Part shown: positions 1 to 64,000 of the stretch, piece after piece
Layout: every line of letters begins with the position of its first letter
How positions within the stretch are numbered: the first letter of the stretch is position 1
Origin: Porodaedalea pini
Lineage: Eukaryota; Basidiomycota; Agaricomycetes; Hymenochaetales; Hymenochaetaceae
Length of the DNA: 64,000 bases
Assembly (NCBI GenBank): GCA_002794775.1
Contig: NBAY01000046.1
Span: 186,001 to 250,000 of the forward strand
Direction: 5' to 3'
The notes under the pieces: model-generated
What the model was told of the DNA's origin: nothing
Database searches by the model: none
The model's input: the letters and a program-made list of their open reading frames with translations, nothing else
Made by a program: the position numbers and the translations under genes

Positions 1-3000
1 TGGCGTCGTCAAACATCTTCCTTGGTTACGATTGGCTTCGACGTCACAACCCGGAGGTCAACTGGAAGGCAGGTTTGATTGAATTCACCCGTTGCCTGGA
101 GGAGTGCATGATCGAGAAGGAGGATGTGAAAGAGACGAGGAGGGTGAGAGAGGTGCGAATGGACAAGGCATCCTGGCCCGCATACCTCAATGATTATGCC
201 GACGTCTTCTCAGAGAAGGGATTCGAGAAGTTGCCTGAACACCAACCATGGGACCACATCATCAATCTGAAGCCCGACTTCAAGCCCAGTGACTGCAAGA
301 TCTACCCTCTCACACCAACAGAGCAGCAGTCACTCAAGGACTTCCTCGATGAGAACTTGAAGTCTGGTCGCATCCGAAGGTCCATATCACCCATGGCATC
401 ACCCTTCTTCTTCATCAAGAAGGCCGACAAGTCACTACGCCCAATTCAGGATTACCGTAAGCTCAATGATGGTACAATCAAGAACAAGTATCCCCTCCCT
501 CTCATCGACGAGCTTGTCAACAAGGTCAAGAAAGCGAAGTACATCACTAAGCTTGACCTTCGCTGGGGATACTACAACATCCAGATCCGTGAAGGTGATG
601 AGTGGAAGGCAGCCTTTCGCATGAATATGGGTCTCTTTGAACCGATGGTCATATTCTTTGGTCTTTGCAATGCACTGGCAACGTTCCAAGCCTTCATCAA
701 CCACATCTTCAAAGGGCTAATATATGATAACCTGATCATCGTCTATCTCGACGACATCCTCATCCTTTCACAAACTCTCGAGGAACATATCGAGATGTCG
801 AGGCACGTCCTTCAGATCTTGTGAGAAAACGGCCTATACCTGAAGCCAGAGAAATGCAAGTTTGACGTCAAGACTGTAAAATACCTCGGACACATCGTCG
901 GCAATGGCAAAATCAGGGCTGACCCAGCAAAGACAGAGGCGATTGCAGACTGGCCAGTCCCACGAAACCTCAAACAGCTGCAACAGTTCCTCGGCATGGG
1001 CAACTGGCTGCGACAATTCATCAAGGACTACAGCAAGGTAGTCCATCTGCTGACATCGCTGACAGGCAAGAAGGACTGGGTATGGGAGACTGAACAGCAG
1101 GAGGCGTTCGAGGAGTTGAGACGACGTCTCTGCTCACCTCCAGTCCTGGCCATCGCAAATGATGAGGGCCCTTTCCACGTCAAAGCGGACTCATCAAACT
1201 TTGCTCTTGGAGGACTGTTGTTGCAGAAACAGGAAGGCAAGTGGAGGGTAGTTGCCTACAGGTTGGAAGTGCTCCTGCCGGCGGAGCAAAACTATGAGAT
1301 CTACGACAAGGAGATGCTCGCGATCGTTTCGGCACTCAAGGAGTGGAGGCAATACCTCCTTGGCACCCATCACCCTATCGAGATCTGGTCCAATCACGCC
1401 AACCTCACCTACTTCAGGTCGGTGCAAAAGCTGAGCTATCGACAAGCTCGCTGGCAGACAGAACTTGAAGAATTCAACTTCCACCTCGAACACAAGTCGG
1501 GGAAGACAATAGGCAAGGCGGATTTACTGTTGTGTAAGGCAGGCTACGACGAGGGCAAGGATGACAACGACGGTGTTGTGTTCATCAAGGAGAAGTGGCT
1601 GAATCGTGGAGTGGTGAGGACATCACGTAATGAGGTGTTGGACAGAGTGGGTGAAGCGCAGAGGGCACAACACGAGTTGGAGAGGCCGACAGGGATGACA
1701 GAGGTCGCCGGGTTGTGGCGGATGAAAGGCAAGGTGTATGTGCCGTCGACGATGAAGGAGGCCATATTGCGGGAATGTCACGACTCGGTACTGGCTGGAC
1801 ACCCAGGAGCATCGAAAACAGTGGAGCTTGTCCGTCGAGACTTCTGGTGGACGTCGATGTTCTCCGACATCTGAGTGTATGTCTGAGGGTGTGATCACTG
1901 TCAGCGAACAAAGGCTCTGAGGGTGTCGAGGTCAAGGCCACTCCACCCAAACGCAGTCCCTGAAGGCCCCTGGGAAGTCATCACGGTCAACCTCATCGGA
2001 GAGCTCCCAGACTCCAAGGGGCACAATGCAATCTGCATCTTCGTCGATAGGTTCTCGAAACAGATGCATGCTATCCCAATGACAACGAAGTTGTCAGCGG
2101 AAGGCATGGCTCAGCTGTACCATGACCATGTCTTCCACCTCCACAGCTTACCAAAGAAGATCATCCATGACCGAGGCACGCAGTTTGATGCGTCAATGAT
2201 GAAGGAACTGTACAAACTCCTACACATCAAAGGCAACCCATCGATGGCGTATCACCCACAGACAGATGGTCAAATGGAACACATTAACCAGGAGCTCGAA
2301 CAGTACCTTTGACTCTTCATTAACCATCGTCAATTGGACTGGAAGGACTGGCTCCCTCTCACGGAGTTTGCATACAACAACTGCGAACACTCGGCGACAA
2401 AAATGTCCCCCTTCTATGTGAACACAGGACATCACCCCTTGAGCTTTGACACAACACGAACCTCATCTGCCAACATGTTGGCAGAAGAATTCGCGAAGCA
2501 CATCAAGGAGACTCATCATGTTGTGAAGGACAACTTGGTCAAGGCGGCGGACGATATGAAGCGCTACCACGACCAAACAGCAGGGACTTCGGTGGAGTAC
2601 AAGGCTGGAGACAAGGTCTTCCTTGACGGGTGAAACATCAGCACAGATTCGCCGACGAAGAAACTTGCTGACAAATGGTATGGTCCCTTCGAGATCGTCA
2701 ACAAGGTGGGAGCTAGCGCGTACAAACTCAGGCTCCCCAAGCGATGGAAGAAGGTCCACCCGGTCTTCAATGAGGCCCTGCTAAAGCCTGCCATCGAACC
2801 ATCCTTCGAGAGCCAGAAACAACCAGCACCACCACCGCCTGACATCGTCGACAACAAGGAGGAATACGAGATCAAGGAAATTCTAGACTCGCGTCTACAC
2901 CGAAGGAAGCTGCAGTACCTCGTCAAGTGGGTTGGCTACAACGAACCGACTTGGCAGCCCGAGATGGACTTTGGTGAGAACACAAAGGAGGCGATCGCTG

Positions 3001-3137
3001 AGTTCTATCGAAAACACCCCGGTGCCCCTCGAAAACTCGACATTTCTCACCAACAACTTCGCCCATGCTTCATCGACACTGAACCGGACGACCATGATCT
3101 TGGTTGGTCAGGACGCCCAACCTTGAGGGGGGGATAA
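1..3137 (+). pseudogene. Ty3/gypsy chromovirus pol, decayed 3' part (copy 1)
   Basis: The reading runs from the end of the protease region through reverse transcriptase, RNase H, integrase and a C-terminal chromodomain. The 5' end lies outside the window. RT shows YLDDILI near 742-765. Integrase shows the HHCC zinc region near 1780-1915, the HDRGTQFD motif near 2165 and the TDGQ motif near 2260. The chromodomain (KLQYLVKWVGYNEPTWQPE) lies near 2905-2970. Compared with the intact copy at 36893-43218, the frame is broken at about 822 (L*ENG), 1872 and 1887 (chains around DI*VYV*G), 2310 (QYL*LF) and 2632 (DG*NIS). Each stop is TGA where the intact copy has CGA. The element would encode the enzymes for reverse transcription and integration; this copy cannot. 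The type is certain and the exact 5' extent is unknown. Confidence 0.95.
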
Positions 3138-3569
3138 TGTCAGGACTCGAACTTTTCCTTTCTTTTATTTTTCCTTTTATCATTTCTTTTCTTTTAATCG
3201 CTCCTTTTCATTATATTTAAGCATCTTTTCAATCATTTCCCACACTCCTTCCACCAGACCTTCATTCATTCCATTCCAAGTTACATAAACTATACAGTAC
3301 TTAGATAATCCAGTCTCACAATTGGCACAAATAAAAGGTTTGAGGAACTCGCATGAACACTTGTTCTGCTTTTCCTCTTACCTCCGTGACGACCTAGGTG
3401 AGACTGCGTCCCCTCCTGTAGTAGTATATATTGTATTAATCCTCTTACCTCCGTGATGACCTAGCCTGAGTAAGTGTGTCCCAAGTCTACACTCGAGTAT
3501 AGCATGTCCCAGACAACAGTCAGCCAAGGCCTGCCCAGTCTGAGTCATCTCCCGGACTCCTGCCTAACA
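3138..3569 (+). repeat. 3' LTR of gypsy copy 1
   Basis: The 432-bp LTR begins TGTCAGGACTCGAAC directly after a G-rich polypurine tract (about 3126-3137) and ends CCTGCCTAACA. It matches the 426-bp LTRs of the young copy at 36893-43218. The internal sequence GTTCTGCTTTT lies near 3362 and a TATA-like AATAAAAGG lies about 33 bases before it. The partner 5' LTR and the target duplication are outside the window. Confidence 0.92.
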
Positions 3570-3806
3570 AAAACAGATAGAAGTGCAAGTGCAAGAAAAC
3601 TTGAGGCCAAAATGTTGTTATGCAGATCTGTGCACAGCCACATAGACCTCTAAATAATATTCACTGCACGTGAGGAAAGCTGTCATTCATCAACTCTTTT
3701 TATACCTCACACCACCATCATGCTTCCAGTGCACAAGACCTTGAGCAGATATAAGAGGTGATTCTGATGCTGCAGATAACAAGATGAAACTTGATCACCC
3801 TCCACC

Positions 3807-4272
3807 ATGTCTGAGCCAACTCACTATTTGCTATGAGGTTCATCAAGTTCTCAGTTGCTCAGCTATATTTGATCTGACATTCTCTGTAGTTGTCCGCCTT
3901 GAAGACATGCAGTGGAAGTCAGAAACGCCTGATCTTTATGTTAAAGTAACGCTTGGCAAATTTGTCCAGAAAACCTAGATAATCAAAGACAATAAATCCC
4001 CTACATGGAACGAGGCCTTTACATTGTCAGTGTGTCCAGTGAATTGACTTCACAAATGCTCAATGCTTTTGCAGCTCATCGTCAGACGTATCTGCTATTT
4101 TCCATATCTGTGTCAAAGCCAAATCAAGGAATCTTATGTCTAATCCTGAAGTTGGCTACGTCGATATCAAGCTTGAGGACCTGTTGGAGAAATGTGCTTG
4201 TGGAGAAGGTGCGTTTCAGTCAGAACTGCTGAGATTTCTGATTAAATCACAAATTATGTTAGCCCAACTAAG
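3807..4272 (+). pseudogene. N-terminal C2-domain exons of a NACHT-WD40 STAND gene (broken)
   Basis: The start MSEPTHYLL at 3807 resembles the usual beginning of Agaricomycete C2-NACHT genes. A short intron (about 3836-3893) leads to VVRLEDMQWKSETPDLYVKVTLGKF, a C2-like beta-sandwich segment, followed by KDNKSPTWNEAFTLSV and YVDIKLEDLLEKC. Two in-frame stops are visible. One is a TGA just before the first donor (likely CGA originally). The other is a TAG at about 3976 after QKT. From about 4210 the sequence GTGCGT looks like an intron donor. The matching acceptor is CCCCAG at about 10730, so the gypsy copy that follows sits inside an intron. C2 domains of this type are usually taken to bind membrane or act as the signalling end. 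That role is inferred from the family. Confidence 0.75.
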
Positions 4273-4822
4273 TGTTAGGACTCGAACTTTTACCTTTTCT
4301 TTTATTTTCCCTTTTACCATTTCCTTTCTTTTAACCGCTCCTTTCCATTATATTTAACCTTCTTTCATAATCATTTCCCATTCTTATGTCATACACGATC
4401 ATTCCCACACTCACTTAGTACAACCCAACCTTCATTCGTTCCATTCCTAGTTATGTAAACTATACAACACTTAGATAATACAATCCCATGGACGACACTA
4501 TAAAGAGGAAGGTGGAATCGCAGAAGCCCCCTGTTCTGCTTTTCCTCTTACCTCCACGTCGTCCAGGTGAGACCCGTCCCCCCTGTATTAGTTAGACTTG
4601 TATTAATCCTCTTACCTCCACGTCGTCCAGGTGAGACCTGTCCCCCCTGTATTAGTTAGACTTGTATTAATCTTCTTACCTCCACGTCGTCCAGTCTGAG
4701 TAAACCTGCTGCCTGAACTTCGCGTTCGAGATACAGCCCGTCCCAGACAACATCTGCGTCACCATCAGGTGCTGCACATTGAGGTTGCCTAGTCTGAGTT
4801 CCACCCAGACTTCCGCCTAACA
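4273..4822 (+). repeat. 5' LTR of gypsy copy 2, with three 64-bp tandem units
   Basis: The LTR is 550 bp, exactly 64 bp longer than its 3' partner. The unit carrying CCTCTTACCTCCACGTCGTCC and TGTATTAGTTAGACTTG occurs three times between about 4545 and 4690 here. It occurs twice in the 3' LTR. TATAAAGAGG near 4499 precedes GTTCTGCTTTT near 4533 by about 34 bases. Confidence 0.9.
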
Positions 4823-4823
4823 T

Positions 4824-4834
4824 AAAAGCAGAAC
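4824..4834 (+). promoter_or_regulatory. Putative self-priming primer-binding site (copy 2)
   Basis: AAAAGCAGAAC starts two bases after the 5' LTR. It is the exact reverse complement of GTTCTGCTTTT inside the LTR, where transcription is expected to start. This is the Tf1-type arrangement, in which the RNA 5' end folds back as primer. Confidence 0.6.
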
Positions 4835-5532
4835 CCCACCCAGGCTCATCCCCAGCATACGTCATCGCTGTCGACTCACCTTCACTCAGTCTAGAGGAGC
4901 GCTCCCCTCGACGGACTTGATGTGTAAATCCCCTAAATGACAACCCTCAACCCTGCCCAGACGTTTTCAGATGTTTGTGTATTACATAAACTTCACAACC
5001 GACTTTTCCCAACCCTGGCTCTCTGCATCTCCCTTTGGTGGAGGAGCCACTTAACTTGGACGTGGGTGATGTTACATGTACAGTCGTCAATGTCATTGTC
5101 GATTGTTATCACTGCCGCGTCCTTCCGTCTCATTATCAACTTCGCCGACAAACCCGTTCAATGTTGGCGTAACCCCGGATCGAATGCACAACTGATCCCT
5201 GTCCCTCCACCATCATCAAGATAGATCTCACTGATGAACAGCAACGGGCCCTCCCTGCATCAGCCCATTGGGATCCAGACCGACCAAGCTACGTCACGAC
5301 CAACAACAGTGGCGTTACATATGACATCTGGTGGAGTGAGATCCAGCATAGCTGGTATTCGACGAACAAAGAAGGAAGGAGAGCTAGGTGGCCCCCAGCC
5401 ATCCTGTCATCACCTGCACCGTCAACGTCTACCGTCAACTTACCACCGACTCCAGGACCCTACCGCAAGACTCATAGAGATCTTTCACTGCCAACCCCTC
5501 CTGAACCTTTGACGCCCACGCCCGAACCCACA

Positions 5533-6612
5533 ATGTCAGCAGGAGGTTTCAGTCAGCAGCAGATGGAGCAGATCGCGGCCATCGTCACAAACGCCTTTGC
5601 CCATCAGGCAAACAACACCCCGGCACCAGTCGCGGCAGCTAACCCCCTGACCCCCAGCATCGACGTCACCCGGCCACATGAATTCACTGGTGGCGACGAC
5701 TATCTAGACTTCAAATGCGAGGTCCTCCTCTTTGTCTCGGCAAACCTGAATCGGTACCCGACGTCTGAAAGCAAGATCTACGTCGCTCTCTCCTACCTAA
5801 AAGGTGGCAATGCAGCGACGTGGGTGCAAAACTATGTGGAGGAGTCGACAACAGCAGGAATCGTAACCTTCACCGACAGTTGGACAAGGTTCCAGGAGCG
5901 CCTAGACGCCTCGTTCGATGACCCGAACTGGAAGGAAAAAGCACTAGCGGAATTCTGAACCAAGGTTCAGAAGGACCTCACCACCGACGAGTTTTTCCAG
6001 AAGCTTGACGTCGTCATCACGAGAGCAGGACTGATGGATGACAGCATCATCTGCAACCGCCTAAAGCACACGATGAACATCGAGGTGGTCCGAGGGGTAT
6101 TGAGGTCGACGCTGGTCCCGACCACGTACGACGACTGGAAGAAAAAGGCCATCGAGATCGATCGTGGTGAACAACAGATCTGCATGATACAACGAGGTCG
6201 TGCATTCCCACTTCCGCTGCACCAGCAACAACAGGCACCCCTGGCTCGTTGACAGATCCTGGCCCCCCACGTCGACAAATGTGACGTGACTGGCATTACT
6301 TTCGGAGGTGCCAGCCAGCCGATGGACGTCTCGATGAACGAGGCACAATGGAGGAGGGCGTGCTGGATCTGTGGTAAACTTGGCCACTTCAAGGACACAT
6401 GCCTGCAAGGGAAGACGATCGTGCAGCGCATGCTGCAGATGATGGCGCCAGGCGAGCATCGTCTTCTTGCCGATGAGTTGGGTGTGATGAAGGAATCGGC
6501 CTTTGAGGAAGTCGTAGACACTCGGAGGTTGACTGTGGAGGACTATGTGGAGGAAGACGGCGATGACAAAGAGGTCATTGACTCGCAGGGTTTTGTGAGT
6601 GGTCAGGCATAG
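5533..6612 (+). pseudogene. gag of gypsy copy 2 (broken)
   Basis: MSAGGFSQQQMEQ at 5533 matches the gag start of the intact copy. The capsid-like retrotransposon gag segment follows (about residues 50-190). A CCHC zinc knuckle (CWICGKLGHFKDTC, near 6361-6402) lies close to the end. Stops interrupt it near 5956 and 6250, both where the intact copy has arginine. The frame ends with SGQA and TAG at 6610-6612. The GGGTTTT heptamer and the downstream GGTCAG/CTGACC stem are still present. Confidence 0.9.
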
Positions 6613-6620
6613 CCATCGGG

Positions 6621-9600
6621 ATGACTGACCAGGAGGAACAAGGGGTTTTGGAATCAGACTCAATAAAATATAACCAACCGTCTGTACAGTATGTAGGTGC
6701 AAATGATGTTGATGGTTTTTCCGATTACGAAGTCCCCACCGATGTGAATGAAGAGAACGAGTACAAACAGCTGTTTGTGAGGGGAACTGGTGGACACCAG
6801 CTGGACCTCCTCCTGAACGTTGGATACAACATGGAGAGTGAAGTGAAAGAGGTGGATGCGCATGCCCTCGTGGATTCGGGGTGTATGGGATCATGCATCG
6901 ACGTGAGGTTCGTCGAACGGTATGGGTTGGAGACCAAGTGTTACATCAGACCCCTCGCAGTACTCAATGCGGATGGCACACACAACGAGGCCGGTTTGAT
7001 TGAGAGATACGTTGACGTCGAGCTGATAATTGGACACCACAAGGAAAGGATTGTCCTTGTGGTAACATCCCTGGCATCGTCAAACATCTTCCTTGGCTAC
7101 GACTGGCTTCGATGTCATAACCCAGAGGTTGACTGGAAAGTGGGTTTGATCGAATTCACCCATTGTCCAGAGGAGTGCATGATTGGGAAGGAGGGTGTGG
7201 AGGAGATGAGGAGGGTGAGAGAAGTGCAAATGGACAAGGTGTCCTGGCCCACATACCTCAACGACTTTGCTGACGTCTTCAGCGAGAAGGGCTTCGAAAA
7301 GCTACCAGAACATCGCCCCTGGGATCATGTCATCGACTTGAAACCCGACTTTAAGCCTAGTGACTGCAAGATCTATCTGCTGACACCAATGGAACAGCAA
7401 TCGCTAAAGGACTTCCTCGAAGAAAACTTGAAATCGGGCCACATACGAAAGTCGATCTCACCGATGGCATCACCCTTCTTTTTCATTAAGAAGGCCGACA
7501 AGTCGCTACGCCCGATCCAGGACTACCGTAAACTCAATGACGGTATGATCAAGAACAAGTATCCTCTCCCCCTCATCGATGAACTGGTCAACAAGGTCAA
7601 GAAGGCGAAGTTCATCACCAAGCTTGACCTTCGCTGGGGATACTACAATGTCCAGATCTGAGAAGGTGATGAATGGAAGGCAGTGTTCCGCACAAACATG
7701 GGTCTCTTCAAACCAACAGTCATGTTCTTCGGTCTTTGTAATGCGCCGGTGATGTTTCAAGCTTTTGTCAACCACATCTTCAAGGGACTGATCTATGATA
7801 ACCTGATCATCATCTACCTCGATGACATACTGATCCTCTCACAAACTCTAGAGGAACATATCGAAACCTTGAGGCGCATCCTTCAGATCCTGTGAGAGAA
7901 CGGTCTATACCTGAAACTGGAGAAATGCGAATTCAACGCCAAGGTTGTGAAATACCTCAGCCACATTGTTGGCAATGGCGAGATCAGGGCTGACCCAGTG
8001 AAGACGGAAGCAATTGCAGACTGGCCAGTCCCGCAAAACCTCAAGCAGCTACAACAATTCCTCAGCATGGGAAACTGGCTGCGATGGTTCATCAAGGACT
8101 ACAGCAAGGTGGTCCATCCGCTAATGTCGCTGACAGGCAAGAAGGATTGGGTATGGGAGACCGAACAGCAAAAAGCATTCGAGGAGTTGAGACGACGTCT
8201 CTGCTCACCTCCAGTCCTGGCCATTGCAAATGATGAGGGCCCTTTCCGCGTCGAGGTGGACTCATCAAACTTCGTGCTTGGAGGAGTGTTGTTGCAGAAG
8301 CAGGAAGGCAAGTGGAGGGTAGTCGCCTACAGGTCCAAAGCACTCCTGCCAGCGGAATGAAACTACGAGATCTATGACAAGGAGATGCTCGTGATCATTT
8401 CGGCGCTCAAAGAGTGGAGACAGTACCTTCTTGGTGCCCATCACCCTATTGAAATCTGGTCTGATCACGCCAACCTCACCTACTTCAGGTCGGCGCAAAA
8501 GCTGAGCTACTGACAAGCTCGCTGGTGGACAGAGCTCGAGGAATTTGACTTCCACCTTGAGCACAAGTCGGGGAAGACGATGGGCAAGGCAGACTTACTG
8601 TTGCATAAGACCGGCTACGATGAGGGGAAGGATGATAATGACGGTGTCATGTTCATCAAGGAGAAGTGGCTGAATCGTGGAGTGGTGAGGACGTCGCGAG
8701 ATGAGGTGTTGGAATGAGTGGGTGATGCGCAGAGGGTGCAGGATGGGTCGGAGAGGCCGACGGGTATGATGGAAGTCGCCGGGTTGTGGTGGATGAGAGG
8801 CAAGGTGTACGTACCGTCGACGATGAAGGAGGCCATATTGCGGGAATGTCATGACTTGGTACTGGCTGGACACCCAGGAGCATCGAAAACAGTGGAGCTT
8901 GTCCGTCGAGACTTCTGGTGGACGTCGATGTTCTCCGACATCCGAGCGTATGTCTGAGGGTGTGATCACTGTCAGTGAACAAAGGCTCTGAGGGCGTTGA
9001 GGTCAAGGCCACTCCACCCAAACACAGTCCCTGAAGGCCCCTGGGAGATCATCATGGTCGACCTCATCAGAGAGCTCTCGGACTCCAAGGGGCACAACGC
9101 AATCTGCATCTTCATTGATAGGTTCTTGAAACAGATGCACGCTATCCCGACGACAACGAAGTTGTCAGCGGAAGGCATGGCTCAGCTGTACCGCGACCAC
9201 GTCTTCCGCCTCCATGGCTTGCCAAAAAAGATCATCCATGACCGAGGCATGCAGTTCGATGCATCAATGATGAAGGAACTGTACAAACTCCTACACATCA
9301 AAGGCAACCCGTCGATGGCGTATCACCCACAGACCAATGGTCAAACGGAACACGTTAACCAGGAGCTCGAACAGTACCTTTGACTCTTCATTAACCATCG
9401 TCAATTGGACTGGAAGGACTGGCTCCCTCTCACAGAGTTCGCATACAACAACCACGAACACTCGGCAACAAAAATGTCCCCCTTCTATGTGAACACAGGA
9501 CGTCACCCCTTGAGCTTTGACACGACATGAACCTCATCTGCCAACATGTCGGCAGAAGAATTCGCAAAGCACATCAAGGAGACTCATCATGTTGTGAAGG

Positions 9601-10209
9601 AAAACTTGGTCAAGGCGGTGGACGATATGAAGCGCTACCACGACCAAACAGCAGGGACTTCGGTGGAATACAAGGCTGGAGACAAGGTTTTCCTCGACGG
9701 GCGAAACATCAGCACAGATTCGCCGACGAAGAAACTTGCTGACAAATGGTATGGTCCCTTTGAGATCGTCAACAAGGTGGGAGCTAGCACATACAAACTC
9801 AGGCTCCCCAAGCGATGGAAGAAGGTCCACCCGGTCTTCAATGAGGCCCTGCTAAAGCCTGCCGTCGAACCATCCTTCGAGAGCCAGAAACAACCAGCAC
9901 CGCCACCACCTGACATCATCGACAATGAGGAGGAGTACAAGATCAAGGAAATTCTAGACTCACATCTGCACCGAGGAAAGCTACAGTACCTCGTCAAGTG
10001 GGTTGGCTACAATGAACCAACTTGGCAGCCCGAGATGGACTTTGGCGAGAACACAAAGGAGGCGATCACTGAATTCTATCGAAAACATCCCGGCGCCCCT
10101 CGAAAACTCAACATTCCTCGCCAACAACTTTGCCCACGCTTCGTCGACACCGAACCAGACGACCTCGATCTTGGTTGGTCGGGACGCCCAACCTTGAGGG
10201 GGGGGGTAA
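6621..10209 (+). pseudogene. pol of gypsy copy 2 (broken)
   Basis: The order is protease (DSGCMGSCID near 6875), reverse transcriptase (YLDDILI near 7815), RNase H, integrase (HDRGMQFDAS near 9238; TNGQTEHVNQ near 9332) and chromodomain (LQYLVKWVGYNEPTWQPE near 9982). Stops occur at about 7660, 7893, 8358, 8512, 8716, 8957, 9381 and 9528. Most replace an arginine of the intact copy by TGA. The D to N change in the integrase TDG motif is another G-to-A transition. An ATG at 6621 was created by ACG to ATG and is absent from the intact copy, so it is not evidence for a separate pol start. Confidence 0.93.
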
Positions 10210-10695
10210 TGTTAGGACTCAAACTTTTACCTTTTCTTTTATTTTCCCTTTTACCATTTCCTTTCTTTTAACTGCTCCTTTCCATTATATTTAACCTTCT
10301 TTCATAATCATTTCCCATTCTTATGTCATACACGATCATTCCCACACTCACTTAGTACAACCCAACCTTCATTCGTTCCATTCCTAGTTATGTAAACTAT
10401 ACAACACTTAGATAATACAATCCCGTGGACGACACTATAAAGAGGAAGGTGGAATTGCAGAAGCCCCCTGTTCTGCTTTTCCTCTTACCTCCACGTCGTC
10501 CAGGTGAGACCCGTCCCCCCTGTATTAGTTAGACTTGTATCAATTCTCTTACCTCCATGTCGTCCAGTCTGAGTAAACCTGCTGCCCAAACTTTGCGTTC
10601 GAGATACAGCCCGTCCCAGACAACGTCTGCGTCACCATCAGGTGCTGCACGTTGAGGTTGCCTAGTCTGAGTTCCACCCAGACTTCCACCTAACA
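10210..10695 (+). repeat. 3' LTR of gypsy copy 2
   Basis: The LTR is 486 bp, starting TGTTAGGACTC and ending CCTAACA. A G-rich polypurine tract precedes it (about 10196-10206). Differences from the 5' LTR that I could see are mostly CpG transitions (CTCGAAC/CTCAAAC, AACCGCTC/AACTGCTC, GAATCGCAG/GAATTGCAG), besides one fewer 64-bp unit. Confidence 0.9.
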
Positions 10696-11524
10696 CTAAG
10701 CCTTTATATGTCCCTGGCACGGCATCCCCAGAATTCATGGGTATCATTCATCTATATCTCAAGGACATAGATGCGGAGATGCGTGTTGGGATTGATGTCA
10801 AGGCTGCCAGAGAGAATATACAGTGGATCATGTGGTCAGCGAATGCCGTAGACTCCACTGCTAATCAGGTCAGATCTCTCATCTGGGAGTTGGACAAAAT
10901 TGTCAAAGCTGCTGATGATATAAGCACCAAAGCAAGTCTTCATTTCTCGATGGTGTTGGATTGTTTCTCATCAATTGTCCATAGGTTCATCTATACCTAA
11001 ACCTCACGTGGCAAGCGATCTCAGTTTTGTACAAAGTACATTCAGCCATGTTTTGTTGCATTAAGTTATACTATAAGTTGAGCATCTCTGCACAGATTGT
11101 CTCGCATCAGTTCAAAACCGACAAGAAGCTTGTCAATTTGGTTCACGTCATAGAGGAAGCCTTTGAATTCGCTCATGATGCCAGAACTTTAACCAACAAA
11201 ACCCAGAAGCTTAAGCAAGTAATCAACGAACTCCTCAGACAAACTATCCAGTGCTGTCACTTCATCCACAAATATACAGCACACAGTATTGTTGGTAAGC
11301 TCATCTGCTAGAATATACTCTTACAGCAAATTGAACTTTATCCCAGGGCAAACACTTCACATAAGCAGCAGTCAAAAAATGGATGACTTCAAAGGATGTT
11401 TTACCAAACTCAAGAAAAAGTTGGACTCGGGCGTTGCTCTGCACACCGCCTTTCTTTCAATGTACATGTCTAAAAAGGTTGATGATATAGGTATCTGTCA
11501 TTCCTCTAGTATTTATTAAGCTTA
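10696..11524 (+). pseudogene. Middle (helical linker) exons of the NACHT-WD40 gene
   Basis: After the intron carrying gypsy copy 2, coding resumes at about 10731 with FMGIIHLYLKDIDAEMRVGID and AARENIQWI. The part near 11101-11295 reads KTDKKLVNLVHVIEEAFEFAHD and VINELLRQTIQCCHFIHKY. The last piece, 11374-11490, ends MSKKVDDI. These helical stretches are typical of the segment between C2 and NACHT in Agaricomycete STAND proteins. A GTATCT donor at 11491 opens the intron that contains the next MITE. Stops between about 10980 and 11090 may be intronic or real lesions. Confidence 0.65.
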
Positions 11525-12373
11525 CAGCCATTTTCATAAGTCCTGCGACACATGCATGTCTCATGATATGAGCCGTGGCTGAGCCAACATGTCGAAAAAT
11601 TAGAATAAATGTCTATTTTCTCTGTAAATTCTGTGCAGTACCTGCCCATTAAGTACTCAAAAAAAAGGCATGGTTCTCAGGAGCAGAAATATGTAAAATA
11701 GAGAGCAATATGTTGATTATGTAGGTGGGTGGAGATCAAACAAGTGCAGCCAGTCTGTTTTCTCACCCATTTCCACTGAGATTCAAAAATTATGGCTCCC
11801 CTACATCTATCTATAAAATTCTTTCCTGTGTCTGTAAATTAAGTATATGACTATACCAACATCTCCTGAAAGTTTGAAGCCAATCCATTCAGTATTCATG
11901 GTGCAGCAGCAGGATTTGTGTTCCACTTCAAGCTCTTTCCACCCTCCTTTTCTCACAACAGGTCTTGCAGAGTAGAACACAAATCTTGCTGCTGGACCAT
12001 GAATACTGAATGGATTGGCTTCAAACTTGCAGGATATGTTGGTATAGTCATATACTTAATTTACAGACACAGGAAAGAATTTTATAGGTAGATGTAAGGG
12101 AGCCATAATTTTTGAATCTCAGTGGAAATGGGTGAGAGAACAGACCAGCTGCACTTGTTTGATCTCCACCAGCCTACACAGTCAATTTATTGCTCCATAT
12201 TTTACATATTTCTGCTCCTGAGAACTGTGCCTTTTTTTTGAGTACTTAATGAGCAGGTACTGTGCAGAATTCACAGAGAAAATAGGCATTGATTCTAATT
12301 TTTCGACATTTTGGCTCTGACGCGGCTCATATCACGTGACATGCACGTGTCGCAGGACTTATGAAAATGGCTG
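11525..12373. mobile_element. Palindromic TA-flanked MITE (Tc1/mariner-like foldback)
   Basis: The 849-bp element starts CAGCCATTTTCATAAGTCC and ends with the reverse complement. It is flanked by TA on each side (11523-11524 and 12374-12375). The two arms of roughly 400 bp pair almost along their full length around a short centre near 11925-11965. No transposase is present. It lies between the donor at 11491 and the acceptor CCTAAAACAG ending at 12390, so it is wholly intronic in the NACHT gene. A second copy begins at 63959. Confidence 0.85.
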
Positions 12374-12390
12374 TAAATTACCTAAAACAG

Positions 12391-14105
12391 ATTTCCGGCA
12401 GCGACTTCAACTCCTGGAGAAGCAACTCGAGCCCAACAACTCAGATACATCCAGTCGTCCCCGATGCCTTCCTGAGACCCGCAGTGAATACTTGGATCGA
12501 ATCACGGGCTGGCTAGTCTCGGATACGAGCCAGAATATTTTCTGGCTTGTTGGAACTGCCGGTTCCGGGAAAAGTACCATCGCCGCGACCATTGCAGATA
12601 ACTGTGATGATAAATCTCGCCTTGCCGCCTATCAATTCTTTGAACGAGGAAAGGACGAGTACAGCTCTATTATTCGGACCATTGCTTATAAGCTAGCCGA
12701 ATTTGACTCGTCCATCGCACCACATATCATCGCTGCTGTTGAGCAGAACAAGAACATCAATGGTGCTCTACCCGCGAGGCAGTTCGAGAAGCTCCTTTTG
12801 GAGCCGCTGCAGACGATGTAGAGGGCCCGTTAATCATAATTCTCGACGCGATGGACGAGTGCGGCACGATCGAAAAACGACGGGAATTCATACGGTTGCT
12901 CAAAAATGAGTTTTCGAAGCTTCCTTTGAAATTTCGGTTCCTCATTACGAGTCGACCAGAAGACGATATTATGAAAGCGTTGTCGTCTCAGCGGCATATT
13001 CTCGAAATAAAGCTCGATCACACCTCGCTGGAGAGTCGACGCGACGTGTGCACTTACATCAATAGTGAGATGCGCGAAGCGGTAACGGAGCCGGTACCCA
13101 GGGGCTGGGCATGGGGTGATACGATGAAGGTCCTCGATGATGCTGCGAACGGGCTTTTCATCTGGGCATCGACTGCGGTCAAGATGGTCTCCGACAGCGA
13201 TGATCCATTAGAGACACTGGAAGATCTCGTTTCGGATATACGTTCCGTCAACGAATTCGGTCTCGATAAACTGTATGCTTCCGTACTCGAGCAATCTGGA
13301 ATTTTGTGGTGCAACGCTAAATCCAGAGATCGGTTCACAAAAATTCTGGGACTTACTCTCTGCGGAAAAGTCTCTCTCGGATGATATTATTGACGGCATT
13401 TTAGGCTACGAAGCTGGAAAATCGCATCTAACACTCCAAAGGCTACGTTCCGTTCTCTCCTACAAGCCTAGCAAGCCCATTCATCTACATCGCGCCTCTT
13501 TTGCCGACTACCTATTGTCGTCCAAGCGTTCGGGCGACAATCCATGGTTCATTAACATCGACTGCCAGAAGCAGACGATAGCCGCTCGATGTTTCGATGT
13601 GATGGAGAAGCTGTTGCGCTTCAACATCTGCAACCTCGAGACATCTTTCGTCCTCAATGACGAGGTTCCGGGACTTCAGGGTCGTATCAAAGACAAAATA
13701 CCGCCGCATTTAGAATACGCTTGCCGTTTCTGGGCTGAACATCTTTGCGACGTTCCATCCTCTCCCTGCTTGCTTGATAAATTGTCGACGTTTGTATATA
13801 ACCACCTATACTGGTTCGAGGTCCTCAGCTTGACCAAAAACTTCAATCGCCTCGCCGGTCGAGCCCTTCTCGATGCCATCCAGTGGACTGCGGTCAGTGC
13901 GCCTGCTCTTTCTCATACTTATGTGACTCACCTTCTGATAGTTAAGTCACACAGAGATCTCGTCCTTCTTATGGGATGCATACAGGCTAGCCAGTATCTT
14001 TGCATCAGCGATTTCACAAAGCACGCCACACATCTATATCTCTGCACTTTCTCTTGCAAAAGAAGAATCCAGTGTCTCAGACCATTATTCGAAGATGTAT
14101 CCTGA
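12391..14105 (+). pseudogene. NACHT ATPase region of the STAND gene (frameshifted)
   Basis: Coding restarts with DFRQRLQLLEKQLEP and reaches the Walker A motif GTAGSGKST near 12556. Walker B (LIIILDAMDEC) lies near 12830-12862 and the conserved RFLITSRPEDD near 12933. The later helical region contains HRASFADYLLSS near 13488. The NACHT is a STAND-type NTPase that would act as an oligomerisation switch. The frame shifts at about 12800 (LLEPL to DDVEGPL), about 13375 (a likely CT dinucleotide loss in a TCTCTC run) and about 13970. Only after the last shift does ISQSTPHIYISAL enter the WD40 frame. Three shifts make it a pseudogene unless there are base-calling errors. Confidence 0.85.
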
Positions 14106-15669
14106 AGTTCGCGTACATCGATTAGGAACTAAAGCACCGGTATCGTGCATTAAGACCTTTGAAGCACATAGGGATAGTGTCTCCTCGGTTGCATTCTCTC
14201 CTGATGGGAGGTGCATCGTCTCGGGTTCTCGGGATCGTTCGATCTTGGTGTGGGATGCAGAAAGAGGTGAGGTCGTCTCGGGCCCATTCAAAGGGCACAG
14301 GGACAGTGTTGACTCGGTCGCATTCTCTCCTGATGGGAGATGCATCGTCTCGGGCTCTCGGGATCATTCGATCTTGGTGTGGGACGCGGAAAGTGGTGAG
14401 ATCATCTCGGGCCCGTTCAAGGGGCACATGAACAGAGTCTTGTCGGTCGCGTTTTCGCCGGATGGGAAGCGCATCGTCTCGGGATCTTGGGATCATTCGA
14501 TCCGGGTCTGGGATGCAGAAAGTGGGAAGGTCATCTCGGGCCTGCTGGAAGGGCACACGGACAGCATCTCGTCAGTCGCGTTCTCACCTGACGGGAAACG
14601 TCTCGTCTCGGGCTCTAAAGATCGTTTGATTCGGGTCTGGGACGCGGAAAGTGGGGAGGTCGTCTCGGGCCCGTTCGGAGGGCACGCGGATAGCGTCTGG
14701 TCGGTTGCATTCTCACCAGACGGGAAGCGCATCGTCTCGGACTCCGAGGATGATTTGATCCGGGTCCGGGATGTGGAGAGTGGTGATGTCGTCTTGGGCC
14801 CGTTTGAAGGACACGGGCAGCGTTCAGTCGGTCGCGTTCTCGCCTGGCGGCAGGCGTGTCGTCTCGGGTTCCAGGATTCTTTGATATGGGTCTGGGACGC
14901 GAGCAATGGGCGCGCCATCTTGGGCCCACTTAAAGGGCACACGGACAGCATCTCATCGGTCGCGTTCTCACCTGATGGCAGGCGCATCGTCTCGGGCTCT
15001 TGGGATCATTCGATCCGGGTCTGGGACGCGGAAAGCGGCGAGATCGTCTCGGGCCCGTTCAAGGGGCACATGGAGGGGGTTCGGTCAGTCGCATTCTCGC
15101 CGGATGGGAAGCTCATCGTCTCGGGCTCTCGGGACCATTCGATCTTGGTGTGGAACGCAGAAAGTGGTGAGGTCGTCTCAGGCCCGTTCAAAGGGCACAG
15201 TGCTGAGGTCTTGTCGGTCGCGTTCACGCCTGACGGCAGGCGTGTCGTCTCGGGCTCTTGGGATCATTCGATCCGGGTCTGGGACGCGGAAAGCGGCGAG
15301 ATCGTCTCAGGCCCGTTCAAAGAACACACAAACAGAGTCATGTCGGTTGTATTCTCGTTTGGTGGCACGCATTACGTTACAGGCTCTCGGGATGGAATCA
15401 TCAGAGTTTCGAATATGGACAGTGGAGACAGTTCTTTAATGTCGGCCGAGGGGAGCATAAACTCAAACTGGGTCTTGGCTGAGGATGGATGGATACTTTA
15501 TGGAGAAGGGGAATTGCTTATATGGATTCCAGACGATATGCGTGCGACTCTTTGGCGACCTCGTAACACTACTAGTACTGTCTTTAATTGTCGATTTTCG
15601 ACGAGACTGGATTTTACGGACTGTCTACTGGGTGAGAACTGGCATAAAGGTTTCAATTCGTCCAAGTAA
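14095..15669 (+). CDS. WD40 repeat domain, 3' part of the NACHT-WD40 gene
   Basis: The open frame holds about ten WD40 repeats of 43 residues (129 bp each) from about 14150 to 15430, then a short tail. The repeats are very alike (GH..V.SVAFSPDG...SGS.D..I.VWDAESGEVVSGPF). Most differences fall at a few positions after GH and around SGS-x-D-x-x-I-x-VW. In related HET-D/HET-E/HET-R proteins the same positions vary under selection and bind partner molecules. Repeat 6 (about 14805-14870) is read out of frame: two compensating indels surround it, so the overall frame recovers. The ATG at 14095 is probably not the true start; the region belongs to the gene beginning at 3807. Confidence 0.85.
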   Translation: MYPEVRVHRLGTKAPVSCIKTFEAHRDSVSSVAFSPDGRCIVSGSRDRSILVWDAERGEVVSGPFKGHRDSVDSVAFSPDGRCIVSGSRDHSILVWDAESGEIISGPFKGHMNRVLSVAFSPDGKRIVSGSWDHSIRVWDAESGKVISGLLEGHTDSISSVAFSPDGKRLVSGSKDRLIRVWDAESGEVVSGPFGGHADSVWSVAFSPDGKRIVSDSEDDLIRVRDVESGDVVLGPFEGHGQRSVGRVLAWRQACRLGFQDSLIWVWDASNGRAILGPLKGHTDSISSVAFSPDGRRIVSGSWDHSIRVWDAESGEIVSGPFKGHMEGVRSVAFSPDGKLIVSGSRDHSILVWNAESGEVVSGPFKGHSAEVLSVAFTPDGRRVVSGSWDHSIRVWDAESGEIVSGPFKEHTNRVMSVVFSFGGTHYVTGSRDGIIRVSNMDSGDSSLMSAEGSINSNWVLAEDGWILYGEGELLIWIPDDMRATLWRPRNTTSTVFNCRFSTRLDFTDCLLGENWHKGFNSSK

Positions 15670-16593
15670 TGTTTTAGGCTTTTCAGAACATATGTATGTA
15701 ATGATTGTGTGTATCATGTAGACTGTTTTCTCACTTTCTGTTCAAAAATTGCGAGCCAGTGGGCAGTTCTTGTCTAGCATTGGCTTTTGAGTCAAGGTGA
15801 CAACGTTGTCCCCGTCCAGGGAAGCACAGTGCAGACGATGTAGTCAGTCTAATATGAAGTTCAGTGAAGACTCGAAGACACGTCTGAGCAGCTGTCGGAC
15901 TTCGGGCTCGAACTCAGTAACTGTACGTAGGAGGTGCTATATTGATTATGTAAGCATACCTTTCTATCGCACAGTTTGGTGCTCCTTTTTGTTGGCTTTT
16001 AGTTTTACTTCGACCGCACACTGTTTTGTACACCCAGCAGACCAATAGAGCTGGTTCAAACGAGGCTCGTGTGATCTAAGCCCACCCAACTCACGACTGT
16101 CCTATAGGATCCCACTTGTACTCGTAATGACCAGCAACAGAGCTAGCAATTCAAGCATGTGTATAGTACGAGATTTACTATGATGCAACTGTGTTCCTTC
16201 TGTATCATATGCATGTCGAAAAAGAGTCAGGCACGGCCCGCAACAAAGGTGGAGGATTCAGAACAAAAGAAATGTCTGGCGCATTATTCCAGAGATTTCA
16301 ACTTCTTTCTCAACACAGTGAGGCTCCCTCACGTCGATTTATTTTTCTTTTCTTTTCTTTTTTAAAAGCTCTCTTTAATGTTTCTATCGTAAGGCAAAGT
16401 GATGTACATCAGAAAACATGTGTTACAAAATATATCGCGAAGCGAGGCAATAACAGAAAGGGAGGATAAAACACCAAGAAGAGAATTCATAGAAACGAAG
16501 CGTAAAATCGTTAGTTTTCGCTGTATCTGCATGCTCGACGCCGCAGAAAACACGCTGGAAGCGCTTTCTCTGTCATGAGAGCGACATCGGTTC
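15670..16593. other. Intergenic region, no gene recognised
   Basis: This lies between the WD40 stop and the convergent HMG-box gene. It has T-rich runs (for example near 16340-16362) and many stops on all frames. I see no convincing coding, RNA or repeat feature. Confidence 0.5.
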
Positions 16594-17571
16594 TTATGAG
16601 GTCGTGAAAATGCCCAGAAAGTCAGGAAAGACAGCGGTAGGAAGAGGATTGAAGAAATCGAGCGCGATGAGTGACGAGGTGCCAAAGTCAAGACCAAGAG
16701 CACTGTCGTCCGCTGAAGAGGATATGAGGGAAAGCGACGACGTCGGCGACATGGCAGACCATTCAAACTCGAGGGACAGGTCACAGGGCTCGGCAAAGGA
16801 GTATTCTAGATCGGTGCACTCGGTGTGCTCGGTGCATGGAATAGAAAGAGAATGTTCAGCCGGGGGCGAGAGCAAGCATGTCTGAGTAAAGCTAGTCAGC
16901 ATCTGTGAGAGAAATGAGTACGCGATAAGTTGCTCACCTCCTCTGACTTGGGCATTGAATATTGCAATGATGCATTGGACCAATCACTTGTCGACGACGC
17001 GATCGAGAGCGCCGGTGAAGCAGGCACGCGCGCCTCCGGGCTCGCAGGCGGCGTCGGTACCTGCACAACAACACGCTTCACTTTCCTCGATGCAGGCCTA
17101 TCCATGCGCGTCCTAGGCCTCCTTTTCTTCACCTCATTCACATCACCACCACTCTCCATCTGAAAGCGTATCTTCTCCTCGTCAGCGAGCTTAAAGAAGT
17201 GCTCGCGCGTCTCGCTGTCCTGTGCGCGCCAGAGCTCGGCAACCATCCGCGAGACGTCGTTCTGGTGCGTGACGCTCTTCGGGAGCAGCTTCTTGGCGAT
17301 TGCGTGCGAGCGGAAGAGGATGAACGCGTTTGGTGCTTTCTTCTTCTTTGCTGGTTTGGCAGGAGCGGCGAAGGTGGAGGGGCATGGTGTAGACCGGGCA
17401 GCAGCGCGCTTCCGAAGAGAAAACTCGCCACGTGCTACTTCGTGGTGAAGGTTGAGTTCACTAGCAGTCGAAAACTCTACGACCCTCATCAGAGGGAGCA
17501 ACAGTGCAAGTGTCAGAGAACGTACCTATGTCAAGGTGAAGCACAGTTGCATCGGTGCGAATAGCAGGCAT
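16594..17571 (-). CDS. HMG-box transcription factor (MATA_HMG-like)
   Basis: Three exons on the minus strand give a 297-residue protein: 17571-17526, 17476-16938 and 16902-16594. Introns have GT-AG borders (GTACGT to GTCGTAG; GTGAGC to CTCACAG) and total coding length is 894 nt, in frame. Exon 1 starts MPAIRTDATVLHL. The HMG box is at about residues 63-120 (APNAFILFRS, VSRMVAELWRAQ, HFFKLADEEK). A lysine-rich stretch precedes it and a basic KKRRPRTRMDRPASRKVKR tail follows, which suits nuclear DNA binding. The C-terminal third is acidic and serine-rich. The N-A-F-I-L-F-R-S box is the type seen in fungal sexual regulators. The actual target is unknown, and nothing here indicates that this is the mating-type locus. 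No lesions were found. Confidence 0.85.
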
Positions 17572-18208
17572 CGTCGGCGGGATAGCTTCGAGGATACAAC
17601 TCTGCGAGTAGCTGTTGAGCCATCCAGCGTCTTTCCGCCATGGTTTTATACCAATTGCGACGCGGCAAGGTCAAACGCGAGCTGCTACAATGTCGTCTTT
17701 CTCAAAAAGGAGAACTACGCGCTGTAATCACGTCGTGTTTTCCCCCTGACGAAAAAGGAAAACCCTCGACAGTAATCACCTCATGTTCATGGCTCCGTTC
17801 CTCGAGGCCGTGCTTCGCAAAGGCCGTGAGTCGGCAGCATTTTCGCAGATACATCCGTTCAAGACACCAATAGGGCTCGAATGCCATATAATGCAGCAGC
17901 CAATGTGTATGAAAAAAACAAACGATTAAGTTGCCTGCGTTTCAAGAGTCGTAAAGGTAAGAAGAACAACGGAACGAGGGTGCTGCAACCGGAAGTAAAA
18001 TGTCAGGAAGGCGTGAGAACCTATTTCTTGTTCCATAGGCCAACCACGGGACGCGCAAATAAATGTCAGTAACATGCTAAACCCGATTTATCTTTTCGCA
18101 CTTTGAGTCGCATTGGCTTTTGCCATCTTCTCAATCACAGCGGCTTTTATATCCTTTCCAACCTCATCTCATGCTGGTGGAAGGCTTGAACTGCACCGGA
18201 AGAATGTG
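17572..18208. other. Upstream region of the HMG gene, no other gene seen
   Basis: It contains the probable promoter of the minus-strand HMG gene. Short open frames here lack recognisable motifs. A short repeated phrase (TCGTGTTTTCCCCCTGACGAAAAAGG and a similar stretch about 45 bp on) is visible near 17730-17790. No RNA gene was recognised. Confidence 0.4.
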
Positions 18209-18213
18209 ATCCT

Positions 18214-18492
18214 TTATGAAATCTGAATGGAATATGTGCTCAGTTGAATGTAATGTAAACAACTCCGGTAATATACCTGAATGGAATATGTGCTATGGTA
18301 TAGTATGTGAATATGGGCAGAGAGTAGTATAGCGAGACGCTCACCTCAGTTGAATGTAATGTAAACAACTGAGGTGGTGAAACGTGCGGCTGGCAGAATA
18401 TATGCTCAGCTGAAAAAGGAAATCGAGGCTGGAATGAGGCTGGAAATTACTAAACTACCGAGACGAGTGATGTCAATCCTTTATTCTCAACA
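18214..18492 (-). repeat. 3' LTR of the split copia element
   Basis: Read on the minus strand it starts TGTTGAGAATAAAGG and ends TTTCATAA. Against the 5' LTR I count six differences in 279 bp by eye. All are transitions and five are at CpG. Confidence 0.88.
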
Positions 18493-18641
18493 CTCCCCCT
18501 CACCGCGACGTCTGTTGGTAGAATAGATATAAAATAGAGAAAGTGGATATAAAAACCGGGAGTAGAAGCAAGGATGTGAAAGAATTGATCCGGTGGGTTT
18601 TAGGACATTCCGAGAAGTTTGACACAGGTTTCATGGGCGTA
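18493..18641 (-). pseudogene. Copia 3' tail: end of RNase H and downstream leader
   Basis: Minus-strand reading gives AHETCVKLLGMS and a stop at about 18605. This is the expected C-terminus of a copia polyprotein (compare AHTG at the other side of element A near 31190). The polypurine region and the LTR follow. It joins the RNase H piece at 31197 once element A is removed. Confidence 0.8.
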
Positions 18642-19012
18642 ACATAATAGCTTATCTGTTCATCGGATGACTCTTTATGAGTCTATCCGTTCATCTTTTG
18701 TTCATCTTACATAACGAGCACTTAGACTATGAACTGATCATTCTCTTTGATCCACGTCCTCTGAACCATAAAGTAGTGTATGTTATGTAAATATGGAACG
18801 GTTCTTATCATTCCACATGGATGTCGAGTGTACGTCTTAATAAATAAAATATAATGAACAGTTCATAATAAATGGCTCATGTACTCTGCGAACAGAAAAG
18901 GAAACTGTTGACCCATCCCCATGCTGAAGAGCTCGAACGGTTCACCAGGAGTCATTCCATCTGAACTAAGAAACTCTTTGTTAATATGAAAGAATGAAAT
19001 GAACGGTTCATG
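18642..19012. repeat. Left terminal region of element A
   Basis: The TIR (18647-18673) begins ATAGCTTATC. Further in are several GTTCAT, GAACGGTTC and GAACAGTTC words (about 18700-19015). The right end of A and both ends of B contain the same kind of words. They are candidate transposase-binding repeats. Confidence 0.6.
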
Positions 19013-22000
19013 TTAGAACTTACCGCGCTTTGCATGTACATTGGCATTGCTCTTTTTGCGCTTTCCGTGCTTCGGTGATGATCCGATAGCTGGCTCATCG
19101 TCGATCTTGAAATCATTCAACAACACGCGAACATTGTTCGCCATGGCGGTGTACATGGTGCTTTTGCGTGCAGCAAACACAGAAGAACTGAAGCTCTTGC
19201 CGTCTCTCAGTTGGTCATACGTGGACCTCCACATCACTGCCCACCTAACAAAGCCTCTAACCAATCGTCTGCACTCCTCTTCGACTATCATCCGCTCCTC
19301 TTGCCAACGGTCTCTTGACGCTCGGGTGTGGAACCATAGTACTTGATTTTCTGAGAGCTTTTCAGAGATCTCATAATGGAAAGGAGCAAGGCCTCCTACC
19401 TTCCAAGGTATCAGGCAACGCATCGATTCCCACTTCATCTCCTCCCACACTCCAAATCCATCCAAGTGGTTTAGTCCCAGAGCTGAGTTCGTGAGGTTCG
19501 GAAACTGACAGGCAATAAGTGTCGGCTTCGGTAAGAGGACGTAGTTTAGTGTTCTTTTCGGCCATGCCAAGTGCAAGTAAGCATCAACGAGCTGCACGAT
19601 ATTCAGCAATAGAACTGTGCTTCCTCTTGGCTTCCTGAGTTTTTTGTTGCGATGTACGGGTGCCAGATTGCTTCCCATGCCCGTATTTCTGCTTCAGTTT
19701 CGTAAGATACTGCAAGCCGCGTATAGCTCTCTTGAGTTGGGCTAGAGCATCATATGCCTGGGCCTCACACATCTTGTACTCTGCTTTCGCTAATTCCTGA
19801 AGCCCGAAGACATGTTGTTCAATATTTGTAAAGGAGGAAGGTAGACACAACTCGATGTCTTCTACATTCACGTTATTTGAATCGGGAAGCGTCACTTTGG
19901 ACATGAATATCGAACACTTAGCTTTCCAGTTTTTTATGTCTTGGTCCAAGTTAACACGTGATGCTGTAGATACGTGCTGTTGTGATTTGGATTTCATATC
20001 AAGTCTGTCCGGGGCATGTCAGCTTTTAATCTAGTAAGGAATTGGATTGGACATACTGCCGTCTCTGAATTGATATGGCTTCATAAATGAAATCTTTGTG
20101 GTCCATATCACATTTGTGTGAACTCTGCACCACTCGACGTCTGTGTTTCGGACTCCTCCAGTGAAGGAAGGGCTGGAGATCAGTCATCAGTCAGTTACAA
20201 AGATACAACAGCAAATTGATACCCACAAGGAATTTGGAGCTGATAAACGCTCGTCCAATCGCCATTCTGATCCTTCATAGGTTTCGTATCTTTGCTCTGC
20301 CAGTTACGAACACTCTTTTCAGAGTAAAGGTTTCTCATTCTTGCATCGCATTCATGAAAAGCCTTATTGAATTCGTCTTCCTTTTCGAGAGCTATTTTTT
20401 GTCTCTCGTAAAGGGCAACACCTGCAACACGGAACATATAGAGCTTCAGAACGAGCAGAAACGAAAGACAAAAAAGGAAGAAATGAAATAGAAAGGCCTC
20501 ATAGACAGCACACACCCATGTTTTGAAGCTTTGTCCAATTCGATGCTGCATTAAAATCATCTAATGTGTCGCAGCGGTGGCCGGGTCCCATCTGTTTTGT
20601 ACTGCCGGCCACTTGGTTCATTTCTGACCAATATCGTTCGACTTCTTCACCATCAGTATGACCAACCCCGTGTGCGAAAGGTAGAGAATACCCATATTGA
20701 CAAGAGTACTTATGACCATTAGCATGAAACGTGCCGATAAAATATTTGATGATATCGCGGACTATGTTCATTTGTTGCGGGAAGCATTTCTCGAATCTCT
20801 TCACGATATTGATGGAATATTGGCAGTTTATATCGTAAGAGAGATTGATCCTTGGGATACCTTCCGTGCACTTCAGTGCACCTGACAGCGCGTAATCGAC
20901 ATTAATGTGTCTCGAAGCGGCCAAATCAGTATTTGCATACCGAAGAGGCCTATGGACGTACCTCTCCCCCTTCTGCAGATTAACCGCTCCCTCCGGTTCA
21001 CAAAGCCCATGTCTGCATAAAACTACAACCAACCCACTCGCATTCTGGCCATGGTGTTTCAACGTATTGTTCGCGTTCTGGATTGCCGCAAAGTTTGAAC
21101 AATTGCTTTTCTTTGTACAATGAGAAGCGTCTTCATTCGTAATGAGAAAGCAACGAACCTCTTCTTTAATGTCTCCAAAGGTGTTGATATGCACCTCCAA
21201 CTCCTCTTGTTTCCTTACATACCCCCGACCATCCCACAATGCCTTCTCACGAAGATTATTCTTTTTATTGAGACCGATGAGATGAAAGTTTGCGTCGATA
21301 GACAAAAACTTTGAATTTTTGTAACTGCACAGAAAGTGAGTACTCCGTCATATATTAGAGCATCATGAATATTCACGTACTCGGCAGCAAGTCGCTTGTC
21401 AGTATTGAAGCCAGGAAGAGGACAAGCAAGACACGGTATCACAAAAGATCTTGGAGGTCGTCGAATGAACTCATCATCGAATCCATGAAGTTGGCCACTC
21501 CTATGCTCCGCGGTGAGCAAGCACCAGTAGTGAGCAATGCGTATGAATTGAGCAGATGGTACCTAGAACGCAGTTAAAGAATAGTCTTGATAGTTTCTAG
21601 TCGCCAAACTTACCGAGAATGGAATAAAATTGTTTGTTTTCTTCCGGAGTCCCTCTATGTAGTCGTATGCCGATTTTTTTGATACAATAGTATGTATGTG
21701 GAAATCGCGCAATGCATTATGTGTGAAAGCGATGTGAGGCAGTTTCGCAGAGGCAGGAAATAACCCATACTTTACTAACTGCAGAACTTCGTGTTCCTTT
21801 CCTGCGCAACTGCAATACACAATTTGACATTTATGGATGCCGTTGACATCAGCTATGGTAAAAGAATGGTTCGTAGGCGCAGTCACTGATCTGCAGCGTT
21901 GTCCCCTATGACCAAGATGGATCGAAAGCCCAAGGGAACTCAAGTCCACGTGTTCAAAGTACTCTCCCGTCCATTTCTCGGCCCAATGAAATGGAAGTAA

Positions 22001-22580
22001 GCGGTGGTGATCCTTCAAGCATTCGTCACAGATCACTTTGACTCGAGTGCAGTCGAAACACCAGAACTGTCGAAGCTTTCCTTGTCGATTGCAAGCACAT
22101 GGCTTCAGGACCATGGGATCGTACTCGAAGTCAATGATTGCTGCCTGAATTTTCTCATGGAATGGCTTGAACTCGTCTAGGAAAGCTTCGGCAGATTGAG
22201 GCTAACGGTTGCGTCAGATTAGTATAAAAAAGAACGGTAGTACACGCACCATAAAGTAGACATCCTCCTCCTTCACTATGTCGAACTTCGTAGAGGCATA
22301 CGGAAACGGAGGAGACTAAAAATGAAGACAGTCAAACATCGTTGAAATACAACTGATGTAAACTACTTACAAGATGACTGGTCCCTCTTTCATCTATGTT
22401 GATGAAAGACTTGCCTTCGGGTTCTTCGGTGTGATCGTCGTCACTGGAGAAATAACAACTACTGGAGTCATTGCTGAGCTCGTCACTGCTGCAATCACCA
22501 CTAGAGTCGCTGCTGGATCCATAGTGAACCTCCGACCTGTGCAATCCAGCCTTGTAATTTTGAGTCTGCATTTGCGCCAT
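19013..22580 (-). CDS. KDZ transposase with CxC2 cysteine cluster (element A)
   Basis: The multi-exon gene starts with MAQMQTQNYK at 22580. After a Ser/Asp-rich N-terminus, the CxC2 zinc-binding cluster lies at about 22090-21890 (CACNRQG, CFDC, CDECLKDHH, CSCAGKEHEV). The RNase H-fold catalytic part runs from about 21305 to 20540. Its candidate acidic residues are in SIDANFHLIGLNKKNN, LSYDINCQYS and HTDGEEVERYWSEMNQ. A coiled, basic C-terminal part follows to about 19020. Introns are short with GT-AG borders (for example before SPPFPYAS and PQSAEAF). I found no disabling stop in the parts traced, so the enzyme may be active. It would cut and join the element's ends. The last exon could extend past 19013, because GTAAGT follows KRG. 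Confidence 0.85.
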
Positions 22581-22829
22581 GTAATCTTGGAGGGGGTCAT
22601 AACGCTCAATACGCGCATTTCATAGAGTGCTGCGGCCCGTATCGCACTCCGAGCAAGAAATGCAACCCCGATCAGAACATAGCTCCCAATCTGTAAGACA
22701 TAACGCACCATCGTCATATTTCATGACTGTCGACTCTGCTTTTGTTACTATACACAAGAGCACACTACGACTGCAATGCATTCCCTCCGTACTACACGAA
22801 TCGTATAGAATAATGTTGCTTTCTTTTTT

Positions 22830-23060
22830 CAATCTCCAGACGACACCTGTTTCATCTGGCGACGTCTGTATGTCCTACGAAAGGTCTGGCGCCGGCCTCC
22901 TCTCACCACACCTGACCCTTATCGTCTTGTCATGGGAGCCCGAGTTGATGCATGTCACGTCGGGCGTGAAGGCAAAGCAGACGATAGAGTCTGTGTGCCC
23001 TTCGAAAAGACCGGAGACGACCTCCCAGACAGGTACATTCCAGACTTGCCCGGATTCATA
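22830..23060 (-). pseudogene. WD40-repeat fragment
   Basis: Minus-strand reading includes EVVSGLFEGHTDSIVCFAF and SGSHDKTIRV, about one and a half WD40 repeats, ending in stops. No flanking NACHT sequence is visible. It lies between the transposase 5' end and the palindrome and has no counterpart that I can see in element B. It is probably a captured or leftover piece of a STAND or WD40 gene. Confidence 0.6.
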
Positions 23061-23095
23061 ATGAATTTACAAGACCTAATATACTAACAAGGCCA

Positions 23096-23382
23096 TGTCG
23101 GCGAGCGGCCACGGCGGTGGTGATGGTGGAAGAGCTGAAAGGCGAAACCCGGTGTTCGCCAAGTGCTTTTGTTCGCGTCGATTGTGGGAAAGTCCTGCCA
23201 CCTGAAGCGTACAAAAGGTTAACATAAGCTTAACAGTAGATCAGCTTCCATTTGCTTATGTGAAGTACTTCCAGAAGGTAAGGTTTTCCCACAATCAATG
23301 CGAACAAAAGCACTCGGCGAACGCCGGGTTTCGCCTTTCAGCTCTTCCACCATCACCACCGCCGTGGCCGCTCGCTGACGCT
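23096..23382. repeat. Conserved palindrome upstream of the Spt5-like gene (element A)
   Basis: Arms of about 100 bp (23096-23195 and 23283-23382) pair with only a few mismatches around an 87-bp centre. Each arm carries CCCACAATC followed by GAACAAAAGCACT and a run encoding His/Pro-like CACCATCACC. The same core occurs as a much longer palindrome in element B (45996-46955), again next to the Spt5-like gene. Confidence 0.85.
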
Positions 23383-23760
23383 CAATTGTCCGTTGTCCCC
23401 ATCATTCCATGGCCAACTATTGTCTTCCACATGCCATTGCTTGAACTCGCAGGGCCCAGTTGTCATGTGAGTATGCTCTTCTGCTCTGTGTCATTGCGTC
23501 TACTGACTTGTCTTCATTTTGCATCCAGATCACTTGCTTCACGCTGATACTGCCGCAACCCACCAACCAGCGGTAAGTGTAATTTTGTCATCATTTATTT
23601 TTTCAATGAGCACATTCTTGCTTTGCAGTTTTGTCTTGTTGAGCTCAGAATCCACAAGAGATTCATCAATTCAAATTTCATTGCGGTCGTCAAGCAAGCA
23701 GATCGTATGTCCGGTTTTCTTCACGTCCCGATTGTAAGGTGTTCTCAGTATTCGCTGTTC
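23283..23760 (+). CDS. Putative small spliced gene Z, function unknown
   Basis: Three short open pieces are joined by good GT-AG borders: one ending GPSCH before GTGAGT (about 23467), one ITCFTLILPQPTNQR (about 23529-23572), and one after TTTGCAG (about 23629) containing CTCAGAATCCACAAGAG. The last phrase is conserved in both arms of the element B palindrome. I do not recognise the product and the coding frame is not settled. It could equally be a non-coding transcript. Confidence 0.3.
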
Positions 23761-23935
23761 TATATTCTCTTGTACTAGTTAGATACGTAGTATACGATTT
23801 TGTATCCTATTTAGACTAATTTCCGGTCAAAGGAATTAAGTGAAGCGCAAAAATGAGATGGCTCAGGTGAATCTCGTACTAATGAGTTAAAATGCACAAA
23901 AAAAGACTTAATGATAGAGACAGGTTACCGGTGAT

Positions 23936-26886
23936 ATGCGTGCGGAGGTGCAGAAGTATTTTGACACGGAAGCGCAGGTATTTGATGACGATGAGGAGGA
24001 TACGTTCGTCGATGATGACGAAGGTATGTCTATGGTTTCTGTTATATATTTTTATATTACTGAAGTGTCTTCAGACAGTACAATCTTTTATTGACGATGA
24101 GGCTTGACCGACTGAAACTTACGCCTCCTCCTCCCGAATTATGCTCGACTTGTTGGACTCTGACTCTGACGACGATCTCGAGCGCATTGCGGAGAGGTAC
24201 AGGAAGCGCTCGCGCACTGGACCGGCCCCGTATGACACCGACAACAGGTCTCATCCTGTTGTTCAGACCTTCGCGCAATGTGGTCATTTCCCCGCTGAGG
24301 CTGCCATGGATGATTCTGAGTACGAGCTGGTGATGATCCGCGTTACAGTGAGTGTATTGGTTTTAAATATTGCAAATCTATCTAAATGGTGTTCCAAGCC
24401 TGGCAAAGAAAAGTCTTGCGCTTCGGTTGCGCAGGACTGGCTTCCACAGATTTGTTTAGCATTCTCAGTCGATATTCTCCCTGGCCGGATATACGTATGG
24501 ACTCTGAACGCGTCAACTGTGTGGCAATCCTATCTTGCTCGAGGCATCATTCTCCCACCGCGCTCGGTCTCCTTCGTTCCGCGTGACAAGATCAATTCAG
24601 TTTTTGACTGTCGGAACAGACTATACGCTGCAAAAACAAAGGTCGGAGACTGGGTTTTCGTGCGTCGAGGGACATATCGCGGAGACATCGCCATAGTGCG
24701 AGAGGTGTTGGACGGCGACGCTTTGAAGTTAGCAGTTGTTCCACGTATATCGACAAAGAGCTACGCTCAGTCGAAACGCGTGGAGCGAATGCTTGCAACT
24801 CTGAAACTGTTGGCCAACAACTTTCCAACGGAAGAGCTTCACTGGCTTTTGAGCAATACTTTCAAATTTCGCAAGCATGACTATACTGACCATTTGCGCA
24901 TACTTACAGTTGCTGGGCTTCATTCTGTTCGACCGGCTTCCCCCTCTCTTGATGATGTTTTTCTTTTTTCTCACACGGAATTGGGTGTGCTTGACAATAT
25001 AGAACACTATACTCGCCGTGGAGACTTGATAGTTGTAGTTTCAGGACCTTACCAGAAGATGGCTGGAATGGTCATGACAGTTGATGAAAAAACAGTCGAA
25101 CTGGGTCAAGTCTGTCGCATAGATAGTGTTCTAGTCGGACTGGCAGACAACGAGATTGATGATATCGGCCTGCAGCACTTAATATCTCGTCCCAAGGTTC
25201 GCGAGCTTCAGGGATCGGAGCCTTTGTTGCAAAATATTACCGTATCCCGAAGTGCTGTTCATCGACTCCTCAATCTTGGAGACAACGTTGTTGTGAAAGC
25301 CGGCCCTCGCAAAGGAGCCATGGGCATCATAATGGCGATCGAAAAAAAAATGATTTCTGTACATCTCGACGAACAGGAGGATTTTGTACATGAAGTTTAT
25401 TAAACGTGTCTTTTATTTCATTTATACTAACACTTTCAAATACATTTCAAATTAAATACAGCTGTCCATTCGAGCGAGCTGGGTTGAACTCGATCAAGCC
25501 AATAGTTCCGTTATCCGCAAAGCCGGACACCCTAATTTTTCCTTCGGAGTTAGCATTATAGTTCTGGAAGGGCCGCATAAGGGAAAGAGAGGCTTCATTC
25601 TTGCGGCACAAGCGGACATGGTGCGCGTATGCATCTTCAATCGCCTGAGAAAAGTGGTGCATAGTGCAATTCGAATTTATTTACCACTGTGATTTACTCT
25701 TTGTTCAGGTGGAGTTGCCTATACACGCCATCATGGAATGCGACGACGACACGAATGTAAATCGCAAACTCCAAGATGTTTACGCGTACGAAAAGGAGAA
25801 GAGGAACACTTTCCTTGGAGCGAACGTATTCATTCGCGGCGTGGACGGGAAAGCGAGGTTCGCGAAGGGTTTTCGCGGTTATGTGCAGAGCATCGACGAG
25901 ACGAAGAGAACTGCGGAGGTCTCATACGGCCACAATAATACGGTCGAGATCTTCCCGCTGAAGAATCTTATCTCAATGTATGTATTTGTGTTATACAACA
26001 GTGTCACGGACTCACCATGTTATTATAGCGACCACGTAGAATGTCTGGACAACCGCTGCCGCTTGTCTGCAGAAGAGAAACTGGAGTACCTCGAGAAATT
26101 CAAAAACCTCAAGCCTTCCGGTACTCCTTTGTGTGACTCGACTCCGCCGCCACTGCCACCTGCCGATTCTGAAGAGTGGAGACCGACTTTCGATGAGACA
26201 TTTAACAATCCTGCGCCGCCCGTATCTGGTGAGTTTCTATCCTTTCTAGTTTACGTGGATACTCAAATGATTTAGACTTTTTGGGGTCTGGAATGTGGAT
26301 ATTGTCGCCTGCTGTTCAGGCGATAACTCATCACTACAAAATCCACATCAAGGTCTCCTCAAAAGACAGATGTGGAGTCCTTGTCATCAATGACCCGTTC
26401 GGCGACCACATCAACTGCTCCGCTTCTCACGAGCATTGTGCCGTGAACGTTAATGTCGATACTGGGCACGGAATCTCTGCATCCCTTGTTACTGTCTCCG
26501 ACCTGGAGGCTCGCCAACCCACAAAAAAAGGCGAGCTTGTTATACAGATCAGAGCCTTCGTTCAAAGTGACGTCGGCAGATTACTTCGAGTCATTGCATT
26601 GCCGCGCGCGAGAGGTGGTCTGAAGAAGGTAATGGTCTCGGTTCTGGGTGACAAATTTCGGTTTTGGGATGAGCTTGCAAGCAATTTGACACTGGTCGAG
26701 CCATTGCAGAGTTGGTGCGCAAGTCTTCGGTTAACCTCTATGTGTATTGCTAAAATGTTCTCCAGATTCGTAGCAATTTTTATCGATATACCCCTAGACT
26801 TATTGTTATTACCTAAATTATATATGCTCTGTGATCGAGTTGGGAGGTGTGATCGCGTGAACGAGACAATAACAGTCTTTGGTTAA
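23936..26886 (+). CDS. Spt5-like NGN/KOW protein (element A)
   Basis: The multi-exon gene has an acidic N-terminus (FDDDEEDTFVDDDE). After an intron comes LDSDSDDDLERIAERYRKRSRTGPAPYD, then an NGN-like segment (about 24325-24640), then KOW-type modules. Clear ones are TKVGDWVFVRRGTYRGDIAIV (about 24640), RRGDLIVVVSGPYQKMAGMV (about 25015), LGDNVVVKAGPRKGAMGII (about 25275), GVSIIVLEGPHKGKRGFIL (about 25550) and ANVFIRGVDGKARFAKGFRGYV (about 25823). Introns at 25388-25459, about 25650-25709, 25978-26028 and 26229-26275 have GT-AG borders. Spt5 with Spt4 clamps RNA polymerase II during elongation; this protein keeps the KOW layout but is shorter than host Spt5. One in-frame TGA (about 24108) sits where element B has another residue run, so it may start downstream or be damaged. 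Confidence 0.75.
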
Positions 26887-27166
26887 ATGTACTAACCACC
26901 TATATTATTCACGAGATGTAGAATGGAGATTATCAAGATTTTACTGGTGTTTAGGTTCTTGTCTAAGCAGTTTTCGCCTTGGCTTTGTGTTCGGTGAGTT
27001 ATTCCTCGTGATTGGTCTTATACTGCAAAACAAAAGCTAATCGAGCCTTTGGAAAGGATTACCCCTGGTCTAAGGGGCCAAAGCGTTGTTGGCCTTGTCT
27101 TGCGAGTATTTAAAATGTACGTCCTTTTGCAATAATTTCATGAATCTCCCTGCTGACTTTCTCGAT

Positions 27167-28377
27167 ATGCGCTACTATCCGATTATGGGGAGACCACCTG
27201 CGGGATTCGACGAGCGGAAACTCGACATACTTTTGGCTTATCTGCCTTCGCCAGGCGACTGCAAAGAAGCATTTCTCAAGATGTCCGAGAAATGTACCAT
27301 TCCAGGTTGTAGGGGCAACCACGAAATTCAGCTGGGATTAGGAGAGGGAAAGGCAATATCTTCTTATGGAAAATTGCTGTTTGTGGTACGTCGTTCGCGT
27401 TCATATTGTGTATATTACAACATTTTGTAATGATTATGAAACAGTGTAAGGAAAACTACTCCAAGCAACTGCCATTGGAGAACATTCAACTCAGTGACGC
27501 GGAGAGGGCAGCTGTCGTTTGGGAGTGTCAAGAGTTGAACCCGCCTGCTTTGCTGGGGGCCTCGGTTCGCATCGACAACCAAGCTAATTGGAAATCTTTG
27601 CTTCCAACTGGCTTTAAAACCCGCAGCCCAACAGCGATGCGATGCATACAGGAGATGCAGTGCACTCAAAACAGAGGAGCAAGCGACGTAGGAGCGGAGC
27701 GCTTTTTGCTTTCTCCTTCACATGCCTCACCGAAGAAGTCACCTATCAAGCGTGAGGTCCTTCCCCCGGTGGACTCGACTACGCTGAATCCACACTCATC
27801 TCCCGAATCTACCAAGATGCACGGCATGTCAATTTCGTCACCTGTGGTGTCTTCGCGTAAGGCACCACCTATCAAGACCGAAACTTTTCTTTCTGCTTTG
27901 CGTTCCTCAGCCACGACCCCACTGAAGCAACCAAAGCCCCGCCCCCGTAATGCATCCTTGCGTGGCCTGCCAGCAACGTCTTCCGGCTCATCACCTGAAA
28001 GCCATTCTAGCTCCTCGCCGGTTTCACCAGCAACCTTCGGCCGCAAGGTCCTTGAAGCATTTAGGTATAAGGCCCCTGCGCAATCAGCATCTTCTACTCG
28101 TCCGACCCCGGTCATTGATATCACCTCCGATTCCGACGACGGAATGCCTAACAAAGCTTCCAGTCCTACTCTTCAGAGGATTGCGTGCAAGACCTTGTCT
28201 GTAGCTAAACGGTCTGCATCTTTGAAGCTCGAGCCGAAAATTCTGGTCCCTTCGTCTGATCCCAAAGACAACAAAGCCACTACATCGACTAGACCACTTA
28301 CTGGGAAACGTGTCCGCTCGGCCAAAAGTGACATGAAGCGAAGCACGAAACGTGCACGAAAGGTTGGATGTAATTAA
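27167..28377 (+). CDS. Cargo protein X with SUMO-interaction-like motif (element A)
   Basis: Two exons (27167-27385 and 27445-28377, intron GTACGT to AAACAG) give 383 residues starting MRYYPIMGRPPAGF. I do not recognise the N-terminal 130 residues, but they are shared with the element B copy (YP, P, LxxLP, GCxxxHE and CK positions). The rest is Ser/Pro-rich. VIDITSDSDD (about 28112-28141) looks like a SUMO-interaction motif with its acidic tail. The C-terminus (TGKRVRSAKSDMKRSTKRAR) is a likely nuclear localisation signal. The copy is intact. A nuclear adaptor role is inference from these motifs only. Confidence 0.65.
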
Positions 28378-28405
28378 ATTTATATAGTCCTGTCTCCCTA
28401 TGTCT

Positions 28406-28969
28406 TTATATATGTACAGAGCGCCTGGAGTGCACCATGTCTTGCTTTATATACACACGGGAAAAGCACAGTCCCAAAGTGCATCTGTGTGTACTTGTAA
28501 GGAAATAGTGTTCATTATTGTTTGAAGAGCCCGCACAAGGCATCCGTTCGTTTGATCGATCATTTTTTTTTGTGCCAGTGTCACCGGGGTCGAGGTATGT
28601 AACTACCGTTATATCATTAGGAGGACTTGCTAAGCTGTGATCATCAGGGCCGCAACGAACAATGGGGCTCTCCAACCAACTGACTGTCCACCCATTCCCG
28701 AGAGCTTGGATGATTCTATTCAGATTTGAAGTGTAGTCTTGCCAGTCCACTGCAGAATCTGTGGCTGGAGAGCAGAGGGCCACATCTGTCGCTTTGTGAG
28801 TGATCAGAATGGTATATATTCTATGGAATTGACAAGTGCTTGCCATGCAGTGTAATCGTCCCGCCTCGATCACTACTTTATGTACAGTAAATTCGAAGTA
28901 AAGAATGTAATTATAATGTTTGAGTCCCTCAAGTGGCCTCAGAGTTTTGGCCTTGAGATCAACGGCCAC
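28406..28969 (-). CDS. Hypothetical open frame W (element A only)
   Basis: An open minus-strand frame of 187 codons (open further upstream to about 29055) lies between X and Y. It has no in-frame ATG near its beginning, so a spliced or alternative start is needed. Composition is protein-like (for example NRIIQALGNGWTVSWLESP and NDITVVTYLDPGDTG). I recognise no domain. Element B has no counterpart between its X and Y genes. Confidence 0.35.
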   Translation of the reverse strand: MAVDLKAKTLRPLEGLKHYNYILYFEFTVHKVVIEAGRLHCMASTCQFHRIYTILITHKATDVALCSPATDSAVDWQDYTSNLNRIIQALGNGWTVSWLESPIVRCGPDDHSLASPPNDITVVTYLDPGDTGTKKNDRSNERMPCAGSSNNNEHYFLTSTHRCTLGLCFSRVYIKQDMVHSRRSVHI

Positions 28970-29144
28970 ATTTCTGCGCTTGGATGAGGCCTGTTGACGC
29001 CCGAGTGCGCATTGTTTATCATGGCCTTGTTCAGGTGGTTCGCCATTCGTTTATGCTGAGCCTAAGCGCACAATGTGAGTACTCTATAAATTGCTTTACA
29101 TACTGCGCTGACACCCCTCCAGCAACAGACCACTCAGTCTTCAC

Positions 29145-30847
29145 TATGCCCTCTTCGGCTGCTGACTTAACTGTCTCTCAAATGAAAGACAAGAAGCGTG
29201 AGAATTTCAAGAAAGATGAACTCGCTTTCATATCAGCTCGCGAGGCCGAGTTCTTCTCCCTTCCTCACGAGCAACATAGGCATGCGCAGGTTGTCGCTTT
29301 CAAGCAGAACCTAGCAGAGGACTTTATTAAACACTTCGGCTTTACAACAGATTTGGACCGCATTAGAAAGGTGTGTTGATTTCCGTTACCATTCCAATCA
29401 AAGCCTGAATTGTTACAGAGGGTTATTCGAAGACTTTCTAACATCAAGAGGGACTACAAGGGCAAGGGACTCACACCTTGTGTTATGGTTGCGAAGAAAG
29501 ACACAGCCGTGCTGGCTGACTTCTTTGAGAAATACGTGCCATGCAAGCTCAGTGGGAAGGATATTTTCTTGCGTGAAAACAAGGACATTGTCGAAAGGCA
29601 TGCTACAGACTTGAAGGAGTCTACAGAAGGAAGCAAGAGAGGGCTCGACGCTGTCGTGAAGAAGAACATCTATAATGCCCTATCGGAGGAGGAGAAGGCT
29701 GAATATGATCATCGTGCAAAGGTGGAGAACAGGCAGACCTTGAAGGTGCTCATGGAAGGCTTGAGCGATGAGATGATAGCTGAGTAAGTTATTTAAACAA
29801 GTGTCGCAGGTCAAAAAAATCTAACTGTTCCTTAGAAACCAGTCTAAGCTTAGGGATGCACTATCTACTTTTGTTTCTTCACTCGGTGGGCGAAAGAATT
29901 TGTTTTCTGTTGGAGATGCTGTTTTTACAGTTCAATACGTGTTTGTATCTATTGCTGATGGGAAGCTTAAGGCCGACTCGTACGTATTCTGATATCAGAG
30001 TCCCTGGAATCCGCATTTCTGATGACATTGATAGTGTTCATACAGTGTTTAATGGTGCTTCTTTTGAAGAAAGCAGGTACTATGAGAAGAGCCGCATAAA
30101 GAAATCCTGGAAAGCCTTCACCAAAGAGACACTATTGACATCAAATGACGAGACCTTCAGCAAAGTCTTACCCAGTAAATGCGATCTGGTCCCCTCATCT
30201 CCCTCCACACAATCTCCTGAGTCTGAGCAGTCGCAGTCTAGATCTCCATTTATCGAGTCTTGTATTGGACACTCCGAGGTGTCTGACTCCTGTGGCCATC
30301 TCCCTACTCCGCTCTATGGCAGTGATGATGCGCAATCATCCCTGCTTCTTTCACATCAGCAAATACCCTTGATTGAAGAAGCAGCTGGTGGTATCCCAGA
30401 TGCGTCAAACAATGTTACGATTGTGGCCACCCCTAGTGAAAGCGTTGATTGCCGTCCTGATATCATAACCTTCAATCTTGAAGATGGCCCAGACACGACA
30501 AATAATCCTGAACTGCATGAAGATGTCGCTGAGCCCGAACTGGCACAACTTAATCCGCTGCAGCCTCAGTGTGATATGCAAGTCGACTTGTCAATGGCAC
30601 AGTCTATCAATACAGTGCCTCTCCAGGAGGAAGACACTCCAAGGTTGAAGCCAGTCAAAAATACAAGAAAGCATAAGCGAACCATAATGGAAGGTGAAGA
30701 GCTACGCAGAAGTCATCGAAAGCTGGTTCTCCTGTGAGTTACCTTTATCCGATTTACATTCACTGTATCTAACTGCCTTCTAGTCCTAGGCCTGATGCTG
30801 ATTTCCCTACCCCAAAGAAGAAACGGTCAGCACGCAGAGTATGGTGA
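29145..30847 (+). CDS. Cargo protein Y, HMG-like helical segment and NLS (element A)
   Basis: It starts MPSSAADLTVSQMKDKK. Introns lie at 29371-29418 (GTGTGT to TTACAG), 29784-29835 (GTAAGT to CTTAG) and about 30735-30783 (GTGAGT to TTCTAG). The N-terminal block (KDELAFISAREAEFFSLPHEQ) and the IFLRENKD ... KKNIYNALSEEEKAEYDHRAK block (about 29567-29725) are conserved with element B. The latter resembles the last helix of an HMG box. The C-terminus is PKKKRSARRVW, a classical nuclear signal. The switch of frame near 29985 (ADSYVF stop versus SDIRVPGIRISDD) suggests a one-base lesion or an exon border I cannot place. Confidence 0.6.
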
Positions 30848-31188
30848 ACTGGCAAGTGCTTACACCGGGAAAATCCTGGTTCATTAAACTTGAACGATTC
30901 AATGGTTAATTGGCATGCTCGTTCATCTTGCAGATTCGGGCTACTTAGAACGGTTTTATCTTTTCATTTTCTTCATTCTTCATTTGTTCATTTCTTTCAT
31001 GAACCGTTCACGGACTTTTCTTTTTTCTTTCTTTCTATTCTCTCGTGTTTTCCTTACCTATCCATTATGAACCGTTCTTACTATAAGTCTTTGTGTAGTA
31101 TTTACTCATGTACTAGTATAATTACTTAGAATGAACTGTTCGACTTATTATGAGTCGTCTGTTCAACCGATAAGCTATGGTTCCTGTG
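30848..31188. repeat. Right terminal region of element A
   Basis: A T-rich stretch carries repeated GAACCGTTC/GAACGGTT/GAACTGTTC words (about 30947, 31001, 31070, 31131). It ends with the right TIR (31152-31178, reverse complement beginning ATAGCTTATC). No gene was seen. Confidence 0.6.
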
Positions 31189-31196
31189 TGGGCTAC

Positions 31197-32373
31197 TGCA
31201 TCAAGGGGTTTTGTGAGGATATTGGCAGGATTGGTAGTTCCAGCAATATGCTTGAGTTGAATCCGAGACTTGGCAACCTCGTCGTGGATGTGATGTGCCG
31301 AAATGTTGATATGCTTTGTTTTAGAAAGGTACACCGGATTTTGAGTCATCTGAATCATGGCAAGATTGTCAACATAGAGGGTAATGGGGCAATCCCCGAA
31401 AGATCTTCCAATTTCATGAAAGAAATGACAGAACCATATGGCTTCGCATGCACATGAGGATACACCTATATATTCTGCTTCAGCCATGGACTTTGCAACA
31501 ACGGTCTGTTTGCGGGACCGCCATGCCACCGGCCCTCCATTGAGCATAAAGACATATCCAGCCGTTGATTTGCGATCTGATGAGTCTCCTGCCCAGTCCG
31601 AGTCTGAATATCCGACAGGTATTTTGTCTCCTCCGGAGCAGTAGATGATTCCGAGTTCTCAGGTTCCCTTCAGATAGCGAAGAATCCTCTTGCAAGCCTC
31701 CCAGTGAATCAGCTTAGGTTTTTGCATATACCGGGCTAGTATGTTGACGGCGAAGGCAATGTCTACACGTAGAATAGTCCCAATCCAGAGTAGTTCACCG
31801 ACTAATTGAGAGTATGGCCAGGGTGGATTGTCAAAAGCCTCAGATTCGTCACGTTCAAACCTAGTTAGCGCATCCTTGGCCATAGGAGTCCTGCAGGGTA
31901 ATGCATCCTTCAGGTTGTATTTCTCCAATGCATGGTCAATCTTCAGCGCAATAGACAGATTAACGTAGCCAGCTTGTTCATTGTACAAAACCATCATTCC
32001 TAGCAAGTTTGCACGGTGTCGGGCATCTTTTTCTTTGAAAATGAAGTGTGTGTTGACATTTTTCTTAAATCGTATCACCTCAGCATTTTGATTGGATGAA
32101 AAAGATTTGCAGGAAGCAGTACAGTTGTCCACATGGGTTGCGACTAGAGTCTCCCCCTCAGCATCTGAGCGAACGTAAACACTAGGGGCCATAATGCACT
32201 GTCGGAAACCCAGATCAGCCAGTTTTATACCAAAGAAATCTGACCACGTGCAAGTGCCTTGATGGAGCCCGTAGAGCACGCATTTGAGAAGACAGCAAGG
32301 ATTGGAATATCCAGAGACGGCAAAGCCAGTCAGGTATTCAACGATAAGATTTTCCTTGGACAACGGGCTATGA
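31197..32373 (-). pseudogene. Copia RT (second half) and RNase H
   Basis: The minus strand encodes HSPLSKENLIVEYLTGF (about 32360), LLKCVLYGLHQG (about 32290) and the active-site region VATHVDNCTA (about 32130), then AYLARYMQKP-type connection sequence. RNase H follows (SMAEAEYIGVSSCACEAIW near 31480; NPANILTKPLDAVAH near 31215). The usual V-D-D is V-D-N here, so the catalytic aspartate is lost, probably by a CpG to CpA change. It continues from 51420 across element B and into 18641 across element A. Confidence 0.9.
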
Positions 32374-32693
32374 GTAACTTCACAGGAGCTTGGTTCAGTT
32401 AAACAATTGGTTTTCAATCAGAACAGATCAGTGGCTGATCCGTTTGGTGTATGTACATAAAAAGTAGCTTATTGCCATGTAAGGAATACATTTGTAAGCT
32501 AAGAATGGTTCAAATGTGAGCTCTGCTTAGACTTGCTATGATTAGGAAAAGTAAAAATAGATCGGTTCAAGAGGTTCAGCTCAAGGGCAAGACAACAAAA
32601 GGAATAAGGATCACCTATCATGCATGTTTCTTGCATGCTATGAAAGAATGATCATCTGTTTATATTAATTGTGGAAAAGAGAAACAAGTTACC
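32374..32693. repeat. Left terminal region of element B
   Basis: The TIR core is at 32380-32398 and TCAGAACAGATC at 32418-32429. Words such as ATGGTTCAA (about 32505) and CGGTTCAAGAGGTTCAG (about 32563-32580) follow. No gene was seen before the transposase stop. Confidence 0.6.
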
Positions 32694-35600
32694 TCATTTC
32701 CGAAGCTGTTTTGAAGGAGACTGTTTGCGCTTCAGCAACAAGTCTGGTTCATTAGAAACCATGCCTGCAATGATAGGAGGTTCTTCTGAAAGATGTATGA
32801 TCGATCTTTTATAGAGCTTTTGGGCATATTCAGACATAGCATGGAAGATGGATGATTTGTGAGCAGCGTATGCAGAAGCTCCTAATGTGTCACCAGTCTG
32901 CATCTGCGAAACTGCCGTGGCCCATACCCCTGACATAGCTTCAAAGCCACGTATCAACTGTTTGAATTCTTCTTCAACTATAACAAGCTCTTCATGCCAT
33001 CGATCACACGATGCTCACAAACGAAACCAGAGAACACGATCCTCTGAAACAGTATTAGCTCCTAATGTGCATAACAAGACGAGTAAATATACCTTCTTTC
33101 ACCCAGTCCTCAGGGTCTTTCTCTTTACGACCCATTTTCCATACCCACCCATCTGTCTTTCTCCCAGAACCAAGTTTGTGAGGCTCAGTGATTGATGGCC
33201 GATACATATCTTCATCTTTCAAGGGATGGAGGTGAGAGTTCACTTCATCCATACCAAGTGAGATGAGTGCCGCACGCGTCACTTCATACTCGTTGGCCCA
33301 TTTACGCTTCTTGTTGCTAGCTTGCTTTCATGCCACTGCAGTCCGTGTATTGCTTTGCTTTCTGTATCCATATTTGCCATGCAGACTCTCCAGAAAGCTC
33401 TGTTCACGGAGCGCCGATTTCAATTCATGGAGAGCATCGTATGCTTCACCTTCTCATAGCCTGTACTCTATCTCTGCAAGTTCTTCCAGCTGGTAAGTAG
33501 CGCAGTCAGCCTTTGAAAATGAGGATGGAAGCCATATATCCTCTTCAATTCTGACCTCCTTGTGCTCCTCCACAAGCTCTCATAAAGCAGGCATGAATAG
33601 CATCTGCCGGGAATAAAATGTCTTCCTATCACATTCATAGCTTTCGACAGAGGCTTTAGCAGGCAGTCCCACTTTCTTAGACATCAATTCCCATCTGTAT
33701 AATAAAAGTTAGTTACAAACTGAAATAGTTGTTAAAGTTCTCACCTGCAAAACTGGAGAGTCATACCAAAACTTATAAACATAGCAAGCTTCCCTCTCAC
33801 CTTTGAGTGATGTCCATTCCTGGGCTGAAGGGCTTCCCTCTCAAGTACTTTGGCTTGCGAAGGATCTAGAGGTAATGATCCCATGTAAACTTAGCAAACT
33901 ATTTCAGAAGCACAAGCACTGGCTCTGATGTTGATGAGAGGCTAAGCTCAACATCTGCACGTCCTTGCAATGAATGGGTAGGTAGACTTACAAGAAAGCT
34001 TAGGTCGGTAGACGCTATCCCATTCACCTTTCTCATCCTTGTAAGGTGCCGTGTCCATACCCTCCCACTTCTTAACAAGTTTTTCGCCATAGATGCGCCG
34101 CATACATGCATCTGAAGAATCAAAGCTAAGCTTGAGTCTTTTGTACGTTTCTTGTGCTTTTGAGTAGCGCTTAGCAAGTGTCTGTGCTATATTGAGTATA
34201 TTAAATATAGATATATTCTTCTGTAATATGAAAACTGCGCAGGACATACCCATAAACTCTATCTTGGTCCAATTCCATGTGCCAATAATATCATCTAGCA
34301 TGTCACAACGATAGCCTGGTCCCATTTGCTTTGTACTCCCAGCAACTTGATTCACTTCTGACCACCAACGCTCGACTTCCTTGCCATCAGTACGTCCGAC
34401 TCCATTAGTGTAGTTGAATGAGAAGCCATACTGGCATGATTCGATGTGTCCAAAAAGATGTAACTTGCTGACAAGAATTTTCATCTCGCAAATCATATCA
34501 ACAGCATCGGGGAAGCATTCTTCAAAGCACTTCACCAGCTTAATAGAGTACTGGCAACCGATATCGTATGAAAGAATGAATCGTCTGATATGGTCCTTGC
34601 CTTTTAGTGCACCTGCAAGTGCATAGTCTACATTAATATGTCTAAGGCAAGTTTAATACATTTTCTGCAGGAATGTGGTAGTTGTATCAACTCACCTTTC
34701 ACCATGTTGCAGATTCACTGCTCCTTTGGGCTCACCAAGCCCATGCCTACATAGAATCATGACAAGGCTGCTCACATTTTGGCCGCGATGCTTCAGCATG
34801 TTTGCATTCTCGATAGCTTGGAATCTTGAGCAAGTAGATTTCTATTATTCCGTAAAAATGAAATCTTCAATTAATTCATCCACTCATACCTCTTCTGTGA
34901 CTACAATATGTCTTTTTATATGTACCTCAAGTTCTTCTTGTTTTCTGACATATCCGTGGCCGTCCCACATTGCCCTCTCACGTAGATTATTTTTCTTGTT
35001 CAGTCCAATAAGATGAAAGTTTGCATCCACTGATATATTCTTCTGATTTTTGTAGCTTCTCGTAACAATAAGAACAAGTATCATCCAAATAAATTTGTGC
35101 CACTTACTGCGAGCTGAGTTCATGATCAGTATTGAAACCTGGGAGGGGACATGCAAGACAGACGACCGCAAACGATCCATGCGGGCGAGAGAGCAAAGTA
35201 TCGTCAACTTTGTGAAGCTGACCACTCCTTTGCTCAGTGAGTAGAAATTGCTAATAATGTGCGATACAAATGAATTGTTGGCTAGGTACCTAATGTTGAA
35301 TGTTATCCTAAGATCAAAGCACACAAGTAGCGTACATACCTTTACTTCTGAAGGCAGAAAGTTGTTGGTTTTCTTTCAGAGGCTGATCATGTAGTCATAT
35401 GCAGATTTCTTCGACACAGTTGTATGGGTATGAAAGTCTCAAAGGGCATTAAATGTGAATGCTACTTTAGGGTGCTTTACAGATGCAGGAAATAGACCAT
35501 AGCTTATTAACTGTAGCATGGCCTTGTCTCTTTCCGCACATGCACAGTATACAACTCGGCATTTGTGAATGCCATTTACATCTCCTACTGAAAGATCGTA

Positions 35601-36395
35601 GCCACCAGAGGTCATCGATGGGCATTCGTGGCCACAGTGACCCAAGAAAACCTTGAGACCTAGTACAGAGAGATCTAAGCACTCGAAGTATGTGCCAGTC
35701 CATCCCTCCACCCAATGGAAAGGACAATAGACATGATGGTCTAATAAACACTCATCACATACGACGTCAGCATGCGCACAGTCAATGCAGCAGTATAAAC
35801 ACATCTTGGCCAGCCTGTTACACCCACAGGCAGTTCCTACCTTACAATCATACTCCATGTCCATAATGATGTCTTGAATCTTGCATTTATAGTCCGCAAA
35901 GCCCGTGAGCAGATTTTCTGCAGATTGCGGCTGATCGTGTATCAGTAGGCATTCCATAAAGACAGGCTCTTTGCTCACCATGAACTCTGAGTCCTCATCT
36001 TCTCCATCTTCTGGATTTTCGTCGTCATCCCATTCTGATTTCTCCGCCTCGACTAGAATCAGCTGAATGTTACTAAATCATACAAATGAAGGCTACTCAC
36101 TGCTATTGTCTCTTTGGCGGACGCCACCTGTTGCTCTTGTTTGACTGCATTCCATATCTCAGGCTTGCTCTGTCTCGAAGCTGATCAGTCTTCTGATCAA
36201 TAAAATAAATGCTCGACTTGCCTGATTTATGCATTTGCATCCTGTGGGGACAGAGACGCACGAACTCACTGACGGGCCAGTGATAGACTCATCGTCTTTG
36301 CTGTCACTGTCGCTAGTATAGCTGCTGTCGCTGCTGTCAGTATCATGCTCGTGGATGGTAAGCGGATCAATTTGTGGCAGGTGAATTGGAGGCAT
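32694..36395 (-). pseudogene. KDZ transposase with CxC2 cluster (element B, decayed)
   Basis: The start is MPPIHLPQIDPL at 36395, with an Asp/Ser-rich N-terminus. The CxC2 cluster is at about 35835-35520 (CGCNRLAK, CIDC, CDECLLDHH, CACAERDKA). Catalytic region motifs match element A: SVDANFHLIGLNKKNN (about 35040), LSYDIGCQYS (about 34570), RTDGKEVERWWSEVNQ (about 34400-34350). Several stops break it, for example after FNAL (about 35439), in ISL*KKTNN (about 35378) and in FRL*ASCDRW (about 33015). Each is TGA in place of the arginine codon kept in element A or expected from context. It is clearly diverged from A, not a recent duplicate. Confidence 0.88.
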
Positions 36396-36892
36396 AGCGA
36401 GAGTACAATAGTAAAGAATGAACACTGATGGTCAGATGAAATACCTCATAGCTATTGTTTTTCTCTGCTGCAATCATGCCAGGGCCGTAACATCAAATAT
36501 ATTAACAATAAGTTACAATGCTTGTCTAAAGGGTGTGTATTGAGAATGGAATGCTGAATTGTGTTGCTTAGCAAGATGTTCAGCATAGAATTTATTGAAT
36601 TACTTACCCTTCATTCTTAAAGTGGTTCAACCATTGTGATGTTTGAGCTAAGCTCGTCCCAAAGCCTTTTTTTGTCCCCCAGAATGCAGACGGTAACTTT
36701 CTTTGGTCCATCTCTCGCTTGGGGCAGTGCAACGACTTGAAGAATTCTACCGACATCTACTTCAAGGAGGGCTCTGATCTGTATAACAAACTCACCTTTC
36801 CTCGTGGGTGGACGAGTAGTCAAGTCAGACATGTGCAAAAGTGATGACGAAATGCCATGACCAGTGTCCACATCAACATTGACGCAACATTG

Positions 36893-37318
36893 TGTTAGGC
36901 GGGAGCCCGGGAGACGACTCGGACTGGGCAGGCCTCGGCTGACTGTTGTCTGGGACGTGCTATACTCAAGCGTAGACTCGGGACACGCTTACTCAGGCTA
37001 GGTCGTCGCGGAGGTAAGAGGATTAATACAAGTCTAAACTAATACAGGGGGGACGAGTCTCACCTAGGTCGTCGCGGAGGTAAGAGGAAAAGCAGAACAA
37101 GGAGTTCATGCGATTCCTGAGACCTTATATAGCGACGACCGTGAGACTATATTATCTAATATTACATAAAGGGTCAGAATGGAACGAATGAAGGTCGCGT
37201 GAATGAAGTGTGGGAAATGATTGGTCCGATGATTAAATATAATGAAAAGGAGCGATTAAAATAAAAGGAAATGGTAAAAGGGAAAAATAAAGAAAGGGTG
37301 AAAGTTCGAGTCCTGACA
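36893..37318 (-). repeat. 3' LTR of gypsy copy 3
   Basis: The 426-bp LTR starts (minus strand) TGTCAGGACTCGAAC and ends CCCGCCTAACA. It is identical to the 5' LTR except at 37198 as far as I can read. Confidence 0.95.
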
Positions 37319-40300
37319 TTACCCCCTCCTCAAGGTTGGGCGTCCCGACCAACCAAGATCGCGGTCGTCTGGCTCGGTGTCGACGAAGAGTGGACGGAGT
37401 CGTGAGCGAGGGATATCGAGTTTGCGAGGAGCACCGGGGTGTTTGAGGTAGAATTCAGCAATCGCCTCCTTAGCGTTCTCGCCGAAGTCCGTCTCTGGTT
37501 GCCAGGTTGGTTCGTTGTACCCGACCCACTTGACGAGGTACTGTAGTTTACCTCGGTGCAGACGTGAGTCAATGACCTCTTCAACTTCGTATTCCTCTTC
37601 GTTGTTGACGATTTCCGGTGGCGGCGGTGGCGGTAGCTTCTGGCTCTCAAAGGACGGTTCAACGGCGGGTTTCAGTAGGGCCTCATTGAAGACCGGGTGG
37701 ACCTTTTTCCATCGTTTGGGGAGTTTGAGCTTGTAGGCACTCGCTCCTACCTTGTCGACAATGTCGAAGGGACCGTACCATTTGTCGGCAAGCTTCTTCG
37801 TGGGTGAATCTGTGCTGATATTTCGTCCGTCGAGGAAGACCTTATCACCAGCCTTGTACTCCACCGATGCTCCTGCCGTCCGGTCATGGTAGCGTTTCAT
37901 GTCTTCTGCTGCCTTGACCAGATTGTCCTTTGCCGCGTGATGGGTCTCCTTGATGTGCTTCGCGAATTCTTCTGCCGACATGTTGGCAGAGGAAGTTCGT
38001 ACGGTGTCGAAGCTCCTGGGGTGACGTCCAGTATTCGCGTAGAAGGGTGACATTTTTGTCGCCGAATGTTCGCGGTTGTTGTACGCGAACTCTGCGAGAG
38101 GGAGCCAGTCCTTCCAGTCCGATTGCCGATGGTCAACGAAGAGTCGGAGGTATTGTTCGAGCTCTTGGTTGACGCGTTCCGTCTGACCGTCTGTTTGCGG
38201 GTGGTATGCCGTTGACGGGTTGCCCTCGATGTGTAGGAGTTTGTACAGCTCCTTCATCATCGATGCGTCGAACTGCGTGCCGCGGTCATGGATGATCTTC
38301 TTCGGCAAACCGTGGAGGCAGAAGATATGATCGCGGTACAGCTGGGCCATGCCTTCTGCTGACAGTCTTGTCGTCGTCGGAATCGCGTGCATCTGCTTCG
38401 AGAACCTATCCACGAAGACGCAGATCGCGTTGTGTCCCTTGGAGTCCGGGAGCTCTCCGATTAGGTCGACCGTGACGATCTCCCAGGGACCTTCAGGGAT
38501 TGCGTTAGGATGAAGTGGCCTCGACCTCGATGTCCTCAGAGCCTTCGTCCGTTGGCAACGGTCGCATCCTCGGACGTATGCTCGGACATCGGAGAACATC
38601 GACGCCCACCAGAAGTCTCGACGTACCAGTTCGACCGTCTTCGACGATCCGGGATGTCCTGCCAGGGTCGAGTCGTGGCACTCCCGCAACACCGCTTCCT
38701 TCATCGTCGACGGCACGTACACCTTGCCTTTCATCCGCCACAACCCGTCGACCTCTACCATATTCGTCGGCCTTTCCGACTCGTCCTGCGCCCTCTGCGC
38801 GTCACCCACTCGTTCCAACACTTCCTCCCGAGACGTTCTGACCACTCCACGATTTAGCCACTTGTCCTTGATGAACACGACGTCGTCGTTGTCATCCTTT
38901 CCCTCATCATAGCCGGCTTTGCGCGACAGTAAGTCCGCCTTGCCCATCGTCTTCCCCGACTTGTGTTCGAGGTGGAAGTCAAACTCCTCGAGTTCGGTTC
39001 GCCAGCGGGCTTGACGGTAGCTCAGCTTCTGCGCTGACCTGAAGTAGGTGAGGTTAGCGTGGTCGGACCAGATTTCGATCTTGTGGCGAGCGCCGAGGAG
39101 GTATTGTCGCCATTCCTTGAGCGCCGAAACGATCGCGAGCATCTCCTTGTCGTAGATCTCGTAGTTTCGTTCAGCGGGTAGGAGTGCTTCTGACCTATAG
39201 GCAATCACCCTCCACTTCCCTTCCTGCTTCTGTAACAACACACCGCCGAGTGCAAAGTTTGACGAGTCCGCTTCTACGCGGAAAGGACCCTCGTCATTGG
39301 CGATGGCTAGGACTGGAGGTGAGCAGAGACGTCGTCTCAGCTCCTCGAACGCCTCCTGCTGTTCGGTCTCCCATACCCAGTCCTTCTTGCCCGTTAACAA
39401 CGTCAGCGGATGGACCACCTTGCTGTAGTCCTTGATGAACCGTCGCAGCCAGTTACCCATGCCGAGGAACTGTTGTAGCTGCTTCAGGTTTCGTGGGACC
39501 GGCCAGTTCGCAATTGCCTCCGTCTTTGCTGGGTCAGCCTTGATCTCGCCATTACCGATGATGTGGCCGAGGTATTTGACGACCTTGGCGTCAAACTCGC
39601 ACTTCTCCGGCTTCAGGTACAGGCCATTCTCTCGAAGGATCTGAAGGACGCGCCTCGACGTGTCTATATGTTCCTCAATGGTTTCCGAGAGGATCAATAT
39701 GTCGTCGAGGTATACGATGATCAGGTTAGCGTAAATCAGTTCCTTGAAGATGTGATTGACAAAAGCCTGGAACGTTGCCAGGGCGTTGCAGAGACCAAAG
39801 AACATGACCGTCGGTTCGAAGAGGCCCATGTTCGTGCGAAACGCTGCCTTCCATTCGTCACCTTCGCGGATCCGGACGTTGTAGTATCCCCAACGAAGGT
39901 CAAGCTTAGTGATGTACTTCGCCTTCTTGACCTTGTCAACAAGTTCGTCGATGAGAGGGAGGGGATACTTATTCTTGATCGTGCCGTCATTGAGTTTACG
40001 GTAGTCCTGGATCGGGCGTAGCGACTTGTCGGCCTTCTTGATGAAGAAGAAGGGCGACGCCATTGGCGATATCGACCGTCGAATGCGACCCGACTTCAGA
40101 TTTTCGTCGAGGAAGTCCTTGAGTGACTGTTGCTCAGTTGGCGTGAGCGGATAGATTTTACAGTCGCTTGGTTTGAAGTCAGGCTTCAAGTCGATGACAT
40201 GGTCCCATGGTCGGTGTTCCGGCAGTTTCTCGAATCCCTTCTCCGAGAAGACGTCGGCGTAATCGTTGAGGTATGCGGGCCAGGACGCCTTGTCCATTCG

Positions 40301-40969
40301 CACCTCTCTCATCCTCCCCGTCTCTTCCGCCACCTCCAACACCTTCCGCATGCCGTCCTCTACAGCCTTCTCCACCACACATTCGCTCGGGCAGCGAGTG
40401 AAGTCGAGCGTCCCCGTTTTCCAGTCAACCTCTGGGTTGTGCCGTCGAAGCCAGTCGTATCCCAGGAAGATGTTGGACGATGCTAGCGAGGTTACTGCCA
40501 GGACGATTTGTTCCTTGTGGTGACCGATCGTAAGTTCAACGTCGACGTATTCCTCGATCAACCCGGCCTCGTTGTGCGTGCCGTCGGCATTGAGTACCGC
40601 AAGGGGTCGAATGTAGCGTTTCGTTTCCAACCCGTACCTCTCGACGAACCTGATGTCGATGCAGGATCCCGTGCATCCCGAATCCACAAGGGCATGCGCG
40701 TCTACCTCCCTCACTTCACCTTCCACGCTGTGTCCGATGTTCAGGAGAAGGTCCAGCTGGCGTCCGCCAGTTCCTCTCATGAACAGCTGCTCGTACTCCT
40801 TACTTTCTTTTACACCGGTGGGGACTTCGTACTCGGGAAAACCATCGACGTCGTTTGTATTTACGTATCGTACAGACGGTTGGTTATATTTTAGTGAGTC
40901 CGGATTCAAAGTCCCTTGTTCCTCTCGGTCAGTCGTCCCGATGGCTACGCCTGACCACTCGCAAAACCC
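37319..40969 (-). CDS. pol: pol polyprotein of gypsy copy 3
   Basis: The open frame has about 1,200 codons. The order is aspartic protease (DSGCTGSCID near 40680), reverse transcriptase (YLDDILI near 39705), RNase H (SSNFALGGVLLQ near 39265), integrase with HHCC (about 38690-38560) and a catalytic core (VTVDLIGELP, IIHDRGTQFD, TDGQTERVNQ), then a C-terminal chromodomain (LQYLVKWVGYNEPTWQPE near 37545-37490). There is no ATG near the beginning; the frame is open back to the GGGTTTT heptamer at 40963-40969. It is therefore probably made as a gag-pol fusion by -1 frameshifting. The chromodomain is thought to steer integration to particular chromatin. Confidence 0.95.
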   Translation of the reverse strand, partial: GFCEWSGVAIGTTDREEQGTLNPDSLKYNQPSVRYVNTNDVDGFPEYEVPTGVKESKEYEQLFMRGTGGRQLDLLLNIGHSVEGEVREVDAHALVDSGCTGSCIDIRFVERYGLETKRYIRPLAVLNADGTHNEAGLIEEYVDVELTIGHHKEQIVLAVTSLASSNIFLGYDWLRRHNPEVDWKTGTLDFTRCPSECVVEKAVEDGMRKVLEVAEETGRMREVRMDKASWPAYLNDYADVFSEKGFEKLPEHRPWDHVIDLKPDFKPSDCKIYPLTPTEQQSLKDFLDENLKSGRIRRSISPMASPFFFIKKADKSLRPIQDYRKLNDGTIKNKYPLPLIDELVDKVKKAKYITKLDLRWGYYNVRIREGDEWKAAFRTNMGLFEPTVMFFGLCNALATFQAFVNHIFKELIYANLIIVYLDDILILSETIEEHIDTSRRVLQILRENGLYLKPEKCEFDAKVVKYLGHIIGNGEIKADPAKTEAIANWPVPRNLKQLQQFLGMGNWLRRFIKDYSKVVHPLTLLTGKKDWVWETEQQEAFEELRRRLCSPPVLAIANDEGPFRVEADSSNFALGGVLLQKQEGKWRVIAYRSEALLPAERNYEIYDKEMLAIVSALKEWRQYLLGARHKIEIWSDHANLTYFRSAQKLSYRQARWRTELEEFDFHLEHKSGKTMGKADLLSRKAGYDEGKDDNDDVVFIKDKWLNRGVVRTSREEVLERVGDAQRAQDESERPTNMVEVDGLWRMKGKVYVPSTMKEAVLRECHDSTLAGHPGSSKTVELVRRDFWWASMFSDVRAYVRGCDRCQRTKALRTSRSRPLHPNAIPEGPWEIVTVDLIGELPDSKGHNAICVFVDRFSKQMHAIPTTTRLSAEGMAQLYRDHIFCLHGLPKKIIHDRGTQFDASMMKELYKLLHIEGNPSTAYHPQTDGQTERVNQELEQYLRLFVDHRQSDWKDWLPLAEFAYNNREHSATKMSPFYANTGRHPRSFDTVRTSSANMSAEEFAKHIKETHHAAKDNLVKAAEDMKRYHDRTAGASVEYKAGDKVFLDGRNISTDSPTKKLADKWYGPFDIVDKVGASAYKLKLPKRWKKVHPVFNEALLKPAVEPSFESQKLPPPPPPEIVNNEEEYEVEEVIDSRLHRGKLQYLVKWVGYNEPTWQPETDFGENAKEAIAEFYLKHPGAPRKLDIPRSRLRPLFVDTEPDDRDLGWSGRPTLRRG
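40930..40969 (-). promoter_or_regulatory. Putative -1 ribosomal frameshift site between gag and pol
   Basis: The heptamer G GGT TTT lies in the correct gag frame at 40969-40963, 18 nt before the gag stop (40947-40945). After a 6-nt spacer, GGTCAG can pair with CTGACC around an 18-nt loop. Slipping back one base enters the pol frame with no stop. The heptamer and both stem halves are kept in decayed copy 2 (about 6588-6630). Confidence 0.7.
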
Positions 40970-42024
40970 TGCGAGTCGACGACCTCTTCGTCATTCTCTT
41001 CTTCTTCCACATAGTCCTCCACCGTCGACCTCCGAGTGTCTACGACTTCCTCGAAGGCCGATTCCTTCATCGCGCCGAGCTCGTCCGCGAGGATGCGACG
41101 TTCGCCTGGTGCCATTAGCTCCAGCATGCGCTGGATGATCGGCTTCCCCTGCGGGCACTTGTCCTTGAAATGGCCCAGCCCGCCGCAGATCCAGCACGCG
41201 CGTCGTCGTTGCGCCTCGTTCATTGAGACGTCCATCGGTTGACCAGCGCCTCCGAACGTGACGCCGGTCGCGTCGCGTTTGTCGACGTGCGGGGCTGCAA
41301 CTTGGCGCCGAGCGGGGGGTGCCTGTTGTTGTTGACGAGGTTGAGGTATGAACGGACGGCCTCGTTGGATCGCTCGGATCTGCTGTTCGCCACGATCGAT
41401 CTCGATAGCCTTGTTCTTCCATGCCTCATATGTTGTTGGCACGGGCGTCGACCTCAGCACGCCGCGGACTACCTCGATGTTCATTGCCCGCTTGAGACGA
41501 TCGCAGATGACGCTGTCGTCCTTCAGTTCCGCCCGCTTGATGATGACGTCGAGTTGTTGGAAGAACTTATCCGCGGTGAGGTCCTTCTGAACCTTCTCCC
41601 GGAAATCCTTCAGCGCCGCTTCTTTTCGGTTCGGGTCGTCGAACGAGGCGTCGAGTCGTTCCTGGAATCTATCCCAGCTGTCCGTGAAGGTGACAATTCC
41701 CGCCGTTGTCGATTCCTCGACGTAGTTCTGTGCCCACGTTGCCGCATTACCACCCTTCAGGTAGGAGAGAGCTACGTAAATCTTGCTTTCCGACGTAGGG
41801 TATCGGTTTGGGTTCGCGGACACGAAAAGGAGGACTTCTCGTCTGAAGTCGAGGTAATCGTCGCCGCCAGTGAATTCACGTGGCCGGGCGACATCTATGT
41901 TGGGGGTCGGGGGGTTAGCGGCTGCGACCGGTGCTGGGGCGTTGTTCGCCTGATGGGCGAAGGCATTCGCAACGATGGCCGCGATCTGCGCCATTTGCTG
42001 TTGGCTGAAACCTTCTGCTGACAT
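40945..42024 (-). CDS. gag: gag protein of gypsy copy 3
   Basis: The 359-residue protein starts MSAEGFSQQQMAQ. The retrotransposon gag/capsid fold covers about residues 55-190 (AATWAQNYVEES, FQERLDASFDD). A CCHC knuckle CWICGGLGHFKDKC is at about residues 285-298. The tail is acidic and ends SQGFASGQA. It would form the virus-like particle and bind the RNA. The frame is open for some way upstream of this ATG through the Pro-rich leader, so a longer N-terminus is possible. Confidence 0.93.
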   Translation of the reverse strand: MSAEGFSQQQMAQIAAIVANAFAHQANNAPAPVAAANPPTPNIDVARPREFTGGDDYLDFRREVLLFVSANPNRYPTSESKIYVALSYLKGGNAATWAQNYVEESTTAGIVTFTDSWDRFQERLDASFDDPNRKEAALKDFREKVQKDLTADKFFQQLDVIIKRAELKDDSVICDRLKRAMNIEVVRGVLRSTPVPTTYEAWKNKAIEIDRGEQQIRAIQRGRPFIPQPRQQQQAPPARRQVAAPHVDKRDATGVTFGGAGQPMDVSMNEAQRRRACWICGGLGHFKDKCPQGKPIIQRMLELMAPGERRILADELGAMKESAFEEVVDTRRSTVEDYVEEEENDEEVVDSQGFASGQA

Positions 42025-42780
42025 CGTGGGTTCGGGTGTCGAAGGTTCTGGGGGAGTCGGCGGTGAGGGGTCTCTGTTGGTCTCGCGGTAAGGACCTGGG
42101 GTTGGTGGTAGGTTGACCGTAGATGTTGACGGTGCGGGTGACGACGGAGCGGCTGGGGGCCACCTTGCTCTCCTTCCTCGTTCGTCTGATGAATACCAGC
42201 TGCGCCGGATTTCACTCCACCAGATGTCGTGAGTGACGCCGCTATTATTGGTCGCGACGTAGCCTGGTCGGTCTGGATCCCAACGGGCTGAAGCAGGAAG
42301 GGCCCGTTGCTGTTCGTCGGTGAGATCTATCTTGACGTTGGCGGAGGGACAGGGATCGGTTGCGCATTCGATCCGGGGTTACGCCAACGTTGAGCGGGTT
42401 CGTCAGCGAAGTTGATGACGAGGCGGTAGGATCCGAGTGAGATTACAAACGAGATCGTCGTCGAAGTTTGGACTCGTCTAGTTACCCACGTCCACGTCAG
42501 GTGCGTGCTCCACCAGAGGCTAATCCGGAGAGCCAGGGTGGGAGGGAGTTTCCCGATTGGGGCGTCCGGTCCTCCAAGGTCAAGTAGGTGCCCAAATGCG
42601 GTAATAGTCGGGGAAAGTCGGATTACTTAATACACGAACGTTCGAAAACGCCCGGGCGGGGTTGAGGGTTGTCGTTCAGGGGTTTTTTTACACGTCAAGT
42701 CCGTCGAGGGGAATGCTCCTCTAGACCGAGTGAAGGCGAGTCGACAGCGACGACGTACGCTGGGGATGAGCCTGGGTGTG

Positions 42781-42791
42781 GTTCTGCTTTT
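42781..42791 (-). promoter_or_regulatory. Putative self-priming primer-binding site (copy 3)
   Basis: On the minus strand AAAAGCAGAAC follows one base after the 5' LTR. It is the exact complement of GTTCTGCTTTT inside the LTR (42998-42988). No tRNA-like 3' end match is obvious. Confidence 0.65.
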
Positions 42792-42792
42792 A

Positions 42793-43218
42793 TGTTAGGC
42801 GGGAGCCCGGGAGACGACTCGGACTGGGCAGGCCTCGGCTGACTGTTGTCTGGGACGTGCTATACTCAAGCGTAGACTCGGGACACGCTTACTCAGGCTA
42901 GGTCGTCGCGGAGGTAAGAGGATTAATACAAGTCTAAACTAATACAGGGGGGACGAGTCTCACCTAGGTCGTCGCGGAGGTAAGAGGAAAAGCAGAACAA
43001 GGAGTTCATGCGATTCCTGAGACCTTATATAGCGACGACCGTGAGACTATATTATCTAATATTACATAAAGGGTCAGAATGGAACGAATGAAGGTCACGT
43101 GAATGAAGTGTGGGAAATGATTGGTCCGATGATTAAATATAATGAAAAGGAGCGATTAAAATAAAAGGAAATGGTAAAAGGGAAAAATAAAGAAAGGGTG
43201 AAAGTTCGAGTCCTGACA
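42793..43218 (-). repeat. 5' LTR of gypsy copy 3 with promoter
   Basis: The 426-bp LTR contains CTATATAAGG (minus; 43032-43023). GTTCTGCTTTT starts at 42998, about 30 bases downstream, where transcription should begin. The phrase CCTCTTACCTCCGCGACGACC occurs twice in the downstream part. Confidence 0.92.
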
Positions 43219-45995
43219 CATTGATCATGCAACGAGGTGCAGTCTGCATGATTGCCAATTGAGGCACCAACGACAATTGTTCCGCATCTATCCTTCGACC
43301 ATACTTTGACGTGAAGCTTGTGTGTAGAAAATCTCGCCTGGATGGCAGGCGAGAATATCCACATTCCTGGTCCCGAAAAATCTTCGGATTCATCAGTACA
43401 AGCTTTTAATAATTCCATTTACTTCTTACCCAAAACAGGTAGTAATGCTTCCAAGTTGTCCATTTCATCAGGCTGTACAGCCCAGGTGTCAGAGCTTGAA
43501 GAGGTCGATGGAGGCGGCGGAGTTGGTGATCGCGGACATTGCGTGCTGATTTGTTTCTCCTTAAAGCGCTCTGTGTACTCTTTTCGCTCTGTAATGGTTA
43601 ATGGATACTGCGGATCCAAGCATGCGATATGATCCCTGGACCAATGCGTGGTGAATCAATGAGAAAGTTCAGCGTAAGCAGCAAAGATGTACACGGAGAC
43701 CAGATTCTTTAGCGGGAGCATCTCGACTTTGTTATTGTTACCATATGAGACTTGCACAGTCTTCATGGTCCCATCAACGCTCAAGACATAGCCGCGAAAC
43801 CCCTTTGCGTACTTCGCCTTTCTGTCAAGCCCCTGGATCAGCACATATGCACCAATGTACGGATTGCGCGCCTCCCGTTCATACGCAAAGAGGTCCCTTA
43901 TCTTATTCTTCACCATGTCGTCACATGAGCATTCCTCAATGGAGTGCAAGGGAAGTTCAAGCTTAGCAGAGAAGGAGGTCAGTTTCACAATCGTGAACCA
44001 ATTAAAAGTTGTACTGTTTGTTGTAAGCGTTCAAACACACACACTCATACAACATCAGAATTGACCTGTAAGATGAAACCCCTATGGCCTTTGAATCATC
44101 CATCCTTTACGATGATGCTAGCGCCATAAACCAAAGGGCGAATCCCAGCTTTGTGCAGAATCCTACTGTTCATCACATCTGTAGTTTCAACCCAGTTTGA
44201 TCAAATGTTCAGCTAGTGTTTAAGAAATATTCATATCAATCCAAAATCGTAATCAATATAGCTAATGCATACCAGATCCTCATTTTCATTTAAAAACAAT
44301 GATATCCTTTTTTTTTCAATCATCACAATGAAGCCTGACAATCCTGAACGTGGGCCTGCTTTCACGGTAACGTTGTTGCCAATATCGAAGAGTCAATGAA
44401 TAGCTTTCTGAGATACAGTAATGTCCTGCAATACAGGCTCTGAATCCTGAAGATCCTGAACTTTTCCATGAGAAGCCAGAAACTCAAGCCCAGTGTTCTC
44501 GATCTCCTCGTCTGACATGCCAACCAAAAGACTGTCTATGCGACAGACATTACCGAGTACAACTGACTTGTCATTAAGGGTTGTGACTATGCCAGCCATT
44601 GTCTGAAATGGACCAGAAACGACTACAACGCTGTCCCCACGCCAAACGTAGAATTCTACATCCTCAAGGTCGCCAAGATCTGTATGAGAAAATAAAAAGA
44701 CATCATGTAAAGATGGCGAAGCTCATCGAACGGAATGCAAGCCGGGTACGGTAAGAATGTGCAAGTTATCCACATAGTCCGCCCTGCGAAATTTAAAGTG
44801 ACTGTCCAAAATGATGCAAATATTTGTTTTTTCCTCTGGAAATTGAGCAGCTAATTGTCCAGGTGTTATGAGAGCACGTTCGGCGCGTTTTGACTTAGCA
44901 CCACTCTTTGTCGGTATGTGTGGTACAACGGCTAGCTTCAGTGCGTCACCGTCCAACACTTCATGCACGATGGCAAAGTCATTATGATAAGTCCCTCAAT
45001 GAATCGAGACCCAGTTCCCAACTTCAAATTTCCTGGTATTCTGTCCATCCCAACACTCGAATACAGAATTGACATCACCGAATGGAACAAATGAAAGACT
45101 GCGATGTGGCAACGTGATGCCACGAGCGACGTATGAATCGTGAACAACTTTTGCATTCGGAGCCCATATGTATATTCATCCAGGAAGACCCATCACAGCC
45201 AAAGCCAAGCAGTCGTCTGGAAGCCAAACCTGAGCAAAAGCAGCAGATCTCACCTCCTTCCCGGGCTTTCAAACGATATAAGAATCAAATAACAAGATAA
45301 TAAAGAATACAATACACACAGCAACACGAACCATCAGTAATTCGTACTTGGAGTCGTCGATTCCCATGTCAGGAGGAAAACAGCTGGTCTTCTGAATAGA
45401 TTGAAGAGCAGGGTGGCTCTCCTTGGAAAGATCATAAGGGGCGGGACCAGTACGTGCATGCTTCCTAAACCTCTCTGCAATACCCTCAAGATCTTCCGTA
45501 GCTCCCATATCCAATGTGATTCAAGATGACAAGGCCAAAGTAGCAGTTGATGGGACATCATCATCAATGAACGAGTTATCTGTTTGAATACTTTGTGAGT
45601 TGTCATACTGCAGGAATGAGTAAACTCATACCTTCGTCGCCGTCAAACATGCTGTCCTCATCATCATCAAAGACTATTGCCTCCTTATCAAGAAATGATT
45701 TGACAAGTGTACGCATGTCACTTTCGGCCATCTAAAATTTTATTTTATGTTTCAATTCTCTAAGTACTTCTGTAGGTGCGAATTCACCTTGTCAAGGAGT
45801 TTTGTTCCCTAGAATTCTTGCAAATAATTTCGTCTAGTCTACACATCTACGCTATACAAAGCTCTACTTACTGACACTAAATCTACAGTATAACAATGAA
45901 TATGGGCAAAGCTAAGGAAACAGAAACACAGAAATTCGAAAGCACGTATGATCTGATCTGCTTGATGATCTTGCTCGAACGTGCAAAGGCGAAAG

Positions 45996-46955
45996 CATAG
46001 ACAAATCCTCTTGTGGATTCTGAGCTTGATGGTGTTGGGATCTGTGGATTGCGGGACGTTCTCACTGGAAGACAAATGAAGGATAAACCAAAAAAAAAAA
46101 AAAAAAACTGCTTGCTGTGGTCCTTGCTGGGTCATTCTTGATTAAGTACGTTGGGCGGCTAGAAAGAAAGCTCAAATATTGGAGCGGCGTGCTTGGACAG
46201 ATCACCTACCTGATCCAATTGTGTCATGTGGTCTTGTGCAGAAAGCCGTGACAAGGACAAAGAATGCAGAGGGATGGGAGGACGAAACAATAGCGAGCCT
46301 TGAAGAGTGCAGAGACAAAGACAGCAGGCAACAGTGTGGACTGCGGCCAGGATGGTGGTGGTGATGGAGAGTCAGAAAGGTGTGCCCCGGAGTCGGCCGA
46401 GTGCTTTTGTTTGCGCCGATTGTGGGAACTGCTTACCTTTAAATGTATAGTAGTAAAGCTTAACAATGCATCACATGCTTATAGTCTAATTTAAAATGCT
46501 TCTGCTAGGAAGGTCATTCCCACAATCAATGTGAACAAAAGCACTCGGCCGACTCTGGGGCACGCCTTTCTGACTCTCCATCACCACCACCATCCTGGCC
46601 GCAGTCCACACTGTTGCCTGCTGTCTTTGTCTCTGCACTCTTCAAGGCTCGCTATTGTTTCGTCCTCCCATCCCTCTGCATTCTTTGTCCTTGTCACAGC
46701 TTTCTGCACAAGACCACGTGACACAATTGGATCAGGTAGGTGATCTGTCCAAGCATGCCGCTCCAATATTTGAGCTTTCTTTCTAGCCGCCTGACATACT
46801 TAATCAAGAACGACCCAGCGAGGACCAGGAACTCTGACAGCAAGTAGTTTGTTTTGTTTTGTTTATCCTTCATTTGTCTTCCAGTGAGAACGTCTTGCAA
46901 TCCACAGATCACTACACCATCGAGCTCAGAATCCACAAGAGGATTCGTCTATGCT
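45996..46955. repeat. Large palindrome beside the Spt5-like gene (element B)
   Basis: Arms of about 440 bp (45996-46435 and 46514-46955) face each other around an 80-bp centre. Both arms encode the same 61-residue frame (RRAWTDHLPDPIV ... CGLRPGWWW in one, RHAWTDHLPDPIV in the other). The inner arm ends (CCCACAATC, GAACAAAAGCACTCGGC, CACCATCACCACCACC) match the element A palindrome. A run of 19 A interrupts the left arm near 46087-46105. It lies between the 5' end of the Spt5-like gene and gene X. Confidence 0.88.
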
Positions 46956-47512
46956 TTTGTCATAGCACGGGGCACGCTTTTCTGACTCCCTCATTGCCGT
47001 CGCCTTGGTCCAGTGGCCGCACGCTGGCTAGTGCTTCCTCATGACTCACCATGTAGAACAAATAGTTAATTAAATTGTATCTTATAATTATGAATTGAAA
47101 ACAAAATGTCCTTGAGAATGCATACTCCTAGCGAAGTAGGCAGTGCATTCCAAGTAGATTTGTTGAAGGATTTGCCTACCACGCACTCGAGGTTTGTGAT
47201 ACCATTCTAATTGCTGAAGAATTTCATTGGAGGGTCATGTAATGACCTGACCTGAACTTGGCTTGGTTGCGTCTGCATTTCGGAGTATGTTCTATCACTT
47301 TTGCTCAAGAGAATTAACTCTTCCCTTTTGGCTTTACAGGTAGCAACCCAACCAGAAGAATGTAATGGTCATGTCACTCAGGCCTCGATGCTGTGATATT
47401 GCGGCCATTCCTTAGACCAATGAAGTCCAAGTGGTCTTGTAGGTGCGTAGTATGTACTCTTTTTAAATGTGAGCATATTGCTGATGGCAAGTTGCTCTTC
47501 TCCATTACAAAC
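46956..47512. other. Spacer between palindrome and gene X
   Basis: A degenerate third piece of the palindrome theme (GGCACGCTTTTCTGACTCCCTCATTGCCG, about 46970-46998) is visible. The rest is AT-rich and probably holds the promoter of gene X. No gene recognised. Confidence 0.4.
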
Positions 47513-48524
47513 ATGCTCGTCTATCCTACAACATCGCTCCCGTTGCCCAACGCTGACATTCGTGTCTCGCGAATTCTACGAGCTCATCTGCCTCCCAGGC
47601 AAGAAATTGGACTTGCATTTGCAACCAAGGTCCAAGCCCACCGCAAGCATGGTTGCACGAACGTGCATGAGGTCCATCTCTGCGAAGGAGAAATGAACAG
47701 ACTGAACGTAGGTGTACTCTACATGCACGTATGTTGTCTCTATTTTATGATTAAGTACCATGGCTTACTCTTCACAGTGCAAAGCCCAAGGCCAGCTTCA
47801 TCTGGAGCATTTTAGTGTACAGATGAGTGATATTATGAAAGTCGCATGCATCAAAGAATTCTTAGCGTTAGACCCTCCTGTGATTATTGGCAAGAAGGAG
47901 CATGAAGCGAATGCGAAGCTTTTGAAGGACTTGATTCCCACTGCTTTCCGACACAAGACAGACGAAATATTGGCAAGAAGATCGTCAGAGGTGTATCAAT
48001 CCCCTCTTCACTCTGACTCTGACTCCGACTTCGAAATCAGCACTCCTCAAAGCAGTCATCTTTCGAAGTCATCTCTGGCTTATAAGGTGTCGAAGGGCGC
48101 AATTATCCCATTTGCCTGCCCCAAGTCTTCTCCACTCCATAAACAGACTGCAGAAGTGGAAACACTGAAGAATACGAAAGGGAAGACAGCAGCAATGTGC
48201 CCGAAGGTTACTCCCCATCCTGCCAAATGTACAACCACAATGTTTTCAGACCTTGGTAGTTCTTCCCCACCAACTCCACCAACTTTCCTTTGTGAGTTCA
48301 ATGTGGCGATGAAGCCCAACTCTCAGCTCAAGGCCTTTGCTTCCACATCGAACAGCAATGTGGCCGCAGGACCATTGAAGATTCTGGTCATTTATGTGAG
48401 CTCATCTGATGAAGAAGACGACACACTGTCATCCAGCCCTCTGGCGAAGAAGCGCAAACATTCAGTCGTGAAGGACAAAGAAACGGACAAGATGGCTGTG
48501 AAGAAGGAACGCCTCGGGGAATAG
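47513..48524 (+). CDS. Cargo protein X (element B)
   Basis: Exons 47513-47728 and 47778-48524 (intron GTATGT to TTCACAG) give 320 residues starting MLVYPTTSLPLP. The first exon is 72 codons, against 73 in element A, and the intron falls at the same place just before CK. No stop interrupts it, unlike its neighbours. The middle is Ser-rich (SDSDSDFEISTPQSS). VIYVSSSDEEDD near 48390-48425 parallels the SUMO-interaction-like motif of the A copy. It ends with basic KKRKHSVVKDKETDK. I recognise no catalytic domain. Confidence 0.65.
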
Positions 48525-49003
48525 AACACGCATAGAATATATATATTATTTTTGTACGGTGCCTGGAGCACCATAAAGACCTGTATTACTCCGCTCTTTT
48601 CATCTATACCCTGAACCCGAAACACACAGTCACCCCTTGCCTATACTTTGCTTATTGCAGAATACACTTTGATTACAATACAAACTAAGCTCAAGCAAAC
48701 CCGCTCATGCATAAAAGTTGGGTTGTCACGCTGCCGCTTGTTTGTTTGTTGGCTTAGGCCTATAACATAGCAGATTGAACCAAAGCATGGTGGCCCTGGC
48801 ATGACCCAAGCGTATTGGCCAGGTGTACTGGCCAATATGCTTGGGTCACGCTGGGGCCAAAGAAATGTGGCCAGCTATGTGGTTATCAAACAAAGCATTT
48901 AAAGGTAAGCCTCTGGCCATCATACTATATATATTGAGACCTTTTTAGTGGCTAACCACCTCTTCACCCATTAATCGCATTGCCCATACTCCAAGATATC
49001 CCA

Positions 49004-50865
49004 ATGTCCACAAAACCGAAGCTTAAGCAGACTAAGCTTCCCATCAAGCAGGCGAGCGAACCGCAGGACCTAACAAACACCGATGATACTGCTTTGGTCA
49101 AGCTGTTTGATCCTGAGCTTGACGAGAGGAATGGAAAACGAGAGCCGTTTACTGAAGCTCAGAAGATGTGGTTGAGCTCGAAGCTCCTGCGCTTTTATTC
49201 GCTTTCACATGAGCAGCCCCACCACCCACAAGTTAAAGCTTACAAGAACAAGATTGCAAACAAGTACGTTAAGGAGTTCAAGTTTACAGGAGACCTGAAT
49301 AAACACAGAAGCATATGTTTAACAATTACTAGTGCTTCGCTTCATAAAACTAATGAATTTATAGAGGGTGAGACGATGGATCTCTAATCAGAAATGTGTC
49401 GACTGTCCAAGCTCAGTGAACAGATCTCTGTCAGAGAAGGAGTTGAATATACTTGCCAACTTCTTTGACAGAGATCGCACTATTACCGGGAGAGCTTTGT
49501 TTCTCCGTGAAAACAAAGCTCTGATCAAAGAGTGTACTGATGCAAAATTGCTGTCTCTCAAACCTGGAAAGACCAGATGAGGACTGCCATCCACTGTTCA
49601 GAAGGAGGCATACAACGCTCTAACGGAAGAAGAGAAGGCTGAATATGACAGACGGGCGGCTGCGGAGAATGCACAAACAAGGGTTTCATGCAATGGTTGT
49701 ATAGATGATGCCATGGTCAAAGAGTATGTTAATTCTTTTTTTTTTTGGTTTGTATCTCTTCTGACTCTTGCTTCATTAGCAACCAGCGAAAAGCCCCTAA
49801 TGTGTTGCAATGGCTTCTGAGCGGCTTGGGTGGTCGCGGAAATAGCTATTCAGTTGGAGATGCTGTATTTCACATTCAGTTCACCTTCCGAAGTCCAAGC
49901 GGTGAAGTAATCATAGATAAGTATGTTTTAATTTTAAATTTCTGCTTATTATAGCCACTGATGGAGATCGTAGAATCCATACTGGCTTTGAAGGGAAATT
50001 CTTCTATGATAACCGAGCTTATAAAAAATGCAAAGTCACTAAGTCTTGGGTGTCTTTTGTATCTGAAGTATTTGGTCAATGTGCGTGTTTAATCAAAAAA
50101 TTGAAATGTGTTTTACTCAAATAAACCTATATTTAAGCTGGAATGAAGTCATGTCTCATTTTGCAGGAGCATGCATCATCTTCCGATGAGACTGAATTGC
50201 AACAGGAAGAAGGATTCATAGTTAATTCTTCACCTCCGCCTAAGGCAGACTACCAGACTGTATTCTCTAATCTTCAGACCAAAGCAGCTTCATATTCGCT
50301 TCATTCTGATGGTATTGAAAGTTCTGGCCCAGCACCTATCCATGAACTTGCATGGCTCATGGAAACTTTACTGTCAGTCACTTCTGACATCCTGACACCA
50401 GTAATAACGGATCATGGCTCAGAGGTAGCAGAAGTGCTCGATCTGCCCATGCAGGCTAACGTAGTTTGTCCTGCAATCTCCTCGGCCTCACTCCCCCTTG
50501 ACAGTCCAATACAGTCCGAGCATGGTGTCACAAGTTATTTGGACGTACGCGCGGATTCTGCAGAACTCGGTGAATCTCAGTTTCTGTCTGCCACCACAAT
50601 GCTGGTCGGAACGGGCACCATTCCTATTCATTATGTGGCTAGTCCAGTGTTGACTCAGAAGCTGCACTGTATTGCTGAACCACCGGACTCAATCACTGTC
50701 GCAGACCAAGTCACTGAAGCTCCACAAACTTCTATGAAGTGTAGCGCTGAATCAAGCAGTGCTGACCAGGAACATGGGCAACAGAGGACAAAGAAACGAT
50801 GCTCCGAAGATATGACTGCGACCAATACACAACAGAAAAGTACACACAAGATCAAGCAGCCGTAA
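49004..50865 (+). pseudogene. Cargo protein Y (element B, damaged)
   Basis: It starts MSTKPKLKQTKLPIKQ. Blocks shared with element A are FYSLSHEQPHHPQVKAYKN (about 49193-49250), LFLRENKALIKE (about 49498-49533) and EAYNALTEEEKAEYDRRA (about 49607-49660). Also shared are NSYSVGDAVFHIQF (about 49846) and KKCKVTKSWVSF (about 50025). A TGA after PGKTR (about 49577) replaces a probable arginine codon, and the donor after NKHR (about 49311) is no longer GT. The long C-terminal part is acidic, Ser-rich and ends KSTHKIKQP. It is likely inactive here. Confidence 0.65.
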
Positions 50866-51411
50866 GCTTTATTCTCCATTTAAAATTGTGACAACAAAGC
50901 TGATCTTTAAAAAGACAGCGTATGAATCTCGATTTGCCAGACTCAGCGAAGAACAAGAAAAACAGAAAATAGACACTCCGAACAGCTCATTTCTTGGTCC
51001 CATTATTTTAATGCTGTTTCCTTCTCTTTTTGTCTTTGCATATGAACTGATCAACTGGCTTGATGGTTCAGCACTCCAGTGTGCACCTTGCATATAATTT
51101 CTGTTTTGAACCGTTCATACATGATCTCATCTGCAAACAGGTCTTGTTGCGACTCATCAGCTTCACTTTTTTCCCTGATGTTGTTCCCCTCACATCCGAT
51201 CTGTTCACTTTTTATCTTCATCTCACCCCCTCTCTGATCTCTTCCATACATTTATGTTTTGCCCAGAACCGTTCATAGATAGCTTCGTAGTTTACATTAT
51301 TGTACAGTAGTTAGTAGTTAGAGTAATATAGAGTAGTCAGAACAGATCTTCCCTAAAGATCTGTTCTGACTACTTATTGGTCACTGTCTGAACCAAGCTC
51401 CTGTGATGCCT
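50866..51411. repeat. Right terminal region of element B, with hairpin
   Basis: GAACCGTTCAT occurs at about 51107 and 51267. A perfect 19-bp hairpin (AGTAGTCAGAACAGATCTT at 51332-51350 with its complement at 51356-51374) precedes the TIR core at 51388-51406. No gene was seen. Confidence 0.7.
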
Positions 51412-52924
51412 GGCTATGAAGATAAGCAGAGGTGATGTCTATTGTAGCGAGAAAAGCATGTTGATGCGAGCTTAGGGAGGTGACAATTTTGGCAGCTATG
51501 AAGTCGCCAGAAGCAGCAAACGTCTCGCCAAATTCTAGACCAGGAATCTGGGAATTGCTGCATGCAACCCATCATGTATGGTATTTGAGCAAACCATCAG
51601 CTTCTTCTTTGAGGTTGAAGACCCACATTCCCTTGATAATGTGTCCAGTAGTAGGCCTCTCTATAACAGTCCAGCACTTCATTTCAGTGAGCTTAGAATC
51701 CTCATATACCATCGCCTTATGCCATTCTGCAGCTTGTGGAGAGTGTAATGCTTCGTGGGCACTTTGAGGTATTGGGATGTGTGCAATGAAGCACGGCCTA
51801 TAGGCTAGCTGTACGCATTCATTTGCTCCCGGTCGCCGATCGAGATACGCAAAAGTATCGGCCTGTTTGATACTGGCGGCTCTCTGCTCCATCATTTTAG
51901 TTTGCCAAGTCGATCTGTGGGGTTGGCTTGTGTCAGGCACAGTAGCTGGAGGATCCGCAGGGAGTATGCTTTCCAGCTCATAATTCCCAGAGATGCTCAG
52001 TTGATGGAAAGAATGGACCTCGTCAAAAATGATGTCATGAGAGTGTTAGAGTATGACCACGTACTCAACAATCACTTAACCATCATACCCACATACAATG
52101 TAGGCAGAGGTCGAGCAACATGGGAGAACGATAGCAGGTGCCGCTCAGGCGACCACCACGCCCACAGACACAAGAGTGAAGAGGGGAGGAGTCAAACACA
52201 TGAGCATCGCGGACGACGTTGTCAAGAGCAAGCAGCAGTGGATTCCAAGAATGCTGGGGTAAGGGACAATACAGGTGAACGGGCTACCTATATACTCAGC
52301 ACTTGTGAGACCTAGCTACTATAAAGGGGACGACATTCCTGGGAAATGGAATGTGATGGAACGTCGTGGAATGTTCTTATTAATGAGCAGACAACGTCAC
52401 CCGCAATCGCGTGCAAGGGTCACGCGATTGATAAGTGGGTGACGTCAGTGGAAGGGAGTGACATCGGACATAGTCCAGTGAGGGTAGGGAGGGAAGGGAC
52501 GTCGGAGAGGGTGACGATGATGAAAGAAGGGAAAAAGGAGAATGCGCACTTGGGATCCTAACAGAGAGTAATGAATTTCTCGAGTGTTGGGGATCATTAG
52601 CCGGTAAGCAGTGTCATCTCAGTACCCAACTAGTATACATCAGGTAGCCTTGGCATCAAGTTTTCTCCATTTCTCGGGTGGCACATGCATATAGGCAATG
52701 GATCCAAACATATGGATATGTTTGACGGACGGTATACGATTGAATAGAATTTCAAATGGAGATCATTTTCCGTCCTTGGAGTGTCCTATCCTATTGTGAA
52801 CATACATGAAAGTTTCATAAGCCTCAGCCCAAAATGCATGGGGCAGATCAGCAGATTGAAGCATGGAGCGGACGGCGTCAGATCCAGTGCGGTTCATGTG
52901 CTCGGCTCATCCATTCATTTCGTG
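51412..52924 (-). pseudogene. Copia integrase end and RT start, carrying a solo LTR
   Basis: Going down the minus strand: the integrase C-terminal part (52924-52569), then after the solo LTR QPHRSTWQTKM, then HEALHSPQAAEWHKAM (about 51760-51710), KGMWVFNLKEEADG (about 51625) and DITSAYLHS (about 51445-51420). A short frame change lies near 51572. The stretch stops at the element B target site and continues at 32365. Confidence 0.85.
52044..52563. repeat. Solo LTR, 520 bp
   Basis: It starts TGTTAGAGTATGACC and ends GGGATCCTAACA. The perfect 5-bp duplication GAGAG flanks it at 52039-52043 and 52564-52568. TATAAAGGGG near 52319 suggests plus-strand promoter direction. It is not closely similar to the gypsy LTRs in this window apart from its ends. 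It interrupts the copia polyprotein. Confidence 0.85.
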
Positions 52925-55294
52925 TCAGTAGGGTACGGTCAAGTGATGATGTATACCATTGGCGGTGTTGAACAAAGCCATCGCTGAGTTCACAAATTCA
53001 GTACCATTATCAGTGTGTAATGCCTTGATTCTGGTGCCAAATTGGGTATGAAATTCAGCACAGAGTGCTATCCATAGTTTCAAGACTGTCTCGCTATCTT
53101 TTGTTTTAAGGGCGTGAATGCAAATATAATTGGAATATTCATCAATGAACTTGAGAGATATTTTGGCACCGGAGAATGACTTGTGTCCCATGAATTCGAG
53201 ATCTGCATGAATGATGTCGCCCGGTTTACTAGCACGAAGTTCACGTGGTTCAGATACGGTTGTGGGCATTTTTGAAGAGATGCAAGTAGCGCATCTTTTT
53301 GGCTCTTCTTCCTTGAGTATAAGTAATCCAGATGCAATGTGTTCTCATTCAACCTCTTGGATTTGCTCTGGTCCAAAGTGGGCAAGTCTCTGATGCCAGA
53401 CATGCAGCATTTGAGTGACATCCAATACTGGAGTGGCTATATGTGCTGTTTCGAAACTGACTTTCATCTTCATTATCCATTGATTTTTGCAGATGAAGCC
53501 TTCTGCAAACTGAATGCCGTCCTTCAAGAGAAAGCACTGTTTATCATATGAAGTGAATCTAAAACTGCATTCATTGAGCTTGGCCAGTGACAGTAGGTTG
53601 TGTGCGAGATCAGGGACATGGAGTACATCATGGATTGGGATTCTGACAGTGTCTTCACCATTCTAGAAGCAAGTAGCAACTGAGCCTTGTCCGATTGCAT
53701 GGATCATTCCTCCTTTTTGAGCAGTTCTTATATAGATCCGGTCGACAAGAGTGTAAGCATGAAAATTGTCCCTGTCTCTTGCCATGTGGGATGAAGATCC
53801 TGAGTCTAGAATCCATGCGTTGTTGTCGATTCTGTTTTTGGATCCAGATACAGCATAAGCAAAGTGGCATTCTGGGACAGGTGCTTCCATAGATGCAATC
53901 TGAGCCATTTCAGGTGTGTTTGATGAGCTCATAGGCACAGTGGCACTGGTTACTTGTGTGCGTTCGGTGGCACTGGCCACTTGCATGCGTTCCTTTTGAA
54001 GTTCGAAGATCTGAGCATCGATTTGAGCAGTACAATTGGCACGTTCTTTGTCAAGAAATTCTGAAGGAATCTTGTAACTGGGAGGTCATTTGTGCACCGC
54101 TCTGCCTCCAGGGGCCCAGCAGTTTTGGACTGAGTGTGTCCCACGCTTACAGTTAGAGCACATAGACCTACCCGAGCATTCACATCTGCCACTGTGTCAA
54201 TGCACATTGGTTTGAAGAGCAGATTTGGTCTTCTTTGGCGCTCTAAAACCTTGAGCTTCCTGGAGCTCCAGAGTAGAGATCAGATCTTCAGAGTTGCGCA
54301 TGACCGCACCATACAGCATAAGTTGCTTTCATTCTGAATGATCAGCAAGGGACTGGAGAATGATCGCATGCCACTCAGAAGAAGTAATGATGATCCCACA
54401 GTTAATGCACTCAGCTCAGAGTTGGTGAAGCTTGAAGATATGATCTCGAAGAGATTTGCTGTCTCTGATCCTTTTGGAACGAAGGCATGCATTTGCTGCT
54501 GTCTCTGCCAAAATGGAGCATCTACTGAACCTATCATTTACGACTCTCCAGAGATCTGCAGCAGTGACGACATTGGGACATAGTTCACCATATAAAGTAG
54601 AGTGGATATTGAGAGCGAGTTGACCTTTAGCGAGCATATCCACGCAATACCAGTTTTCATAAGCCTCCAGTCCTTCGTCTGGAGTTGGTCGAGGGACCAA
54701 CCCATTTGCATGCCCAAACCAGTTGTTGCTAATCAATATGATTTCTTGAATGCTTTTCCAGGTGAAAAAGTTCAAGCCAGTAGGCTTAAGATGGTTCTCT
54801 GAGGTAAATTCCTTGATGCGGTAGTCTTCCTTACATTGTGTCGTGTCCGCTGAGCATGAGGACGGTGCATTGTTGGAAGTGTTCATGAAAAGGCCCAAAG
54901 GAGAAGGAGGGCGGCTGGGTAGAATTGGAAGGGACTTCTCGGTAGCGGCTGGAGAAGCTGCGGATGACTGCGCTTGGACAAAAAACGTCAGCGAGGAAAC
55001 TCTAGATGAAGCAAGGGAGCTGACCATATACGGTTCAGCGGAGGACATGTCGACGGTAGCACTAGCATCTGATATGGTAGTTAGAGGGCTAAGTGATTGA
55101 AAATGGTCGTTGTTCGGTGGTGCCACCTCACTCTCTATCGTCTGAGACAGGGTTCGGCTTTCTATGCTTGGTGTTCGGTTTGAATGCCATAGGTCCAGGT
55201 CAAATGATGAGAGTGGTTGATTGTTCCTAGCTCGTTGTCCTCTGGTTTGCATCAACGGGGCTTCAATAAAATTGAGGTGAGGGCAGTGGTTCAA
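52925..55294 (-). pseudogene. Copia gag, protease and integrase core
   Basis: gag starts near 55294 (MNHCPHLNFIEAP) and includes the UBN2-like part (HLKPTGLNFFTWKSIQ, about 54800). A CCHC knuckle (CSNCKRGTHSVQNCWAPGGRAVH) is near 54170-54095. Protease shows WILDSGSSSHM near 53815. Integrase shows HRLAH-type zinc binding near 53390 and its catalytic core (HADLEFMG, IDEYSNY, LHTDNGTEFVN at about 53200-52990). Stops and frame changes are frequent; one after AVHK (about 54088) is TGA for arginine. It is not functional. Confidence 0.9.
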
Positions 55295-55312
55295 GACACA
55301 AGGCTCACAACC

Positions 55313-55591
55313 TTATGAAATCTGAATGGAATATGTGCTCAGTTGAATGTAATGTAAACAACTCTGGTAATATACCTGAATGGAATATGTGCTATGGTAT
55401 AGTATGTGAATATGGGCAGAGAGTAGTATAGTGAGACACTCACCTCAGTTGAATGTAATGTAAACAACTGAGGTGGCGAAACGTGCGGCTGGCAGAATAT
55501 ATGCTCAGCTGAAAAAGGAAATCAAGGCTGGAATGAGGCTGGAAATTACTAAACTACCGAGGCGAGTGATGTCAATCCTTTATTCTCAACA
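55313..55591 (-). repeat. 5' LTR of the split copia element
   Basis: The 279-bp LTR starts TGTTGAGAATAAAGG on the minus strand and is followed by GGTTGTGAGCC, a possible primer site. TSD ATCCT follows at 55592-55596. Confidence 0.88.
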
Positions 55592-55791
55592 ATCCTTTCA
55601 CAAAACAGGCCATAGTCCAGGGGCCAGCAAACAGGCTTTTTCAAAATGTATTGTTCACATTGTCTCCTGTTGCTCTATGAATTACTCAAATGCGCAATAT
55701 TCAACCACTGAAATTCTGGAGAAGGTTGTGAGCAAACACGGATGATAATATTCTCATCTCATGTCAAGACAAAAATTCAGGAGTGAATATA

Positions 55792-56459
55792 CAGTATTTC
55801 ACCCTTCCTTCAGACACCCCCCTTCCTTCGGACACTTGGTGTCTTTGGCATCAATATTCATTGAATTGGTCCAGAAAAAAATATGTATACTAATACATGT
55901 GTTTTTCAAGTATATGTAAAGTTTGAAGGCAAAGGGTGGCGATGTTGAATGTGGAGAGGCAAAAGTGTTCAGATTTGGGTGTTTCTTCACATTGAGGCTA
56001 AGGTAATTCCACCCATTTAATTTTACCAAGGATATGTATGCTATTTCAAAGGCACTATTATACAAAGAAGCTACTTCAAATTTATTTACAAACATAAACT
56101 TAGAGATGAAATTTCAGGTGTAAATTAAAGTGGGCAAAAAAGCTGAGGAAGGACATCTTGAGTGTGATGTCTTTTTAGGAGACGCGTGGGTACTGGCTTG
56201 GACGTGATCGCCGATTGGCTGAACAAGGTATTTTGTGATGGTGTCACGGTGTCCGAAGGACCCATAACTATGACGATTCTCCAACTTTCAGCATTCCTCA
56301 AAGATAAATTTTAGTCGTTGTCTTTTCATGCTGATACATTTACAGTGTAATTGTGTCATTCTCAGGATGCGGCATGTAAATTTTTGAGAAAAAATATTAG
56401 GAGACTGTGCCTAGAAAAAATAAACTCTGTAAGGTGTCCGAAGGAAGGGTGAAACACTG
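55792..56459. mobile_element. TA-flanked MITE, 668 bp
   Basis: The left end CAGTATTTCACCCTTCC and the right end (reverse complement CAGTGTTTCACCCTTCC) form TIRs of about 27 bp including GGACACC. TA duplicates flank them (55790-55791 and 56460-56461). There is no transposase frame. This structure fits a Tc1/mariner or pogo-derived MITE. It is different from the family at 11525. Confidence 0.8.
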
Positions 56460-56461
56460 TA

Positions 56462-57484
56462 GTGCATAGGCTAGTTCCCCGCTTCAGGTAACCACGTCGA
56501 TTCTCCGGCTTGTCAACCTCATGGTCCTTGTACTGGTGTTAAACAAGGACCCAGGCACAGAATATTCTCCAATGTATCACGAGTATATGAAATATCTTTC
56601 CATCAGCGTCTCGCTATGATACAGTTCTCAAGTCCTAAAATGCCTCTCATACGGTATGCAACGGCACCGGAATTGACCTTCTTAATTGCAGTATGGGTAT
56701 GTTCCTCATCCGTTTCGAGTCAAACCTCAAACTACAAGGGTTGATGATAATCTAGAGCTCACTTGAGTCTATGCACTCCTATTTCTGAGACGGAAGCAAA
56801 CATACGAAGAGGAGAGCTTCTGCACGAGCGCGCCTGGCCATATGCTGCGGTATTGGAGCCTTAAGCTTGTGGCTTGCAGAATGCACGTTCTCTTCAATTC
56901 AATGCCACCAAATCCTGCGAATTGTCTCTCATCAACGCACTCGGGTTCAACGTCTTCCGTTTTGCGTGGGATTAGACTTCGCTTTGTTTCCCGGGCTGTT
57001 GTGTATTCCCAAACTTCGAGACACTGCCTTCAATCCAATGCCAGGGAGCGGTTGAGCCTGTTTCTCTACCTTCTATACGGCAATTGTACAGAGGTCACCT
57101 ACTGTTGAACCCGTGTTCATTAAACGATATGCATACGTACTATGTAGCAGTTTTCGGTTTCAGACTCTACAAGTCGCTGCTGTTTCGGATAACAAATACA
57201 AAAGAGAGAAAATGAGACACAAACCATCCGTATGTCGGGATGAGCGCTCCACAACGGGTATCTGACACTCGTGTCTCGGTTCGTCGAGCTTGTACTCCTA
57301 TCTAATGCGGAATAAATTATTGGAGTTTCGTAATTTATCCTTGTCCGCGGTTGAAGGTCTCGCGGCAAGATTAGACGTTCCCTTTATAATCCACCACGAT
57401 GGCCGGAGAACACAAGCGGAGAACACGCATCCCATCGTCGTTCACGACGTCGCGACCCCTCCATCGACCTCGCTAGTGAGTGGA
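56462..57484. other. Intergenic region, no gene recognised
   Basis: Short open frames (for example near 56842-57108) have no recognisable motif. The 3' part probably holds the promoter of the PalI-like gene. Confidence 0.4.
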
Positions 57485-58405
57485 ATGGCACTATTGGTCA
57501 AGGAATATGTTGCGGGCAAGACGAGAAGGCGCGTTCATCGCCACCATCGACGAAAATATTCTGCTCTAGTCGTCGTCACCGTCCTCCTATTACTGGTAGC
57601 GTTCATCTTACAGCTTCTCGTCGCCCTTTCTTTGCCGATAATCAAGCCGATATACCTGTTGAGTGTGGTGGCGACGACAATCAACGAAATTGTGCCGACA
57701 AGTATTGCTACGCAGGTGCGTTTCGGAGTTTGGGGTTATTGCGCGACGAGGTGCGTAGCAAGTCTTACACGAAAATTTCGATGCTGAAGGCCGTACAGCG
57801 CCCTCGACATCCCTACTCTATTCTCGAATGATGGCGAGTGCACGAAGCCTCGGCTCGGGTACAAGGTCGACAGCTCCATCCTCGCGCTGACAGGGCAGGC
57901 TGAGCTGCTCGAGATCCTTCTCAAGGGACTCACCATCGTTCTCGTCCTACATCCCATCTGCGCCGGCCTGAGCTTTCTCGCGCTCCTCCCAGCTCTTTTC
58001 TCATGTACTCACGCGTTTGCGATATGCAGTCTCGTGCTGACAATCGTCGCCGCGCTAGTGGCGACCGTGAGCACTGCGGCGGACATCGCCATCGTGGTAG
58101 TCGCGATGAACAAGGTCGGCAGCATTACGACCTTCAATTTTGCCGTTAAATGGGGCAATGCACCGTGGATGAGTCTTGTTGCGACCGTTTTCCTGTGGAT
58201 CGTTGTCATTCTCCAGTCTGTGGTAGTCTGTGGATGCTGCGGTGTCAGCCGCAGATTATGGACGCGGTGTGTGCTACATGTTGTTCTATATTTTCTTTAC
58301 TGATGCCTTCTTAACAGGATTGATCAATCTGGTGATGAGGTTGAGACAAAGGGGGTAAAAGGGCTCGGCGGAGGCACGAGAGCGACTTACGAAGAGGCTA
58401 GATGA
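57485..58405 (+). CDS. PalI/Rim9 (SUR7 family) four-span membrane protein
   Basis: Three exons (57485-57750, 57799-58266, 58318-58405; introns GTGCGT to GTACAG and GTGTGT to TAACAG) give 273 residues. The start MALLVKEYVAGKT is followed by a basic stretch and TM1 (ALVVVTVLLLLVAFILQLLV, about 31-50). The loop has the family signature RFGVWGYC and GYKVDSS. TM2 to TM4 lie at about 131-157, 162-190 and 213-240. The tail GGTRATYEEAR is typical of PalI proteins. Family members sense ambient pH with the Rim/Pal pathway or organise plasma-membrane domains. Which role applies here is not shown by sequence. The gene is intact. Confidence 0.85.
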
Positions 58406-58759
58406 CGATTCGTTTTGACAAGTTTCGACTTCCAATTTTTTTTTTAAATTTATGTTACCTACACACATCGCCTCGTATCAAATGCATTCCAGCACTTTTC
58501 GAAACATCCAACAGTACCAAAGGCTCAGAATGAGACGCTACGAGCGGAGAAGTACAGTAAAGGCATGCTTGTAAGTAAGTTCTGCAGCATGATGATTACG
58601 TATTCCATCGCTTTGACTCCGAATCTCAATTGTCCAGCTGGATGTGATCACGATTCTTACCAGTTGTTGTCTTTGTTCTTAAAGAGTGTGTCATCTGGCA
58701 CGAGGCCCTTCCTATAAAAGCACCCGAGCGGCTCGAGTTCATCAGGTTCAAGAATCAAG
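58406..58759. other. Intergenic spacer and promoter of the nuclease-helicase gene
   Basis: It holds a T run near 58437-58446 and no open frame of note. It separates two genes on the same strand. I see no other feature. Confidence 0.4.
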
Positions 58760-61700
58760 ATGTCCCAAGGTGTGCGTAAGAAGAGCGTCTCTGCGACGAC
58801 ACTCGCTGTTCACCACCATCTCCAATGCGATCTCTTCTTATATAACTCATATCACGGACTCGGAAGCCAGAAATCCAATTCAAGCTCGACGCGGCGTCCG
58901 GGACCTTCAGAGCTCACAAAGGCAACTTTATCTCGCGGTGATAAATGGGAGTCAACCTTATTTTCTTGGCTGGACGATAGAAACCTCCTCCTGCGAGTTT
59001 TAGGCGGATTTCTTGAAGGACACGAGATTCAAGAGGTGATCGAGGTTGACGGGAGAGATCACTTCTTTGTAGCGGGCTTGTCTTTCGTTCCGCCTGCAGG
59101 CGCTTTTGAAAGCAAATTCAAGAAAAACGGTAGGACTCCTGTGCAATTCGGTGTAGCCAAGCCAGATCTGGTCGAAATAAAGAAACAGAAAGACGGTTCC
59201 ATCTTGTGGCAAATCGTCGATGCAAAGTCATCTGCGGAAGTGAAGGTGAGGACGCCGGCACAGACTAGCATCTCTATTAACCCATTTCCCAGACATCCCA
59301 TCATGTTCAAATATACTTCTACCACGTATGCCTGGATAACTTACTATCATCCTCTCGGTATAAGCCAATGGGGACAGCCGCAGTCTGGATACCGCCGTCA
59401 ATCTACGGCGGCACTTCGGAGCCGTCGTTCGACGAGCTGAACCCCATCGCGACGCCCCTTTTATCCTTGCCCCTGGACGATTTCCTTTTCAATAGGCTAC
59501 CGTACATACTAGCGCTCCAACGCGATGAAGTTAAATGGCATCTAAACCCATTGTGCCATGGATGTGCCTACGAGCGCGACTGCACCGAGAAGGCGGTCCG
59601 CGACGGCGAGCTAGGCTCAATGGCGAATATCTCTATCCAAGAGTCGGAAGTTCTCAAGACGTTACTAGCAATATCGGGAAGGCAGAAGTCCCTCACGGAC
59701 ATCGAGGACTTGTACATGACAGTTAGGTCGAAAGCAAGAATGGCGAACCTCCAGAGAAACCACGCCTCTATATTAAAGAAAGCAAAAAGAATCCTCAAGG
59801 TTCAAGACAACTCAAGTCCTGTGCTTGATGCTGCTCGCACGAAGCAGGTCCAGGTGAGCGCAAAGTCTTGACCCATTGGTTCTCTGTTGAATGGTCCACA
59901 GATGCTTAACAAACGCATCTTCACGCTGCCCAGGGATGAGGACGTCACGATTATAATCTCGCTCGTACTCGACCCAGCGACAAACGACATTGCTGCATAT
60001 TGCATCTCAACATTCTCAAATCTTGGCGAGGCAGTCTCCCCAGGCTCGTTAAGCGGGAAACGAGAAACCCTCATCGCAGACCTCGCATCAATCCTCCAGT
60101 ATGTGCTTGACCTCAGTGAAGTGCGCGCTGTCCCTCCCCGGGCGCAGTGCTATGTATTCTCCCCAGCAGAGCGGTCAGCCTTGCAGCGCATGCTCATCGA
60201 TGCTGCACTCACCTCCGATAGGTTCGAAGACGAAGTGCAGGACGCGATCCGTACGTGCATAGGCGCATTATGCGAGGGCGCGGCGCTTCTTGCCACGTCT
60301 TTCCAGCCGCTCGTTCTGTCCGGAGCGCTACTCGGTTTTCTAGGGAAGAAAGGGGGTGCAACAACAGCGGAGCTGAAATTGTGCTTGCGTCGCCTTGGGC
60401 TACCGAATCGGAAAGGCACAGACGAAGAACTGAGGCAAAGGATCCAGGAGGAGCTCGAGAGGTTGAGGAACCAAGGCAAGATTAAACGAGAGTCGGACTC
60501 CGAAGACTCCTCGGATGGTGGCAGTTCAACCAGCCGTCCAGAAGTCGGATCTCTTCCTAGAATCGTTGTCCTTAAGAATGCGGTTGAGCAGTTGCTGGCG
60601 CTACCTATACCAGGCTACTGGGATCTCCTTGGATGCCATGCGTTGCTGAGATCCAGCTCGCTCGTGTGTCCTAGCGATGAAGCTATTTATTCTCACTTTG
60701 CCGCGGATCAGCAGGCAGATCTTGAGAAGATGCTGCGGGAACGGAACGCTTGCATATATGAAGTCCTATCACAGGCGAGACGAAGAGCGTCGAACGACCA
60801 AGCCGGAAAGACAGACATCCTGGTCAATGAGGCGCGCGTTCTGACATCCGAATTCATGGACATTTGTAGCCAGGACCATTTACGCAAGTTGTTCTTCATG
60901 CAACAAGTACGTGATTTCCTACGAGAGTTTTTGTGTGCGCAAAACGTGATGTCTGCGAGCTTAACTCGAATTCGTTGCAGTTCGAAGTTCTCGCCAAACT
61001 CAATGCTCTGTGGCAAGACCGAATCGAGGGATGCATTGAAGCGCCACGACTCGAGTATCGGTTCACGAACCGCATGCCGGACAACGCTTACATACACTAC
61101 TTCGCCCTCTCCTCTGGTTATGTTGATCTGCCATCTGACAGAGAAAGAACTTATTACGGGTATATCCTCACCGAAGACGTGGACTCCGACTCAGAGCTGC
61201 CCGTCGAGACGCTCTTCGATGACCTCTGCGTCTTCAACCTCGTCTTTCCTCTGAACAAATATACGCGCACTAAATGGAGTCAGCAGCCGCTCGTAGTGCA
61301 GCAAAAGCTCTTTGTTGCTGATGTACACGACATGGTGATTCGGAATTACAAGACTCTCGTTGTCCTTCGGACATTTGGAGACTTCAATCTTCATCTTAAA
61401 CCCAATGCGCGGTATCGACTTTCGCCGAGATTAGTCGACTTCAACGTAACGAAGGTGTTGAGCACGCTCGTTGAGCTTGACCTGCAGACTCCGGCTCATC
61501 CGGGATATATGTACAAGCCGCCTTTCCTACAACTATTTGCAGATCCGAAAGCCTTTGCGAAGTTTTCGAGTGAGACAGACTCAGATGCGGAAGCTTATTG
61601 GGCGAAAGAGATCAAAATCCAAGGCTTGTTCAGAGAACTTAGTGGTTTAGGAAAGGAGGCAGCCAATACATTACTGTTGAAGCCATCGCAGGAGCATGCA

Positions 61701-63454
61701 CTTCATAGGATTTTGAAGTATAGGCTCTCAGTAATCTGGGGACCTCCAGGTGAGAATACTACGCATTTATTGAACTGGAATTGTCCCTACATTTTCTCTA
61801 GGGACCGGAAAGACGTACACGATTTCGCTCTCGCTGCTGAGATTGATTCAAATCAAGTTTAATGACGTTGGTTCTAGCCGTCAAATCATTTTCTTGACTG
61901 CAATGACTCATGCTGCAATCGAGGCATGCGTTTCGAAGCTCAGAACGCTTATGCAAAATTACCGATGTTTCCCTGGCATGAATATAGATTGGCTCGAAAA
62001 AGTATCGCTCGAACGCGTGCTTTCTGGTGCCACACATCCTATGCCTTCAGATAGCGAGACGACGTATATCTTCGCTGGGACAGTATATCAGGTAGGATCG
62101 TACATTTTCCGTGGTCGAAGGGTCTTGTTCATTCTTATACTCTCAGCTGTACAATTACTGCAAAAGAACGAGGATCAAGGCGAATTGTATCGTTATTGAT
62201 GAAGCCGGACAGCTTGGTTTGGGTCCTGCATCTCTAGTTCTGAAATCTCTGGAAAATACTGGCAGAGTCATCGTTGCCGGAGACTCCGAGCAACTCGCGC
62301 CTATCTTGACATCTCACTACCCGCAAGTAGAATCGCGACTATTCGGCTCGATTCTTGACTGTTTGATGTCGAATTCGGGAGACGAGGACCCGAGCAAAGC
62401 ACTCAGCGACTCGGAGATGGCGACGCCCTTGACATATAACGACCACGCAACTGTTAGCACGATAGTCCAGCTCACTGAAAATTTCCGGTGCGCATTTTCA
62501 ATCTAATCCCTGGCTGTATTTGACAAGAGGAGTGGACTTCACGCAGCTTAAACCCGGACCTCGGCGACTTTGTCTCAACAATCTACAAGAGGTCTTTCAA
62601 GCCCCAGAAGTCGCAGAACGTGAAAGTAGCGAGGCAATTAGAGAGCTTGGTCAATGCAACCATTCGGGATGCTACACACGCGAGAGCAAGGGACATTCTT
62701 GTGGCGTTATCTGCTGCTATGCGTCGGAGGTCCCAGAAGATCCTACAAGAGCCTAAGAGACCAGATAAAAGGGAACAGACCATCCCAACTCTAGACTTGC
62801 GACCAATATCCTTAGCTTTGGTTCGACTCGACGTTATATCAACCTACCCTGATCAAATGGGATACGAGACACACGTTCGTGCCGAGGCGACTTTTGCAGC
62901 TGCGCTTGTTCGTCTCTTGCAAGAAGCAGCACCGGACGAGACCATATTCGTCGCAACACCACATAGAGTTCAGCGGCAGGCTGTGAAAGACGCCTTGCTT
63001 GCGAGAATAGACGACCTCTCGGAAGCCCTCGGTGCTTTGCAATTGCAGGACGATAAACCGATATTTGCCAGAGACAAGGTCACAGTCGACACGGTAGAAC
63101 GTTTGCAAGGTATGCCGCTCTTTTGCAAGGCTATATATGCATCTGACTGACGATTTGCACTTTCAAGGCTCGGAAGCTGCCTTTGTGATCTGCTTATTCT
63201 CACATACGTATACCGGAAACGCATCTACAGCAATAGACTTTCTACTCGAGCGCAGGCGCCTCAACGTGGCCATTAGTCGAGCAAAGACGCTCTGCATCCT
63301 CGTGACATCACAACAAGTCTTACGTCCTTCAGTAAAGGTTTTTTCAAATCCTCGAAGTGCAAAAGGTTTTGCCTTCCTGAAGGCCTTTGAGGATCGAGCC
63401 TGGTCAGCGGACGCGACGGTCGATCTAGACGAATTAACAGATTTGGTCGGTTAG
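58760..63454 (+). CDS. RecB-like nuclease fused to Dna2-type SF1B helicase
   Basis: Eight exons (58760-59245, 59293-59853, 59902-60906, 60981-61749, 61802-62091, 62147-62487, 62547-63109, 63168-63454) keep frame and give 1,433 residues. The PD-(D/E)XK nuclease shows KPDLVEI and QIVDAKSS (about residues 130-157). The cysteine group CHGCAYERDC (about 248-257) may hold an iron-sulfur cluster, as in Dna2 and Cas4-like enzymes. A linker with coiled and acidic parts follows. The helicase has Walker A GPPGTGKT (about 936-943, split by an intron), Walker B VIDEAGQ (about 1053) with GDSEQLAPI, TENFR, and the final RRLNVAISRAKT (about 1367). The layout matches bacterial TM0106-type RecB-like nuclease/helicase fusions and Dna2. 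DNA repair or replication, or defence against foreign DNA, are both possible. No lesion was seen. Confidence 0.9.
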
Positions 63455-63958
63455 ATATATTGAAATGTATACTAATCCTAAAAGCCAAACAACGCTGTTG
63501 TCTATTTATGGATAACAGTACAAGTCTAAACAGGACCCCTGAAAATACCTATTGAGGGTTGGGTCAAATCCGGATACTTTTTTCCGGATTTGACCCTCAA
63601 GGGCCGGGGCAATCCGGATACTTTTTTGAAAATTTGGGTCGAAGGGCTGGGACACATTCCGGATAAGGAGAGCCGCCGGACATGGAGGCCTGGGACAATC
63701 CGGATAAGATGTAACATGCCTGGTGCCGAAATAATTCGTGACTTCATTAGGGAGGTGCACTCCACAAACGCTCACCTTCGCATCCGATCAATTCCGACAT
63801 ATACAGTCAAAGATGCGGGACTGCTCCTTTGAACAGTTCGCATTCTCTCCCGAAACACACAATTTCTGACTTTCCAAAAAATATGGTAAGTGTATATGTA
63901 GTAGGACTATATATGTGCCAAGTTTCATAGGATTATGTTGAGTGGTTAAATTCAAATA
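63455..63958. other. Intergenic region with a hairpin and repeated CCGGATA words
   Basis: GGGTCAAATCCGGA and its reverse complement (about 63560-63596) form a 14-bp hairpin with a short T-rich loop. CCGGATA recurs about four times up to 63705. The pattern suggests a remnant of a small inverted-repeat element. I cannot define its ends. No gene recognised. Confidence 0.5.
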
Positions 63959-64000
63959 CAGCCTTTTTCATAAGTCCTGCGACACGTGCATGTCACGTGA
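63959..64000. mobile_element. Start of a second copy of the 11525-type MITE
   Basis: After TA (63957-63958) the sequence starts CAGCCTTTTTCATAAGTCC and continues GCGACACGTGCATGTCACG. It follows the arm of the element at 11525-12373 with one early mismatch. It runs off the window. Confidence 0.8.

Follow-up and report, generated by a model that had tools for sequence, protein, structure and literature searches.

Transposons are usually described as encoding cut-and-paste enzymes, and those of fungi as encoding a demethylation-type enzyme too. The closest described systems are the TET/JBP-carrying KDZ and Plavaka elements of fungi, which, in the part of the published account available to us, belong to the same transposase superfamilies as the elements reported here and hold an epigenetic or transcription-related cargo gene in common across unrelated lineages; their cargo is a dioxygenase, whereas the cargo here is an Spt5-like protein with two further proteins, X and Y (PMC12730594). 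The KDZ1-3 elements of Cryptococcus are likewise large CxC-KDZ elements (~9-11 kb, 4-8 bp target duplications) but are of the CxC1 type with TIRs of 139-241 bp, and the portion of the main text at hand holds no mention of an Spt5 or KOW domain that we could find (PMC12810828). RfaH and other specialised NusG paralogues offer a functional comparison, as paralogues of the universal NusG/Spt5 of which some lie on mobile DNA inside the long operons that they presumably serve; in the part of the source available, RfaH is bacterial, operon-based and recruited at an ops site, whereas the proteins described here are eukaryotic and a palindrome is the candidate site (PMC7593976).

The window, the whole 64-kb stretch of DNA analysed (Porodaedalea pini, GCA_002794775.1, contig NBAY01000046.1, 186,001-250,000, forward strand), holds two CxC2-KDZ elements, A and its relative B, both nested within a single copia element. 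A sequence-only reading of this DNA had claimed two such elements with a common Spt5-like protein, X, Y and palindrome, and all five parts were found in both:

18214..55595, minus strand: copia element enclosing A and B (LTRs 18214-18496 and 55313-55595, 98%)
18639..31186: element A, CxC2-KDZ transposon with cargo, 12,548 bp
18990..22600 (approximate limits), minus strand: A CxC2-KDZ transposase gene (KDZ core 20499-21347, CxC2 21563-22201)
23097..23379: A palindrome (108-bp arms), lying between KDZ and the Spt5-like gene and upstream of the latter
23858..26760 (approximate limits), plus strand: A Spt5-like gene (KOW match, E 9.8e-11)
27080..28377 (approximate limits), plus strand: A protein X, fast-evolving, no Pfam domain
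29146..30847 (approximate limits), plus strand: A protein Y, whose exon 2 includes a region weakly supported as HMG-box-like
18796..31077: A subterminal palindromic motifs GAACSGTTC, at 18796, 18935 and 19001 on the left and 31001 and 31069 on the right
32374..51412: element B, with an inserted gypsy element
32760..36460 (approximate limits), minus strand: B CxC2-KDZ transposase gene
36600..45720, minus strand: B Spt5-like gene, decayed and split by the gypsy element (45720-43219 plus 36889-36600)
36890..43218, minus strand: gypsy element inside the B Spt5-like gene, 6,329 bp (LTRs 429 bp, 99.5% identical)
45980..46969: B palindrome, flanking the Spt5-like gene at its 5' end, on the X side
47500..48525 (approximate limits), plus strand: B protein X
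49004..50980 (approximate limits), plus strand: B protein Y
51108..51274: B GAACSGTTC motifs, at 51108 and 51266, right end

The ends of A were defined against B and against copies on C76 and C54. Lengths without the gypsy element, previously put at 12,547 and 12,707 bp, were refined to the value given above for A and to ~12,710 bp for B (19,039 bp in total). Target duplications, of 7-8 bp in KDZ transposons, match at 7/7 positions for B (GCTATGA, 32367-32373 and 51413-51419) and for the C54 copy, and at 5/7 for A (CATGGGC, 18632-18638; TGTGGGC, 31187-31193); none was visible for the C76 copy. The elements end in GTAAC..CCTG, and B has an imperfect inner inverted repeat of ~19 bp; these features do not fit the Kyakuja lineage, whose TET+ families are given 5'-CA..TG-3' termini without TIRs in the available part of PMC12730594, and the element is therefore not classed as Kyakuja. 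Identity with a TET/JBP-carrying transposon was likewise rejected, as the A/B-type element holds no TET/JBP dioxygenase gene and the sole match in the genome (C6:1344614) falls below the cut-off, with no KDZ match listed within 250 kb of it. GAACSGTTC has seven exact copies in the window, none of them more than 365 bp from an end of A or B, with ~0.6 expected per 64 kb; no exact copy occurs at the left end of B. The enclosing copia element retains a reverse transcriptase piece (31659-32417; RVT_2, E 1.7e-15) and a gag piece (54416-55312; E 3e-8).

Both transposases score above the cut-off for the KDZ domain (PF18758; E 1.2e-50 in A and 6.9e-33 in B) and for CxC2, the N-terminal cysteine cluster (PF18803; E 1.9e-30 and 2.3e-20, respectively). 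As previously claimed, the A and B proteins are homologous but diverged: when stops are read through, the main frame of the A Spt5-like protein matches B at 56% along 429 aa (E 2.7e-143), the pieces of Y are ~39-47% identical, and X matches at 22% (E 1.9e-8). The palindrome core shows 78-82% identity and sits 5' of the Spt5-like gene in both elements; it is a candidate recruitment site. X had no Pfam domain match, and a genome search found its homologues only in the A/B element type. Y approaches HMG-box Pfam families below the cut-off (E 0.13-0.2), and HMG boxes make up most of its best Foldseek matches, at E 0.56 or higher, from a model with a mean pLDDT of 61.

The block formed by the palindrome and the Spt5-like gene lies in opposite orientation in A and B, and both elements are damaged, neither being fully intact; the sequence-only reading had overlooked the inversion and the damage alike. 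The A Spt5-like gene carries a single in-frame TGA (24105-24107) where relatives have Arg. In B, the CxC2 exon has two in-frame stops where A has Arg, and the main exon of the Spt5-like gene has four, all Arg in the C1 relative; five more stops in the B KDZ core fall in two short intron-like stretches and were left out of the stop count. Homology of B to the A Spt5-like protein breaks at 43218 and picks up at 36889, the borders of the gypsy insertion.

The source genome contains 22 loci of the A/B element type, which were collected via the Spt5-like gene, so that the presence of this gene was itself not scored. X and Y were each found in 22/22 (Y lying 67 kb distant at the C25 locus), KDZ within 15 kb in 21/22, CxC2 in 20/22, and the palindrome in 19/22; all 32 matches to the palindrome core belong to the A/B element type, and the pieces examined of Plavaka and second-lineage KDZ elements yielded none. 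When all Spt5-like types were pooled, 33 of the 41 transposon loci lay within 15 kb of a KDZ core, compared with a mean of 5.3 and a maximum of 15 in 5000 random placements on the same contigs. Thus, in this genome the cargo homologues do not lie mostly away from KDZ, and the claim that the cargo belongs to the CxC2-KDZ transposon stood. Its KDZ-only frame proved too narrow, since a more distant Spt5-like gene occurs in a second KDZ lineage and a third Spt5-like clade accompanies PlavakaB, a transposase class unrelated to KDZ; the Spt5-like gene is therefore a cargo shared between transposon superfamilies. Conversely, 20/53 KDZ loci lack any Spt5-like gene within 30 kb, and hence KDZ transposition in general does not depend on it.

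The Plavaka assignment draws on the transposase of the C107 copy (PF18759, E 1.7e-14, 54.3 bits against a cut-off of 26.3) and on two copies that are collinear over 12.75 kb (94.2%). The C107 termini, CATCACGAAAA..TTTTCGTGATG, are flanked on both sides by a 2-bp GA duplication, a match that comes from one copy and is weak on its own. They agree with the PlavakaB signature of CATCA..TGATG termini and a 2-3 bp target duplication in the accessible part of the published description (PMC12730594).

The A Spt5-like protein has an acidic N-terminus, an NGN domain, KOWs and a C-terminal His/Cys region. Profile comparison matched the transposon proteins to host Spt5 (hhalign, E 4e-15) and to PDB profiles (E 2.3e-9), and Foldseek returned Spt5 as the best match for the A model (E 3e-14; overall TM 0.30, model pLDDT 64). 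No transposon copy matched PF03439, the family by which host Spt5 (L062, C24:291300-296300) is single-copy, and relatives of the transposon protein were not found in the protein database. The transposon proteins and canonical host Spt5 have in common NGN, KOW1-3 and one intron position, but they are 26% identical over 332 columns and differ in the C-terminal region: an HxxC..HxxC region, not detected in host Spt5, is present in 5/5 transposon sequences, whereas CTR-like repeats number nine in host Spt5 and zero in each of these five (a sample outside which the second KDZ lineage lies). Both the KOW-rich middle and the C-terminal region have been conserved between the KDZ and Plavaka proteins, at 43% identity in a five-row alignment. 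Plant SPT5L/KTF1 (RDM3) is likewise a eukaryotic paralogue of Spt5 with a specialised role, one linked to the silencing of transposons, but it is a host gene that promotes silencing, and its matches to the transposon proteins are weak (E 0.011 and 0.015). A tree built from 20 transposon and six cellular sequences groups the transposon proteins in one clade with 100/100 support, on long branches and with the second-lineage row flagged as unsure. The transposon Spt5-like gene descends from an intron-bearing eukaryotic Spt5, and was, most simply, acquired by transposons once and later shared among KDZ lineages and the PlavakaB lineage.

Between subfamilies, Spt5-like, X and Y are under purifying selection, with dN/dS values of 0.14-0.29, 0.20-0.23 and 0.31-0.53, respectively, compared with 0.13-0.21 for the second-lineage transposase. 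Ratios are higher among B, C24 and C31 (0.47-0.49 for Spt5-like) and range from 0.17 to 1.1 across all genes of recent copies, several damaged or recent pairs falling at 0.4-1.1; CpG mutation biases the values of these copies. In this genome, then, cargo dN/dS lies well below 1 between subfamilies. CpG transitions were in excess by ~10- to 30-fold in 7/7 cleanly aligned close pairs, which appear to have decayed as if methylated and thereby lend indirect support to the earlier description of the genome as methylated.

In A and B we see two diverged and now damaged members of a CxC2-KDZ family whose working form would be multi-gene, and we lean towards the reading that the Spt5-like protein serves as an elongation factor for its own element. 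An action of the module on transcription or chromatin is suggested by one feature, the Spt5-like nature of a cargo protein, which by analogy may best be read as an RfaH-like elongation or anti-silencing factor owned by the transposon. The working element would comprise the transposase, an Spt5-derived Pol II elongation factor, X, Y and the conserved palindrome fixed 5' of the Spt5-like gene. The Spt5-like protein would contact Pol II through NGN-KOW. Its own C-terminal region, one of the proteins X and Y, or the palindrome would recruit it to the element, where it would sustain elongation across 12-16 kb of CpG-methylated, silenced DNA. In doing so it would replace host Spt5, whose CTR would link Pol II to host processing and silencing; the logic would be that of RfaH-type NusG paralogues of plasmids and horizontally acquired operons.

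Alternatively, the Spt5-like protein could sabotage rather than elongate, competing with host Spt5 for Pol II or silencing partners and, acting in trans for every copy, blocking co-transcriptional silencing by RNAi or heterochromatin coupling. This seems unlikely to us, even though a plant Spt5 paralogue reportedly used in RNA-directed methylation offers a parallel (RDM3, a weak sequence match) and the transposon copies retain the Pol II-binding part without CTR repeats. The fission yeast evidence cuts both ways: in the part of the S. pombe study available, the host Spt5 CTR governs heterochromatin, as a decoy would exploit, but truncation of its repeats enhances RNAi-independent heterochromatin, so that a CTR-less Spt5 is not automatically anti-silencing (PMC10659198). 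Furthermore, conservation of the KOW-rich middle and the C-terminal region between KDZ and Plavaka goes beyond what a simple competitor would need. More doubtful is a role for Spt5-like, X and Y within the transposition complex, in joining distant ends or coupling excision to transcription, with an HMG-like Y bending DNA. The sub-threshold HMG-like matches of Y (none below E 0.5 in Foldseek), the palindromic subterminal repeats and a palindrome that travels with the module would suit such a role, but an elongation factor would be an unusual transposition subunit, and the KDZ loci with no Spt5-like gene nearby argue against it.

Large transposons commonly hold captured pieces of host genes, and many copies here are broken, with recent-copy dN/dS often at 0.4-1.1, as chance capture of host genes without benefit to the transposon would predict. 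We nevertheless regard capture of this kind as very improbable, given an Spt5-like dN/dS between subfamilies near that of the second-lineage transposase, retention of the cargo at every A/B-type locus and the presence of the Spt5-like gene with three transposase lineages. Equally remote is the idea that X, Y or Spt5-like serve the fungus and the element is their carrier: a multi-gene cargo under selection is compatible with it, but the copies are numerous, diverged and CpG-decayed, A and B hold no visible metabolic or defence gene, and the same type of cargo occurs with unrelated transposases, as with transposon-borne TET/JBP in the accessible part of PMC12730594.

Returning to the elongation-factor reading in its general form, it is possible, if a little short of probable, that eukaryotic DNA transposons evolved a Pol II elongation factor of their own, a counterpart of RfaH, from a captured CTR-less Spt5 joined to a targeting domain and passed between KDZ and Plavaka, which would license transcription of long methylated elements. 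If true, a transposon-encoded relative of a core elongation factor would mean that selfish DNA attacks silencing at the elongation step, and a eukaryotic case would generalise the idea of specialised elongation factors. A natural CTR-less Spt5 would also be a testable tool that may open silenced chromatin. The Spt5-like gene has been exchanged between KDZ and Plavaka much as TET/JBP is known to have been, which suggests that genes of this sort circulate widely among the transposons of fungi.

Two diverged CxC2-KDZ transposons, elements A and B, carry the same set of genes in the window, with a KDZ transposase gene (PF18758, with CxC2, PF18803), a relative of the elongation factor Spt5 (Spt5-like), two further cargo proteins (X and Y) and a conserved non-coding palindrome. 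The elements and their neighbors are as follows.

Features of the window
1-11000: gypsy-like partial copies, orientation inverted relative to the gypsy of B, with a 64-bp tandem unit at 4543-4670
11522-12376: inverted repeat, arms 406 bp and 92% complementary, spacer 43 bp; its outer 44 bp occur again at 63957-64000, it may be a foldback element or MITE that has a relative at the window edge
12321-15669 (+): NLR-type gene, with NPHP3_N/NACHT-like pieces and, after them, nine or more WD40 repeats, each 129 bp (43 aa) long
18639-31186: element A, 12,548 bp, flanks CATGGGC and TGTGGGC (5 of 7 positions matching); order KDZ (-), palindrome, Spt5-like (+), X (+), Y (+)
32374-51412: element B, containing a gypsy, GCTATGA on both sides; order KDZ (-), Spt5-like (-), palindrome, X (+), Y (+)
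36890-43218: gypsy within B, 6,329 bp, LTRs of 429 bp that are 99.5% identical

A single copia element encloses both A and B, and the gypsy of B sits inside B's Spt5-like gene. The sequence-only reading had argued that A and B are not a recent tandem duplication, and such an origin is indeed ruled out by protein stretches that are 22-68% identical and by the separate target duplications of the two elements. A relative of B on contig C54 has the same termini as B and TGACCTT on both sides, and the nearly identical C76 copy has no visible target duplication at its ends. The window has seven exact copies of the motif GAACSGTTC, none of them more than 365 bp from an end of A or B (expectation ∼0.6 copies per 64 kb), with no exact copy at the left end of B. 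Comparison of the two gene orders indicates that the block of palindrome and Spt5-like gene is inverted between A and B.

We searched the 53.27-Mb assembly (201 contigs), in which the window is C46:186001-250000, and merged matches by hand, 77 for KDZ into 53 loci and 61 for Spt5-like into 42 loci including the host gene; these counts are lower bounds. The 41 transposon-borne Spt5-like loci are of three types, with 22 loci in the type of A and B, 14 in the second and 5 in the third. X and Y were each found at all 22 A/B-like loci (Y 67 kb distant at the C25 locus), KDZ within 15 kb at 21, CxC2 at 20 and the palindrome core at 19, with zero matches to the core elsewhere in the genome search. 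Judged by strands, A's order is present at five of these loci (A itself, C2, C67, C23, and C25, which gave no KDZ match) and B's at the other 17. The Spt5 tree, which holds 16 of the 22, divides them as gene order does, and a single ancestral inversion would therefore be enough to account for the two orders.

The second type adjoins another KDZ lineage, in divergent orientation, at 12 of 14 loci, at a spacing of 4.5-4.9 kb in eight and 7-11 kb in four; the one copy examined of this transposase gave a sub-cutoff CxC1 match. Five further full-length Spt5-like copies share 91-96% protein identity with the query copy, and seven loci of the second-lineage KDZ are 95-98% identical over 3.7 kb. These high identities point to a pair that was mobile in the recent past.

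It could be argued that the cargo and KDZ genes are chance neighbors in repeat-rich DNA. The expectation under random placement on the same contigs (5,000 trials, with an assumed length for contig C106) was a mean of 5.3 and a maximum of 15 of 41 loci near KDZ, and of 42 Plavaka transposase matches, used as a control, 2 lay within 15 kb of KDZ. The observed number, 33 of 41 within 15 kb, rules this explanation out, and the association of X, Y and Spt5-like genes with KDZ transposases that had been proposed from the window holds in this genome. Counting against the linkage, no Spt5-like gene lies within 30 kb of 20 of the 53 KDZ loci. These 20, for example C65:69976, C65:123065, C43:329246 and C63:236344, belong to other KDZ families of the genome, several of which have the highest-scoring CxC2 domains. 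The Spt5-like loci at C25, C106 and C7:834 have neither KDZ nor Plavaka within 15 kb. TET/JBP, a dioxygenase cargo known from other KDZ/Plavaka transposons, was ruled out as cargo here, as none lies near KDZ; the sole TET/JBP-like match in the genome (C6:1344614-1345018, 24.8 bits) is sub-cutoff.

The five third-type loci are mutually 91-96% identical over 2.6-4.3 kb, and none has a KDZ match nearby. They might be taken for orphan host paralogues, a reading ruled out by a close, convergent copy of a Plavaka transposase (84-100% identity) on all five contigs. The distance to this copy is 7.4 kb at two loci, 15.6 kb at one and 72-75 kb at two; at 15.6 and 72-75 kb, the two genes may belong to a single element. 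The C107 and C1 copies align collinearly for 12.75 kb (94.2% identity), a stretch that starts ahead of the Spt5-like gene and ends beyond the Plavaka one. The C107 Plavaka element (31687-47699) ends in CATCACGAAAA and TTTTCGTGATG with GA on either side, its right end being seen in this one copy, since the C1 copy is broken there by a gypsy-like LTR. Kojima (PMC12730594) gives CATCA..TGATG termini and 2-3 bp duplications as the PlavakaB signature, and reports no sequence similarity between Plavaka and the KDZ groups. Related gypsy sequence lies in or beside Spt5-carrying transposons at three places: inside B's Spt5-like gene, past the C-terminal part of the Spt5-like gene on C7 (sequence piece L063), and right of the C1 Plavaka copy, at C1 position 2306410.

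In the C107 and C7 copies, the Plavaka-type Spt5-like gene is followed downstream by a gene with the Cys/His pattern WFCPLC..H..TH, possibly an additional cargo gene; a Pfam search with the C107 version gave zero matches.

Gene with the WFCPLC..H..TH pattern
L065, 436-1059: Cys/His gene
L063, 1975-2385: Cys/His gene

The host has one canonical Spt5 (C24:291300-296300), the single PF03439 (Spt5-NGN) match in the genome. It shares 66-91% identity with the best 120 of its 549 protein matches, proteins from Sphaerobolus and Athelia included, which makes an agaricomycete host very probable. The transposon protein has KOW motifs by Pfam, and a five-copy profile matched Spt5 chains in the PDB (up to E 2.3e-9) and host Spt5 over 332 columns (26% identity, E 4e-15). 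Its predicted structure, of modest confidence (pLDDT 64), had Spt5 chains from Pol II elongation complexes as its top Foldseek matches (E 3e-14), but with an overall TM of only 0.30; against crystal structures, TM values normalized to the target were 0.70 for KOW1-linker and 0.67 for KOW2-KOW3. Two protein database searches, one with the Spt5-like frame of A and one with an alignment of five sequences, returned no relatives at E ≤ 0.001 within the bounds of exact-word seeding and a length window; the host query returned 549 proteins. The host gene shares with A, B and the second type the position of an intron that directly precedes the PGKE motif (in the second type, GHEV), and by alignment the Plavaka type has it there too. 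Because this position is shared, the transposon genes derive from an intron-bearing Spt5 gene.

The C termini differ: host Spt5 has nine repeats like those of the Spt5 C-terminal repeat region (CTR), versus none in each of the five transposon sequences tested, which were drawn from outside the second type. These five, the Plavaka version included, have in common a C-terminal HxxC..HxxC region that has no Pfam match and falls outside the stretch aligned to host Spt5. In a 26-row Spt5 tree, all 20 transposon rows are united in a single clade (100/100), in which the Plavaka version groups with the A/B type; the second KDZ type falls outside these two, on a long branch whose placement is unsure. 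The simplest reading is a single capture of Spt5 and later exchange between transposon superfamilies, similar to that described for TET/JBP cargo (PMC12730594).

We estimated dN/dS by the Nei-Gojobori method with Jukes-Cantor correction, dropping stop codons and gaps and giving saturated pairs no value. Between subfamilies, values were 0.14-0.29 for the Spt5-like exon, 0.13-0.21 for the second-lineage KDZ and, for B against C76 and C54, 0.20-0.23 for X and 0.31-0.53 for segments of Y; none of the cargo approaches 1, in line with the earlier suggestion that it works for the transposon. Among B, C24 and C31, the Spt5-like gene gave 0.47-0.49 and KDZ 0.15, 0.19 and 0.37, the latter rough values because short introns have probably been read as codons in the KDZ frames of A, B, C24 and C31. 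Recent copies ranged from 0.17 to 1.1 across all genes, as expected where copies decay after insertion. Such a mixture is the usual pattern for genes on which transposing lineages depend.

In seven clean pairs of close copies, CpG transitions affected 12-22% of CpG sites versus 0.4-2.3% elsewhere, a strong sign that the elements are CpG methylated; three of the ten pairs (L053-L055, L045-L048, L068-L069), with poorly aligned ends and ratios of 1.5-2.3, were left out. TGA makes up the majority of stops in Spt5-like matches. B has four stops in its Spt5-like exon and two in its CxC2 exon, at positions where relatives have Arg, and the Spt5-like gene of A has one in its N-terminal part, likewise at an Arg position. 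Given this damage, A and B are fossils of an active family, with no demonstrable activity of their own. The genes of B have discordant histories (window 34000-45700; L021, L027, L049, L052): dS is 0.12 for the Spt5-like exon and 0.71 for the KDZ core against C24, and 0.31 and 0.26, respectively, against C31. Elements may have swapped modules by recombination.

X gave zero recognizable domains in a Pfam search. Y contains an HMG-box-like stretch with sub-threshold Pfam matches (E 0.13-0.2), and its predicted structure, of low confidence and built on an alignment of two rows (mean pLDDT 61, with the core above that), had mostly HMG boxes as its best Foldseek matches, none below E 0.56, so that the resemblance is a lead only.

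Large KDZ and Plavaka transposons and their TET/JBP cargo are already known. Among the papers listed by full-text literature searches, which covered subscription papers thinly, none described a transposon-borne Spt5 in its title or opening lines; the word Spt5 was absent from the main text of the KDZ-related papers searched within, as was “transpos” from that of a 2026 elongation-factor survey.

The loci document the composition, linkage, mobility, descent and selection of the module, and we infer that the Spt5-like protein would bind Pol II, be recruited to the element and affect elongation or silencing. The diverged Spt5 keeps the Pol II-binding part and, in the sequences tested, lacks the host regulatory repeats and carries a different C-terminal region. 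The palindrome has kept its place at the 5′ end of the Spt5-like gene despite the inversion, which makes it the most obvious candidate for recruitment or for a promoter. Against this mechanism counts a result from S. pombe, where a truncated Spt5 CTR favours heterochromatin (PMC10659198). In bacteria, long gene clusters acquired by horizontal transfer are served by specialized NusG paralogues, and some plasmids encode such a paralogue inside their own tra operon, with a proposed role in antitermination (PMC7593976). The same logic fits the transposon Spt5, a diverged factor whose gene lies in the long, methylated element that would depend on it.
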